Shown here: positions 1 to 64,000 of the stretch, piece after piece | Position numbering within the stretch: position 1 is the stretch's first letter | How the letters are laid out: every line of letters starts with the position of its first letter | From: Homalodisca vitripennis | Taxonomy: Eukaryota; Arthropoda; Insecta; Hemiptera; Cicadellidae | Length of the DNA stretch: 64,000 bases | Direction of reading: 5' to 3' | NCBI RefSeq assembly: GCF_021130785.1 | Contig: NW_025777932.1 | Location: forward strand, 1-64,000 | Position numbers and translations under genes: made by a program | The notes under the pieces: model-generated | Database searches by the model: none | What the model was told of the DNA's origin: nothing | What the model saw: the letters and a program-made list of their open reading frames with translations, nothing else

Positions 1-2084
<2,084 letters not shown>

Positions 2085-2185
2085 ATTGAATTGAATTGGA
2101 ATTGAATTGAATTGAATTGAATTATTTCCAAAAGCTTACAATTCAATGGCCCCGCTAAGTACAAACACTTATCAGCGGGGTCCAA
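2085..2185 (-). mobile_element. candidate 3' end of a non-LTR retrotransposon (pentanucleotide tail plus hairpin)
   Basis: Read on the minus strand, a GC-rich hairpin (2150-2180, seven-base GC arms around a short loop) is followed by a GGAAATAA-like end. A tail of about six TTCAA pentanucleotides then runs to 2085. LINE elements of the CR1/Jockey groups often end in short tandem repeats after such a sequence. No coding sequence is attached at this spot. The decayed LINE at 4.0-5.3 kb has the same orientation, so the two could be parts of one disrupted insertion. That link is an inference. Confidence 0.45.
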
Positions 2186-3099
2186 TATTAAAGTATCTTA
2201 ACTAAACCATACAATGTATTTATTAAGTTACGTATCAAAATTGGCATTCATTAACTTTGTTAAAGTTTACAAGCAAGAGTAACAGCATACAGGTTTGTTT
2301 TAATTTATCTTTACATTTCAAATTATTAACACTGATAAAAACCGGTCTCTTAACTCTTAAAATTAAGTTCATGTTCCTAACTAACAAATTTGCACTGGTC
2401 ATATAGTGTGATTGGATTGTAATGATTTATATTCAGAAGCAGTCGATGTCCTTACCCAATTCCAATCGGTATGAGACAAGAATAAATACCCCCTCCCATC
2501 AGGCGTTCCTTGTTCCGCCACTACCAGTGTTTATTTCTGCAATTGCAATACACGTGCAAAATCTAGCATGAATTTTGCTCTAATTATTAAAGTTCATTTT
2601 AAGATGATTATCAATAAATAAATAACTGTGTTAATTTATTTCACCCATGTGTAGCATTTACAGCATTCAAAATATATGTCAAATGTGTCTGTTTGCCTAT
2701 TCAGTCTGTGATATGATTGTGTTTGTGTTATCCCTGTGCTAACCTAATTGTGTTTTGGTATTGTGTTATTGTGTATGTGTTATTGCATTAAGTTTTGACG
2801 CATTTATATATTGATAATAATTCATTTTTCCTACTCCTTCCAAAATGTAAGTTATTTCATATTGCATATTGTTTAGTCATATCTAACGAATTTCCATTCC
2901 CTAACCTCTCTTACTGCAGTACAGTACGCGGCCACCACAACAACCCTGCAGCTCCTCCCCTCTTTAGTCTAGGCTTTCATACCAATGGCAAACCCTAGCA
3001 AACGGTTTATTATTTTATAGATAAAATTCATGTGTTATATTTGGCATGTGTTTATATTAAAAAAGCAATAAATATATAAATAATAATAAAGTAATAATA
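2186..3099. other. non-coding DNA
   Basis: No supported gene. A 67-codon open frame at 2795-2998 has no recognisable motif and is treated as chance. Confidence 0.5.
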
Positions 3100-3119
3100 T
3101 TTTAATCTAATAAACTTTA

Positions 3120-3765
3120 ACAAAAACAACTTATATATCAACAACAAAAAACTATAGGCTATGCTTTATAAATATATCTAAAACATTTTCTTAACAACGA
3201 TCCCATCATCACATCTAAAAGTTTTAAACACAAACAACTGACAACATTATGTCAGAATTTGCAACAAAAATATACAGTATTACTCTGTATCTGATTTTAT
3301 CTATAATAGGGCAACCAGATCCACCATAGATTCATGAAGCTTAATCAGGTTACATAAATAATTAAAAACTATCAAGCTAGACTATAAAACAATAAATAAC
3401 ATATTATAATAACTATATATACTTGGCCTATATGTTTATCACATATAACACAATCTAATAATGTTTATTCATAATATTCATCAAAGCATAACAAAACTAT
3501 AAAAAAATATAACATGGACCACAATAACAGATTAATATACACTATATGTTTATCACAGCAATAACCAAAATCAACAACAGACCCCAAACAACAACATTAA
3601 AATAACAAAACTAAACTATAAAAAATAACAATATTATAGTATAAGTTAACAACAAGTGAATATAGGCTATATATTTATCAAAGCAACAATCATTAAACAA
3701 CAGTAAATGTCCACAATTAACATTAAAATAATAACATACATACCCTACATTACTCACAAATTCTT
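3120..3765. repeat. degenerate ~122-bp tandem repeats in a G-poor strand
   Basis: The core TATATGTTTATCACA and variants recur near 3427, 3546 and 3668, spaced about 120 bp, with a weaker copy near 3150. The copies share runs such as CATTAAAATAACAAAACTA. The plus strand over the whole block is rich in A and C and very poor in G, a skew not seen in its flanks. It may be the 3' untranslated repeat region of the minus-strand LINE to its right, or a decayed satellite. Confidence 0.5.
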
Positions 3766-3999
3766 ATTTACTAATAAACATAATAAGTTAATAATATCTA
3801 GAAATGTTTTTAAACAGATCTATATTCTAAATTTATAACTCTTCCATTAACCACCTGTAAACAAGTTTTTTAAACTTACAATAATTATTTTCATTAAACA
3901 TATAATTTGGGTAGACTGTTAAATAGGCCAAGGAACAATATATTTCGCCAATCTTTTACCAAAAGTATTTGTTATTCTATAAACGTAGAATTTTTTCAA

Positions 4000-5310
4000 T
4001 ATTTCTTAAAGCTATAGAAGTGTTTCTTGCTGTTTGAAATTTTATATTTATTGTCTGCAAAATAATATACAAGGATGCTATAACTTGTAGTAACCCTTTG
4101 GTGTCAAGCTATTGGCTTGTATATACAACTTGTTTTTCTTGTAATACTATTAGTTCTGCCATTCAACATCATATCCAGACATTTCTTTTGAAGGCTTTGT
4201 AATCTTATTGAGGTGGTTGTATGCAGCTGTTCCATATGCAATTATTCCATATCTAACAGTTGACTGCACTAACGCCTTGTATACTGAAGTCTTGCTTTCA
4301 AAATTCAATATATTTTTTTAATCTATAAAATACAGCAACACACGAGCAAATCTTTTTCTGGATTTTCTCAATGTAGTATTTCCATGTTAAACCATTATCT
4401 ATTGTTATCACCAAGATAATCATAGGTACATACTAATTTTTATTCTGTCACAATCACATGAAGTGAGGTATAAACGTGTGTGTAGTTGCTCACACATACA
4501 TGTGTGGTATTTCAACACAGGCTCATTTCCTACTTTTTTATTTCTTAAGTGAATATTCATCATAACAGTCTTTTTTGGATTTAAAACAAGTTCCATATTA
4601 TGCAACCATTTATTTATTTCATTAAAAATCGTTTTGAAGCATTGCTTGGGCAGTTACCAGATCCATATGAGATGCTACCAGAAGGATGTTATCTGCATAT
4701 GCCCCACACCTTTACATGTTTAGTTACATTAAAAAAATTATTTATATAGATATTAAACAGTAATGGACCAAGGTTACTACCTTGTGGTACACCACAGTTG
4801 CTTAGCTTATATTCACTATAAGTGTTTACTATTTTTACTCTGTAACCTCTGTTTTGTAAATATGATTTGAACCAGTTTAAGTTTTACTCCCAACAACACC
4901 AATGTTCTCCAGGACTACTAACATCTTATTATGATTGATGGTATCAAATGCCTTTGATAGATCCAAAATAAAGCCAATACATAACACCCTTTTTCTAACT
5001 GTTCATTTACATAGTTAGTAAAGTCCTTCAAAAGAAGTTCAGTTCCCTTACCCTTTTGAAAAGCATATTGGTTCTCATTAATAATGTGACATTGATTCAA
5101 AGAACCCATTTAACTTATTCACAACAAATTGTTCATATATCTTTTCTATACTGGGAAGCAATGACACTGGCCTATAATTCTCATAAATTTCTCTAGAGCC
5201 CTTTTTATATATAGGTCTCACTATTGAAGTCTTAAGACACTCAGGGAATATTCCTTCACTCAAAGACAAATTTATTGCTCTAGCCAATGCAGGTCCAAGT
5301 GAATGTGAGA

Positions 5311-5311
<1 letters not shown>
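4000..5311 (-). pseudogene. Jockey/CR1-like LINE reverse transcriptase, 5'-truncated and decayed
   Basis: On the minus strand the conserved reverse-transcriptase order is readable across several frames. A fingers segment with ENYRPVSLLPSIEKIYE is near 5130-5190. QYAFQKGKGTELLL is near 5040-5075. The catalytic palm motif A region lies near 4940-4980 in a shifted frame, and CGVPQGS.LGPLLF lies near 4760-4800. The palm motif C reads YADN in place of YADD near 4690, so a catalytic Asp is lost. The C-terminal segment with STVRYGIIAYGTAAYNHLNKI lies near 4200-4270. There is no endonuclease domain: the 5' end stops at a (TA)n tract at 5312, which fits the usual 5' truncation of LINEs. Several frameshifts and stops show an old insertion. 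Confidence 0.85.

Positions 5312-5375
<64 letters not shown>
5312..5375. repeat. (TA)n microsatellite
   Basis: A pure TA run of about 64 bp abuts the truncated 5' end of the LINE remnant. It produces a spurious poly-Tyr/Ile open frame on the minus strand. Confidence 0.97.
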
Positions 5376-5378
<3 letters not shown>

Positions 5379-8300
5379 GTATTTAATATTAAAACATTTC
5401 TTATTGAAATGAAATTTAAATGTTTACAATACCCATACATTAAATAATTTGTATAATTTACTATGAACATAATAAATATGAATGGAGAAAAATAATATAC
5501 AAATATTTTTATGTAAATGGGGACTCAAAATAAATTTTAAATTTGCAATTAAATAATAGATATTGAAGAATTGTTTAAAGATATTACTAAAATTTATAAG
5601 AATATAGGTGTAACGATTAAAAAGGTGATTTAAAGATAAGGATATGTCCAAAGCTGTTTTGTTTCAATCGTTTAAAATTTCAATTTGTTTTCATTTTTAC
5701 AACTAATGAAACTAATTTCAAATTTATTTTTAGTACAATCCTTTTATCATCTTCGAATAGTCTATGCTTATTAGTTTATTTGTATTGTATACAGCTGAGG
5801 TTTATAACATATAACGCAAGTCACATCACGATATTCATTTTTATCTTAAAATAAACGTATTTAATTTATTTCAGTTGAATATTAGCAGTGACTTTAACGG
5901 CCCACTGGACATTGTCTTTTCATGGACATAAGTCTACCTCTTGCAAGCTCTGACATTCTGAGCTGGATATGCCGCAGCGTGTGTGTAGCCTGCACAACGT
6001 CTGTGAGTTGGCATCACTCCATATAAAAAGACCCTGTTCTTATTACTAACCCTTCCTTTGCCATCTGTTTCAATGTTCTATAACTATCAGTCCAGATGTA
6101 ACTAATTTTTATTCTATTCGTTAATCTTTCATTGGTCCTTCTAGCCAGAGTCTGTCGGTTTGGATTTTTTTATAAATGCATAACACATATTTTAGATATT
6201 TTCGAAAATTTACAGAAAAACCAAATCTTTACCATCGTTATTGTTTGGTTGTGAGATAAAAATTAAACGGTTTTAGTATTTTGTTTATGAATATATTCGT
6301 CATAGCTCTTTAATATTTTTTTTCTTGGAGACAGAAATAGTAGAATGAAAACATTTGATATTTTAATGAATAATCGTTGATATTTAATGAAAGATTTAGG
6401 GGGACTCTTACAACCAAGCCAACGTAAATATGACTAAGGATAAAGCTATGAAATATTACCATATACATACAAATATGACATGTATTATACCATACATTTG
6501 GAAGTAATATGAAACCTTATAGTGCTACTGTGACCATGGTAGAATTCCCAAGATACATGTCACCATTAAAAACGATATACATTGCTTAACCTACTAATTT
6601 TTTATCAGGAAATCTTTGAGTAATTGCTGATAAAAAGTAATTTATACATACAATTAAATTAAGTATTAGATTATATCAGTTAAAACATTCACAATGATTC
6701 AGCAAATTATTTCAAAACCTCATCTGATATTGATAGTAATTCTTTGTGTTCATGACTGAAATATTGTTGAACTGGTTTACTTTTATTGATAAGAAACTGT
6801 GTTTTAATAATACTCATTCTGTATAACCTTTTTCAGAATATAGATGTAATATGTTATTTATAACTATGCTTTTATTATTAATAAAGAACTTCTGTAATAA
6901 ATTAAAAAAATTTTCTAACAAAAGAATCATTAGTTAATGGGTTACTTATTACTTTAATTATTTTAAACTCTACATAATATCAGTCCACTTTCTCTTGAAC
7001 TGAAGTATGTGTCTGGCCGGAGTAAATGTAATAAGGAAAGTTTGTGCTCGAAACAGGACTTTTCTCTATAACGCTACTTGAAAACTAATTTTATAATTTC
7101 ACCGATCCTTCACATAATTTTTGGCCAAACATATTCATAAAATTTTAACTTTCATAAATAATTTATAACTATGATTTAGGTTTAATTATCTGTATTAATA
7201 TCGCCTAATGGTAAAAAACGTGAATAACATGTCAATTTTGAAGATATCGTAAAACTGTGTGAATGAAGTGTTTTATAACATGGACCTATATTCATTAAAA
7301 ACAGAATTTCATTTATTATTTAACAGATCCATTGTTAAGTAATTAACTAACATTTATGAATTGGTATTAGATTGAAACACATACCACAGTGAGAAACTGC
7401 TCCGTTGGATTTAAATACATTGTTGAAAAAGAGAGGCTTTCCCATTTTAATTCCAAATTGTGGTTTAACTATAAGGAAACTATTAAGTTTAACATTAAAT
7501 TCAATAATATAAAAGTAAATTTAATTTATTTGGAGGGTGGGGACTACTACAATTACAATTAACGATATAATCACATATTCATCCCTCAGCAACACTAACT
7601 AAATGTATTTCAAAACATTCCATCTCAAGAAAGTGTAAGGTTGTATGACAAACCCCCAGAATATGTTAAATTAAAAACCAATAAAAACGTTACCGTGGAT
7701 AAATATATGGAATATATCATTAAATGAGCTTAAAAAACTAAATTCTAAATTAAAGGTTAACATTACTTAAATTTTAAAACATTTTATCTTTAATTATATC
7801 GATATTACCACTAACGGTATACTTAAAAAAATATTTTACTATTTTTCAATTAGTAAGATATTAGTAGTAAAGAAGCTATTTAAACGTTTTTTTTATTCAT
7901 TTTGCATTCATAACACAACTTATTTTTGTTAAATTGAAATAAATGTTTTGTTTTTGGTATTGTAAAATATTTATTTCCAAATATTTAGAAATACTTGAAA
8001 GGAGTAAAATTTGTACTATACACAAAAAGGAATATTAAGCATTTACCTACAAATCACGATAAAAGTTTTTTAAAACCATTTACGGAAATCAGTAACATAA
8101 AATTATCCACTAATATAAAAAACGCTGAATAAATGTAAGAAAATAGTAACAATTGTTAGAAATTGTGAACGTTTACTGCGTTTTAATGACATTACTATAT
8201 CATAGGAGTAGTAACTCACACAACAAAAACCAGTTCATTCCATGTGACAGTATGTAATCGTGACAAAGGGGATGTCAGACAGGTAATGACAATGTCACGG

Positions 8301-8515
8301 ACAGGTTGACACCTGTATTGCGTCGAGTGTCAGTGCACTGTGCCAGTGATATGTTTCAATCATTTTGAAAGGTTTTCTAATTAAATGATTTGATACTTTC
8401 TTTAGTTTTTTCATAAGTATTACAGAATGGAACAACTTAATATATGACATTTTTTCTATTTAATTTTATTAAACACTATAATGTGTTTTAATTTAGGTAT
8501 TAGAAAATATACATG
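5376..8515. other. AT-rich non-coding DNA
   Basis: No gene is supported. A GC-richer patch at about 5880-6060 and a TGACA-rich patch at about 8230-8340 stand out from the background but match nothing I recognise. Confidence 0.5.
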
Positions 8516-9660
8516 AATTATATTCATCTATGTATATAAAATAGAAAGCCCTCATTAATTTACTGCCTCACTCATTACTTGTTCTCCAAATGTTTTAACC
8601 CCACACAATGTTGGCATTTGCCAAAAATATGCCTCATGACTCGCAGCTAGAGCATTTACGTACATTAACATCAAACATCAATAGGAGTTCAAATGGGCTT
8701 GAAAACTTATAACAGCAATATTTCTTTTTACTCTATGTGTCCTGGAAAAAATTATATTCTAAAAAACATGTATTTTATTGTCTAAATAGTTAAATAAAGA
8801 TCTTTATAACAATCATTCATAGAACTTAAAAAGATACTTTAACGCATACATGTGTTATATTTTACAAAATTCTAGCTATGTTAGAAAGATAAAATTTGGC
8901 ACATTTGATTGTTAAAGCCTAAATATTATTACGAGCACCGGAAGTATTTTTTATCGGAAGTAGTAGGTTTTTTGACGAAAATAGACTTTTTCCACACCAA
9001 CTTATGTTTATACTCGTATATTCTTTATAGGGTTTGCAAACACGACTAAAGCTCCCGAAATGCTTCTTAGACTGAGTTGGTATATATATATTTTTATCTT
9101 AAACTCAATCTAAACTATAACTATAATACTATAACTTTAACTATAACACAGTGTGTGAATTTTAATTCATTCTAACCATTCATGGCTCTTTGAATGCTAA
9201 ATCTAAAATTAGATCTAAAGGTAATTTTTTTTAGCTTGTGAACTTCTTTATAATGAATACTAATAAAATACGTTCCATAAATATGCCTACTTCCGATTCG
9301 TAATAACTGTAGGGCTCAATCACCGTACACCTAAAGAGCCTTCAGTAAGAATACTATAATATATTCTTTCATTCTGTCCTAAAATATTTCAACTGTAAAA
9401 TTATTCATTCAAATATTATAGTACATGTCAGAGAAATTTGTGATTTTCATGGATATTCAGAAATATCCTGTATCATCCTCCGACTTATGATTCCAAAATA
9501 TAAGCTAAATTGTTCCAAAGTGGATCGCGAGACTGGAATGTCTTCTTGTGGCTATTAACAAATTTCAGGAGTGTTGGTTTACCCATTGAAAAGGATTAGC
9601 TTAGGACCTTTTATTCAATGGAAATTCATGGGTATACCCGGGTGTAACTGCTAGTATGTA
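8516..9660 (+). mobile_element. possible short interspersed element of the 'CCCGGGTAACAGCTAGT' type
   Basis: The left side (TGTATATAAAATAGAAAGCC followed by TCACTCATTACT) and the right side (TATACCCGGGTGTAACTGCT followed by AGTATGTA) resemble the two ends of a non-autonomous repeat class seen in many insect genomes. The interior has no open frame. Boundaries are approximate, and no target duplication could be defined by eye. Confidence 0.35.
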
Positions 9661-12600
9661 TGTTCAGAAATTTTAATGGGAATGGTAAACTAATATGAGG
9701 AATATATGTGAAGTATTACACACTATATATTTTTTATAAGTATTTTTTGGAGATGAATTTTAAGTAAGACATTTTTAGACATCAAGCCAGTGCAATGGGG
9801 CGCCTAGTGAGACAATGTGACTGCCACGTAACTCATAAGTGTCTCTGATGTCGAAACGATGTAAAGGTTGGTTTTAAGCTTCTTCGTCGGTAACTTTTTT
9901 TGTATTTCTTCAGACCAATGAGACTCAAATCTTCTCTTCTAATGTCAGCTTAATCTTCATTCCAGGAGTCAAGTCTGAGATAGCGTAAGATCCCAGATGC
10001 TGCAATAAAAGTAAGTTCATCTTTAGCTATATTCAATATTCATATGGATTAAAGTAAATTAAATCCTAATCCTACAACTCTTTACTGATTTAACTTAATA
10101 TTACATACGTAGCAAGGTTTAAATGTATATACTTTTGTGTATACAAAAAAAAAACGTTTCTTTTAATGTGTACCTTTGCTAATGGCGTGTACGTATAACC
10201 ATGGAGCTATGTATTTTAAAGTCATATATTTTAATAAACGATTACAAAGTTAAATTTATCATTGCTTGGGAATAGTTACGTTTTGTACCGTTGAAATTTT
10301 ACGCTCTAAACTTGTAAATTAGATAATTATATGTTTTTTAAATATTAGTATCAGTACATAATGTAATATTTATTATAACGCTTCAAACTAGTTCCAGACA
10401 CAGCCCTTCAGTGTAAGCTAAATTCCAAACTAATCGATGATATATGTATATAATTCTATTAACTATAGATTGTAAATATTGTACGACAATCATATTTTTT
10501 ATAAATAAACGTATCCCCGGATGAAAGCTTCACTTTCAACAGATATGTGTTCTTCCCCAAATATGTGTTGTTATTTATATATGGGCAACACTGTAGATGC
10601 ACAAGAGCAGAACATCAATAACAGCAATTTTCGAGAGATTAGGATAACATGGTAAATTGCTAGGTCTAGATTATTGATAAGGATGATTGTTAGAGTAGGT
10701 GGAGTTCACATCCTATTAATGGTTGGTTCTAAACTGACGACTTTGACTGGAGATACTAAACAAACTGCTCATTTTTGCAAGATAATATAAGCCGTTATTA
10801 CTCTTCAGGGGATCTCAATAAGGAGAAACCCCAACTCCAATCTAAAAATCCGGCCAGTCTGAAGGCAGATAAAATCCTTTTTTGGGGTTAAGTGCAATGA
10901 GAGAGGTTTCTTAGTTTCTCGAAGTTTACAAAAAGTATCTTAATAATGCTTTAGTTTTACTACCGTTATTTCTCAAATATGTGTTCATTGCACTCACTTC
11001 ATGCGCTAAAGATTTACATATTTTAGACTTCAAAGGTTAAAAATAACTATTTTACTTATTATTAAAGGGTTAGTAAAGCCTATCACTCGAGAGGCTAGGA
11101 AGAACTAAACTATAGACTTGAAATTTTGCGTGAACATTTCTTTATATTCATGAGCAACTGGATTCGGCAATGGGTCACTTTATGACATTCAAATATACAT
11201 TAGTGATCTGTTTTACGTTGGTCTAATGGATAACTTGCTATAATGATAACTAGAAAATTACACACTAAAATTTAATGGACCACAATCATATTGAATTTGA
11301 ACATGTCACAGACTAACAGATGTAGCTGAGGCATTTAAACTTTGCACGCAAATACAGATAAGCGTCTTATGTTAGCTTTCTCCTATAATGTATTACATAA
11401 TGAAGACAGACTTCTGAACATTAATACAAAATCATAATTAAACATTAATTGAGTGTAGATAATGATAAAGATATGATTTGCACGATAGTTCAGAACATGA
11501 AGAAAAGTTTATTCTATCTTATTATATTAGTTTTATTAATTTAAACTTCAAAAATCTTGTACTTAATTGTAAAATTAATTATCTTTTTGCTTTGAAAAAC
11601 ATTGTTTAACAAAGACACTATGTATGTAAATGTTCTTCAAACTATTACAAAGTGAAAAAAAAAAACACTTCGTTACTGTATATAACTGTAACAAACAAAT
11701 AGGGAGGAGATATTACATGACTATTATATCAGAGCTCATCTGTTGTAATCAGCTTACACACGCTGCTGACGCAGCTACACATTTCTGTCGAGGAATGTGA
11801 AATCTAGCGGACTGGATTACGGAGATTCCGCTCTGAATACATAATCTACAACATACTCAAGAGTCGACCACGTGACACTGAAGAGTTCATACAATGGTTT
11901 GGTGTTATTTTGGTATTTTTTTTTTCTGAACATTATATATAATAAATAATATTAAAAGTTATTTAGTAGACACCTATCTACCGTCTTAATACAGATATGT
12001 GCTATTGGTAAAAGAAATCTAAAACAACTATTTTAACTATAGTTATAGTTTATTTAAATTTAAATGTTATGATTTTATAGTAGAGAACAAAACACTTTAA
12101 TTTTTACATCAACCTTCTAACCTGTTCCTAAGGCATAAGTTTATTTATCATTGTTATTTAACTAATTTTAGTACCCTATAAAATTATTAGATTATCGGAT
12201 TATTTCTATAATGTAAAATAATCACTTTTTGGTAATTATTTTGTTTCAATATGAATTATTCTTAAACGTAAAATACGTGTGGGTTAAATGTTTTTAACGA
12301 AAATCTAAGGAAAAATTGGAATTATTTGTAATAATTAGTTCGAATGAAGGTTTGTTCTTTTACATGCATCGTTATTAGATTTCAAGGGTTATTAAAAGGG
12401 TTAATGGTAGTCAATTCAAAACTGTCGATTAAAGCAAACAATATTTTATCAAAAGTTAATTATTTGAAATTGACTGTTATGTGATATTTTTATTTCTATC
12501 TTGTGTATAAGAATATTTTCTAAATGATAATTTAAAAAATCATAATAAAATATTATTAAAATTTGATTCTGTTGTCTAAATTTTAATTTACTTTAAAATT

Positions 12601-14659
12601 ACTTGACAGTGACTGTACACACTTTTGTTTTACTCATAAAGTTAGGAAAAGTAAATTATAGTACAAATTTCTGATACTTCCACGTCTGCCACAGATTTTA
12701 CTGGTTCTTATCATTTCAATCTTGTTGCATTTTATATTTGTATGACTATATTTACTGTATAAAAGCCTAGTAATTGAATATCCAGGCTTCGACCTGCTAA
12801 TTAGCTGTTTTTTCAGTAGTACTATCTATATTAAAACAATATTAGTCATATATCTAGATATATTTATTTCCATTTTATTCTTAATTACATAGAATACTGT
12901 GAAGTAGTTTTAATTTTTTAGAATATCCTAGAAGCACACCATAATAACAAACTCATGTATATGCAATGTCTAAACAATGTTCAAAATGTTTAATCTATCG
13001 TCGGAAATCAATACGTAGCAAATCATCTCAAAATTTTATACATCTCAGAATACACTTAGCTTAGACGCAAATTCTCTAATTCTTATCCACTGTATAATTT
13101 ATATCTCCACAAAATGCGTAGCCAAAACTCTCTTCTCTCATTCCACTTTTTAAAACATGTTATAGAACAACAGTACTAGTTACCAACATATGCATATCCC
13201 TCTTGATTATTTTAAGCCTGAAAAGTTTTTCCTACATATTTTGAAAGGTATTTTAACACTTAATCAATGTGAAATAATAATTAATTTGAATTCTTCAGTT
13301 AAATATCTTTAGTGAGAATTTTTGCTGCGGGTGTGGTAATAGGCAATTTGTGTTTTTATTTAACTATTCCAACACTCACGATTGTATATGTCAATCTTAT
13401 ATATATTGTTAATTAATTTTAAGAGTATGGTTATAATTGGTAAAGTTAAAAATTCCTTTTTATAAGTACACAAAAAAAATCTGAATTATGTTGGATCTAT
13501 TTGGATTTTTGTATATAAGGACAATTCCAACTGTTTATCTAAATGTGCTCTTTTTCTAAAATTGTTTATAATTTGGATTACGTATTCAAGAGATATCATG
13601 CGTAAATCTATACAAACTATTAAATTCAAAGAATAATTTTACTCCAGCCCCAGCGTGACTCTTTCTAAGGCTCGGCCAATAAAAATGAAACGGAACATCC
13701 CAATATTATGGATTATATTAGAGTAGTAAGAGTGTTATTTAAATGTTTTAAATTATGAGTAGCATTGGTTGACAAAACTAGATAGAAATTAACTTAAAAA
13801 CTACCTGTTTCCATGGGCGTAGTCAATATAAATGTTATTATATCACATGAAAAAACTAATAGTAAATTAAACACAAATTAAATTTATAGATATAGAATAG
13901 TCTATATTGTATTGTTCAACAATGTCACCAGATGTTTGATTGAATATACTGTTTTTTTATAATATACTTCATTAAAATTTCATAGCAAACTTACATTTTG
14001 TTCAACTTGGTATGAAATTTTTTAGTAAAAATTAAAACATAGCTTGACATATAGTACTATTCTGTAAGCATTATAAGTAATATGTAATACATACTTGAGA
14101 TTTTTTTATTAATAGATAGATCTCGCATTTAAGTACTTCAATCATGCCCTTTTATACAATTATAAAAAATATAAATCATTTATAGTATGCAGAGACATAA
14201 GGGCTTGACAAACACAATCAAGCTGCTTCCCTGAAACCACGTCAAAGCCAGCTTGGGCACAATGTAAACAGCCAAGCCGCAGAACATTGGATAGACGTGT
14301 GATCATGTGCTACAGTGGGTCTCCCGTAATCTACTGCCTCTCTATTGCGTTGTATTTGTTAGTACTTGCAATTTGTGTTCCTACTGACTTTCTATTCTTT
14401 TTCTATCCAATTCCTAGAACTCCCTATCATGTACTAGTTATGTTTTATTTATCTCAAGTATACAATTTACGTCAGAAAATACATAATTGGAGTTATGGAT
14501 TAGTAGAAAATATAATTTTTATTACTAGACAATATATTCGTAGTTTAATATAAATATGTTAATAGAGTTACGGGATTTGCCATATTTATATTGTACAAAA
14601 TGTAAAACAGAGAACACGTTAAACACACACCGTCACAAACTGTCAAAACAAGCCGGAGG
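9661..14659. other. AT-rich non-coding DNA
   Basis: Five kilobases without a supportable gene, RNA or transposon. An open frame of 88 codons starts nearby at 14287 but is low in complexity and unrecognised. Confidence 0.5.
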
Positions 14660-14689
14660 CTGCTGACTTTTACCACTTTCCCTAAAAAC

Positions 14690-15200
14690 CATTGCCTTAT
14701 TGTTCTCAATGTTTCAGATGATGCTCCTCAGTACCACAGGGAATGCTGAAATTATTTCTTCAATGCTCCACTTTCGTTTTGCGTGGGTTTTGTTTATGCT
14801 ATTAACTCTGGTTGGGCCCATTTGCTCTAGTTTGGATATTGTAGCATTTCTTTTTCTGGCCTCATCTACTGTATTTACTTCAGTTCTGTAATCAATGTAT
14901 TTCTGGAATCTACACACAAAATCACGTGGCGTTATATCAGAAGAATGAGGTGACCATTGTATCAGTAAACGATTTACAATTCATAACTATGGGATATTAT
15001 TGTCCCAAGATTAATGAACATCCGATGACCTGTTGTGAGGTGGTCCGCCAAGCTGAAATATCAAGTTTTGAGTACCTTGAAATTGCACAAAATTGGTAAA
15101 TTATCCTATCATAGAATGATGCGATTAACAATGAAAATGGTCGGTAAAACTCGTGCATCTAATTCTAATTCTACGCCATGCATTGTTTTTCAGCGAATCT
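14690..15200 (-). pseudogene. Tc1/mariner-like transposase fragment
   Basis: On the minus strand a segment near 15010-15060 reads like the FQxDGAPPH motif of IS630/Tc1/mariner transposases (here FQLGGPPHNRSSDVH). A second segment near 14920-14975 reads IQWSPHSSDITPRDFVCRF, the counterpart of the family's WPPRSPDLTPLDFFLWG block that holds the third catalytic acidic residue. A C-terminal helical tail runs on to about 14714. The catalytic Asp of the first motif is changed (DGAPPH to GGPPH) and frames are broken, so it is dead. Neither inverted repeats nor the N-terminal helix-turn-helix region could be found. Confidence 0.7.
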
Positions 15201-18200
15201 GGCTCGTGTTCTGTGACTATATGTGGGGCCACATACCCTGCTGTTGTGCTTACTAATATTTCGAGCAGTAACTCAATAAACGAGATGAGTTAATAAAATT
15301 TAATAATCTCATACATGCGGCTAAAAATGTAAGTTAAAAGTTCTAGATGGCGAAGGCTCTATAATTAAGTTCTAGCTGTTGTTACAACATATAAGAATAG
15401 TAATAAACATATTTCTGATTGAGCATATGCGCGGTTAATTTAGGTATATTGAGTTCAAAACTAATAATAGAGGTTTTAAACCATTGTGATGAACGCTTCA
15501 GTGGGTCGACTCTGGAGTGTGTATAAATTTTACATAATATACTTGAAACAATCAAAGAATTCAAGTAAAAGGTTCTCAATTTTTCTAATAATATTCGATC
15601 AAAAAATCTCACATAACAATTTCTAGCTTAGGTACTCTTATTTAAAAATTATGAAATTATTTTGTTGGAAAAAATTTCTAATATGATCTTCTGGTCTGTT
15701 GTCCTTCTTCTGTTTTCCGTATGTAGGCGTAACAGCTTCATTGGTAGGTTATCGTATAATGTTGAGCAATATCGCAATTAATATAAAACTACTAATCGCC
15801 TGTTCAAGAGTTAATACAATGACATAATAGTGTATAGAAAATTAGGACTAGATTTCTAAAGGATGTAAAAATTAACATAACATTCTGTTTGATTTAGAGA
15901 ATGTAATCGTAAGCTAAGTTACGATCTCCAATGCTGTTACTAAGCGTAAAATATGGTGTGTATACCTGAGTCTGAAACTTGTCCCAGGGCACAGGACGGC
16001 ACTTTGTTGTAGTTCCATCGCAATCAGACCCACTGTCCAAGTTCAACAATAAATTACACGGATTGCAAAATGTTATTTCAGTTTTTGGTTGTGTATATCT
16101 GAGCTCATACTTACTTGTTAACCTGCATTTTACAAATTACAAAACAAATTCATAATAAAAAATACTAGTGAGTTAATCATTAAAAGTGGTAACATCTTTG
16201 TTTATTGTTGCACAAAATCAGTTTACACGTTTAAATTTGTCATTATAAAATTATTTATAATTTTACTACAGAAACTAAGAAAAGGTCTTCTATCGTTAAA
16301 TATTTCAAGGGTATATTATAGATATATAAATTTCAATATGATAAAACCACTTAGAAAATTAGCCTTTGTTCTTAATTAAGGAATTGTTTTTTGTAGTTCT
16401 TTTTAGTAATTACCTTTTTTAAATACTTTTCAAACTTGTAAGGCGGAATATAAAGTGTTAAAATACAATACATTACTAAAAAAATGGCAGTTATTTACTT
16501 TATTGGTTCCATAAATTGCATAAAACACTATAAAATCAATGTATCCACTTTATTTATATAAATTTAAGTAATTCTTGTATGTCTCACTCCAGCATAACAA
16601 TTAAAATGACGTGGAAAGAATAATTTCTTACATCCGATGAACCATGCTCACCTTATATTATTATTATTATTACCAGATTTTAAAATAGAGGAGGTCGTAC
16701 AAATCATACGGTTATTGTTTGTTTGGTTATGTATGTCCTCCGATTTTTCAGAAACATTTATATTTTTATTATTATTGTTTTAACATATTGATAGCCCCAT
16801 AGTTGACCTAAATTTTTCTATTTAAGTATCAAGTATATGATCATGAAATCACTTTGCAAATTTTACGTAGGCACTTTGGACAAACACGTGGAGATGCCGT
16901 TTACTTGTAATTAATACAACATACCTAGGAAACGCATCGACAACATAATTTCCCTTGTTTCTATTCGGAATGACAGCATAATCAGAGAAATATAATATCC
17001 TGAAATAACGGTACAGGGATGAATGTGGGGGTTGTAATTTTATGCACTCATTCATGTAATTTTATGTAATTTTGTATAACTCATTTTTATACAACAATCA
17101 TAGTAAAATTGTAAATGTAATTGTATATTCTTTACATAACGGATAATGCAGTTATATCAATCCATATTCGACTATCCAACTCGAATAGTAATAATAATTG
17201 AATTCGATGTAAATTATCAACCGCGTGAATATTTCTTTTCAGAGTTTTGTCAAAAACATTACACATTACATTTGGCAGATATATCCTAAGAATAAAACAT
17301 CTATATAATGTATAAGAGTGGAGTTAATTGTATAATATATGTGTTTCATTTAATATTACTAAAATTGTTAATGTTGATCTTTACAGGTTATTACCCGTAA
17401 TCTTGGTTATTATATATAATGCAAGATGTATGTTAAAATTCTCTCAGATAGTAAAAACTAACCAAAGTGGTACTTTTATTAAATATTAACTGTTCTTTTT
17501 TGTATGCTTACAATTAGGATTAATAATGAAATAATAAAGCGTATCCATTTTTGCCTGTTTTATAAATTATTGACAGAACTTAAATTTGATATTGAAAACT
17601 CGATCCAGCCCGGAAGGGATATGAATATATTACATGGACGGGAACATCGACACTAAAGCATATTTGCTCAATATTTACGGCAGATATATATAGTCGTCTT
17701 TGGGGCCGAAAACATATAACACATATCTTTTATAATGGCACTTTGGGGTACCATATAAAGATAGGATCGAGCATGACTTGATTTAAAAAAAAACGTACAA
17801 GATTTTTATTTACTTCTGCTTTGTTATAACACTGCAATAGTTCTCATATTGTACTGAGAACAGTATTCAACAACTACAATTTAATTAATATATGAAACAG
17901 TGTTTTTGTATATCCAGAGTGGTACTCTTAATAAAGTGAAACATAAGAAACGTACTTAAAAATAAATATTTATTATGATTCCCTTTCGACAAAAGTAAAA
18001 AATACAAAATTAATTAAATGAACTAATAAAAACTAAAGATACTATAAATATGACGTTTTAAACTTTCATTTTAGAATACACAATAATAATGCACTAAATG
18101 AAACTTATTTTAGCACCAAGTGAACAAGTTTCGTAACAACAGTACATGTAATGGAACCATTAGTAAAGATTTACAATCCTAAATGGATTTGTATGAACCG

Positions 18201-19797
18201 TTTCCTTGTTATCAAGATATGTCTTACATCATGACTCTTATCATGATCTTTTGTATTATTTCTACTATTATTTATCGGTTTTAATTCTTACATTTTTATC
18301 TTACAAGATTACGTTTATGAAGTAAAAGTTGATGTTTTTATTACATATATAGTACACTAAAATGGAAACTGAGGGTTAACTGAAAGACTGCTTCACAAAA
18401 GAATTAAATAAAGAACTGTTAAGAAAACAATGTAATATTTTTATTGTGCTTAAAGCAAAATCAATAATACGAGTTTTATATAATATTAAGAAGATAAGAA
18501 AATATTTAATGAATCAAGCAATAAAAAAATATTATCATGTAACCAAATTGAGATTTTCCCATAAAACTTTAAATCCCAATGAGTTTTTCTTGTTTGAGTC
18601 TTGATTTTTACTACTAAAGTGTTTGGATATTAAACCTTTTCACCTAAACTTGTCTTTTGAGTTAGTTTTAAACACTGGAAGTCTATGATAATCCGTATAT
18701 ATTAAAGAAATGTATTTGAATAACTTATATAAGAACTTATATGAACAGTCTCGTGTTATTTAATATTCATTTATACTTATTTAATTTGAATTAAATTAGG
18801 CTCAACACTACATCACATATAATTTTACTGAACGAAATCCCTGTCAATGAAATAATGATAAACGTGTTTCTGTTAATGTAATTAATATATTATATTTATT
18901 ATATAACTTAACTGGTAAAAATGTAACAATTTATAGACTATGCCCACATTAAAAATAGAGAACATTGAATAATGTAGATCAAGAAAATTGTCAGACTGAC
19001 TACGATATAGATTTCCTAGATACCTGTAATCGGATAATCCTTGCAAGATAAATTAAGTGGAACCTAAGTCGATTGTCTCCAGTATATTAAGGAGTATGTT
19101 GCCCGGATGAGTGTTTTTATATAAAAAAATAACTTGTATTTTGTTTATTTTCCGGAAATGTAAAAAAATACCTTGTGTATTTGAAAATAGATTACCATAA
19201 AAATCAGGTTCTACTTATTCTACAGTTATAAAAATAATAGACATGAAATTTCATAAAGAATAGAAAGAAATAATTACAGTATTCTCAAACGAACAGATGT
19301 TATTGGTTGGAATGTTGCATGAAAATGCATTCATAGTACATCGCTATTTTCGAATTTTCAAATCACTTAGATCATTGTGCAGCTATAAAGCGTGTGGTTT
19401 TATTGATATTCAGAGAATAAAAATCTCTAAATTGATTATGACTTACATTACGTAAAAATTAAATTTCTAACCGGTGATTAGTTACTCTATTAGTGTTAAT
19501 ACCTAATATACTTTGCATTTAACCTTATATCTTTTATGTACAAAAGCAATACGTTTTCGTTGTGCTATAAAGTTCATAAAATTATAAGTTGAATGGTCTA
19601 TGTTTACGGTATATGTCTACATATCACATTGTACTGATTTTACTTCTCATTCTGGTACATGTTTTTGGTCGATGCTTTAGATTGTGTATTTGGATTACTA
19701 GATATCCTATTGATTTACTTCTATTATATAAATGTTACGGCTTAAACTCTTAATAAATGAAATACATGATTACTTTACTTTTATTTCAGTTATGTGG
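15201..19797. other. AT-rich non-coding DNA
   Basis: No supported coding or RNA feature. Open frames at 15382-15612 and 16849-17055 (minus) have no recognisable motifs. Confidence 0.5.
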
Positions 19798-19862
19798 GTC
19801 TGACGATGTGTTCTTTGAGCACGAAAGGCCTCACAAAATAAAACTTTTTCATTTTATTGGAG
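19796..19862 (+). mobile_element. possible Penelope-type 3' end with hammerhead-like core
   Basis: The segment has CTGACGA, a short stem (GTG...CAC), then GAAA, bracketed by GTGGG and CCTCAC, which can pair. This is the order of a hammerhead core (CUGANGA, stem II, GAAA, enclosing helix). Penelope-like elements are known to carry such motifs in their terminal repeats. A similar arrangement occurs at the 3' end of the Penelope element at 63.79 kb. No reverse transcriptase is attached here. The stem III/cleavage-site part is not convincing, so the motif may be inactive or coincidental. Confidence 0.35.
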
Positions 19863-22800
19863 TGTTTGATCATATATTAAGCATTTAGAATTTCCAATAA
19901 GAAGAGGCTGGTAAAATGTAATGAAATACATTTCAAATTTATCGAGACCTAGATAAGTTTTACCATAGCGTTATGTTGTTACTTCGATGCAAAAAATATA
20001 TATTACCTTACATTTTTAATCACGAGACTTTAAAGGAATATAAATACTTACCTTTAAAAATCGCAGTAAATTAACTTCTTAAAAAAATGTTACAAGTTAG
20101 GCTGTGTTATAAATCTCCAGAGTTACAATAAGTAGTAAAAAAGGTGAAATGCTAAAAGAAAAGATTTACCATTATTTAGATCTTAAAATTTAAAGCACAA
20201 GGTAAAAAGAAAGAATTTAATACAATCGGGGTCACTGATAGTTTTCCAGTCCAAGTATCACCCCAACAATGCTTGACCTCGTTTCTGTTAGAGCTTTAAG
20301 CAACTGTGAAATCTTTCTTCCCACATTGAAGAATGGGTTATCTGTGTTACGACACTAAATTCAAATTTATTATACGTATTACCCTACCACATCACCAGTT
20401 TATACTATGTAGAAGCGTAATTGTATACACGTAAGGGTGTATTTTTATACTGCTTTGTACGTTTTTAAATTTTTGTAGCTTAGCCTATCCTATCCAGATT
20501 TACTACTGTATTTTTGTATGGTATTTTATTGTAAAATATATGAAATATTATATATAATTACAGTATAATATATTCATACCTTATTCATGTTCAATACTCG
20601 GTACGTCATAGACATATCATTTATAAATTGTAAAGTATTCATGTAACTAGCGATGGCATTTGGAAAATATTCAAATTTGAGTTTCATTCAAACTTGATTG
20701 GATAACTCAGAATATTTCAGAAGCTTTTGAACTATCCAAGGTTAGGGAAAGGACTCATAATCGGAATCTGTATCATTTGTTAGTGAAAGAAATTGTGACT
20801 AAATATGAATGAGTTCTATGATCTTTTCAGAGGGAAGTATATTCAAATTTAAGCACAATCGTACTCAGTAGTGTTACATGATAGCATGATAAAAAATAAT
20901 TAAAACAAACACACCAAAATTATTTACAATTCAATAGATCCTTAAATACAAGATTTCTCTATTATGCAGACAATACTACTCATAGATGCTCTAATTAATA
21001 TCGTCTGTTTTATTTAATTAATTGAAAGTACAAACATATGTAAACCAAATGCAGTAAACCATTTATGTAATCCACATCCCTCACCAGCGCAAAAAGTTTT
21101 GTATGTGTAAACATATTTTTTTAAATTATTTATGTGTGTTTTTTGAATTTATAGCTTTCTTTAAATTGAAAATCGTGCCGTGGTATATTATCAATTTAAA
21201 GAGGCTAATATTATCCTTTTTAACATAAAACAATATAACATATTTATTAGATTTTTAAAATGTTAGATTATCAGCCCGGAAATATAATAATAGGTATTGT
21301 CTGCGCAAAATTAGCTGTAATTTTCTTCCCCTATTGAAGTCTTCAGTCAGAGGCCGTCAGGTTATCAAGAGAGAGATGAGGAAGGCGGTGACATCTAATT
21401 AGATTTTATTTGGAGTAACTACATTAATATAAAAGTAAATGTTGTATTTTACCAGGCGAGTTAAATCTACCTAACACTTAACATGAGACTGTATTAAATT
21501 TTATATTCTTTTCTCTTATCCTAGTTTTTTAATAAAAATGGGTAAGTTAATTAAAAAACTCATCGATCTCCATTATGAGCTATCCCTCAGTTTATGTACG
21601 GTTTATTTGAAAGCTTTAGTTGTCAAAACATGCCTCTGCGTATTATGTATTGATTAAATTTTGAATCTATTAACTTGAGTGCCTGAGCGTCCTTGAATAC
21701 CAGCGAGAGCGTCATTCACTTAATGGTCCGATTCGACTTCCAATTAATATATTTTATTTATCCTTCAAATAAAATTTTTAAATAAATTCACCAACTTTAC
21801 ATTTATAAATGAAGATAAATATATGTAGCTATAGTTAGTAACATATGCCTAAAGGAAATAAAGAAACTTCTTATACGATGTGTTCCGTAACTCTCTGGAC
21901 AAGTATACCACGTTATTGCTCAGATTTAGAAACGTACTTCACAATATGAATATGGGTCTCCCATATGCCTGTCACTAATTGTTATTATAAAAAATATCCT
22001 TAATTATAAGTAATAAATTAAATTATACCTAACTTGGCTCAAACGTTTATAACAACAATGCTAGTTACAGCAATGAATGTAATATTTAATTACTTATAGT
22101 ATTGTTAAAATAGCGGCAAATAATACTTTTAAAATTTGAATATAATAAACACTAGCAGTTTCTATCAAGAATTAAAAGAATACAGTTACAGTGTTTAAAT
22201 AATTTTATAAAAAAACTTTAATTGAATAATACATAACTGATTCAGAGCCTATTTACTGTGACAGGTCATGGCCCATATTGAGGTTCTCAGCGAATAGCTA
22301 ACAATACAAAAACTGAATAAAAGGTAGCTATGTAATTATATTTACAGTACTCAACTTTCGTGTCTAAATAAACTTTTTTTGCTGAAACATCACTAAACAT
22401 TATGTTACATCTCGAGAAAAATAAATGTTGTAATAAATATGTGTAAATTATTTTCCGATACGCCTGGATGTATTACAAACTGATTGAGATGTTGATATAT
22501 AATTTTCACCATACTTTTTAATAAAACTTATCTGATTTCTTAAGTAAAAATAGTTGCGCTTCTTTCGAAAGAGGGGCAACAGGGGGTAACAATCCCTATC
22601 TTGTGACGTGTAATTTTAATATAAGGTTACTCCATTCTATCCCTTTTTGAACGGGGGGGGGGGGGTGTGGCTTCATTAGCCAAAAATCCATAAAAGACTT
22701 GCAATAATATAGTATAGGTTGTACACCTCAATACTAACTCAATCAGTTTTGGATAGATCCAGGTCTATCAGGACTTAATTTAAAACCCAAGATAAAGGGT

Positions 22801-23019
22801 TAATTGCGCGTGAATTTTGCTACAAACGTTTTCATCTATTTGTGACATTGTATTTATACTTAATAGACCTTTAAAATGACATGACACAAGATTGTGGTCG
22901 CAATTTGGAAATGTAAAGTTAACCTTTCTTCTCCCTTTAAAAACGGGATGACAGTTTATTTATCCTTCAAAAATCCACAAAATTATTTTAATCAACCATA
23001 CCTAGGTAAAGATTTTCCA
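19863..23019. other. AT-rich non-coding DNA
   Basis: No gene supported. It contains a 13-base G run (22653-22665). Two blocks near 22570-22665 and 22920-22975 are similar to one another (ACCTT/TACTCC...CCCTTT...AACGGG) and hint at an old repeat. Confidence 0.5.
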
Positions 23020-23472
23020 TCAATATTTCAAGCGGTTTGGAATAGTTTCAGGCTTAGCTGACCTTAATTTACACTCTGTATAAGACAACAACAAATGATA
23101 ACGCTGGGATTCGACACGCAAAGATAACTCGGTGTTGGCTTCTGAAAGACTTATGTGGAATGGCAGCTCAACTGAGTGGGTCTGTCTGGTCGGTTTCAAG
23201 TGAATCATTGTGGTATATGGAGCACATCGCACGGAGCAGGGAAAGAACCGGACATGACCCGGTTCTCTCCCGTCAGTTTTTAGCGAACTAACGAAGTATG
23301 TGGAGCACGTAAAATGGGTATTATTTATGTCAAGTTCCTGAATGTGGTCAGGAAGTTCATCCAAATCTATTTTAAATGGATATATTGTCAAATTGAAGTG
23401 GTTTTTAGTTAATTTAAATGCCGTGATACAGTGTTTCATTGTAAGTTGAAGTGGTAGTTGTAACTTAAACAA
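23020..23472 (-). CDS. unrecognised 150-codon open frame
   Basis: This is the longest open frame of the left 44 kb, and its codon use is of normal complexity. The protein would be hydrophilic, with a patch of Cys residues (residues ~55 and ~78-82: FPCSVRCAP) and no signal peptide or membrane segment. I recognise no family. It could be an exon of a host gene, a fragment of a transposon protein, or chance. No promoter or splice site distinguishes these. The flanking AT-rich DNA has no matching continuation. Confidence 0.25.
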   Translation of the reverse strand: MFKLQLPLQLTMKHCITAFKLTKNHFNLTIYPFKIDLDELPDHIQELDINNTHFTCSTYFVSSLKTDGREPGHVRFFPCSVRCAPYTTMIHLKPTRQTHSVELPFHISLSEANTELSLRVESQRYHLLLSYTECKLRSAKPETIPNRLKY

Positions 23473-23861
23473 CTTTCTTGTTTTGCATTAGAATACTTCC
23501 AGTAGAGAAGGGTTTTAAACGTCTAGGCATGACACAATTGCATAAAACAGCATAGAAAATAACTCACAGAAAAAATAAAATAATTATATTTATGATAATC
23601 AATCCATATTTAAATTAATATCACTGTACAGTCTTTCATTTTGCATTGATATGGCCATTTTAATTACTATTAAATTTAAAAGCAACTGGTGTTTTTCAAC
23701 TTTTTACTTTTACTGGTCTACAAAACTGCAGTAAACTTCTAACATACCATCTAATGGTCAATTCATACAATAAATATCATGGGAATCCCTCAGAATTCTT
23801 AGCTGTGTCCTCCAGTGTACCCCCACCCCCTCTGTAGTGTAGTGTGTGAATGTTCCCTGTG

Positions 23862-23863
<2 letters not shown>
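23473..23863. other. non-coding DNA
   Basis: Nothing supported. Confidence 0.5.

Positions 23864-23911
<48 letters not shown>
23864..23911. repeat. (TG)n microsatellite
   Basis: A pure TG run of about 48 bp, preceded by the related words TGTAGTGTAGTGTGTG. Confidence 0.95.
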
Positions 23912-23912
<1 letters not shown>

Positions 23913-24385
23913 TTACTAGTCTAATACACTGGCGACTATCTTTAGTCTTCTACGCCTCTATAGGAAGGCGCGCTCACGGACTAAGAACCGCTGATATGTA
24001 GCATCATACAGGCCACACCACGGACCTGTTGAGGGAAATAAACCACTCGATGGGTTTCGCCGTGGTTGACGCGTTAGTTCCGTCGTAATCCATCCTACCA
24101 TTGCGTCTTATAGGGTATGTCACACGTACACCCGAAGGGCCCATCTATCCATCGAGCAACATATTACAGGAAATTTTTATTGCATGTATATATATGTTCT
24201 TGAGTTCCAAATTTGTTTTAACTTCATGAACTTCATATAACATTGCTATACTTTAAAAGAGAAATATATTTCTACAATTAAATGCAGAATTTTACATCTA
24301 ATATAATAACACTTTTGAAATTAAACATGGAGCTTTATTTCTATATGAGAAATTTTATTTTAGACTAATACAATTTCTACATGTA

Positions 24386-24389
<4 letters not shown>
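23912..24389. other. non-coding DNA with a GC-rich island at its left
   Basis: Positions 23930-24170 are clearly richer in GC than the surroundings but have no open frame or RNA fold that I can recognise. Confidence 0.45.

Positions 24390-24441
<52 letters not shown>
24390..24441. repeat. (TA)n microsatellite
   Basis: A pure TA run of about 52 bp. It is followed directly by ACCGAATTTCAT and GTTAATTAGTTTTTCAG, words of a repeat motif also found near 36.83 and 46.5 kb. Confidence 0.95.
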
Positions 24442-24443
<2 letters not shown>

Positions 24444-27400
24444 AAATATACATACCGAATTTCATTTAAATCTGTTAATTAGTTTTTCAGTGATATAATA
24501 AAAAAGCCTAACATCCAAAATCAAAATATAATCCTTACAATACTTTGGATTTATATTTTTAGTGGGATTAACTTATTTTTATTCAATTTTAAATTAATAA
24601 CGCTTTCAGAGAAAACGCTAATAGAATTATAAAGAGCTTTCACATTGTTGTTCCCTTTTAGAAATGGATATAGAGGTAGGTAGGTATCCGTAACTAAATC
24701 TGAGGGAAAGAGCGTTAAGAAAATGTACTGTGCAGTACATATTTCCCCTGAGCCCAGAAAAGGTAAGAACTGATCTTGTTCACGAGTTTTCTTACCGCTA
24801 TACAGTCAATCTCCTACTAACCGTTCTAAAACATTATGGAAGTATTACTTCTTATTTTGTTGTTTTTGAACCTCGTAAAAATTCATCAAACCATGGGGGC
24901 AATTAGAAAATCAGTTTGTTACTTAGCAGTTACCCGCGGCTTCGCATGCAATTTCGTAGGCTTTACACTTGTAGGTGAGCATTTCTGGTTTGAGCGAATT
25001 ATATATCCAATGATAGAGCCTGTTGAATATAATTATCTGTTCTGTGTAAACATCATTTTATGACAACACAACCATTTCTTTAATTAATTGAACACATTTT
25101 AATATTCTTTATGTTTATATTCATGAAATATAAGTGACCTTGATAGTATGAACACTTTTATTTCAACAATATCTGCAAAAGCTGATGAGCACAGAGTAAG
25201 AAAATATCCAGATAAAAATTACGTTCCAATAAAATACTCTTTTAACTGCACATTTTTGACAATATTAAGTATGAAATGCTTGGTCCGCGCTGTAATTTAA
25301 ATATTTTAAACACTTTTACTATAAATTCAAAGACTGGTAAAACCCCACATTAGGTTTCTTTCTACAGAATCTTTTAACCGTTTTATACCTGTATATCTAA
25401 AGATATATGAAACCATTTAATTTAAGATTTCCATGTTTTCCTCTGTGGGCCGTCCCCCAATGGTTGGCATATCATGGTAATAGCAAGGAAAAATAGTTTA
25501 CATAGCCATATGACACTGTGCAAAGTTTATAGATGTTATCTGCTATGGTTTGTAAAATATTAAGCCGTACCCAGACTTTTCAAACACCTTGTATAATAGC
25601 AATACATGTTTTACATATAACATAATTAATTTTTAATTAGTATAAAATACGAGTTTGTAACTCCGATCCCTGGGACATGCCAAAAACATTCCTAATTCAT
25701 TGAGGACTGCTACGATATCCAACCCATTTGGTTATGAAATCTCCTTTTAGTGTTTTGTACAGTATTTTAGTGACCCAAAATTACGAGTAGTGTATAATGT
25801 GTTTTCCCTACATATTTCGATCTGTTTATGTTAATTAGGTGAATTCATAGGTTGTGAATAGAGGAATGATAATCTTTCATAATTGCTTCTTAACATTTTA
25901 TAACTTCAAAACAATTATTGTATTAAAATGTTTTTAGAATATAGTTCACTTTAATTATTTAGAGATATTTTAGAGACTTTTAAAATAAAAAGATGAGTTG
26001 AGTCGTATTTTGTCACATGCTGCGGTCCCTTTCAGGCTTGTTCACCGAATAACTTTCCGTTCAGTTTCTGAGTTACTCCCTCTAACTTTGAGTGCTGTTC
26101 TACACTCAACCATTCGGCAGTCATTCACAGTTAAAGTTTGTTTAAACAACATGACGAACTGAATCTTAATATTTTCCTATTGTTGTTTTCCCAATCTTTC
26201 TGTATTGTGGTAATGGTTTGTTAACGATGAAGGGGGAGTATTGCATCTAGATACAAAATGCCCAAGGTGGAACATGCCAGATATGTTTGGGTACACAACA
26301 AAATCTTGTACGTATAAATTGCTATATGTAAATTTATATTTTATGTACCTTTATTAATATCTTCCTATTGTAAATAATATTATAAAAGGTTGATTGTCTT
26401 TGTTACGACAATAGAAAACGGCTAATTAACAGTAAAGCTTTTTTGTTTCATAATCTACATAGTAGATCATACAAATCATACACTCCTAAGAAGTATAAGA
26501 AAATTCTAGTAAACTAAGAAACTTTTAAAATGTTTGATTCATAACTTTGTGTGCTTAGTAAAAATAAGAACTGAATGCATTTAACCAATTACATCATAGA
26601 TAATGACATCTAAATTACGTAATACTCTCCTTTTTTGTACAAATGAAAAATGAAAGAGGTAAATCATTCATTGAATTGCCTGAACAAATCAGGCAAACCT
26701 CGAACGAAAGTAAGTAATACATTTATGTTAAGAGGATTTGTTAGTAAATCGCTAGTGTCTTAGAAATTTGAAATCACATACATACCCAACAAATAAGTGA
26801 TACTTATTAAAACTGTTTTATTTATATCAAATACCTTGACTTTTTATATACTATACTAAACATTTAGAGGTTATAATTTGATTATGCAAGGAAAATGTGA
26901 GAGAAACTTGAACAAGTTTAATGACGATTGAACCAAACGATAATTAAATAAACCTCTCTGATATCTCTGAGTTCAGTATTCGGTAGTGCTTACTGCAGCC
27001 AGAGGTGACAAGCGGAAATATTCAAGGAATTCATTTATTATAACTGAATGTTAAATAGTGTTTGAAAAAAACCAAAAATAAATAGTTTCCATATATTTAT
27101 TTGTGTACGACACTGTAGTCAGTGCAATGTACATGCAGGTCCATACATCACATAAGTTTTACGTACAAACGTTTGCCAAAATATTCATTAACTGTTATAA
27201 ATCATTACCCAATATTTTTTACCTGATCTTTGTTCAATATTACCTGGCAAACAAATTTATATATTATCACCTACAATTCAAAAGCTTCGAAGCGAATCCT
27301 TTTAAGAACATATGTAATAATGATTACAAAAACCTAAGCAACTAATGTAAGTTATTTTTAAAAGTTTAGTTAAGTAAAGAATGTCTTGTTATACCAGGCG

Positions 27401-28698
27401 AAAAGATAGAAGTAACCCTCTCTAACACTTGACCTGGGGACCATCGGCTTAAAGATAAATTCCGAACTACCACCAATTGTCGGCGGGCAGGCGGGCTGTT
27501 TGCGAGGACAGGGTCGCTCAGCAGCAATCACGCTCTACATTATTTGATTCGATTAACTATAGTACACACTACACTATGCATTGGCATTTGATATTCCAGA
27601 TTTATTTATGATTTACCTATTGCACCAGATTATGAGTGCAAATGTATATTTATTTTTCTACCTTATCAATAACAGTCGTAGCAATTGACGGTTGTTTACG
27701 TAGATTATCATGGATGGTATGCAGTAAAGACTAGATCAAGGACGTTGATTGCATAAATTGGATTGAAGTAAATTTATCTCGAAATCCAAAAACTTGTACA
27801 TATGTTAAGTGAAGAATTTATCTAGAGTAGTTATCCAAGTAGAAATGTAACTGACATCCGTATAAACTTTTTATGTAACACAATTTTATATTACTAACAT
27901 ATAGATAAGGTTTACTAAAAACTGCCTAAAATCTTTAAGTTATGAAAGGCATAGTTCGATAGTTTGCGAACATTGTTAAAACAAACAGGATACCAATATG
28001 GTTTCATCGAAACCGCTTTATAATTACTTTAAAACAATGATTTTTAAAGCCAACAAGGGACTTAATTCGTGCTATTGCAGTCTGCCTAAAAATGAGACGC
28101 AGGATTTTGTATTCTCAGATCTTTATATGTGACTCGTCTCTATTTATTTAAAAATCTGCGTAGCTTTCTTCGTAAACTTATAAAAAATATAAGAAAGGAA
28201 AATGTGTTTTTTTCTTTGTATAATTTTTACCTGTAACGTCTGTAGCCTGGACCACTGTTCTATACTTAAACAGGTAAAATAAAGAAGTAGTCAATCTTAT
28301 CGCTTTTCTCACCTATGTCTTTTTAGTATTAACACTCACTTTCACACATCATCTTCTTTCATTCAGCCACATTCGCACATGTTTTTTTTTCTGAATATTC
28401 TCTTCGAATGGCGTAATTTTCTAATCAAAACAAATTTTTACGTACTAAGGATATGTTATGAAGTTTGTATATGATATATAGCTCATAATTAAACTTATTA
28501 GGTTCCTCGACTAACAATAAATAATTAATAAAATGTGGTTAATTCAGTTAACATATCACCTACGCCAGGCACTATTACTTCCATTTACAAGTAAACACTA
28601 CAACTTATCTGAAAGCCAACCTCCTAAGGGCCCGGCTTGTTCTGAGAGTAAACCCTTAGTTTTATTTTTATCGAAATAGTGGTTGCTTTTAGTCCAAA
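24442..28698. other. AT-rich non-coding DNA
   Basis: No gene is supported. A TTACCCGCGGCTTCGC word at about 24930 is typical of the ends of insect interspersed repeats. A 16-base hairpin with a 2-base loop lies at 24724-24741. A GC-richer patch at 27480-27530 is unexplained. Confidence 0.45.
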
Positions 28699-29040
28699 TG
28701 AATCACTTATTTGAGAAAACAACACTTCTCCAATTTTTTTGTATTTTCACTTTTTCCTGTTTAAAGGGTAGACCTATCATTTATTAGAGAAATAACACTA
28801 CTCCAATGTTTAAGTCATACTTTATGGATATACGAATTAGACGTTTATTAGAGAAATAACTCTTCTTCTAGGCATGTGTTGTTTCTCAAACAAACAGAGC
28901 GTTTCCAGCTGATTTGTGCTTGTTTACAGATCTTGCCATTTTTGAGGTTATGTGTGTAACATCAAAGCATGGCTGTAAGCTGGTGATTCAAAGTGTATGT
29001 GTATTGCAGTTTTACATTTTTGTCTAAAAAGTAGTGTACA

Positions 29041-30785
29041 ATGGCAGATGATAACGAACCGGAAGTTCCTGTAAAAAGAAGAAAAGTTGTTAAAAAGTGC
29101 GGTATAAGTGTAAAGTGATCAAAGAAGCAAGAGTGAAAGGTGAAAGTTACACAAACTGGAAAGGTAACAGAGTTGAAAGAAACTTAAAGGTGAAGACTGT
29201 AAGTGTTCGATGAAGTGTTTTGAAAGAGTAGGCGAAGGAAACATAAAAGAAATAAACTTTCGTTTTTATATTAATTTAATATACATTTTTATATAATTTT
29301 AATAAAAAAATTATAGTTTTCGATCTAAAAATGAACAAGATGCTTATCTACAAAGTCTAATTACAGTCCATGATATAGAGAGGCGTAGGCAAGTAAGTGC
29401 AAACAAACCCCAAGCCTAGGGCTCACAGCTACACATACAGAGTGCCTTGTAGCACTGGCTCTTACCCTGTGTGTAAGTAAGCTTTTATTGCCATGCATGG
29501 CATAAACCACAATGCGAGTACGACGTTTGTACAATCTATAGTCGATTTGGCAAGTCCCCAGTAGATCTTCGGGGTAAAAACCGCCCTGTTAATGCAAAAC
29601 CTGAAGTGAAACTTATATGTGACCATATTGAACAGTTCCCACTCAAAGTAGCACATTATACCAACCGAGAATATAAGTTTCTGAGTAAGAAGCTTAATGT
29701 ACATATAATGCATATGTTTAAGGAGCTACATCCTGATAGTGATATACCTATCTATTAAAAAATATTTAAAGACAGATTTAACTACAGCTTTGGGAGGCCT
29801 CAGGTTGATACCTGAGTCACATGTGAGGAGTTAGGAGTTAAGATTAAGAGTGGCAGGTTAAACGATGTAGCAAAGCGGGCGGCGATCGCTGAAAAAATCG
29901 TTCACTTGAGATGGAGCAAAAAATGTTTCTACTACCAAAATGAAAGAAGTTTTAGATTTTTGTCAAGGATTCAAATGACTCTGAAGGTATTTGCATAGAA
30001 TTCATGCAAAATCTTGAATTTCCCAAAATTCCTATTTAAGATATGTTTTATTTGAGAACTCTCACGGTGAATGTATTTTGTATTCACAGTTTGAAAACTG
30101 GATATACCAGGATATTTATGTATCATGAGGGTGCTGCAAAAAAGGAGCGAATGAAGTTGCTACATTTCTTTATCAGTACATTGAAGATTTGCCTAATGTG
30201 AAGAATTTGCATCTGTTCTCTGAGGGATATGAAGGGCATGTTAAGAACAATACCATCGTTCGAGCTCTGTTAGCTTTAGTGGACACAAACCATTTAGAAA
30301 TGATTGAGCAATACTTTCCGGTGCGGGGCCATTCATTTATGCCCTGCGATAAAGAATTTGCCGTAATAAAACTCAAAGTTAGAAAGGTTGACCGAACTTA
30401 CACAGTAAAGCAATATGTTGAACAGTTCATTACATCTAGTAACAATAATAAGTTTGCTGCTGTAATTCCAAAAACTGAAGACATCATAGAGTTTAAGAAG
30501 TGGTGGAAGCAATACTATATGGGTGTTGAACTTTCTACAGAGTAATATGGAAATACTCCCAAAGAAAGGAAAATCAAATTCCATGTAAGTAGATGTAGGC
30601 ACTTTCCATATTATGAGTCCGGTACTGTCAAGGCCCGTGAATACATCGACGGTCTTGATGCCCATACCTTCAAACTTGGGACAGTAGAGAATGTAGTGCT
30701 ACCTAGGGAAAAAGCCCACACTAGAGGTAATTTACCTTTAAAAATGCGTGACGTGAGAACCAGAGGGTTCTATCTGAGTATTTGA
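29041..30785 (+). pseudogene. decayed transposase-like protein (DUF7869-type family), left gene of the 4.5-kb transposon
   Basis: The start ATG at 29041 opens a basic Lys/Arg-rich N-terminus. It is followed in shifted frames by a C-x-C-x3-C-F zinc-binding segment near 29190-29225. A short intron (about 29262-29316, GT...AG) seems to separate the next segment. DTCVTCEEL and a charged helix lie near 29805-29910. The best-preserved part is 30120-30545: YHEGAAKKGANEVA, then LFSEGYEGHVKNN and YFPVRGHSFMPCDKEFAVIK, then the C-terminal FKKWWKQYY block. Arthropod transposon proteins of this group share the order 'Asp...N, GHS...D.(D/E)F', which looks like an RNase-H-like acidic core. Here the first Asp position reads Glu/Gly. 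Many stops and frameshifts show it is dead. The family name is from memory. Confidence 0.6.
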
Positions 30786-30977
30786 AAAATGTTCAGGAGA
30801 CTATTTTTAATGTTGCATTCTCTTTCTACCCCATACAAATTAAATATATCTGGTTATAACTGGATGGAATAGGTATATGAACTCATACTTAGCACAAATA
30901 TAATTTATTTATACAAAAATTACAAAACAGTTCGTATATATTTGTGTTCTTAAAAATGTTTACACTTAGATAGAACC

Positions 30978-32640
30978 TTATGGCTTTGTATGATATTTTT
31001 CTTTTGATTTCTCTATAGTTATATTTAAAAACGCATTGTAGTGTTCAACATCGACAGAAGGCCTCCACTTGTACATGTTTTTTAAATCATTAACCTTATC
31101 AGTTGACACAGAAGGCCTTGTTTTTGTTACCATTGGGTGCGGAAACCTGTGGGATGACACATTTCTTGTTGGTTTCTTTTTGAGGATTGCGGCATGATTC
31201 CATTCATTTTCACCATGGCTCAACTTATAAAAGACATGCAATAAGTTATTTTTATAAAATTGTAGCTGAGTTACTTTAGTGTATGGAACAGTTTTGTAAT
31301 CCATCCTTTTGGCCACTGTTTAAAAATCAAAAAAGTCGTTTTTCATCGTCTGTAGGACATGATATGGATTTCTTTTGTTTGATGACAGAAGAACTCTCAG
31401 TAGAGATAGGGGTGGCCAAACCTCGGATAAAGCCAAAACCTTTTCTATATTTGAGTGTATATTGTCTAACTCCTGAATGCAGGAGTAGCCAGGTGTAGAA
31501 TATTTCAAAATGATGGACTGAATTCTGTCGTTATCTTGAAGGAAAGATGCTACAGCAGAATAAATTAATGAGTTTCGGTTTTGTGGCACACAACTATCAG
31601 TCAAACAGATAATGTCTTTTGCTCCTGGATAAAGAGGACTTATTTTCTGCAAAAGTTTAACCACTGCGCTAGCGATATCATTTCCCGCACGACCACACAA
31701 ACCCTCATGCCATATTGCACAAAACCCATGCTTATTAGTACCATCTGACGCATGGGCTGTTTAGATTGTAAGTATTAAGCTTACGTTTTATAGAAAAAAA
31801 CAGCTAACATTGGCTCGAGGCAAAGAGATGATGTTTTGAAGGTCAAATCAAATTGCTAAGGTTTTCCTCTCTTTGTCTAACTTTCTTTCTTGCCCCATGA
31901 TGTTTTTTTTCAACAATGTGCGTTTCATATTTTTTGTTAAGCTCTGTCGTCAATCTGTTTTTCTTTTTCGCCATTGCAAATTCTTCGCATAAATATTCCT
32001 TTTTAATTAATGCCCTGCAGTATTGTGACACAACACGAGGGAAAGATTCTATATATTTTCTAATCACATCTTTATCACAATGTTTGATTCTGTCATTAGT
32101 TTTTTTACCTCTTTCATCACGTTTTTGGTGTGTTTGACATTTTGTCTTTCATGAAATGCACATTGTAGACTGTCTTTTGACTTTATACCCAAAGTTAAAA
32201 AAAAAACTTTTGCACACTCTTGTCTTTTCATTATTTACAAACAAAAAATAACTAAATGCAATGGAACTACATTGGGAGTTTTGTATTAAGAAGTGTTTTT
32301 TCCCATTCTCATCAAGGGTGTAGTAAACTTATCATTACAACATCCCTATCATCCTTTGATATTTTAGAAAAAACATTTGTATTTGCATCTGCAGTCCTTA
32401 TGCTCAATTGCTTACTTGGAATTGTTTTACCTGTAGTGCTTATGTATTCCTCTCCACGTTGGAGTTTGATTTTACGAAATACTCTTCTTCCAATTTTCAG
32501 GATTCCTATTCCTTTTTCTGGTAAACTTTCTTCTTTTCATGGGGGTTAGCTCTTCGGGCTCATTTTTCTGATTCTGACCCAAGCAAATATTCAGACCCAC
32601 TACTGTCTTCTGAATCATATTCAGTTTATAAATACTCCAT
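30978..32640 (-). pseudogene. decayed transposase-like protein, right gene of the 4.5-kb transposon
   Basis: Read leftwards from ATG at 32640, a Ser/Glu-rich N-terminus is followed by a basic block with NWKK near 32500. A Lys-rich segment with YIESFPRVVSQYCRA follows near 32000-32060. The core (31320-31700) has CGRAGNDIA, LTDSCVPQNRN, and a YSTPGYSCIQELDNIHSNIE block. The C-terminal segment (30978-31316) has FYKLSHGENEWNHAAI. The DSC..QN(R/K)N and G-S/Y...D..H blocks correspond to those of the convergent left gene but keep the Asp residues lost there. Several frameshifts separate the segments. The two genes are diverged relatives rather than a recent inverted duplication. Confidence 0.6.
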
Positions 32641-33180
32641 TTTCACTTTATAGTGCACTCAATAACTGTAATAGATCACTTATGAGTCAAATAATATGAA
32701 ACATAAACCTCAAAATACCTTGCTGTGTGAATATAGCAACTGTAACAACAACATCAGCTGCTTTCCAACTAAGTAAGCGTCAGATAGAACCATATGGTTC
32801 TCAGTGCTGCCAGCTTTATCCACATAGAACTAAATTGCCCTACTTATAATTTCCAAGATATACATAATTTGTAATAAAATGCACGGCTAACTGTTAGATA
32901 ATGTGCAATAACGTGCAATGTGCTGATAAAAATCAAAAATTCACGTTTACTTGAGAAACAACACATATCCAGTAGATGAAAAGATATTTAATTAAATATT
33001 AAAGCCATATGAAAAAGTTTTCAATTCATAGAATATGTATAATTGTAAGAAAGTTTTAATATAAATTAATTCCAAGCAAAAGTTTTCAAAGTTTCCTGAG
33101 CCAAATAGTTTTTTTTTTTTTTTAATTTCCCAAAAGTTTGATTTTATGGAGATGAGTTTGTTTCTCAAATAAGTGATTCA

Positions 33181-36100
33181 AATATTCAAAAAATCATAGC
33201 ATTAAAATAATGATATCAAGTCACTTTACATAAAAGATAATAAAATACTAAAACTAGTTTTATTGAACAGGACACATTGTTATCTACAGTGAACAGAAAC
33301 TATTATGAACGGAAAGGAATCAAATTTTAAATTTATATCCTGATATATTGGCAATAACATATCTTATTTAAATGATTAAATGAAATTCTAGTTGTTTCAA
33401 ACACTGCTATAGGTAATTTTCAATAAATATGCACCTCTAGTGTAGAAAGAGTAATGAGACTAATAAAATCCCATGTAGAAATCAAATTCAGCTAACAACT
33501 GAACAAAGTAATTAAAAAATAAAACAATCCGAATTTAATAACACGGCTTATAAAATAGTCGAATTGAAAGAAGGGGATGATGACAAAATATTTTGGTAAA
33601 TAGATGGAGTAAGAAGAAATTTTAAGACTTATTGTGAGATATAAAAAGGCAAACTATGTTGAATATTTATGTGTGTGAACCTTCCCACATTTCGTCCGAG
33701 GTTCCGAAGAGATCAACGAGTATTTTGTTACTACGGGTTACTGTATTGAACTACAAAATCAATGTGTAGATTTGTATAAAACAAACGAATCTGAGCGCGT
33801 CAGTTGTGACTAAAATTTTATGGAGTGTGACAAAGACAGAAATACAGGAGAATATATGTAGTATTACAGTTAGAACTTATATCATGTATAACAATATTTT
33901 ATTACAATATAATTATAAGCCCGTATCGTGTTTATACCATCACGAACGTAATACACTAGTCTTTAATATTTAATAAATTTCCAGCTTTACGGAATGAAGC
34001 AACAGTATTACCATATCGCATAGTGAAAACACCTTTTTCTGTTTCTAATCTGCGTCCCACTTTAAGATTGTTTCAGAAAGGGTCACTTTTTTGGAATCAG
34101 AGTCATTTTTCCCACACTGTAGTCCGGGTTCAAAAAAGAAAAATAGCACGACAACTGCAATTTTTCTACTTTGTAATGGCTTACTTAAACTAAGAGAAGA
34201 AATAACTAATTTCTATCATAGCGATGCTGGATTATTCAGATAGCTTTTATTTAATGGACCTTGAGATATTGTATACAGGTACGTTTTTTTATTCTTTTTT
34301 TCATGTGGTTTCTTAGATTGATTACTGTTTAGTGACTAGAAGACAAAAGGTAAACATCTGGACAGACCTCTCTTCGTATTTAAGCAAAGTTACTCATGTT
34401 CCACAAGAAAGTTTTCTCTGACCCGTTTTTTCATCTTATATGTCACAACCATGGGAACGAACCTAAAATTCTTGCCTTTAATAATATACTTAAGACACTA
34501 AAATAAACGTTGCTAATAAAGTTCAAAGAGTTGACATGATTATGGCCGTTCTAAGTATCGATATTAATACTTTACACGAGAGGGTTCAAAATTGTAGGAT
34601 TAAATCTTATTTAAGATAAATGTACTAGACTATCAATTCCTTGTAACCAAGCAAATAACATTCAAGGCAAATAAAAGTTAATTTAACCAACAACTCATGA
34701 TAAACAATACTGAGAATCCAGACTTGTTACAACTGTTAAAGTGAACGACTCCCACAAAACGTAGTACTCCGACTGATTAAGGTGCGTGTCCTCGATGTAA
34801 ATCAGGAAACGTGTGAGTGGCTCGGTAAATACTTGGGTCACGTACCAACAACGCCACAGCACCTCCACAATATATCGTCGTGTTGTATCGTGCCTAGCTG
34901 TGACACTGCCACGTACGGGTGTCACAACTGTCTTTCCACTACGATATGAAAGTACTCCAAAAAAACCATACTTCTAACATTTTTACACTATTGCATACAA
35001 GAATTTAATAAATATTCTCCAGTTAAAACTGAAATGACCTATAAGACCGATGTAATTTTCCGATGTGTAAAGTACATCTTGACTATTAAATGTTCTCCCA
35101 ATACTTAAATCTCTAAAAATAAAAATGCAATGTATATATTCCCAGAGAAGAAATTTCCCTATTTCATTTAACCTCATTACTACATTAAATAAAATAAAAT
35201 TTATGATATAATACACATGATATCATGCCATGTGAATTTAGCGTACAAGACTTAATTGAACCATATTAAATACATAAGTACCCATCGTTAGTAATAATTA
35301 GAACTGAAATGAAATGAAATTGTGTTGTGTAAACATTAGCCTCATAAATGTGGTCAAAAACGAGATAATGAGTGTACAAGTAAAAATTGATGAGGCTATT
35401 AATAATAAAATATATCTCTCCTTCTCCATATTTTTTTAAGAGGGGAGAAGCTTATACGCTTAGATTATGTAAATTAAGCGTACAAAGATCATAAAGAAGA
35501 GGGCGCGTAGCGGATTGAATTCTTACCATGTGCGATACATTTCGCTCAAAAAACACTAATTTTTTAAACATTAGGCATTGATTTATACAATTTAGACTAT
35601 TTATTAATGGTAATATGTAACTTCACATTAAACCATATGATAACACCTGCAAATATATACTATATAGAGTATAGCATGTTTGGATTGAAGAAAGGTTGAA
35701 TTTTTTAATTATAAACCATATATCATAACATAATCAGTCTTAGAATGATTCTATTAGATAAAGGTGTTTGCAAAAAAATTTATCAATTTTGTATATTCTG
35801 GAAATATTGCATATAAAGGTATTTTATAAGTATATTTCTTACTTTTGGAAAAGGTATTGATATTAATTAAAGAATAGGTTTATACTTATTTTAGTAACAT
35901 ATACAACATAAAAGGGGTAGCATTAAAAGTATTTATGCAAGAAACAACCTTTAAATTTTGTAGTTATGATATTAATGGAAAATAAAAATAATTTCTTTAG
36001 TACACACTTCTTCATTATTATATTCAGAAAACATTAAGCAGAAATTTGGCTTGTGTACTACTCATTTACTAAGTAGTATTTAAATTTTTAAATAATAATA

Positions 36101-38273
36101 CAAGATTAAAAATGAAAATATAAAGCTCCACAACGTTAAAATAATATCAAGAATTAAAAATAAAGGAAAAATATTTTCTTCAGATAACGAGGTAATATTC
36201 CTTACAATTTTTGATGGCGGTGCTTTAAACATCACTCTGAGGTAACTTAGAGTGATTATGAAGATTTTGTGCTGTTTCTCAGGACAGATTTTCTTATATT
36301 CCTTTCAATGGACCATAATGGGCCACTATCACGTATGAATAAAAAACGCAATTTTGTTTGATGTTACATATCATCTGTCAGATAAGTTATATTAAATTTT
36401 AGAAAACTATCTCTCTGTATCTTATTTCGTCTCGTTTTTTAAGTCGTTCTTCAAAAAAACTCCTACTGGAAATATGTCTAGAACCCTGACGTGATTAGAA
36501 ACACTTTTCACAGCAACTTTTATGTATATAGTGATTTATAAAATTCCAACCTCCTCACTCAATCCTGTGCCATCTCTTTAAGATTAATTTTTTAAAGTAA
36601 CCTTTTAGTAAGAAGCCAAACACTAAAATGTATGCTTCTAGGCATTTTTCGAGGTAAAATTTGCATAACTTAAGAAAGCGTCATCTCCCTGATTTGCTTT
36701 GTGTGGCTTATACATAAGGTTTTATAAGTAATATATTTAAATTATTTTTCTTTGTCAGAAACCCGTCTAAAACCCAACACTATAACACTATGGAGCACAC
36801 TTCTTTGGTTTATAAAATATTAATCAAAAATCGGTTCAGTAGTTTAGGAAAAACGTATGGAAAAACATGGAGACAGGTTGAATTGGATATTCTCTACCAT
36901 TTTCAAGTCCGTTAAAAATTTAAATAAATATTTACAGTATCTTTGAAAACAAATATCGCTATCAGTTATCACACAGCAATGCAGGCAGGTTACAGGGTCG
37001 GCATTATATTTCTTTGAGATACGATGCTCGTGATATTTGATCTGGTTGACAAATATCAATTTTAATTTTACTAAATGGCTGAGTAAAACAATAGAGTAAT
37101 TCCTGTTATAAAATTAAATTGAAATATATGTTCTATATACTACAGACGAATTTCTATAATGGTTACAATTGATATGATTTTTTATTAAGCCAGATAATCT
37201 GTTTTCATATATCAACATCATGTTGTAAAGATTAAATTGTTATCTTATTCCAATCGGAAATTTTCAATATCTGTTGTTGAAAAGCAATTTAACTTAAGAC
37301 CAATAGTTAGATTTTTAAAATAAATTAAAGTTTAGATATTTTTAGATTTACCAGATCTCCTTTACGTTTGAAGTTTATCATCAACAATTTGTATTACAAC
37401 AATGTTCTTGTTATTTTTGCTTCTTTCAAGTAATATTTTACTATTTTTAAACCGTAATTGTGGAAGTTTACTCTAAATTGAGTTTCTTTAAGGAAATCCG
37501 TATAGTTAAAAGGTTAGGTTTTCATTAAGGTTATTTTACTATCAGCGTTTTTTTTATGAGAGTCGTGCCTTCTTTCCCTATCTTACCAGCAAAATTGCGA
37601 CGTACGTTTGACATAAACTGGACCATATTGGGAGAAGGTTTTCCTTGTGTAGTGGGTGAAGTTTGTGGATCCCCTGAGAAACGAACGTTTCCCCATTTTC
37701 TTGAGCAAGGGCCTGAAAAATCTGAGTAGAACTTTCTTCTTTAATCTTGTCTTGCACTAACATTCCATGATTCTCCAAATTCAAAAATCGTCCAGATTTT
37801 TCCACGTCATTACCCCACCAGTTTATGCTTTTTAGTATCTACTAACCTCATTGTTACATCACAGAATTTATTTCTAAAACCCTTTTTTCTTTTCTATGCC
37901 ATTTTTCTCTTCAATTATATCGTACTTACTCGACAAGAATTCAAGTGATGCCTTTTTATGAATCTACTACTGGAATGATCTCTATGAGGTTGTAAATTTT
38001 ATTTGTTAAAGTTAAAAACCACTAATTTATTTTCTTGAAATATACTTAATTTTTCTTTCTCCTGCAGCGCAGATCTATTTACTGTGACCAGACTTACTGA
38101 TACCTTTCCGGGATAAGGATTTCATACTGCATTCGTCAAAGTGATAACCAAAATGACATAAGCTACAATGTGCGTAGTCACCTTCAATAGAAAGGCTAAC
38201 TTTATTCTTGCTACAATTTAAACTGACCTCGTGTCGTTCGGAATTTTAGGAAATTACTAAAGTTAGTTAGAAG

Positions 38274-38276
<3 letters not shown>
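33181..38276. other. AT-rich non-coding DNA
   Basis: No supported gene. ATCAAAAATCGGTTCAGTAG at about 36822 is a common word in insect interspersed repeats. Open frames at 34695-34925 and 37578-37805 (minus) have normal complexity but no recognisable family. Confidence 0.45.
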
Positions 38277-38327
<51 letters not shown>

Positions 38328-38457
38328 AACGTTTCTGGCTCTACATTAGTTTTTTATAATCTTAAAAACTATATATGTAATAGTTATTATTTATTATAGT
38401 TAATGGTTTTTCTTGTTTATAAGATTATAAAAACTAATATAGAGCCAAAAACGTTTA
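38277..38457. repeat. (TA)n microsatellite followed by a foldback inverted repeat
   Basis: A TA run (38277-38322) is followed by two ~40-bp arms. The left arm is at about 38327-38366 (AAACGTTTCTGGCTCTACAT) and the right arm at about 38417-38457 (its near-perfect complement, with AGAGCCAAAAACGTTT). They are separated by about 50 bp. The transcript of either strand would form a long hairpin. It may be a small foldback or MITE-like element, or a rearranged repeat end. Confidence 0.65.
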
Positions 38458-41400
38458 TTTTTATGTTACATTTTAATATAATGCATTATCAAAGAAGTAT
38501 TTCAGGTATACTAAACTTAATTATCTGAACTTTGAAAACTATTCTGATTATTTTATGGTAGAAAGAAATTAACTTAGCGACCACTAAACTTGAAAAAAAT
38601 AATTGTTAAAATAAGACATAAAATACTAATAATTGATTAAAGTAAATAATCGATTAATCTTGATAACTTCTGAATATTTTGACTTATAGCAAAATCATCT
38701 AGTTTTATCGAGTTCTCTTTCATATTATACTGCCATCAGCACATCAATATTTCATTTTTCCAAAATGATGTTCTCCCAGCCATGAAGGTGCCTGGTAATG
38801 ACAGCTGATGAGATAAACAATCTGACAGCTGACTATGACAGCCTTCGTGATGTAGTGTCTGACACAAAGCTGTGCGAGAAATGAAGCAGTTAATTGTATA
38901 CTTCTATAAAAACTATATAATAGAAATTTGGTCTTAGAATTTCCAAGTTACAAAAATGAATTTTAATATTTGATTATGGTTTATTTTTACACTCAAATAA
39001 ATAATAAATAATAGACTATGTGAGTAATGGACTGGGTCTCTAGTTATGGGTTACTGTTCTGTATAAATAATTAAAACTACAGGAAATTTAAGCATAAAAT
39101 GTACACAATTTTGTCTAATATTATATTTTAAATGTTATAAAACATCATTACTTTTTAACTTATTATATAATTATTGAATATTTAGTATTTAACAGTACTT
39201 TGCCTAACATCAAAACTGGATATAATATAATTTTTTGTATGCTCTAGAAGTCAAACTAATGTATTAATAAATAACTATTGAAATATTAATTAAAAACTAA
39301 TGAAACTTGGTTTTAATTTAATTTGTAATCTTATAATTCTTTTAATCAAGATTAGTAAGTATTACTATAAACACTTTTTAACGGTCGGACACCACTTGGG
39401 ACATACAGATAAATAAATATACATTTTTTAAGATTATATCTGTACGTTTTTTTTTATTTTTATTTATGAAATTCCGCTATTGAAAATTTAAAAAAATATA
39501 AATCTTATAATTTGTAATTTTTAGGTTAAATTATTAAAGTTATAGTGAATAATAACCTATTTTTATCTTTTACTGACGCTGAAACAATGGAACAGGCCTC
39601 ATATTATCTTACCATTTACAGTAGCCTATTTAACAGCTGTGGTCAGAATTTATATTAATATAGCGTAAATATGGAAGACAATAGCAATAAATAGGAAACT
39701 AGCACTAGTGATAGGAAACAGTTAAATTCCTCATTGCACTCAGTTAAAAAAGAATCCTTGCACTTACATTTGGGAGTGGGTGATATTCAGGAGAGTAAGG
39801 TTTGGCGTTGGGCCGCCTCTAAGGAGGTACACAGAGGGTCATGTCACCTTAGAATAACGTAGGTTAACTCTGATCTAGCCTTTGTAGTCAAAGCGGGTAG
39901 GTGACAGCCCTCCCTACACTGTCAAGGCTAGTAACAATAGAGACACATTCCAATAGTCATCTTCAACTCCAAATTAAACCTATCGATCCATCCTTCTATC
40001 CCAATGCCTCGACATATGCGTTTAGCTATGTAACGCTCCTGCTCATCCACAGGGGTGTCCAGATATACGTCACATATTGAGAAACATTGATTTCTGCTTT
40101 ACACAGTGCAGATAGAACTGGACAGTATAAACCAGCCTGAAGTTATAACAAATACATGCATTTTTGGAATATGTGCTAGTTTTTCAATAAAATATGGAAA
40201 ACTGTGAAATAGCTAAATTTTATTTTTATTGTATCAGTAAAAACTAATCCACCTTAACAAAGAACACCTAGATCGTTACCCATTCATAAGTTCTTTACAA
40301 AAGAACACTACTCAACATTCTACATAAAACTATATAGACCATATGATTTTTGAGATACTGAAAAAAATAAAATAAAAATAAAATACTGGAGAATAAAATG
40401 AAAGGTACGTTCAGCTAACAGTTCGTACATACAGTTTATATGTACATACATACATTATATACAAGTACATAATAAGTTAAGAAAAGTTTTATTAATAACA
40501 TTAGATGAAGTTTTTAGATAGTCCAAGATTTTTAACAGACTAAAAAAGTCTAATTCCAACAGACTTGATTAAATTATTTAAAACTATGAATGTAAAGAAA
40601 GTAAGCGCTACGAAGTCAATATTCTACATTACAAGTATATAAAGTTTTAAAGCACATTCTGCAAACTTAGTTGTTACTCTACAATTAGTTGTACTTGTAC
40701 ACATTGATCATTGTAATTTAATTTAGATGTGGTTATTCTCCCACTCATAATGTACATAACTGTTGTTCTTGGTTCATTGTCATATGTATAGGTTGATATT
40801 GATGAATAAAACTATTTCACACCGGAATATTTAAATCTCATTATGATACCATAATCATACGCCACATATAACAATAGATTCCCGCAGAGGGCTAATGTAA
40901 GCCAGTGAGCGTGTTTTAATACTCCCTCATCACCGCATCTACGCGTGGTATCTGGAATCGAGACTATTGGATTACTAAGCAAGCACGTGTTTCAATCAGA
41001 CTGGACAAGAATAGCGAGTACGTGAAGTAAAACCTAGCATTGTCAGTACTGATAACCCTTAATAGATGATTATTGTAATCCTTTGAAATATATTTTCATT
41101 ATAAACTTACTTTACTACATTTCTGTCTATTACTTAAAATATATACTATTTATATAAACAGTGTGAATTAATAATTTATTTTCTCCTGTATCGAAAACAG
41201 TAAAAATAAAATTTTTTACGAAAATAAACCGTTAGTTGTCACCTATAGTGTAATGAGGCCAAATTATACTATTGCAAATAGTTGTTAATATTTTGTTCAT
41301 TACTACAGTACTCACGTGAAGCACTGAAATACACGTCTATTTATGGCAACTGCTTCCACAAAAGATACGAAAATTTATGGCTAAAAATTTATGAAATATC

Positions 41401-44303
41401 AGAACTAATAATGAGGGTAAATTATAGAAGGTAAAAAAACTACACTTTACCAGTAATTATATTTTTATATTCAGTTGTAGCCTGAACAATCGTAATATTT
41501 ATACGCTATTAAATAATATTTTGGCAATACTGAATTTAATTTGGATACAAAACAACTGTTTTAGGGCACCTGTTCTCTACATGTGAAGTGGATTTAGTTC
41601 ACGTTCATTGATAAAGAACAATAAAGCAACGCTTTTATTGAGTAAAAAATAAAGCAACTATAAGGGATCGCACAAAGCATTACAACATGTTTTACGAGCA
41701 GCCCTTTTAAACCCCTCTTAAACCCTTTAAAATACTGATATTCAGGGAGAGTTCTTGGAAATCATAATATTAATGCTGAAGTACTATATTTTTCTTAACC
41801 CTTGTTCGGGCACTTAAAAATTAAAAAAATAAAGTATACAAATATTATATTGTAAACAGTGGTTAAGTAATTTAAAACTGTTGTAGGATATATCTAGGTG
41901 ATATGGATTCAGATTATCCAAATTAACTCTTGAAGAATTTAGTAAACAAATAAATACATTGTAATACTCATATTTTGAACGTTTAATTCTTTTCATAACA
42001 GCTGCGATATTTCCTCTTGACATCTTTACCAAAACATATGCTTGATCAATTTTAAAATGTTCAGTCTGACATCAATTATCGAACAAGTTGTTCCATTGGC
42101 GATGTTACTCCATTATTATCAAGTGTATCTACGGTATCATTTATAAAAGATGTGTAACCCTTTTAATATGTTCAGTCTATCAGAACATCCTCAATCTTAA
42201 CTCCTTACCTCAACTCCTCAATCGATGATGTTACTGCATCACTATCAAAATGCATATAATATATCATTACTTCTCCGATCATAGATCAAGTGGTCTATTG
42301 GCAGCAAAACGTTCATTTCTTTTGAAGACCACGGCAATCTCAGCTTTGTTAAAATCGATTTCTTTCAATTGTATTAAGCAAAAACATTTTAATTGCTTTA
42401 AGCATTCGCATTTTTCTTTTGATTAGCTTGTTCCACAATATTTCTCTTATAACCTAGCGAGGCGGTTATTCAAGTGCAAAACAATAACGGTGTAATCTAA
42501 TTTTAAATTATTAATAATTTTGCATTGATAGTGTTGTTTTTGCAATATCTTTGTATTATGTATTGAATTATAACATATCCTTAGTTTTAAAGTTGTATAA
42601 TCTGAGGATTGCAAAATTATTAGTTTTGTATAAATAAACTTTATTACAAATCATAATACCAATAAAAATACCAGTTCGTATTTTGAACGAGGCATATAAA
42701 TGTATTTCCTTTACTACATATCATATTGTCTCAATGATTCTAACATGTTTACTATATGATTCAATAATTTAAAACTCAATCATTATATTATCATAGTATA
42801 TTCATTATGGATACTACTATATATTTACTAAATGCGGATGAAGAATTGTCTTACACTTCATTTATACTAAAATACCAAAACATGAAAAACTTGGTGTACT
42901 AAATTAAATTAATGAATGCATATTTAGTAACAAAACAGTAACTTAAACTATTATATATACAAAATGCCGTCCATAATATTAGAAAAACTAAACTTAAAAA
43001 TAAAACATGAATCAAAGTGCGTAACAAAGTTTACAACTTTCATTGATGGTTAAAATGTTTCAGCAAAGGTATGATGAAGTGATCAAACTTCTTTGTTTCC
43101 TTTTAAAATACACTGGAGAACTCCCTCCGGAAACGAAAAACTGTTTATGGTCAATCGGCCTTTGATACAGCCGATCCCTTAGCAATCTCAGTGTCTGCAT
43201 TTGATTTCTTTTGGACCTCTGTTAGCGTAAACAGTTTTGAAAAATAGCCTTTGCAGTATATGTGTGTTATATCATGTTTATAAGGACTGAGCGAGACACA
43301 TTAGGGAGTGTCAGTCTTTATTTTTATAGTGTTTACAAATTTGACAGCAATATAATATTTGTACAAACGTAATTTATTAATATTGTTTAATACAATAATA
43401 TGGTTTACAATAATATTTCTTAGGTTCAAATATACATCGTATTTTAGGCACGTTAACATACAATTCAATTTCTCAGAAAACTAATATAATGGAACTAATT
43501 TAACCCAGGTACTAGTATCAACATGAGTATAAACTAAGTAACACTTTATTTCAAAATCAAATAAACGAACGAGATGTATGAATAGATCACGTGGGACATT
43601 ATAGACTTGTTGCAAAACAATATTATATTAAATATGTACTTACTACAATGGACATTGAATATATGTTTTTTATATTGTAAATATGCTGTAAATAAATATA
43701 TAATTTAAGATATATATAAAAAATAATAAAACTTTAGGACTAATAACAAGACTGCTAAAAAATATAAGACACATTAGTTTTAAATATCTGTTGGGTATAT
43801 TATAGAAACAAATGTTCAACAATTCTCATTCCATGGCGAGTTTTTTTATTTTAAAATATAAATGTTGTATCGTGTTTTGGAGTGATTTTTGAATAAGGCT
43901 AAGAATGACGTAATGTATAAACCCTATGCATTAGTGAATTTTCAAGGAGTAAATGTTTGAAAAATCTATCTTCCAATACCTAAGTGTGTATTTTTTTATT
44001 AATCTATCATCACAATAAAATTATAATCATAAGTATTATATAGATTTAGGGGTTGAAGTATATTAAAACCTGTTTAATACAACGGTGTATATTCTTGAGT
44101 CCTCGTCTACTGTTAGACCAATGTAACAGTGATTGTGATATAACTATAACGTACCCTCGCAGGGTGTTTTTTTAGCTAAAAGATCAATGGTTTGAAAGTA
44201 AGTTTAAATATACTTAGGTAAAGAAGCTCTGCACCAAGATTTCTGAGGTATTTATATTCAATATTAAAACAGGTTACGCGATTTGTGTTAGATACTGTTT
44301 TAA

Positions 44304-44306
<3 letters not shown>
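38458..44306. other. AT-rich non-coding DNA
   Basis: No supported gene. GC-richer patches near 38770-38880, 39760-40100 and 40870-41000 are unexplained. Confidence 0.5.

Positions 44307-44394
<88 letters not shown>
44307..44394. repeat. (TA)n tract, left target of the Polinton
   Basis: A TA run with one AAG interruption near 44347. It ends with TATATA (44389-44394), matching TATATA at 61865-61870. This is read as the 6-bp target duplication of the element, but it is ambiguous because the target is itself a TA repeat. Confidence 0.85.
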
Positions 44395-44396
<2 letters not shown>

Positions 44397-45010
44397 TAGA
44401 TATGAATATGCCGGTTCTAGACCACTTTTGGGACACACAGAAAATCAAGGGAAAATACTGTTTAAAGGACAATAAACGAATCTGTAAAATCAAACAGTAA
44501 GGGGGTTCCTAGACCACTTTTGGGACAGACAGAAAATCAATGTAAAATACTGTCCATTGAACCATAAACAAATCTAATAAAATCTAACAGGAAAGCACGA
44601 ATGTTAAATAACCGAATCTTTAGCTGTTTTACTGTTCAATGTTTGCTTCTACATTAATAAGCTGTTTTAATGAAAAAATCAAAAAATCTTAATAAAAAAT
44701 CTTTATTCTACAAAGTTAATTGTAACACAGTCTTTATCTTTTATAGTCTTCTTTCCAGTAACAATCAAGTGTAATTTTTCATTTTTGTTTAATTCTTTAA
44801 TCTTTTTCTCATCCAAAACAGTCAAAAATCTGTTCGGTAAGTGTACTTTACAATCTTCCAACTCGGCAATTATTGTAAACCCGAATTTATCTTTCATTTT
44901 CTCCAAATTCAAGATTCTATGTTTCTTTTTTTCTTCTAATTCATTTAACTTCTTATACTCTTTAAACTTACATTCTCCAATATCATTTAACTCTTTCAAG
45001 AACTCCATTT
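44395..45010. repeat. left terminal inverted repeat
   Basis: It matches the inverse of 61244-61864. The outer 308 bp differ by two substitutions and three one-base homopolymer length changes. The match continues with almost no change through most of the small gene at 44703-45008, then falls to partial similarity over its last ~85 bp (that gene's N-terminus). A block containing CTAGACCACTTTTGGGAC occurs twice within the repeat, about 95 bp apart (44418 and 44510), so the repeat has an internal direct duplication. Confidence 0.93.
44703..45008 (-). CDS. small TIR-encoded protein, left copy (101 aa)
   Basis: Intact frame. Residues ~1-35 are charged and helical (KFKEYKKLNELEEKKK). Residues ~36-101 look beta-rich, with KFGFTIIAELEDCKVHLPNRF and ending VTINFVE. 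Small proteins with the pattern 'G..(I/V)..LED.KV.LP.RF' recur in arthropod Polinton-like elements. Its size and strand pattern would suit an OB-fold nucleic-acid-binding protein, but that is inference. The start ATG lies directly behind the element's promoter motif TTTTTTCTATTTAAATGG. The right TIR carries a second copy whose last two thirds are near-identical while the first ~30 residues differ. Confidence 0.8.
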   Translation of the reverse strand: MEFLKELNDIGECKFKEYKKLNELEEKKKHRILNLEKMKDKFGFTIIAELEDCKVHLPNRFLTVLDEKKIKELNKNEKLHLIVTGKKTIKDKDCVTINFVE

Positions 45011-45099
45011 AAATAGAAAAAATTTAAAGACGGAAAAAATGAAATTTGCTAACAATCACTCGAGAAGTCGGGGAGAATGTGAGTAAAACCGCATTCTTT

Positions 45100-45535
45100 T
45101 CAAGAGGTTCTTCGTTTTAATTTCTCCAAATGTACTATAAAATCATCGAGGATTTCTGGTTCAAAATCATAAACAAATTCAACATCCAGATAATGAAAAA
45201 ATACAGGTAATATCTTTTCATAATAAACGTGTGTATCGATACCCTACAAACCTAATGTATTCTTTGAAAAGGAAAATAATTTTGTCAATGGTTCCAAGAG
45301 ATAAGTAAAAATTTTTATTCTGTTTTCTAAATTCTGTAACAAATTTTGTTTGCTTCTTGTCTCCATATTGCAATTTTGTAAGCAGGTTATTCAAATGTGT
45401 TAATTTATTTCGAAATTTCTTAGGTTTAGGTCTTTCTAACAAAATTAAATTACAACCTCTACAAACTAAATATCTTTTATCGATAATTTCTCCTCTATTA
45501 GAACACTTGTAACAGTTGGCATTATACTCTTCCAT
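45100..45535 (-). pseudogene. zinc-ribbon protein resembling viral late transcription factor 3
   Basis: The N-terminus has a zinc ribbon, CYKCSNRGE...LVCRGCNLILLE (residues ~9-38). After it comes a basic stretch and LTHLNNLLTKLQYGDKK, which resembles the 'INHFNEWLSKLQG' block after the zinc ribbon of VLTF-3 proteins of large DNA viruses. The frame breaks near 45225. An open continuation to a stop at 45100 (ending EKLKRRTS) would give about 145 residues. VLTF-3-like factors act at late promoters, and the abundant TAAATG-type motifs of this element make that role attractive. It shares a 24-bp divergent promoter region with the plus-strand gene at 45560. Zinc ribbon sure; VLTF-3 assignment tentative. 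Confidence 0.6.
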
Positions 45536-45559
45536 TTAAACAAAAAGATTTTTTTATAA
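45536..45559. promoter_or_regulatory. 24-bp divergent promoter region
   Basis: Between two start codons facing away from each other, each side carries its own TAAATGG/TTAAATGG end, so the whole reads CCATTTA...TAAATGG, an imperfect palindrome. Both halves fit the element-wide start motif (T-rich stretch then TAAATGG). It leaves almost no room for an untranslated leader. Confidence 0.65.
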
Positions 45560-45781
45560 ATGGAGATTATGGAACTAAGTCTGCCGAGATATAAATTTTT
45601 CAGCGCAAATGTTTGTGTTTACATTTCTACAACAGAGATAAATAGAAATAATTTCATTCTATTGTACAACTATTTAGGATATTATGTGTACGATTATAAA
45701 GATTATTACGGGAGAAATCGGGATTTTTCAGTGGCGAAAGAGTATATTTTTGAAGTTTTAGAAGGAAATGAAAGAGAATAA
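45560..45781 (+). CDS. small unrecognised protein (73 aa)
   Basis: Intact frame opening at ATGGAG directly behind the TTTTTTTATAAATGG motif, which is why this ATG is chosen. The protein is rich in Tyr, Asn and Asp (NYLGYYVYDYKDYYG near residues 38-52) and ends in a short acidic helix. It has no signal peptide or membrane segment and I recognise no family. It is one of the few plus-strand genes of the element. The promoter motif and intact frame argue that it is real. Confidence 0.6.
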   Translation: MEIMELSLPRYKFFSANVCVYISTTEINRNNFILLYNYLGYYVYDYKDYYGRNRDFSVAKEYIFEVLEGNERE

Positions 45782-46425
45782 TATGAACATCATCAATTAT
45801 TGTAAAAGACAAAATGAATGATTGTGTCTTTGGTGTAGTGTTGTTAGTGTGCGTGTTTGCGCTATGGGGAATCACATCACATTCAACTTCTACGGTGTCT
45901 ATTGTTTAGAGACTTGGCCCTGCACTGCTACTGTCCAACCAAGTTAATGGCTAGGAGCTGTAATTCGGGTCTTAGACTCTGGAATTTTTTTGTTCCCAAG
46001 TCTCATTTTTTCTTTGGTAACTACTGTGTAGAAGTTGATGGAGAGATACAATTAGGGAATTTGTGTCGGGGTGTTTTGTAAGTGTAATGTTGTATTAATG
46101 AATGATGTGAATGATGAATGTAATGAACGAATTAAGGAAGAGAAGGAATGTACGAATTAAGGAAGAGAAGGAATTAAGGAATGAAGTGGAAAGGTGAGGA
46201 AGCAAATGGCGCGCCAACCACAGTTGTCATTACTCGGCTTGTTCTATAGTCATTACACTATGGCCACTCGTGTAAAGACTTGTCCCCAACCACTGAACGA
46301 CAACCATGTCTTCCTCAATTAAAAAGCGCGCCTGAAGCTCTGGGATTTGAACCCAGAACCTCAGGCTTTGAAGGCAAGCGTCTTACCAACTGAGCTACGG
46401 AGAGTCTCGAAAGTTATAAGCTATA
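45782..46425 (-). mobile_element. tRNA-derived SINE or pseudo-tRNA insertion
   Basis: On the minus strand, 46386-46397 is a box A (TAGCTCAGTTGG) and 46343-46353 a box B (GGTTCAAATCC), with a clear T-arm (CTGGG/CCCAG). This is the internal RNA polymerase III promoter of a tRNA. The acceptor strands on either side do not pair (CTCTCCG against AGCTTCA) and the anticodon stem is poor, so it is not a working tRNA gene. Downstream on the minus strand lie ~500 bp of non-coding sequence with a tandem repeat of TTCCTTAATTCGT-like words at about 46115-46185, as expected of a SINE body. The exact limits are uncertain. It interrupts the Polinton between its left gene cluster and the capsid gene. Confidence 0.6.
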
Positions 46426-47031
46426 TCTCTGCTATATAAGTTGTTCAATTAGGAGTGCTAGTTTACAAATTTATTAATAATTTTATATTTAAAAACCACT
46501 CAACCGATTTTAATGAAATTTGGTACACATATAGTAAATACTTAACTCTTTCGACTTAACTTATCCATAAGGGTGAAATCATCCCCTATTTCTTAATATT
46601 CATAAAAAAATAAAAAAAATTATCAGAAAAATCTGAAACTTCAAAAACAAGCGAGTTCAACTTAAAATTTCATGAAAATAACAAAATTTTCAAAAACTAC
46701 CCCAATCATCCCTTATCTTAAAACTCTTATATCTCGAGAACTATTGGAGCTTTTTTGCTGAAATTTGGTATATAGGATCAGTAAATATTAAAGTATTTTT
46801 TAAAATCATAACTTCCGGTCCAACCCTTAAGATGACCTTGGAATAGTTTTTTGTTAATATCATCCCATTTTTTAAGATATTCTTTTGAAATTAAAAATGA
46901 ATACTTATATCAATGTCTTTAATAATTCTGTAAAGTTGTAGAATTATCCGATGAATAATAGTGAAAATAACGTGATTTTTACTGAATTTCTCTAATATCG
47001 TTCTTAATCACATCATAGGCCTAAAAATTTC
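46426..47031. other. non-coding segment with insect repeat words
   Basis: No open frame. It contains CAACCGATTTTAATGAAATT at about 46502 and a weaker second copy near 46750-46780 (GCTGAAATTTGGTATATAGG). These are variants of a motif also seen at 24.45 and 36.82 kb outside the element. It is probably part of, or a neighbour to, the SINE-type insertion rather than Polinton sequence. Confidence 0.5.
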
Positions 47032-48176
47032 TCAGAAACCACAACAACATAACAAATTCGCGTTTGTAACAGCTTTTTGAAAATCCATATTGATAATTAT
47101 ATCGTTCTTTGAACCAGAAATATTTGTCAAACTCTTTGTTGTATCAATGACATAAATAGGTCTATTCGCTAAAAATTCTTTAGGATTGTAATACATTTCC
47201 TTATTATTACAGTAAACTTTCTTAAAATCTTGATACATCTGATACATGATTCTGAAAAGACCTCCGGAAATGTTTAAATTTTGTAATTCATCTGGATAAT
47301 AAGAACCGTTCAATTTTACTCTGATATTTTTTACATCCAAACTATCAAACTTTGAAGGATTTTTTTCTTGATTATTCTGTCTATCTGTTTGAAAACCTAT
47401 AATAATGTACTTGGGATTGAAGATGTTTCTATAAATATTTGTGATATCGAACGAATAAGTTGTTCCGGAAATACCTTTTTGCTCAATACATTGCCAATCT
47501 AGAAAATTAAACATAATGTTTTGACTTTTTGTAATTTCATCAATCAACCTTATTTTACTCGTGATTTTATAATCAATCATTGGAACCCTAATAAAAAAAT
47601 CTGTAATTGTTATTTTTCCATCAACTGGCATATCATTTCCAGTTTTTGTTTTTAATATCGCATCATCGTCTTCTGCCCTTATAAAACTTAGATAAAATCC
47701 TCCTTTATAGATCGGAATAGTAACATTTTCAAAAAATCCTAATCCAAAATGAGATAAATTTCCAGCTGCTTCAAAAACACCAAATTTAAAATCTGATTCA
47801 AAGCCATTAGAAGTTTGAGAAATAACATCACTTTTTGAATACGAAAATAGTTCCTTTAATTGTGCTTAATTGGCCACAGTTTTCGACTTCTTCTATCAAT
47901 TTATTGTGTTTTCTTACTTCAATCTTAGAAAATAAAAACGGTATAAAATTATCGATTAATCTAACATTATCAGTTCCAAGATATGCTTGACCATCTTGTT
48001 TTTGTTAAAGTTCCAGAAATATAAAACTGGAAGTTAGACGAGCAAAAGTTATCTCCAAAATCAATATTAAACTCAGTTCTTTTATTCGGTTCATTCAAAT
48101 GTTGTTTACTAATTGGATAGAAATTTTTAAACTCCGCCCTTTCAATATCACTAGCATATTTTCTGTAGTCCGCCAT
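47032..48176 (-). pseudogene. major capsid-like protein (double jelly-roll candidate)
   Basis: The start is fixed by the promoter motif TTCTCTTATTAAATGG on ATG 48176. The frame breaks near 47970 and again before 47640. The C-terminal 199 codons (47032-47631) are open. They contain IRVPMIDYKI, FNFLDWQCIEQKGI, YIIIGFQTDRQNNQEKNPSKFD and VKLNGSYYPD, then YQMYQDFKKVY. The 'A.QT.R......N.S.FDH/S' plus 'LN...YP' blocks are hallmarks of the capsid protein shared by insect Polinton elements. The whole would be about 380 residues, shorter than vertebrate Polinton major capsid proteins. The role as major capsid is from family resemblance only. Confidence 0.75.
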
Positions 48177-48288
48177 TTAATAAGAGAAAATTTAAACATC
48201 ATGTATCATTTTTTCATCGATCTAATGTACGTTTTTATAAGAAAAGATACAAATTTTAGTAAAATAATTATAAAGATTAGAGTCATTT

Positions 48289-48688
48289 TTAATGATCTAC
48301 TTCGTCATATTCAGGATTCTCTTCCTTAAATTTTGCGATCTCGGTCACATATTTCAATAAAATTTGCACAGGATAGTAACCGCTATCTATAATATTGTTC
48401 CAATCAACTGTATCTTTATTTTCATCCAAAACTTTATACTCAAGTGTTGATAGAGACAAAGAACAGACATATGATCTTTTAATTGATAATGTATATTTTC
48501 TTGAATGAACTCTGATGATAAAGTTTGATATTTTGCAATGTTATACCAATTCAATTTGTTTTACGTATAATTCTCATCATATCTTCGGATAATTCATATT
48601 TTTGAGAAATGTCATCCCAATGTTCTTTTTTCAAATCTCTTTCGTGTTGCATTATAAAAAGATCGAAAGCACTGTAATGTCCCGCCAT
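48289..48688 (-). pseudogene. small protein with tryptophan/'YQxLS' repeats
   Basis: ATG at 48688 lies 3 bp after the stop of the preceding gene and 7 bp behind a TTTTTTCTTAATAAAT copy of the start motif. The first ~45 residues read open (FDLFIMQHERDLKKEHWDDIS, then KYELSEDMMR). A frameshift near 48545 leads to a segment with WYNIAKYQTLS. A second frameshift near 48440 leads to DWNNIIDSGYYPVQIL and a stop at 48289. The recurring unit 'W..I..YQ.LSE.F(I/M)' resembles short helical repeats found in phage and giant-virus proteins of unknown role. I cannot name a function. Confidence 0.5.
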
Positions 48689-48690
48689 CT

Positions 48691-48861
48691 CTATTTATTA
48701 AGAAAAAATTTCAAAATCAAGTTTTTTATAAATTGGCTCTTTTTAGCGTTACATTCAGCACATTTTCCAGATATTCTCTTAACTCCGTTAATGTTTGCAT
48801 AGTATTTTATATCGTTTGTGGCAGTTTTCTCTTTACATCTCACACAATATATGAGCGCCAT
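48691..48861 (-). CDS. short zinc-ribbon protein (56 aa, DUF5679-like)
   Basis: Intact small gene. ATG 48861 lies directly behind TTTTCCTTATATAAATGG. Residues ~5-43 form a two-CxxC zinc ribbon, YCVRCKEKT then GKCAECNAKKSQFI. The pattern 'CV.C..KT......G....G.C..C...KS.FI' is a small domain common in Polintons and large DNA viruses. It is often free-standing, or fused in front of an integrase. A second version heads the integrase of this element at 57033. Its likely role is nucleic-acid binding, unproven. Confidence 0.75.
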   Translation of the reverse strand: MALIYCVRCKEKTATNDIKYYANINGVKRISGKCAECNAKKSQFIKNLILKFFLNK

Positions 48862-48875
48862 TTATATAAGGAAAA

Positions 48876-49258
48876 TTAGTCATCGTAACCACCTACTCCA
48901 TTAAATCTGTTGTCGATGTTTTCAAAAGTTTTATCGACATCTTCTTTAAATTTATTAAAGTTTTCTTCTAGTTTATTTACTTTATCGAGATATAAATCGT
49001 TGTATTCAAGGAGTTTATGATCAATATTCTCAAAAGTTTTTGTGGCATCTAAACTAAACTTATCAAAAGACTGCTTATTTTTTATAACTTTTTCATTAAT
49101 TTTCGCCAAAGTTTTTCTTCTAGTTTAATTAATTTATCATGAAGTAAAGATTGATTAGTAACTACTCTTTCAAAAACTTCACCATTTTTTCTATCGGTTT
49201 CATTAAAACCCTCTTGAAATTTAGCGAAATCTTCCAAAAAGTTTGTTATTTTTTCCAT
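48876..49258 (-). pseudogene. coiled-coil protein, possible virion fibre component
   Basis: Begins at the internal ATG 49258, 14 bp behind a CAATCTATATAAAGG variant of the start motif. The frame shifts near 49095-49110 from KLIKLEEKLWRK into the open frame 48876-49109. That frame carries two copies of a heptad-like unit, KTFENIDHKL and KTFENIDNRF. The product would be almost entirely helical, ~125 residues. Its partner upstream is the fibre-like gene 49291-50014. A trimeric stalk role is inference from heptads and position. Confidence 0.5.
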
Positions 49259-49290
49259 AAAGATCGCCTTTATATAGATTGAAATTTTCC

Positions 49291-50014
49291 TCAAAATTTG
49301 TAAATTTTTTCATCATAATTTTCTATAGATCTTTTACTTCTTTCTTCAAGTTTTTCATAGACTTCTGTTGTAAAATCTTTAACATGCTGTTTATGATTCT
49401 CATAATTTTGTTTTAGTTCATTAAACATTTTAATAGGATCTTCTAATTGAATCATTACAACAACATCAAATGGATTAATTCCTTTACTAACACCGCTAAT
49501 TCTTTTTCCTTTAAAATCTAAGGCATTTTTAACATTCGGATCATGTAAATCAACAATATCGATGTTTTCTGATAATTTTAGAGGTTTTAAAATTTGTTCT
49601 TTAACAACAACATCATGTTTGTCAATACCAGGTCGAACACCGACAATTCTTTTCTTATTAGCCAAACTACCATAATTCTTTTCAACTTTGATCGCTTCAG
49701 TAATTTCATCAGCTTTTTCGATGTGAGACATTAAATTGGTAAATAATTTTTTTACACCATCATCAACTTCTTTTTCCAATGTTTTTATTTTATCAGCAAC
49801 TTCATTTGAAACTCATGAAATTTGCAAGTTTGTTATCATATTCTGCTTTAAAATCTTCAATCTCGACAGCAAACATATCTGAATCTGGAAGGTTTTGTAA
49901 TACATTTTCTAACTTGTTATCAAACTCATTTCTCAAACTATCAAAATTCAAACTATTATCTACATTTTGAATAATTTGTGTTCCAAATACGTCAAAAATA
50001 TTTTGTGAATCCAT
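49291..50014 (-). pseudogene. fibre-like protein with paired 'KRIxGVxxGI' repeats
   Basis: The start at 50014 is set by the motif GCTTAATAAATATGG. The first ~70 codons (to ~49802) are open, then a frameshift near 49790 leads into the 162-codon frame 49291-49779. That part holds two related units about 50 residues apart, KKRIVGVRPGIDKHDVVVKE and GKRISGVSKGINPFDVVVMI, between helical arms. The pattern 'KRI..V..G....DAV...Q' is familiar from phage-type tail-fibre collars and adenovirus-like fibre shafts, where it links coiled-coil stalks. A receptor-binding or stalk role in the virion is inferred. Confidence 0.55.
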
Positions 50015-50399
50015 ATTTATTAAGCAATAATTTGTTAACAACTTCTTTAAAATCTTTACCAGTACTCAGTTCATTCAAAACAAAAACACATAAATGACCA
50101 CAAATTGGGGGATCTTTATAGTCTTGAATCTGAGAATCATTGTAGTAAACGCTTGATTTTTTCAAATATTTAATCAATTCTATAGGTGGTTTGTCCTCAA
50201 TTCTTCCATACGAATCAAAATAAAACGCAATCTTATCATTTTTATAATAGCAAATCCAATGTGTTCCACTTCCCATAATCGAGTCTAAATTCACAATTCC
50301 ACATTCAAATTTCTTAACTTTTTCAGGTAATTGTATCTCTCATGAAGATTCCTCTAAAATGTTTAATATTTTTGCAGATTTCTTCCAATTCCCCGAATG
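49992..50399 (-). pseudogene. adenain-like cysteine protease (virion maturation protease)
   Basis: Peptidase of the adenovirus-protease/Ulp1 fold. The open part (49992-50294) shows the catalytic set in order: His in GTHWICYY (residue 12), Asp in FYFDSYG (27), a Gln in DSQIQ (55 or 57) and the nucleophile Cys in PPICGHLC (65). An N-terminal segment (ELEEICKNI...FRGIFMRDT) lies upstream in another frame at about 50340-50395, separated by a frameshift near 50325. In the group this enzyme trims capsid precursors during assembly. No start ATG is visible for the N-terminal segment. That frame runs back into a run of ten A residues at the end of the preceding gene. It overlaps the start of the fibre-like gene by about 20 bp. 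Confidence 0.85.
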
Positions 50400-50858
50400 T
50401 TAAAGGTTTAAATTTTTTTTTTCAATGTTTGATTTCACGTAATTCAAAGTTTTTTCATCTAATCCAGATCCTGTAACATCTTCCAACTCTTTATCTAACC
50501 AATTTAAAATGTTTCGAACAATAGGAATCACATCTTTTTTAACGATTGGAGCAGCTTTACGAACATAAGGAACAACATTTTTAACAACTGGAATATTTTC
50601 TCCAAAATCTAATAAATCTTTCAAAAGTCCACCATTTTTAAGTTCTTTCAACTGATTATAAGAAAATTCTATTCTGGTTCCTTTATTGTTTTTCTTATGT
50701 TTTTCGAGTTTATTGTATTGTCTATTTGTTAAAAATATCTTATCTTCGCCATTTTTTAGTTGATCTATTTTAAATTGAATACTAACGGGTATTTTCTTCT
50801 TAAAAGCGGATTTTATTTTTTCTTTCTGATTTTTGCTGAAATTTACGTTCACCTCCAT
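50400..50858 (-). CDS. basic/hydrophobic minor capsid-like protein (152 aa)
   Basis: Intact frame. ATG 50858 is directly behind TTTTAACTATATAAATGG, 8 bp after the preceding stop. The N-terminal half has two related units, FSKNQKEKIKSAFKKKIPVS and FLTNRQYNKLEKHKKNNKGT, followed by FSYNQLKELKNGG. The C-terminal half is a chain of short amphipathic segments (VVKNVVPYVRKAAPIVKKDV) ending with GSGLDEKTL. Insect Polintons regularly carry such a 'LTKNQ...K' repeat protein with a Gly/hydrophobic tail beside the protease and PLA2 genes. It is thought of as a minor core or membrane-active virion protein. It ends in an A-run across which the protease frame is open. Confidence 0.65.
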   Translation of the reverse strand: MEVNVNFSKNQKEKIKSAFKKKIPVSIQFKIDQLKNGEDKIFLTNRQYNKLEKHKKNNKGTRIEFSYNQLKELKNGGLLKDLLDFGENIPVVKNVVPYVRKAAPIVKKDVIPIVRNILNWLDKELEDVTGSGLDEKTLNYVKSNIEKKNLNL

Positions 50859-50866
50859 TTATATAG

Positions 50867-52177
50867 TTAAAATTTCAAGTTCTCTTCGATTCCCATTCCT
50901 AGTTTTCTCTTCAAAAACATTGCTCCAGCTGTTGGAAGCGCAACAAATCTTTCACCTAAACTAGCATCTTTTGATAAAAATCTATCCATTGCCTTATCTT
51001 GCAAAACTTTATCTGCGATATGTCTGGAATTTGTGTCTCTATGTTTTGCATAAAAAATATCGTGTTCCATAGCAGCTTGATCTAATTTATTTATACCAGG
51101 ATCTCCTCTTTTTAGTCTTTTTTCGAGTTTTGTGCCGGGCCCCAGATACTGATAAGTTGGTACGTGTAATTCAAAAGGTAAATTGTTGATAAAATCATTC
51201 AAAAGTCCACTACCCTCAATCATAGATGAACTTATTGCCGGCAAAACTCGTTTTAAATATTTAATTCCATCAGGTTTTTCAATCATTTCATCAAGTTTGT
51301 TCGAAATAAAATCTTTAATCGCTTTCTTTTCGTTCAAAAAATTGTTGTTTTCCAGCCTTTTCTTGAGCATAAATATAATTAATAATTCCATCGAGTTTTG
51401 TCAAATCGTCGATATATCTGTATTCAATCTTATTATCACTGTATTTTCTCACACCTGATCCTTCGATTCTTTTTTCCCAAATTGGTTTAATCAAATTGAG
51501 ATATTTTTTACCTTTACTTGACTTTGGTTTCTTAGTTGATGGATCATTATTTTTGTAAATTGAATCAGATTTCCATAAAATTTCAGTATACTTTTTCAAG
51601 TCTTCTTCAGAATATAAACCGTCTTTTGGAAACATCAGTGCCTGTTAATAATCTCCATAAACCTTGAGTTCCTTCATATGTTTTTTCATTAATAATGATA
51701 TCATTATGTTCAAAATTCACGGGCAAATTTCCAATCATAAAACTTTTCTTTTTTCTGTCCCAATACAAACCAAATTTATCATCCTTTGCTCTAGGAAGAA
51801 ATTTTTTACCAATTTCACCCAATTATTATATCCGTTGTTCCAGGACTTATTGGTTCAACTATGGTAGAGTCTTCAATGATTCGAGGTCTAAATGGTGTTG
51901 AAGATGGTAATTTTGGCAATTCAAACTCAGATTCTGGTATCGAAATATCAGCAAATTGTCGTACAACTGGAACCAAATTCATCAAATTTTGATTATCGCT
52001 TAAAACATTTTCAATTTTGCCCTCAACATTTTTTATTGCAGATGTTACAGGTTGATTAATTTTTTGAATAAATTCTTGTTCTTTTTCATCAATTCGAATC
52101 TGTTCTTTAAATTCTTTGATTAATTTCTTTTCTATTTGATCAAGTTTTTTCGCTTCTTCAGAAGTTACGTTCGCCAT
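50867..52177 (-). pseudogene. phospholipase A2-bearing capsid protein (VP1-like)
   Basis: One gene of about 435 codons in four frame pieces (breaks near 51818, 51620 and 51350). The start at 52177 lies behind TTTTTCTAAATAAATGG. Order: a charged coiled-coil and Pro-rich head (51815-52177); a LPRAKDDKFGLYWD...GTQGLWRLLTG segment (51607-51822); NNDPSTKKPKSSKGKK (51315-51635); and a C-terminal PLA2 domain (50867-51391). The PLA2 domain shows the Ca-binding loop YLGPGT (residues 82-87 of the last piece) and the catalytic D..A.EHD..Y (104-114), with the His-Asp pair intact. Parvovirus VP1 and adintovirus capsid proteins use this domain to breach endosomal membranes. It ends in GMGIEENLKF. Confidence 0.88.
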
Positions 52178-52194
52178 TTATTTAGAAAAATTTT

Positions 52195-52395
52195 AAACGT
52201 GGAACGTAAAACGTGAACACGAAACGTGAACACGGAACGTAAAACGTGAACGTGGAACGTGAAACACGAACGTGAAACGTAAACACGAACGTAAAACATG
52301 AACGTGAAACGTAAACACGAACGTGAAACATGAACGTGAAACATGAACGTGAAACATGAACGTGAACGTGGAAACGTGAACGTGGAACGTGAACA
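52195..52395. repeat. minisatellite of AACGTGAA-type units
   Basis: About 200 bp made of 6- to 12-base words built on GAACGTGAA, AAACGTGAA and ACACGAACGT, in direct tandem. It lies between the PLA2 gene start and the end of the ATPase gene, where no promoter motif other than that of the PLA2 gene is needed. ACGT occurs more than 15 times, many times the local expectation. It has no coding potential. Confidence 0.9.
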
Positions 52396-52475
52396 GATTT
52401 ACCGTTTTTCTGTTATTTTCATAATGTAAATAAAAATTAAAGATAATATAAAAAATAATTGTAACAAATATTTTA

Positions 52476-53166
52476 TCAAGTAGATTTGTCAGACCACTGA
52501 GCAGTATTTATATTAGAAAATTTATTCAGATATTTACCATTTTTAGGCTTCAAAGTTAGATTAATAGTTAAAAATCCGTAGTCTTCCTTCCAAATTTTAT
52601 CACATAACTCAATAAAGTGGTTTAAAACTCATATCAGATCCCACATAATTGTTATAAATCTTTCTCGAATAGTGATCATCTTGCTTAAAAATACACAACA
52701 TATTCAGGTTATTTCTTATAACTTGTTTATCAACCTTTGAAAAGCATTGGGAAAGATAGATACAAGATATGTTTTTTGTGACGGGACATTACGAAATATT
52801 CCTTAATAACGTCTTGATTTTCCAAAATACAATCATCAAAAACGATTAACGAATTGGGTTTACATTCGCTTAACGGAACTATGTCCTCAGAAGCATTATA
52901 AAAATGTGATATTTTTTTGTTTTAAGTTTTTCTCAATATTTTCAAATCTTTCTTGTAATTTTTTATAGGCGTCTTGTTCTAAAGATTTACTAAAAAACAT
53001 ACAAATTGGAATAAGGAATCAACCTATTGTAGATAAAATTCAATAATAAAGTTGTTTTTCCACATCCACTTGAACCAACAATTAACAATCTGATTGGTTG
53101 ATCTTTCTTATTTTCTTCAAACGTTTGAAGTTTTATCTGATCTTTTTGCTTTAAAAATTTCTCCAT
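52476..53166 (-). pseudogene. packaging ATPase (A32/FtsK-HerA type)
   Basis: ATG 53166 lies directly behind ATCTTCTATTTAAATGG. The first ~50 codons are open: a Lys-rich start, then LLIVGSSGCGKTTLLLNF, a Walker A P-loop (about 53053-53085). Frameshifts near 53015 and 52920 follow. A strand with SLIVFDDCIL (Walker B, about 52830-52855) and a following segment with HISCIYLSQCFSKV near 52730-52770 (sensor-like Q) are preserved. The tail ends at a TGA at 52476 after QWSDKST. About 230 residues, as usual for Polinton packaging ATPases, which pump genomic DNA into the capsid. No uninterrupted piece exceeds 60 codons, so length-filtered ORF calling would miss it. Confidence 0.85.
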
Positions 53167-53206
53167 TTAAATAGAAGATTTTCATCTTGAAGCAACGCTT
53201 GCGAAA

Positions 53207-53950
53207 ATGAAGCTGTTCAAGTTGACTTCAGAAAGCTCTAAATTAGTTTTAAACTTGGAACATCCTATACACTTAGAGGAAGAATCAAATTATTTTATCG
53301 GTTTAAGCGGTTTTTATTCTGACAATTTTGTAATAAATATTAGTGAAAGTTCTCCTTATTGCATAGGATTTAGTGAGAAGAACATAACAAAATACTATGG
53401 TTTAAACAAAGGATATTATACTTTCGATCAAAATAAAAAATTCCCTTAAAAAATTATCTGAAAACATTCAAACAATCAGATAAATCTTTAAACTTTGACG
53501 AAAACAAGTTTGAAATGCAAAAAAATTATCTCTCTAATAAAATTCAAATAAAATCACCAGTAAGAATAATGTTTTCAGCAATTATTGTAGATTTATTAGG
53601 GTTTGTTCAAGAAACTATTGAGCCAAATCAGGTATATTTAGGAATATAAAACGCCAAAATATTTAGACCGTTTGATGTAATTGAAGTACATTGTAATCTC
53701 GTTGAACCTAGTTTTGAAAAATCATACCGAACATTTACACAAAGAATCTGAAATTTTGTACACTTTTTTCCCAAATGTTGCTTATGGATCAAAAATCAGT
53801 GAAAAACCGAATGAAATCGATTATATTCCAATTAGAAAAAATATTAAAAGAATTCAAAAAATCGTTCTAACTATACAAGACTCTGAGGGAAATTTATTAA
53901 ATAATTAGAGTAAAACAACAATTTATTTAAGATTGATGAGAGGCGATTAG
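53207..53950 (+). pseudogene. beta-rich virion protein, penton candidate
   Basis: Plus-strand gene divergent from the ATPase. The N-terminus reads KLFKLTSESSKLVLNLEHPI then YFIGLSGFYSDNFVINI. Breaks occur near 53445, at an in-frame stop near 53648, and near 53725 and 53905. Later pieces read FRPFDVIEVHCNLVEPS, then LYTFFPNVAYGSKISEKPNE and IQKIVLTIQDSEGNLL, ending with a YLRLMRGD tail at 53950. Arthropod Polintons carry this ~240-residue protein next to the capsid genes. The strand-rich pattern and size suit a single jelly-roll penton, but I assign that from gene content, because every other core gene is accounted for. Unlike its neighbours the ATG has no TAAATGG motif. Confidence 0.6.
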
Positions 53951-53954
53951 ATTA

Positions 53955-54133
53955 AAATGACGATAATGACGAGAAAATAGCCCTTAAATGTATAAATCAC
54001 TGGAGTCTATCCCATAGACCCCGAGAAAATATTCAAAAACATACGTTCTGACAAGGGTATCGAATCGCGACTCTTACAAACATTACATCCTAGTTCAATT
54101 TTTATTAATGAATCTGGACTTTACAACTGTTAA
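53955..54133 (+). pseudogene. BRO-N gene fragment 1
   Basis: A decayed remnant of the BRO-N domain. DDNDEKIALK near 53958 matches the DDDDKIQYFYLK region of the neighbouring copies. FINESGLY near 54100-54125 matches the end of their conserved block. It stops at 54133, 15 bp before the start codon of fragment 2. There is no start of its own. Confidence 0.55.
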
Positions 54134-54148
54134 ATTTTTTCTTTCTAA

Positions 54149-54425
54149 ATGGAGTCAGTTGTGGATCTGCTCAATAACCAACTTACATTCGATAACACGA
54201 ATATCTTAACTATTGTAGACGAAAACAATGTGATCTGGTTTTAAGGCTAAAGATGTTGTAGAAATATTAGAATATGAAAACACTAGACAAGCAATCATAT
54301 TAAACGTTGATGATGATGACAAAATTCAATATTTTTACTTAAAAAACAAGGGTCTATTCGAATGGCCCCTTAACAATCTTCATCCCTGTACTGTTTTTAT
54401 TAATGAACCAGGTCTCTCAAAATAA
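54149..54425 (+). pseudogene. BRO-N gene fragment 2
   Basis: The start ATGGAGTCAGT lies directly behind TTTTTTCTTTCTAAATGG. It reads LLNNQLTFDNTNILTIVDEN, then, after a one-base shift in TGGTTTTAAGGC, KAKDVVEILEYENTRQAIIL and DDDDKIQYFYLKN. It is cut off after INEPGL by a stop at 54425. About half of a BRO-N domain is present and the C-terminal part is missing. It is arranged head to tail with the fuller copy that follows. Confidence 0.65.
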
Positions 54426-54454
54426 AAATTGCTTGTTAAATTTTTTCTATCTAA

Positions 54455-55226
54455 ATGGAGTCAGTCATAGATCTAAGAAATAATCAACTAAAAATTCAAT
54501 AATAAAGAAATTTTAACAATTGTTGACGAAAATAATGAATTTTGGTTTTAAGGCTAAAGATGTTGCAGAAATATTGGAATATAACAATACAGAAAAAGCG
54601 ATTAGAAATAATGTCGATGAAGGTGACAAATCTCAATACTTTTATCTAAAAGATAAGGTAGCCCTCGAGGGCCACCTCGCAAATATTCACAAAGATACTA
54701 TTTTCATTAATGAATCAGGACTTTATTCGTTAATTTTAAGATCTCATAAAATAGAAGCAAAAAGCTTTCAACAATGGGTTACGAGAGATGTTTTACCAAG
54801 CATTCGTAAATTTGGTGTGTACAAACTTGAAAACAAGATTAAATATTTAGAGGACAAAGTTAAGCACTTGCAAATTAAAGATGAAATCAAAACGGAAATA
54901 ATTGCAAAACAAAGTGTAAAAATTGACTTAATGAAACCAGATCTTGTTTGTAAAGATTTTGATAAGAAAAAACACCATGTTTTTGTGTTAATTAAGAAGA
55001 ATCACATGTGGGAATGGCCTTTATTACGTTATCAGAGCTCAAAAGAGAGAAATACCGAAAAGATTGAAAAGAACTTGAAATTGATTACCCAGAAATGGAA
55101 ATTTTATTAAGACATGGAGATCCAAATAGTATAAATCTCTACAACCAAATGAAAGAATCTTTGAATATTTTATACAACGGAAATCATTTTACTACAAATA
55201 TGGCAGAATCTCGACTGATTTTATAG
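54455..55226 (+). pseudogene. BRO family protein (BRO-N domain plus BRO C-terminal region)
   Basis: The promoter motif TTTTTTCTATCTAAATGG fixes the start at 54455. The head carries a stop after 15 codons and then the same TGGTTTTAAGGC shift as fragment 2. The long open frame (54520-55110) has FKAKDVAEILEYNNTEKAI, INESGLYSLILRSHK and FQQWVTRDVLPSIRK, the complete BRO-N signature. A coiled-coil linker follows, then VCKDFDKKKHHVFVLIKKN. Past frameshifts near 55015 and 55085 comes the BRO C-terminal block with DYPEMEILLRHGDPNSINLY, ending at 55226. BRO proteins of baculoviruses, entomopoxviruses and phages bind DNA and chromatin; here the likely role is regulation of host or viral DNA. Confidence 0.85.
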
Positions 55227-55255
55227 AATATCTAAATTACACGATGAAAATGTTT

Positions 55256-55591
55256 CTAAATTTTACTAAAAACTCTCGATTTATTATATTTTGTTTGTAA
55301 ATGTTTAGCATAACTAGGTAACCATTGTAGAATTCTTTTTTCATATTCACAAGGCATTTCGTTTTTATAACTTTCGCTGAAAATTTTTTTAGCACAATCT
55401 TTGCAAAAAGCATCTTTTCTATCTTTACTATACTGCCAGTTATTAAATTCAGAAATATTTTTAATTTCTTTACAAAAGTAACACTTTTTCTCTTCTAAAG
55501 TTAATTTGTTCATTTTAACGTATAATTCCTTACAATAACAGTCTTTTCTATTCTCTTCTTGACACTTTGTACATTTCTTTTGAGACTCCAT
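55256..55591 (-). CDS. small zinc-finger protein B (111 aa)
   Basis: Intact frame. ATG 55591 is directly behind TTGTTCTATATAAATGG. It has three Cys clusters: KKCTKCQEENRKDCYCKE (residues ~5-22), CYFCKEIKNISEFNNWQYS, and FCKDCAKKIF. A final segment is CEYEKRILQWLPSYAKHLQT. The 'CxxCK..K....F......DG...C.DC' pattern is that of small treble-clef zinc fingers often linked to HNH-type nucleases in large DNA viruses, but no HNH catalytic histidines are evident. It is a tandem paralogue of gene A upstream, sharing the start ME(A/S)QKKC, the middle finger, the HLQTKY end and the 3' flank AACATTTTCATCGTGTAA. Confidence 0.65.
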   Translation of the reverse strand: MESQKKCTKCQEENRKDCYCKELYVKMNKLTLEEKKCYFCKEIKNISEFNNWQYSKDRKDAFCKDCAKKIFSESYKNEMPCEYEKRILQWLPSYAKHLQTKYNKSRVFSKI

Positions 55592-56010
55592 TTATATAGA
55601 ACAAATTATTACACGATGAAAATGTTAAACTCTTGAATTTATGATATTTTGTTTGTAAATGTTTTTGATAATTATTTAACCATTTTATAGTTCTTCCACA
55701 TTCACATTGAGTATCTTCATAATATAATCTATGGTGATTCTTCTTTACACAATCATTACAATATGAGTCTTTCTTATCTCTAGTATAGTGATCACTATTA
55801 AACTCTGAAATTTTTTTAGTTTCTTTACATTTAAGACATTCTTTCTCTTCCAAAGTTAATTTTTTCTATTTTATCATACAGCTCTTTATGATACTTCCTA
55901 TAACAATCTTTACAATTATAAATAATTCCATCTTTTCTACTCTTATCTTTATAAAATTCTTCAAAACCTTTTAATTCTTTGCACATTGAACATTTCTTTT
56001 GGGCCTCCAT
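55592..56010 (-). pseudogene. small zinc-finger protein A
   Basis: ATG 56010 is directly behind GATTTTTTCTATATAAATGG. The first ~50 codons read KKCSMCKELKGFEEFYKDKS and a NCKDCYRKY finger. A frameshift near 55860 leads into an open frame from 55853 with CLKCKETKKISEFNSDHYTR, SYCNDCVKKNHH and CECGRTIKWLNNYQKHLQTK. It keeps the first zinc finger that gene B has shortened. The minus frame stays open past the start of gene B, so the real C-terminus is uncertain. Confidence 0.6.
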
Positions 56011-57033
56011 TTATATAGAAAAAATCTTGACTTTCTCAATTCATATTCATAAAACTTTCCGGTTATTTCTTCATTATTTAAATCTTTTATACTATAAGTT
56101 ACAGGATCTGTGTTATTAATTTGATAAATCACAAAGATTTCTCTTGACCAATTGTTCTTATATTTGTTCGAAAATGTTTGTTTTTTACTAACAATTCTTA
56201 CATGATCATTGACTTTAAATTTAGTTTTCGTGTGAATTTCAGGTGGAACATACTTGAAAACGGTCTCTAATAACTCCTTTTCTGCATCCTTATCTACGTC
56301 TTTCGGTTTCATTTTGATTGTGCTGTGAACTGTATCGTTATAATTGTTTACGATTTTTTGAAGAATATCGATCCATTTAAAGTTTTTATTAATCTCAAAA
56401 ATTACTTTCATTCTCTCATTTTGAGTTCTGTTATATCTCTCTACAATACTTGATTTCTCTTCGTTTTCAGTATGATAAATCTTAATGTTGTATTTCCTCA
56501 AAACATCGTTAAGTTCTTTATTTTTAAACTCTAAACCCTTATCTGTATGAAGTAGGTTAGGAGGTTTGTGATTGATCCTTATGGCATCTCTTACTATATC
56601 TTCGAAAGCTTTTGAAATATCCTTGCCGTTTTTTCTTTTGATAGCTCTTGACCAAGCATATATTTTGAGAAAGTATCAATAACATTTAACATATACTTAA
56701 ATCCATCATTTTGATCTGAATAGTTAGGACATTATAACTAAATCTGCTGCCCATAAATCTTCAATTCCTAATGTTATAATTTTTCTCTTTTTTAAACTTT
56801 TTTCGTACTGGTGCATGAATTTCTCGAGCTTCAATCTCTATCTCATCTTTAGTCTTCAATTCTTGCTTAACAGGTTTTGGATTTGGATTCTTTATAAACT
56901 TACTCTTGTTTGTCTTACATTTTGAACATTTTGCTGCAATTCTATACAACCCGTTTTGAGTTTGAACGATTTTAGAATCTATATTTTTCGTTTTTTTCTT
57001 GCATTTGTGGCAGTGAATCAAATCATCTTCCAT
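55971..57033 (-). pseudogene. retroviral-type integrase with N-terminal zinc ribbon
   Basis: The first 90 codons (56761-57033) hold a zinc ribbon, HCHKCKKKT...AAKCSKCKTNKSKFI, then a basic linker with ARE(I/L)HAPVRKKFKK that normally leads into the integrase core. Frameshifts near 56770, 56690 and 56510 follow. The catalytic triad is readable: Asp in DLWAADLV (about 56736-56767), Asp in HTDKGLEF (about 56523-56550) and Glu in SSIVERYNR (about 56427-56460). The C-terminal frame 55971-56501 adds an SH3/chromo-like tail with FKVNDHVRIVSKKQTF and WSREIFVIYQI. The enzyme inserts the element with 6-bp staggering, agreeing with the TATATA duplication. The start overlaps the PolB stop as TGTAAATGG. 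Confidence 0.88.
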
Positions 57034-60000
57034 TTACATGTCAAAGTTTCCAAGTTTATTTAACTCATCTAATATATCAGATTTTGCTTCATTTTTATAG
57101 CCATAAGGTACTGTATCGATCTTATTTTCTAGAACGATTCTCTTATCATCTTTAGCGTTCAGTGCCAGCTTGTTTATGGTAACTGTGTACAATTCATGTT
57201 TATAGCTTTTTATTACAGTCATCTCCCTAAATTCTTCTTTATCTTCGAACAAACATCTCTTCAAGTTTTCGATATTTATTGTTTTATTTACAACGCTTCT
57301 CTTAATTCCTTTACACCTAACTGGGTTTTTATCTAGATATTTGTACGAGTACATCTTAGACCTTAAACCACAAAATTCTTCTAAAACTTCGCTATTTAAC
57401 TCATCTTTGAATTTCCCTATTACCTTCTTATTTTTAGTATAGTGAAACATTCATGATCTTTTGGATAATCACTTGTATCAAAGTCATCTATATTTTTCTT
57501 TAATAATTTTAAAAGGATCTCGTTTCAATTCTAGGAAATAACTGTCTGTATCCATGTAACACAGATTCAAATCTGGATCAAACTTCTTTAATTTGTTGTA
57601 ATAAAACTCGTACATTAGCAATTTTGAGAGGTCGAGAACTGAAAATCCTATGTAAATCGGTTTGTTAAATTTAACATTTTGTTTGTACATGTGACTCGCT
57701 ATACAGTTGTCGTCAAAGATGTTAAAGCATTTGAAATTTGTTTTCTTAGCTTGTTTCATTGAAAATTCTTCATTTCCAAGCTTAATATCACATCTGTTTT
57801 CTCACATTTTCCATAGATTTTCCAAAAACTGAGTTGTTCATCAGCTTATAAAAATCCTTCTCAAAGTCACTTTTAGCTTTGGTCCTCATATTAGTATTAA
57901 AATCAATGTACTCTTTCATAAAAGGCTTCTGATCGAATGCAATAACTCTATTCACATGTTTCAAAATCATACCTTGTTCCAAATAGAACTTCAAATTTCT
58001 CGAATGAACAACGTATTCAGTTTTATCCAGTAGAGTTGTGCAAAGTTTGTTTTTTAAAATGTTCTGGAGCAAGAGGTAAATCCTTGTGATGTTCGTGTAA
58101 ATTTGTTGGATATCCAAGATCGACTTCGAGAATATAGCCATAATCTTCGTCGCCAGTGAGTTCTAAAATTGTTTCTTGCCACTCTTCTTTTGTATACGTT
58201 TTAGGATCCATCCACTTGATATCACTAAACGGCAGTTTTTGCATAAGACCATACCCATAAAGGTTGTTTGCATCGAGGATAGAGTAAATAGTTTTCGGGC
58301 TTTGTCTTATCAAAATCTTTTAAATATTTGTTATTTGCTTTCACATATCGCTTAATACACTGAGAAATGCCTCCGCGAATACCTTTTTCGATCATTAAAT
58401 ACATATTATAATCACTAATTAATTGTAATTCTATCTTCGTTAATTTTAACATAGCATCCCATGCAAGACTGGGAGCTGTTAGATAGTGTGCTGGATCAAG
58501 CTTATAGCAATTCAAACAAATATTCCTAAAATTTTTCAAAGATATCAGCGAGCAATAAAACATCTTGAATGTTGTACAAATCAGAATAATTTCCCAGATT
58601 TTTCTCTTTTAATTTGTTCCAAACATTTAAGTAGTGTTGATAATCTTTCTCAGATATGCTCTCATCTGTCAAGAGTGAATAGAAATCTTGAATTTTCAGC
58701 TCTTCTTTGTAATCAAGTTTTTCAATACTGTCGATAAATTCATAGGGAAATATTCCTTTTCCAGATAGAATTTTAAAGATTTCTTCTTCGTCATTTGGCT
58801 GTCTTTCTATTATCTCATTCAGTCCATCTTGTATAAAATGATTTGTATGTTTGAAGTCTTCTCTCTTTAGATTTTTAGCTAACTTTTCTATAGACGAGGC
58901 CATGAATCTGAACGTGTCTACAAACGAAAACTTGATGAACTTTCTAGGTTTGTCACCATCAAATTCATACCCGTATCCAGAATTTACAGAGTAATTTATA
59001 TATCGTTCATCGGTGTTTGCAATCAAATCAACATTACCGTATTGTTTTGCCAATTCTTTTATGTACAAATGCGTATCGTAATTAGACATATTGTGACAGA
59101 AAACGGGAATATTCTGAGGAAATTTCAAATTCAGATTACAAATTCTATGAGCTGCACCTCGAAATTTTCCAGTCAAATGACAGTGATCTCTGCATTTTTT
59201 GAATGCATCATAAGCAGAACTCCAATTATCTGGTAAAAACCCTAAAGTTTTTTCAGTGTCTTGATACGATATTTCTTCACAAATGTGGCAAAGATTTGAA
59301 TTTTGATACGAAATTTCTTCTTCGTCAGTCAATTTCATGGGCTTCATGTTCTTTGAATTATATTTTTTAGCTATGTACTTCGATAATTTATTGAGTTCTT
59401 CAAACAATTTTGCAGGAACGTTCGGCAACTCTTCTTCATTTTTTGCTCGATAACATATCGGCTTGTACATACGATTGGTCACATTAGACACTAAATATAG
59501 AGTAAAACCATAAGGAATATGCTTCTGAATCTTGGTTGTAGTCGATTTTTGCGGATTGTTTTTGCATGTGGGAATCTTCTCTAATATGCTCTCAAAGTCC
59601 ATATAAATTACGTACGGATGGTTAAATTTCTTTTGATAATTAGTAAATTTAGTTGTTTGACCTGGAAATGGCATAATTGGCTTACAAACTTCATGATTTT
59701 TACAAATTTCTAAGTGATCTGTTAAATCTCCAGATTTGTAAAAATGGCTTAAACATCTTCGACACAAGAACGTCTTGTGAGCATTTTTTGATATCTGTGA
59801 ACTCGCTAATCTACTTAAATCTGTTATCAAAACATAATGGGATTTATCATCTTGTTTAACATACAATAAATCAACTTCTAACTTGGCGTCATAAACTTCT
59901 GAAATTTGCAACGGTACTATGTGTAGTTTTTCATTCAAAAGTATAGACATTTACAGACATTTTCGGATACTTGTACTTTGCTTTGCTGCTTCGTTTTTCA

Positions 60001-60983
60001 AATAATTGTATATCTTTAAAGACATAGGATAGTCGAATCCAGAAAATATCTCATCGTTCACGAATTTTTCGTATTGTTTTGCTCTGTCAACATGAGTCTC
60101 GGGTTTTTCAATAGCGCATCGGATAGAGTAAATAAAGCAATAATCATCTTTATTTTTGATATTTACACAAGCTTTTTTATCTTTGATTTCCTTTGGTAAA
60201 TCGATATATGATCCTGCGTTCATAAATTCATGTTTATTAAGGCTCAAAACTAGTTGTTTACAACTTTTAAATGTCCATCCGGAACCTTTATTTGGATTAT
60301 TCGTTTGTTCTCGATGTGTTAATTTATTAAATTGCTTAGTAATAAAGTCGTTTACGTCAAAGATTTCGTCTGCTTTGATAGTAAAATACATTAGACATGT
60401 TTGCGGTTCACCATTCACTAAAGTTCGTTCGTATTCACATTCCAAAGAGAGATAGCCCTTCATATTTTTAACATTTTCTTGAAATTTCTCGATTAAACTT
60501 TTAATTTCTGACCGCATAATTGAAAGATATTTGTAAATTGACATGGAACTGTCGTTCAAGTTTGTTAAAATGTATTGCTTGAAAAGACCGTGTATTGAGG
60601 ATAAAACTTCTACATCAATGATATTTTTAGGTTTTTCGTTAAGAGTTTTGTCAATTTCTTCGATCATTTCAGACTTAGTTTTATCGTTTTGTTTCTAAGG
60701 ACAATTTTTCAGCGATTGATTGAATTTTTTCATCATTAAATAGATTGAGATCTTTTTTACTTTCCTTAAAAATTTTTCTTTAGTTCACGCAATTTTTTCT
60801 ATATTGTACATCTTCTCGTGACCATCGATTTGATTCTCTTTAGCCCATTGTCTTAAATAATTCAATTCTTTATTATAAATTTCTTTGTTCTTCAAATGAT
60901 TTTTCGAATTGTAATGACGAGTATAGTGATGTTCAAAAATGTCCTTTTTTGCAGTATGGGCACTCTATCTTTTTCCGCTCCAT
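57034..60983 (-). pseudogene. protein-primed DNA polymerase B (Polinton pPolB)
   Basis: About 1,310 codons in pieces. ATG 60983 lies behind TTTTTGCTCTTTAAATATGG and opens a C2H2-like finger (CPYC...H...H) that is frameshifted near 60945. Further breaks lie near 60790 and 60680. The frame 59951-60667 ends at one in-frame TAA, and the same frame continues at 59950-58526 with a zinc-binding CRRCLSHFYKSGDLTDH. Exonuclease motifs: MDFESIL (~59600), NMSNYDTHL (~59085), YNIQDV (~58575). Polymerase motifs: RGGISQC (~58360), LDANNLYG (motif A, ~58270), NNSVFGKSM (motif B, ~57830), YMDTDSYF (motif C, ~57550). Breaks lie near 58540, 58300, 58050, 57775 and 57470. All catalytic acidic residues are preserved, so the lesions are recent or artefactual. 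Confidence 0.93.
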
Positions 60984-61187
60984 ATTTAAAGAGCAAAAAT
61001 TTGTAAACTAAAATTTTGAGAAGTAGTGATTTTTGTGACAACTTGACACAAATCAGCACAATTTCTGGTCAAATGTTTTCAGATTGTTCTATTTAAAGAG
61101 CAAAAATTTGTAAAATTAAATTTTGAGAAGTAGTGATTTTTGACACAAATCAGCACAATTTCTGGTCAAATGTTTTCAGATTGTTCT
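60984..61187. repeat. tandem duplication upstream of PolB (107 + 97 bp)
   Basis: 60984-61090 and 61091-61187 are near-identical direct copies starting ATTTAAAGAGCAAAAATTTG and ending CAGATTGTTCT. The second copy lacks ten bases (GTGACAACTT) and has a few substitutions. Each copy contains the PolB start-motif sequence (inverse of CAAATTTTTGCTCTTTAAAT), but only the first is followed by an ATG. Confidence 0.9.
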
Positions 61188-61192
61188 ATTTG

Positions 61193-61240
61193 TTATAGAA
61201 AAATCTTTTAACTAAATTTAGTTAAAAGATTTTTCTATAA
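61193..61240. promoter_or_regulatory. 48-bp perfect palindrome carrying the start motif on both strands
   Basis: Each 24-base arm runs from TTATAGAAAAATC to the centre AAA|TTT at 61216/61217, with no mismatch. The right arm supplies GATTTTTCTATAATAAATGG, the start motif of the right TIR gene. The left arm supplies the same T-rich motif leftwards but without a following ATG. It lies just inside the right TIR. The left end has no equivalent. Confidence 0.85.
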
Positions 61241-61243
61241 TAA

Positions 61244-61555
61244 ATGGCAGCGCTGTTACAAGAGTTGAATAAGGTTGGTGAACTAAGATTCAAAGAATAT
61301 AAGAAATTAGTGGAATTGGAAGAAAAAAAGAGATATAGAATCTTGAATTTGGAGAAAATGAAAGATAAATTCGGGTTTACAATAATTGCCGAGTTGGAAG
61401 ATTGTAAAGTACACTTACCGAACAGATTTTTGACTGTTTTGGATGAGAAAAAGATTAAAGAATTAAACAAAAATGAAAAAAAATTACACTTGATTGTTAC
61501 TGGAAAGAAGACTATAAAAGATAAAGACTGTGTTACAATTAACTTTGTAGAATAA
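61244..61555 (+). CDS. small TIR-encoded protein, right copy (103 aa)
   Basis: Intact frame behind TTTTTCTATAATAAATGG. From residue ~35 on, its sequence equals the left copy at 44703-45008 except for one extra Lys in NEKKLHLIV (left NEKLHLIV), a clean 3-base difference. The first ~33 residues differ at about a third of positions (MAALLQELNKVGELRFKEYK against MEFLKELNDIGECKFKEYKK). So the two gene copies share a homogenised C-terminus and have separate N-termini. Both copies point outwards. Confidence 0.82.
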   Translation: MAALLQELNKVGELRFKEYKKLVELEEKKRYRILNLEKMKDKFGFTIIAELEDCKVHLPNRFLTVLDEKKIKELNKNEKKLHLIVTGKKTIKDKDCVTINFVE

Positions 61556-61864
61556 AGATTTTTTATTAAGATTTTTTTGATTTTTTCATTAAAACAGCTT
61601 ATAAATGTAGAAGCAAACATTGAACAGTAAAACAGCTAAAGATTCGGTTATTTAACATTCGTGCTTTCCTCTTAGATTTTATTAGATTTGTTTATGGTTC
61701 AATGGACAGTATTTTACATTGATTTTCTGTCTGTCCCAAAAGTGGTCTAGGAACCCCTTACTGTTTGATTTTACAGATTCGTTTATTGTCCTTTAAACAG
61801 TATTTTCCCTTGATTTTCTGTGTGTCCCCAAAAGTGGTCTAGAACCGGCATATTCATATCTACT
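61244..61864. repeat. right terminal inverted repeat
   Basis: Inverse of 44395-45010. It ends CATATCTACT at 61864 and is followed by TATATA (61865-61870). Differences from the left copy in the outer 308 bp are two substitutions and three single-base changes in homopolymers. Confidence 0.93.
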
Positions 61865-61909
61865 TATATATATAATAAGTATATATAATAAGTATATATA
61901 TATATAAGA

Positions 61910-63657
61910 AGATACATATAAGAAACTGGACAAAAACTTAACAGAACAGTTCTATTCCGAGATTTCAAAATATTTAAATGAAAATTGTGAAAATGAAAAA
62001 TCTGTCCAAAAGTTCAATAGCTTTTAATGATACCACAACATCCAAGTACACCAGTCTTTTATATTCTTCCCAAATTACACAAGAAAATTATGCCACCACC
62101 AGGACGTCCGATAGTATCTTCTTGTTCATCACCTACAGAGAGAATTTCTGCATATGTGGATCACCAGCTACAGGACTTTGTCCAAAATCTACCATCATTC
62201 ATAAAAAATTCTGATGACTTTTTAGATAAACTTAAAAATGTACCCCAACCTCTTCCTAACGATGCAATATTGGTCACTGTTGATGTCACTTCTTTATACA
62301 CAAATATAGAACACGATGAAGGAATTGAAGCTGTAACATACTATCTTAATCAAAGACAAACTGACACAAAACCTAGTACTTCATTTATTACAAAATTAAT
62401 CCATTTTGTGCTTACAATGAATTGCTTCCGTTTTCAGGATACATTTTATTTACAACAAAAAGGCACAGCAATGGGAAACTCGTATGGCTCCGTCATATGC
62501 CAATCTTTTCATGGGAAAACTAGAAACAGATTTTCTCAACAGTCAAAATTACAAGCCTATATTCTGGAAACGTTTTATTGATGACATTTTCTTTATTTGG
62601 ACACATTGGGAAGCATAATTTAACCAACTTTTTAGAACATTTAAACAATTTTAGCAAATTAAAATTCACATTTGAGACGTCTTCAACATCAGTCAAATTT
62701 TTAGATATGGAAGTATTTGTTGAAAATGGACATTTAAAAAGCAAAATAAACGTAAAACAAACGAATAATTTGGAGTATTTAAACTACGACAGCTGTCATC
62801 CAGTCCATATCAAGAGGAATATACCAAAAAGTTTAGCATGCAGAGCTCAAAAAATTATGTAGTAATACAAATGACTTTGAAAAATACATTGACGATATTA
62901 TGAACGCATTCTTAAGAAGAGGTTATCCACGAAAATTACTTAAAGATAAACTTAATGTAAAAAAGAAAACACTACATTCTAAATTTGAAAACAGTGATCC
63001 AAAATTAATAGTTCAATACCATCCAGGGCTTCACAAAATTAATAATATTCTTAAAATAGCATTTAATACCTTACAAAATTCTAGTTCAACTAATGATATT
63101 TTCAAAACAACTCCTAGAGTAATCTTTAAAAGACCTCCTATTCTTAAAGATATATTGGCCAAACCTAAATTACCAATGACAAACACCAATAAAAAATCAA
63201 TACCAAAACAAAAAAGGATCACATCCGTGTAATAAACCAAGATGTTTGATTTGTAAAATGTTACCAAATTCTTCAAAATTCACTAGTAGCAAAACACGCA
63301 AGACATATCCTATCATCGGCAACTTGTCTTGTGAATCTAAAAATGTGATTTACCAAATTCAATGTAAAAAAATGTCCAGCCGATTATATTGGCTCAACAA
63401 CAAATACCTTGAGGACAAGAATGACAGGACACCGATTTGATTATAAACACCAAGACTTAAAGAAAACTGTCGTGACTCATGGTATAAATCACAATGAAAC
63501 TTTTGAAAATACATATTCAGTCAAACCTATTCGGCAAGTACATACAAATTCAAACCCAATTTACCTCAGAACATTTAGAACAAGCACACCAATTGGTTTT
63601 AAAGAGCAAAATTCCACATGGACTCAACATCAGATAAACTTAGCCAAAAACGTCTAA
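61910..63657 (+). pseudogene. Penelope reverse transcriptase/GIY-YIG endonuclease, frameshifted
   Basis: The piece 62027-62581 shows VFYILPKLHK, RPIVSSCSSPTERIS, the palm motif LVTVDVTSLYTNIEH with its catalytic Asp, and QQKGTAMGNSYGS. Past a frameshift near 62505 come the FIDDIFFIW block with the DD pair (about 62570-62600) and the thumb (62578-62862, SSTSVKFLDMEVFVENGHLK). A linker with the zinc-like CNKPRCLICK follows near 63230-63260, then the endonuclease region: VIYQIQCKK, a YIGSTTN-type sequence in a shifted frame near 63385, and RMTGHRFDYKHQD near 63425. Breaks lie near 62860, 63230 and 63380-63410. The catalytic residues seen are intact. Confidence 0.87.
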
Positions 63658-63785
63658 ATTTTAAATCAACATATGGAACAATTGTTTAGTTCATGTCATC
63701 TGTATTTATTATTATTACTTATTCACTGTTTTATTTACTTTCGTTTGTACTGTTTTCTTTTATATTTTTATATTTTATACAATTT

Positions 63786-63823
63786 TTGCACCTGAAGACG
63801 GTTTTTACCGAAATATAGTGCTA
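63786..63823 (+). ncRNA. hammerhead-ribozyme-like motif in the Penelope 3' region
   Basis: Order: GCAC (63788-63791), CTGAAGA (63792-63798, fits the core CUGANGA), a short stem GGT/ACC with a T-rich loop (63800-63809), GAAA (63810-63813), TATA, then GTGC (63818-63821), which pairs with GCAC. The tiny stem III is typical of Penelope hammerheads, which are thought to act as dimers. Cleavage would fall after the A preceding GTGC. Activity cannot be judged from sequence alone. Confidence 0.5.
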
Positions 63824-63850
63824 ATGTTTTAAAAACACGTTGATTTGATT

Positions 63851-64000
63851 GTAAAGTAATTTACTACAAATAATATATAAAAGCCTCTAGGCATCAACTC
63901 TCAAAGTAAAAGCAAGTAAGTCTATTGACACTTTTATACACCTTTTTTAACGCCTTGTTTTGTTCATTTCGATGTTACCTTTTGTGTGTTTCATATATTT
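63851..64000. other. non-coding DNA
   Basis: AT-rich and featureless to the window end. Confidence 0.5.

What the first reader, a model, noticed from the sequence alone, without database searches (positions are those of the whole stretch)
44395..61864. Complete Polinton/adintovirus-like element with an expanded gene set
Ends, TIRs and a 6-bp target duplication are all identifiable. All core virion, replication and integration genes are present, together with PLA2, BRO, VLTF-3-like and several zinc-ribbon genes. The gene content points to a virus-like lifestyle rather than a plain transposon. The combination of tandem BRO genes, a VLTF-3-like factor and a uniform start motif is not something I know as described for one insect Polinton.
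Basis: partly seen in the sequence, partly recalled or inferred. Interest (0 to 1): 0.88.

Follow-up and report, generated by a model that had tools for sequence, protein, structure and literature searches.

The report
Leafhopper endogenous virus with swappable BRO
This is one damaged copy of a virus-like mobile element with dozens of close relatives in the genome of a sharpshooter leafhopper; the copies have exchanged pieces with one another, and they carry a DNA-binding gene whose front end comes in several distinct interchangeable versions.

Summary
The observation largely holds. A Polinton/Maverick element spans 44395-61864, with ~630-bp inverted repeats and AG...CT ends. The host is Homalodisca vitripennis; 90 places (the scoring limit) match its polymerase piece at 91% or more. 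This copy is not intact: most long genes are frame-broken, some perhaps by assembly error. Other copies hold open frames for MCP, penton-like protein, A32-type ATPase, integrase, PolB, a PLA2 protein and a Bro-N+DUF3627 BRO. PLA2 is already known in insect Mavericks. VLTF-3 stays unconfirmed; one 'zinc-ribbon gene' is the integrase N-terminus.

Beyond the finding: (1) Bro-N occurs as five discrete types (52-77% identical) in copies whose flanks differ by ~2%; type does not follow flank. (2) Four-gamete failure is 81% and 54% in two flanks (clonal simulations: mean 1-4%, maximum 42%); ATPase, integrase and penton-like genes show purifying selection. (3) 14 of 17 gene starts carry TAAATGG, a poxvirus-late-type start signal. 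(4) 16 of 19 left flanks are (TA)n. Best reading: an endogenous adintovirus-like virus with an exchangeable BRO specificity module. New variant of a known kind.

The parts
44395..45021 (.). left terminal inverted repeat, terminus AGTAGATATGAATATGCCGG, with an internal 82% sub-repeat
   Evidence: terminus found in 19 of 20 left-end loci, 16 of them without any edit
61230..61864 (.). right terminal inverted repeat
   Evidence: right termini found in 6 of 6 copies examined
44703..45008 (-). 101-aa TIR-encoded ORF (left version), function unknown
   Evidence: 101-aa frame in 11 of 20 left-end loci; TAAATGG start
61244..61555 (+). 103-aa TIR-encoded ORF (right version, different N-terminus)
   Evidence: TAAATGG start
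45218..45535 (-). zinc-ribbon + helical protein ('VLTF-3-like'), 105 aa here, 168-169 aa in 11 of 20 left-end loci
   Evidence: VLTF-3 homology not significant
45560..45781 (+). short ORF with TAAATGG start
45802..46980 (.). length-variable insert between MCP and the zinc-ribbon gene; absent in two copies
47032..48176 (-). double jelly-roll major capsid protein, broken here (pieces 47032-47865, 47970-48176); 397-aa frame in 12 of 20 left-end loci
   Evidence: PF21738 6e-26 here, 6.6e-31 on an open copy
48289..48688 (-). 132-134 aa protein, unknown
48706..48861 (-). small zinc-ribbon ORF with TAAATGG start (assignment by eye)
48876..50065 (-). coiled-coil protein in pieces; about 393 aa open in L041
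49992..50339 (-). adenain-like (C5) protease candidate
   Evidence: PF00770 E 0.013-0.015, below cut-off
50400..50858 (-). 152-aa protein, unknown (virion candidate by position)
50867..52177 (-). protein with phospholipase A2 domain near its C-terminus; one 435-aa frame in L045, four pieces here
   Evidence: PF08398 4e-11 here, 3.4e-10 on the open frame, residues 335-396
52190..52400 (.). GTGAACGTG-type tandem repeat, variable between copies
52476..53166 (-). A32/FtsK-type packaging ATPase, broken here; 220-225 aa in 11 of 20 mid regions
   Evidence: PF04665 2.5e-9 on an open copy
53207..53908 (+). penton-like protein, broken here; 244-246 aa in 12 of 20 mid regions; name recalled, no family hit
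54149..54425 (+). BRO1: truncated Bro-N cassette (91-aa frame in five other copies)
   Evidence: Bro-N 8.4e-10, 7e-14 in an open copy
54455..55110 (+). BRO2: Bro-N + DUF3627 BRO protein, frame-broken here; 266-277 aa in 13 of 20 mid regions
55256..55591 (-). CxxC zinc / endonuclease VII-like protein A (111 aa)
   Evidence: PHROG 2633 1.3e-5
55548..56010 (-). CxxC zinc / endonuclease VII-like protein B (127 aa in 16 of 20 mid regions), tandem paralogue
   Evidence: PHROG 1035 6e-15 and 5558 2.7e-15 on an open copy
55971..57033 (-). rve integrase with N-terminal zinc ribbon (one 339-aa frame in 12 of 20 mid regions)
   Evidence: rve 4.2e-12 on an open copy
57034..60983 (-). protein-primed PolB, in at least five pieces here; 1318-aa frame in L009
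60983..61191 (.). two ~107-nt direct repeats upstream of PolB
   Evidence: D5, D9

Best explanation
The element is one copy of a multi-copy Polinton/Maverick (adintovirus-like) family in the leafhopper Homalodisca vitripennis. Shown: long inverted repeats, 6-bp target duplications, and a strong preference for (TA)n insertion sites. Various copies keep open frames for PolB, integrase, ATPase, jelly-roll capsid, PLA2 protein and BRO. ATPase, integrase and a penton-like gene show purifying selection among open copies. The copies have exchanged segments so often that many site pairs a few hundred bases apart show all four allele combinations. The BRO gene has an exchangeable N-terminal DNA-binding domain (five discrete types in 13 copies) on a common C-terminal DUF3627 domain, with spare Bro-N cassettes upstream in some copies. 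Inferred: the copies come from, or passed through, an episomal virus-like phase (protein-primed replication, packaging, reintegration) in which co-resident genomes recombine. BRO is a DNA-binding regulator whose target specificity is switched by swapping Bro-N, as with phage anti-repressors and immunity modules. The frequent (T-rich)TCTATNTAAATGG start signal is a transcription or leader-start element shared by its genes. The window copy is a non-functional or poorly assembled member.
For: Copies: 90 matches to the PolB piece (the window itself at 100%, the others 91-99%), 30 of them in stop-free frames of 1300 aa or more. All 20 mid regions examined share colinear matches with the window over ATPase, penton and BRO; L030 was offset, so its integrase lay mostly outside. 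Host: relative P0136, named H. vitripennis, lies on a contig of 211258354 bases, the length of contig C3 here, and matches it 100%. Frames and domains. dN/dS: ATPase 0.06, integrase 0.08, penton-like 0.14. Recombination: four-gamete failures 835 of 1035 and 718 of 1326 site pairs in two coding flanks of 19 copies; clonal simulations give a mean of 1.4-4.4% and a maximum of 42%. Bro-N: 52-77% aa identity between types while the C-terminus is 85-100%. Flank divergence does not follow Bro-N type (4181 and 1184 of 5000 permutations reach the observed difference). Diversity peak at BRO. Target: 16 of 19 left flanks have at least 25 of 30 bases in TA phase, against 122 of 46190 window positions outside the element. 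Starts: 14 of 17 with TAAATGG.
Against: No virion, transcript or episome was examined. The PolB HMM did not hit this family's PolB, so that assignment rests on relatives and motif columns. Penton and protease rest on weak or recalled evidence. Gene conversion between integrated copies could also give mosaicism. The dN/dS values use only copies with open frames, which favours low values; MCP, PLA2 protein and PolB were not tested for selection. In the zinc-integrase flank only 41 of 394 site pairs closer than 200 nt fail the four-gamete test, and the rise with distance is irregular there. Low-diversity windows also occur outside BRO (0.000-0.002 in parts of that flank), so near-identity within a Bro-N type is not unique to BRO, and the types were defined by that identity. 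The choice of some gene starts was guided by the motif. No operator that covaries with Bro-N type was found.
Confidence: 0.73

Rival explanations
1. Mosaicism and Bro-N swapping come from ectopic gene conversion and unequal exchange among integrated copies (tandem Bro-N cassettes recombining), with no viral phase needed.
For: Tandem cassettes and remnants lie upstream of BRO in some copies. Window BRO1 best matches type C (86% over 59 aa) while BRO2 is type A (99% over 92 aa). L012 (type B) and L029 (type E) share a 96% identical upstream spacer.
Against: Exchange is pervasive in coding flanks too, between copies on different contigs. Purifying selection on the ATPase and penton-like gene suggests that virion functions mattered during spread.
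Confidence: 0.35
2. Ordinary clonal transposon with passenger genes; the BRO types are old paralogues.
For: High copy number and insertions with target duplications.
Against: Flank divergence is unrelated to Bro-N type, and four-gamete failure is above every clonal simulation run.
Confidence: 0.08
3. TAAATGG is a host translation-start (Kozak-like) context or Pol II initiator in AT-rich DNA, unrelated to poxvirus late promoters.
For: No RNA polymerase gene was noticed in the frames scanned (no dedicated search was made). The VLTF-3 match is not significant. In two more distant relatives, L051 and L052, no listed start has TAAATGG and one each has TAAATG.
Against: Conservation extends upstream: TTCTATNTAAATGG in 11 of 11 ATPase, 13 of 13 BRO, 18 of 18 zinc-A and 16 of 17 zinc-B frames. 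TAA directly before ATG is an in-frame stop, unusual as a leader. The signal equals the published poxvirus late start TAAATG with an A/T-rich upstream (PMC3061580, passages).
Confidence: 0.5
4. The window copy is genuinely decayed rather than mis-assembled.
For: Most long genes are broken; some chromosomal copies are also broken, and L018 on a chromosome has 19 private frameshift indels. Three other unplaced contigs (L015, L020, L021) show only 0-4.
Against: Private changes of the window in 3.25 kb: 10 substitutions but 15 frameshift indels, 10 of them single-base homopolymer changes; L027, on another unplaced contig, shows 3 and 8, all 8 in homopolymers.
Confidence: 0.45

Closest known systems
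Insect Maverick/Polinton elements Sf Maverick 1 and 2 (PMC5803895, passages read)
   Same: PolB, rve integrase, A32-like ATPase, PLA2-bearing capsid-class protein, adenain-like protease, endonuclease VII signal
   Different: Sf integrase has a chromodomain, not found here; the word BRO does not occur in the text; here the PLA2 domain is near the C-terminus of a 435-aa protein, whereas the paper places it N-terminally in CAP
Drosophila-associated adintoviruses and Adintoviridae sensu Starrett/Buck (PMC8363768, PMC11071296, passages read; the defining paper is not held)
   Same: size class, PolB + integrase + FtsK-type ATPase + protease + jelly-roll capsid
   Different: OTU-like PolB N-terminus and integrase chromodomain not detected; BRO module and TAAATGG starts not mentioned in the passages seen
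BRO / phage anti-repressor families (Pfam Bro-N, DUF3627; PHROG 130 Ant)
   Same: Bro-N 2e-28 and DUF3627 2.6e-15 in the open BRO; anti-repressor PHROG 1.3e-35
   Different: here Bro-N types identical within and 52-77% identical between types coexist in one element family with a near-constant C-terminus and flanks
Oxyrrhis marina polinton-like virus with Bro-N-VRR-NUC (PMC12721341, passages read)
   Same: Bro-N in a polinton relative
   Different: different fusion partner, host and gene set; no allelic swapping in the passages seen
Poxvirus late genes (TAAATG start; PMC3061580, passages read)
   Same: TAAATG at the start codon with A/T-rich upstream
   Different: no poxvirus transcription machinery identified; VLTF-3 homology unproven

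Membership tests
Polinton/Maverick | long terminal inverted repeats and 6-bp target duplication | tested here: met
Polinton/Maverick | protein-primed PolB | tested here: met
   4977 relatives of the open frame among 7988 candidates scored, 70% identity to P0126 which hits PF03175 at 3e-23; direct Pfam scan of this PolB gave none
Polinton/Maverick | rve integrase | tested here: met
   4.2e-12 on an open copy; 5e-5, below cut-off, on the window piece
Polinton/Maverick | packaging ATPase and double jelly-roll capsid | tested here: met
   PF04665 2.5e-9, PF21738 6.6e-31 on open copies
Polinton/Maverick | adenain-like protease | tested here: inconclusive
   PF00770 E 0.013-0.015, below cut-off
Polinton/Maverick | penton (single jelly roll) | tested here: inconclusive
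   no supporting family hit; assignment recalled from sequence resemblance
Adintovirus (definition in PMC11071296) | PolB with N-terminal OTU-like domain | tested here: inconclusive
   no Pfam hit on the whole PolB; remote comparison not run
Adintovirus (definition in PMC11071296) | integrase with C-terminal chromodomain | tested here: not met
   no chromodomain hit on a 339-aa open integrase; a very divergent one could be missed
Adintovirus (definition in PMC11071296) | hexon recognisable by BLASTp to adintovirus hexons | not tested
   reference hexons not at hand; one ORF each of two IMG/VR Polinton-like contigs, picked by size, showed no match to the MCP
Pox_VLTF3 | profile match PF04947 | tested here: inconclusive
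   no hit in protein scans or the genome, where the control also rang nowhere; A2L_zn_ribbon E 0.036 for a relative only
BRO family | Bro-N domain | tested here: met
Virophage-like dependence on a large DNA virus | replication only with a helper virus | not testable with these tools

The most novel reading that the evidence does not exclude
An endogenous animal virus family carries a heteroimmunity-like module. Bro-N types are discrete DNA-recognition specificities that are kept diverse and swapped by recombination, so that a resident copy represses or excludes genomes of its own type but not of others. Its genes are fired from poxvirus-late-type TAAATG starts, possibly read by the late transcription machinery of a co-infecting cytoplasmic DNA virus, which would make the element a virophage-like parasite or defence of an insect.
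Probability: 0.1. Interest if true: 0.92.

Novelty: new variant of a known kind. Interest (0 to 1): 0.62.

Why it matters
Whether Polintons are viruses or transposons is a long-standing question. A family with dozens of recombining copies, many with open genes, in one sequenced insect makes it testable from population-genetic data and virome reads. Discrete exchangeable Bro-N types give a way into what BRO proteins do, which is unsettled for insect DNA viruses (recalled). A start signal shared by 14 of 17 genes predicts exact mRNA 5' ends that existing RNA data could confirm or exclude. The (TA)n preference is a concrete target specificity of the family.

Tried and rejected
VLTF-3: profile scans, relatives, a whole-genome PF04947 search and a structure model (mean pLDDT 50, zinc hairpin plus helices) neither prove nor exclude it. 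Fold search of a BRO homologue: best match 4ye7 at E 0.047, not significant. IMG/VR scans: no relative with the PolB piece or the open BRO; two distant PolB relatives with a PolB alignment. Covariation of the BRO spacer with Bro-N type as a possible operator: the spacer follows cassette-array history, not type. TIR ORF as a CDI immunity protein (E 0.02-0.04, below cut-off): rejected as chance. The insert 45802-46980 as a TIR transposon: no terminal repeats found. Early reading of the window copy as simply decayed: left open by the indel pattern. The gene starts of two other Polinton families of the same genome could not be surveyed properly: 2.5 kb each, one TAAATG at an ATPase-like start in L060.

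Counts and exclusions: the 20 mid-region copies were picked mostly for long open PolB frames, not at random; the 20 left-end copies are others. L030 was left out because it was offset. BRO statistics use the 13 of 20 copies with a frame of at least 245 aa (types of 7, 3, 1, 1 and 1 copies). Left-end statistics use 19 of 20 loci with a terminus found. Start-motif statistics use 17 starts; the protease and coiled-coil starts could not be set and were left out. Some starts were chosen with the motif in view; without the two short ORFs, the two TIR ORFs and the BRO1 cassette it is 9 of 12 (binomial 7e-18).


Full report
What is there. The flanking TATATA lies in a (TA)n run. Six other copies were examined at both ends: two outside such runs carry clean 6-bp duplications (GTCGTG, TCTATA), three have TATATA on both sides, and L032 has TATATA against TTTATA. 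The family makes 6-bp duplications.

Host and copies. The genome has 2.30 Gb in 14901 contigs; the window is contig C1818. A relative named Homalodisca vitripennis (P0136) lies on a contig of 211258354 bases, which is the length of contig C3 here, and matches it at 100%. The host is therefore this sharpshooter, a hemipteran. A 474-aa PolB piece gave 90 matches (90 scored of 12108 first-look candidates): the window itself, and the rest at 91-99% identity. 30 of the 90 lie in stop-free frames of 1300 aa or more. The copy count is a lower bound.

This copy is broken. PolB, integrase, ATPase, penton, capsid, the PLA2 protein and both BROs are split in frame or by stops. In two conserved pieces (3.25 kb) the window has 10 private substitutions but 15 private frameshift indels, 10 of them single-base homopolymer changes. 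L027, on another unplaced contig, shows 3 and 8; but three further unplaced contigs (L015, L020, L021) show 0, 4 and 0, and among the 15 chromosomal copies one (L018) shows 19 and the rest 0-4. Assembly error probably explains part of the damage; this is not settled.

Gene content, read from copies in which the frames are open. MCP of 397 aa (double jelly roll 6.6e-31); A32-type ATPase of 220 aa (2.5e-9); integrase of 339 aa (rve 4.2e-12), which includes the supposed separate zinc-ribbon gene; BRO of 269 aa with Bro-N 2e-28 and DUF3627 2.6e-15. A 435-aa protein carries the PLA2 domain near its C-terminus. Two tandem CxxC proteins resemble endonuclease VII. A 169-aa zinc-ribbon protein is the 'VLTF-3'. 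A ~245-aa penton-like protein has no supporting profile hit; its name is recalled. PolB gives no Pfam hit itself, whole or in the parts scanned, but is 70% identical over 789 columns to P0126, which hits DNA_pol_B_2 at 3.3e-23, and the DTDS columns are invariant in a 12-protein alignment. In 5 of 20 mid regions all six genes examined there are open.

VLTF-3. The only pox-related hit is the A2L zinc ribbon, at E 0.41 for one copy of this family and 0.036 for a relative, both below cut-off; another copy and another relative gave none. PF04947 found nothing in the genome, but the control also rang nowhere. The model is low-confidence. The claim is neither proven nor excluded.

BRO is the unusual gene. 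In all 20 mid regions Bro-N sequence sits between penton and the zinc genes. Among 13 full-length BROs the first 120 residues fall into five types, 52-77% identical to each other and 100% within a type, while residues 165-262 are 85-100% identical. Nucleotide divergence of Bro-N is 0 within types (24 pairs) and 0.267 between (54 pairs); the within-type value follows in part from how the types were defined. Flank divergence is about the same within and between types (0.021 against 0.019 upstream, 0.015 against 0.017 downstream; 4181 and 1184 of 5000 permutations). Two alternative C-terminal cassettes combine with types A and B in all four ways (sequences). Five copies, like the window, carry an extra 91-aa Bro-N cassette upstream, and L030 may be a sixth; the window's cassette is closest to type C (86%) and its BRO to type A (99%). 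dN/dS in the four Bro-N segments is 0.14-0.49, so this is not simple positive selection; their synonymous divergence (0.45-0.58) is far above that of the C-terminal segments (0.00-0.07). The Bro-N types are therefore older than the present copies and have been swapped in. P0002, named H. vitripennis, is a further variant, 75% to type D.

The copies recombine. In 19 copies, informative site pairs fail the four-gamete test in 835 of 1035 cases (ATPase-penton; 179 of 293 under 200 nt, mostly 85% or more beyond) and 718 of 1326 (zinc-integrase; 41 of 394 under 200 nt, then irregularly 44-100%). Clonal simulations at 1.9% diversity give a mean of 1.4% (max 14.5%), or 4.4% (max 42%) with strong rate variation. 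Mean pairwise divergence in these pieces is 1.9%, range 0.6-3.5%. With dN/dS of 0.06 (ATPase), 0.08 (integrase) and 0.14 (penton-like) (open frames only, a bias towards low values), the simplest reading is a population of genomes that needed packaging functions and recombined while co-resident. Gene conversion between integrated copies remains a serious rival, and no empirical clonal control from this genome was run.

Start signal. The element has 16 TAAATGG on both strands; 14 are at gene starts, and 14 of 17 starts that could be set have it. In the rest of the window 12 of 1758 ATGs do (binomial 3e-28). Some starts were chosen with the motif in view; leaving out two short ORFs, both TIR ORFs and the BRO1 cassette, 9 of 12 remain (7e-18). 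The longer form TTCTATNTAAATGG is kept in 11 of 11 ATPase, 13 of 13 BRO, 18 of 18 zinc-A and 16 of 17 zinc-B open frames. Exceptions: penton, the 48.3-kb protein, and PolB (TTTAAATATGG). TAAATG after an A/T-rich stretch is the published poxvirus late start signal, also in an entomopoxvirus (PMC3061580, passages). Two IMG/VR relatives have no TAAATGG and one TAAATG each among the starts listed. TCTA boxes in mavirus/CroV late promoters are recalled, not looked up. Function is inferred only.

Target. 16 of 19 left flanks have at least 25 of 30 bases in TA phase, against 122 of 46190 window positions outside the element and 0 of 32701 positions in host flanks. L034, L044 and L046 do not.

Literature. 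PLA2, A32-like ATPase and endonuclease VII in insect Mavericks are in PMC5803895 (passages). Bro-N in some polintons is stated in PMC12721341 (passages). Searches for adintovirus, polinton with Bro-N (15), with phospholipase A2 and insect (16), with BRO and Maverick (22), with Homalodisca vitripennis (54), with late promoter (65), with insertion site and TATA (70) and with Hemiptera (94) listed no paper whose title or abstract start describes Bro-N type swapping, TAAATGG starts or (TA)n targeting in Polintons. Only passages of five papers were read (PMC11071296, PMC8363768, PMC12721341, PMC3061580, PMC5803895), and the main adintovirus paper is not held.

Verdict. A Polinton-class endogenous virus family, ordinary in core genes, with an unusual exchangeable BRO module, much recombination, a frequent shared start signal and a strong target preference. 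New variant of a known kind.

Noticed in passing
G000, e.g. C1:87067021-87070440 and 21 further rows: Another Polinton family of the same genome (62% PolB identity to P0136) has 22 rows with almost equal scores, 21 of them without stops inside, in frames of 1176-1789 aa; this suggests a recent expansion, though the copies were not compared with each other.
   Followed up: no
45802-46980: Insert between capsid and zinc-ribbon genes whose length varies among copies (about 19, 1200, 1330, 1820, 2000 nt between anchors) and is absent in L035 and L036; no terminal repeats found.
   Followed up: partly
P0123: An H. vitripennis gene model named splicing factor 3A subunit 2 carries near its start a fragment of the element's zinc-ribbon protein: a fused annotation or exon capture.
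   Followed up: no
52190-52400: GTGAACGTG-type tandem repeat between the PLA2 protein and the ATPase, variable between copies.
   Followed up: no
62027-62581: Reverse-transcriptase-like ORF just outside the right end (by eye, Penelope/LINE-like).
   Followed up: no
44703-45008 and 61244-61555: The inverted repeats lose similarity inside an ORF, so the two versions share most of their length but differ at the N-terminus.
   Followed up: partly
contigs C1818 (window) and C839 (L027): Excess of single-base homopolymer indels over substitutions in these two unplaced contigs; three other unplaced contigs (L015, L020, L021) do not show it.
   Followed up: partly
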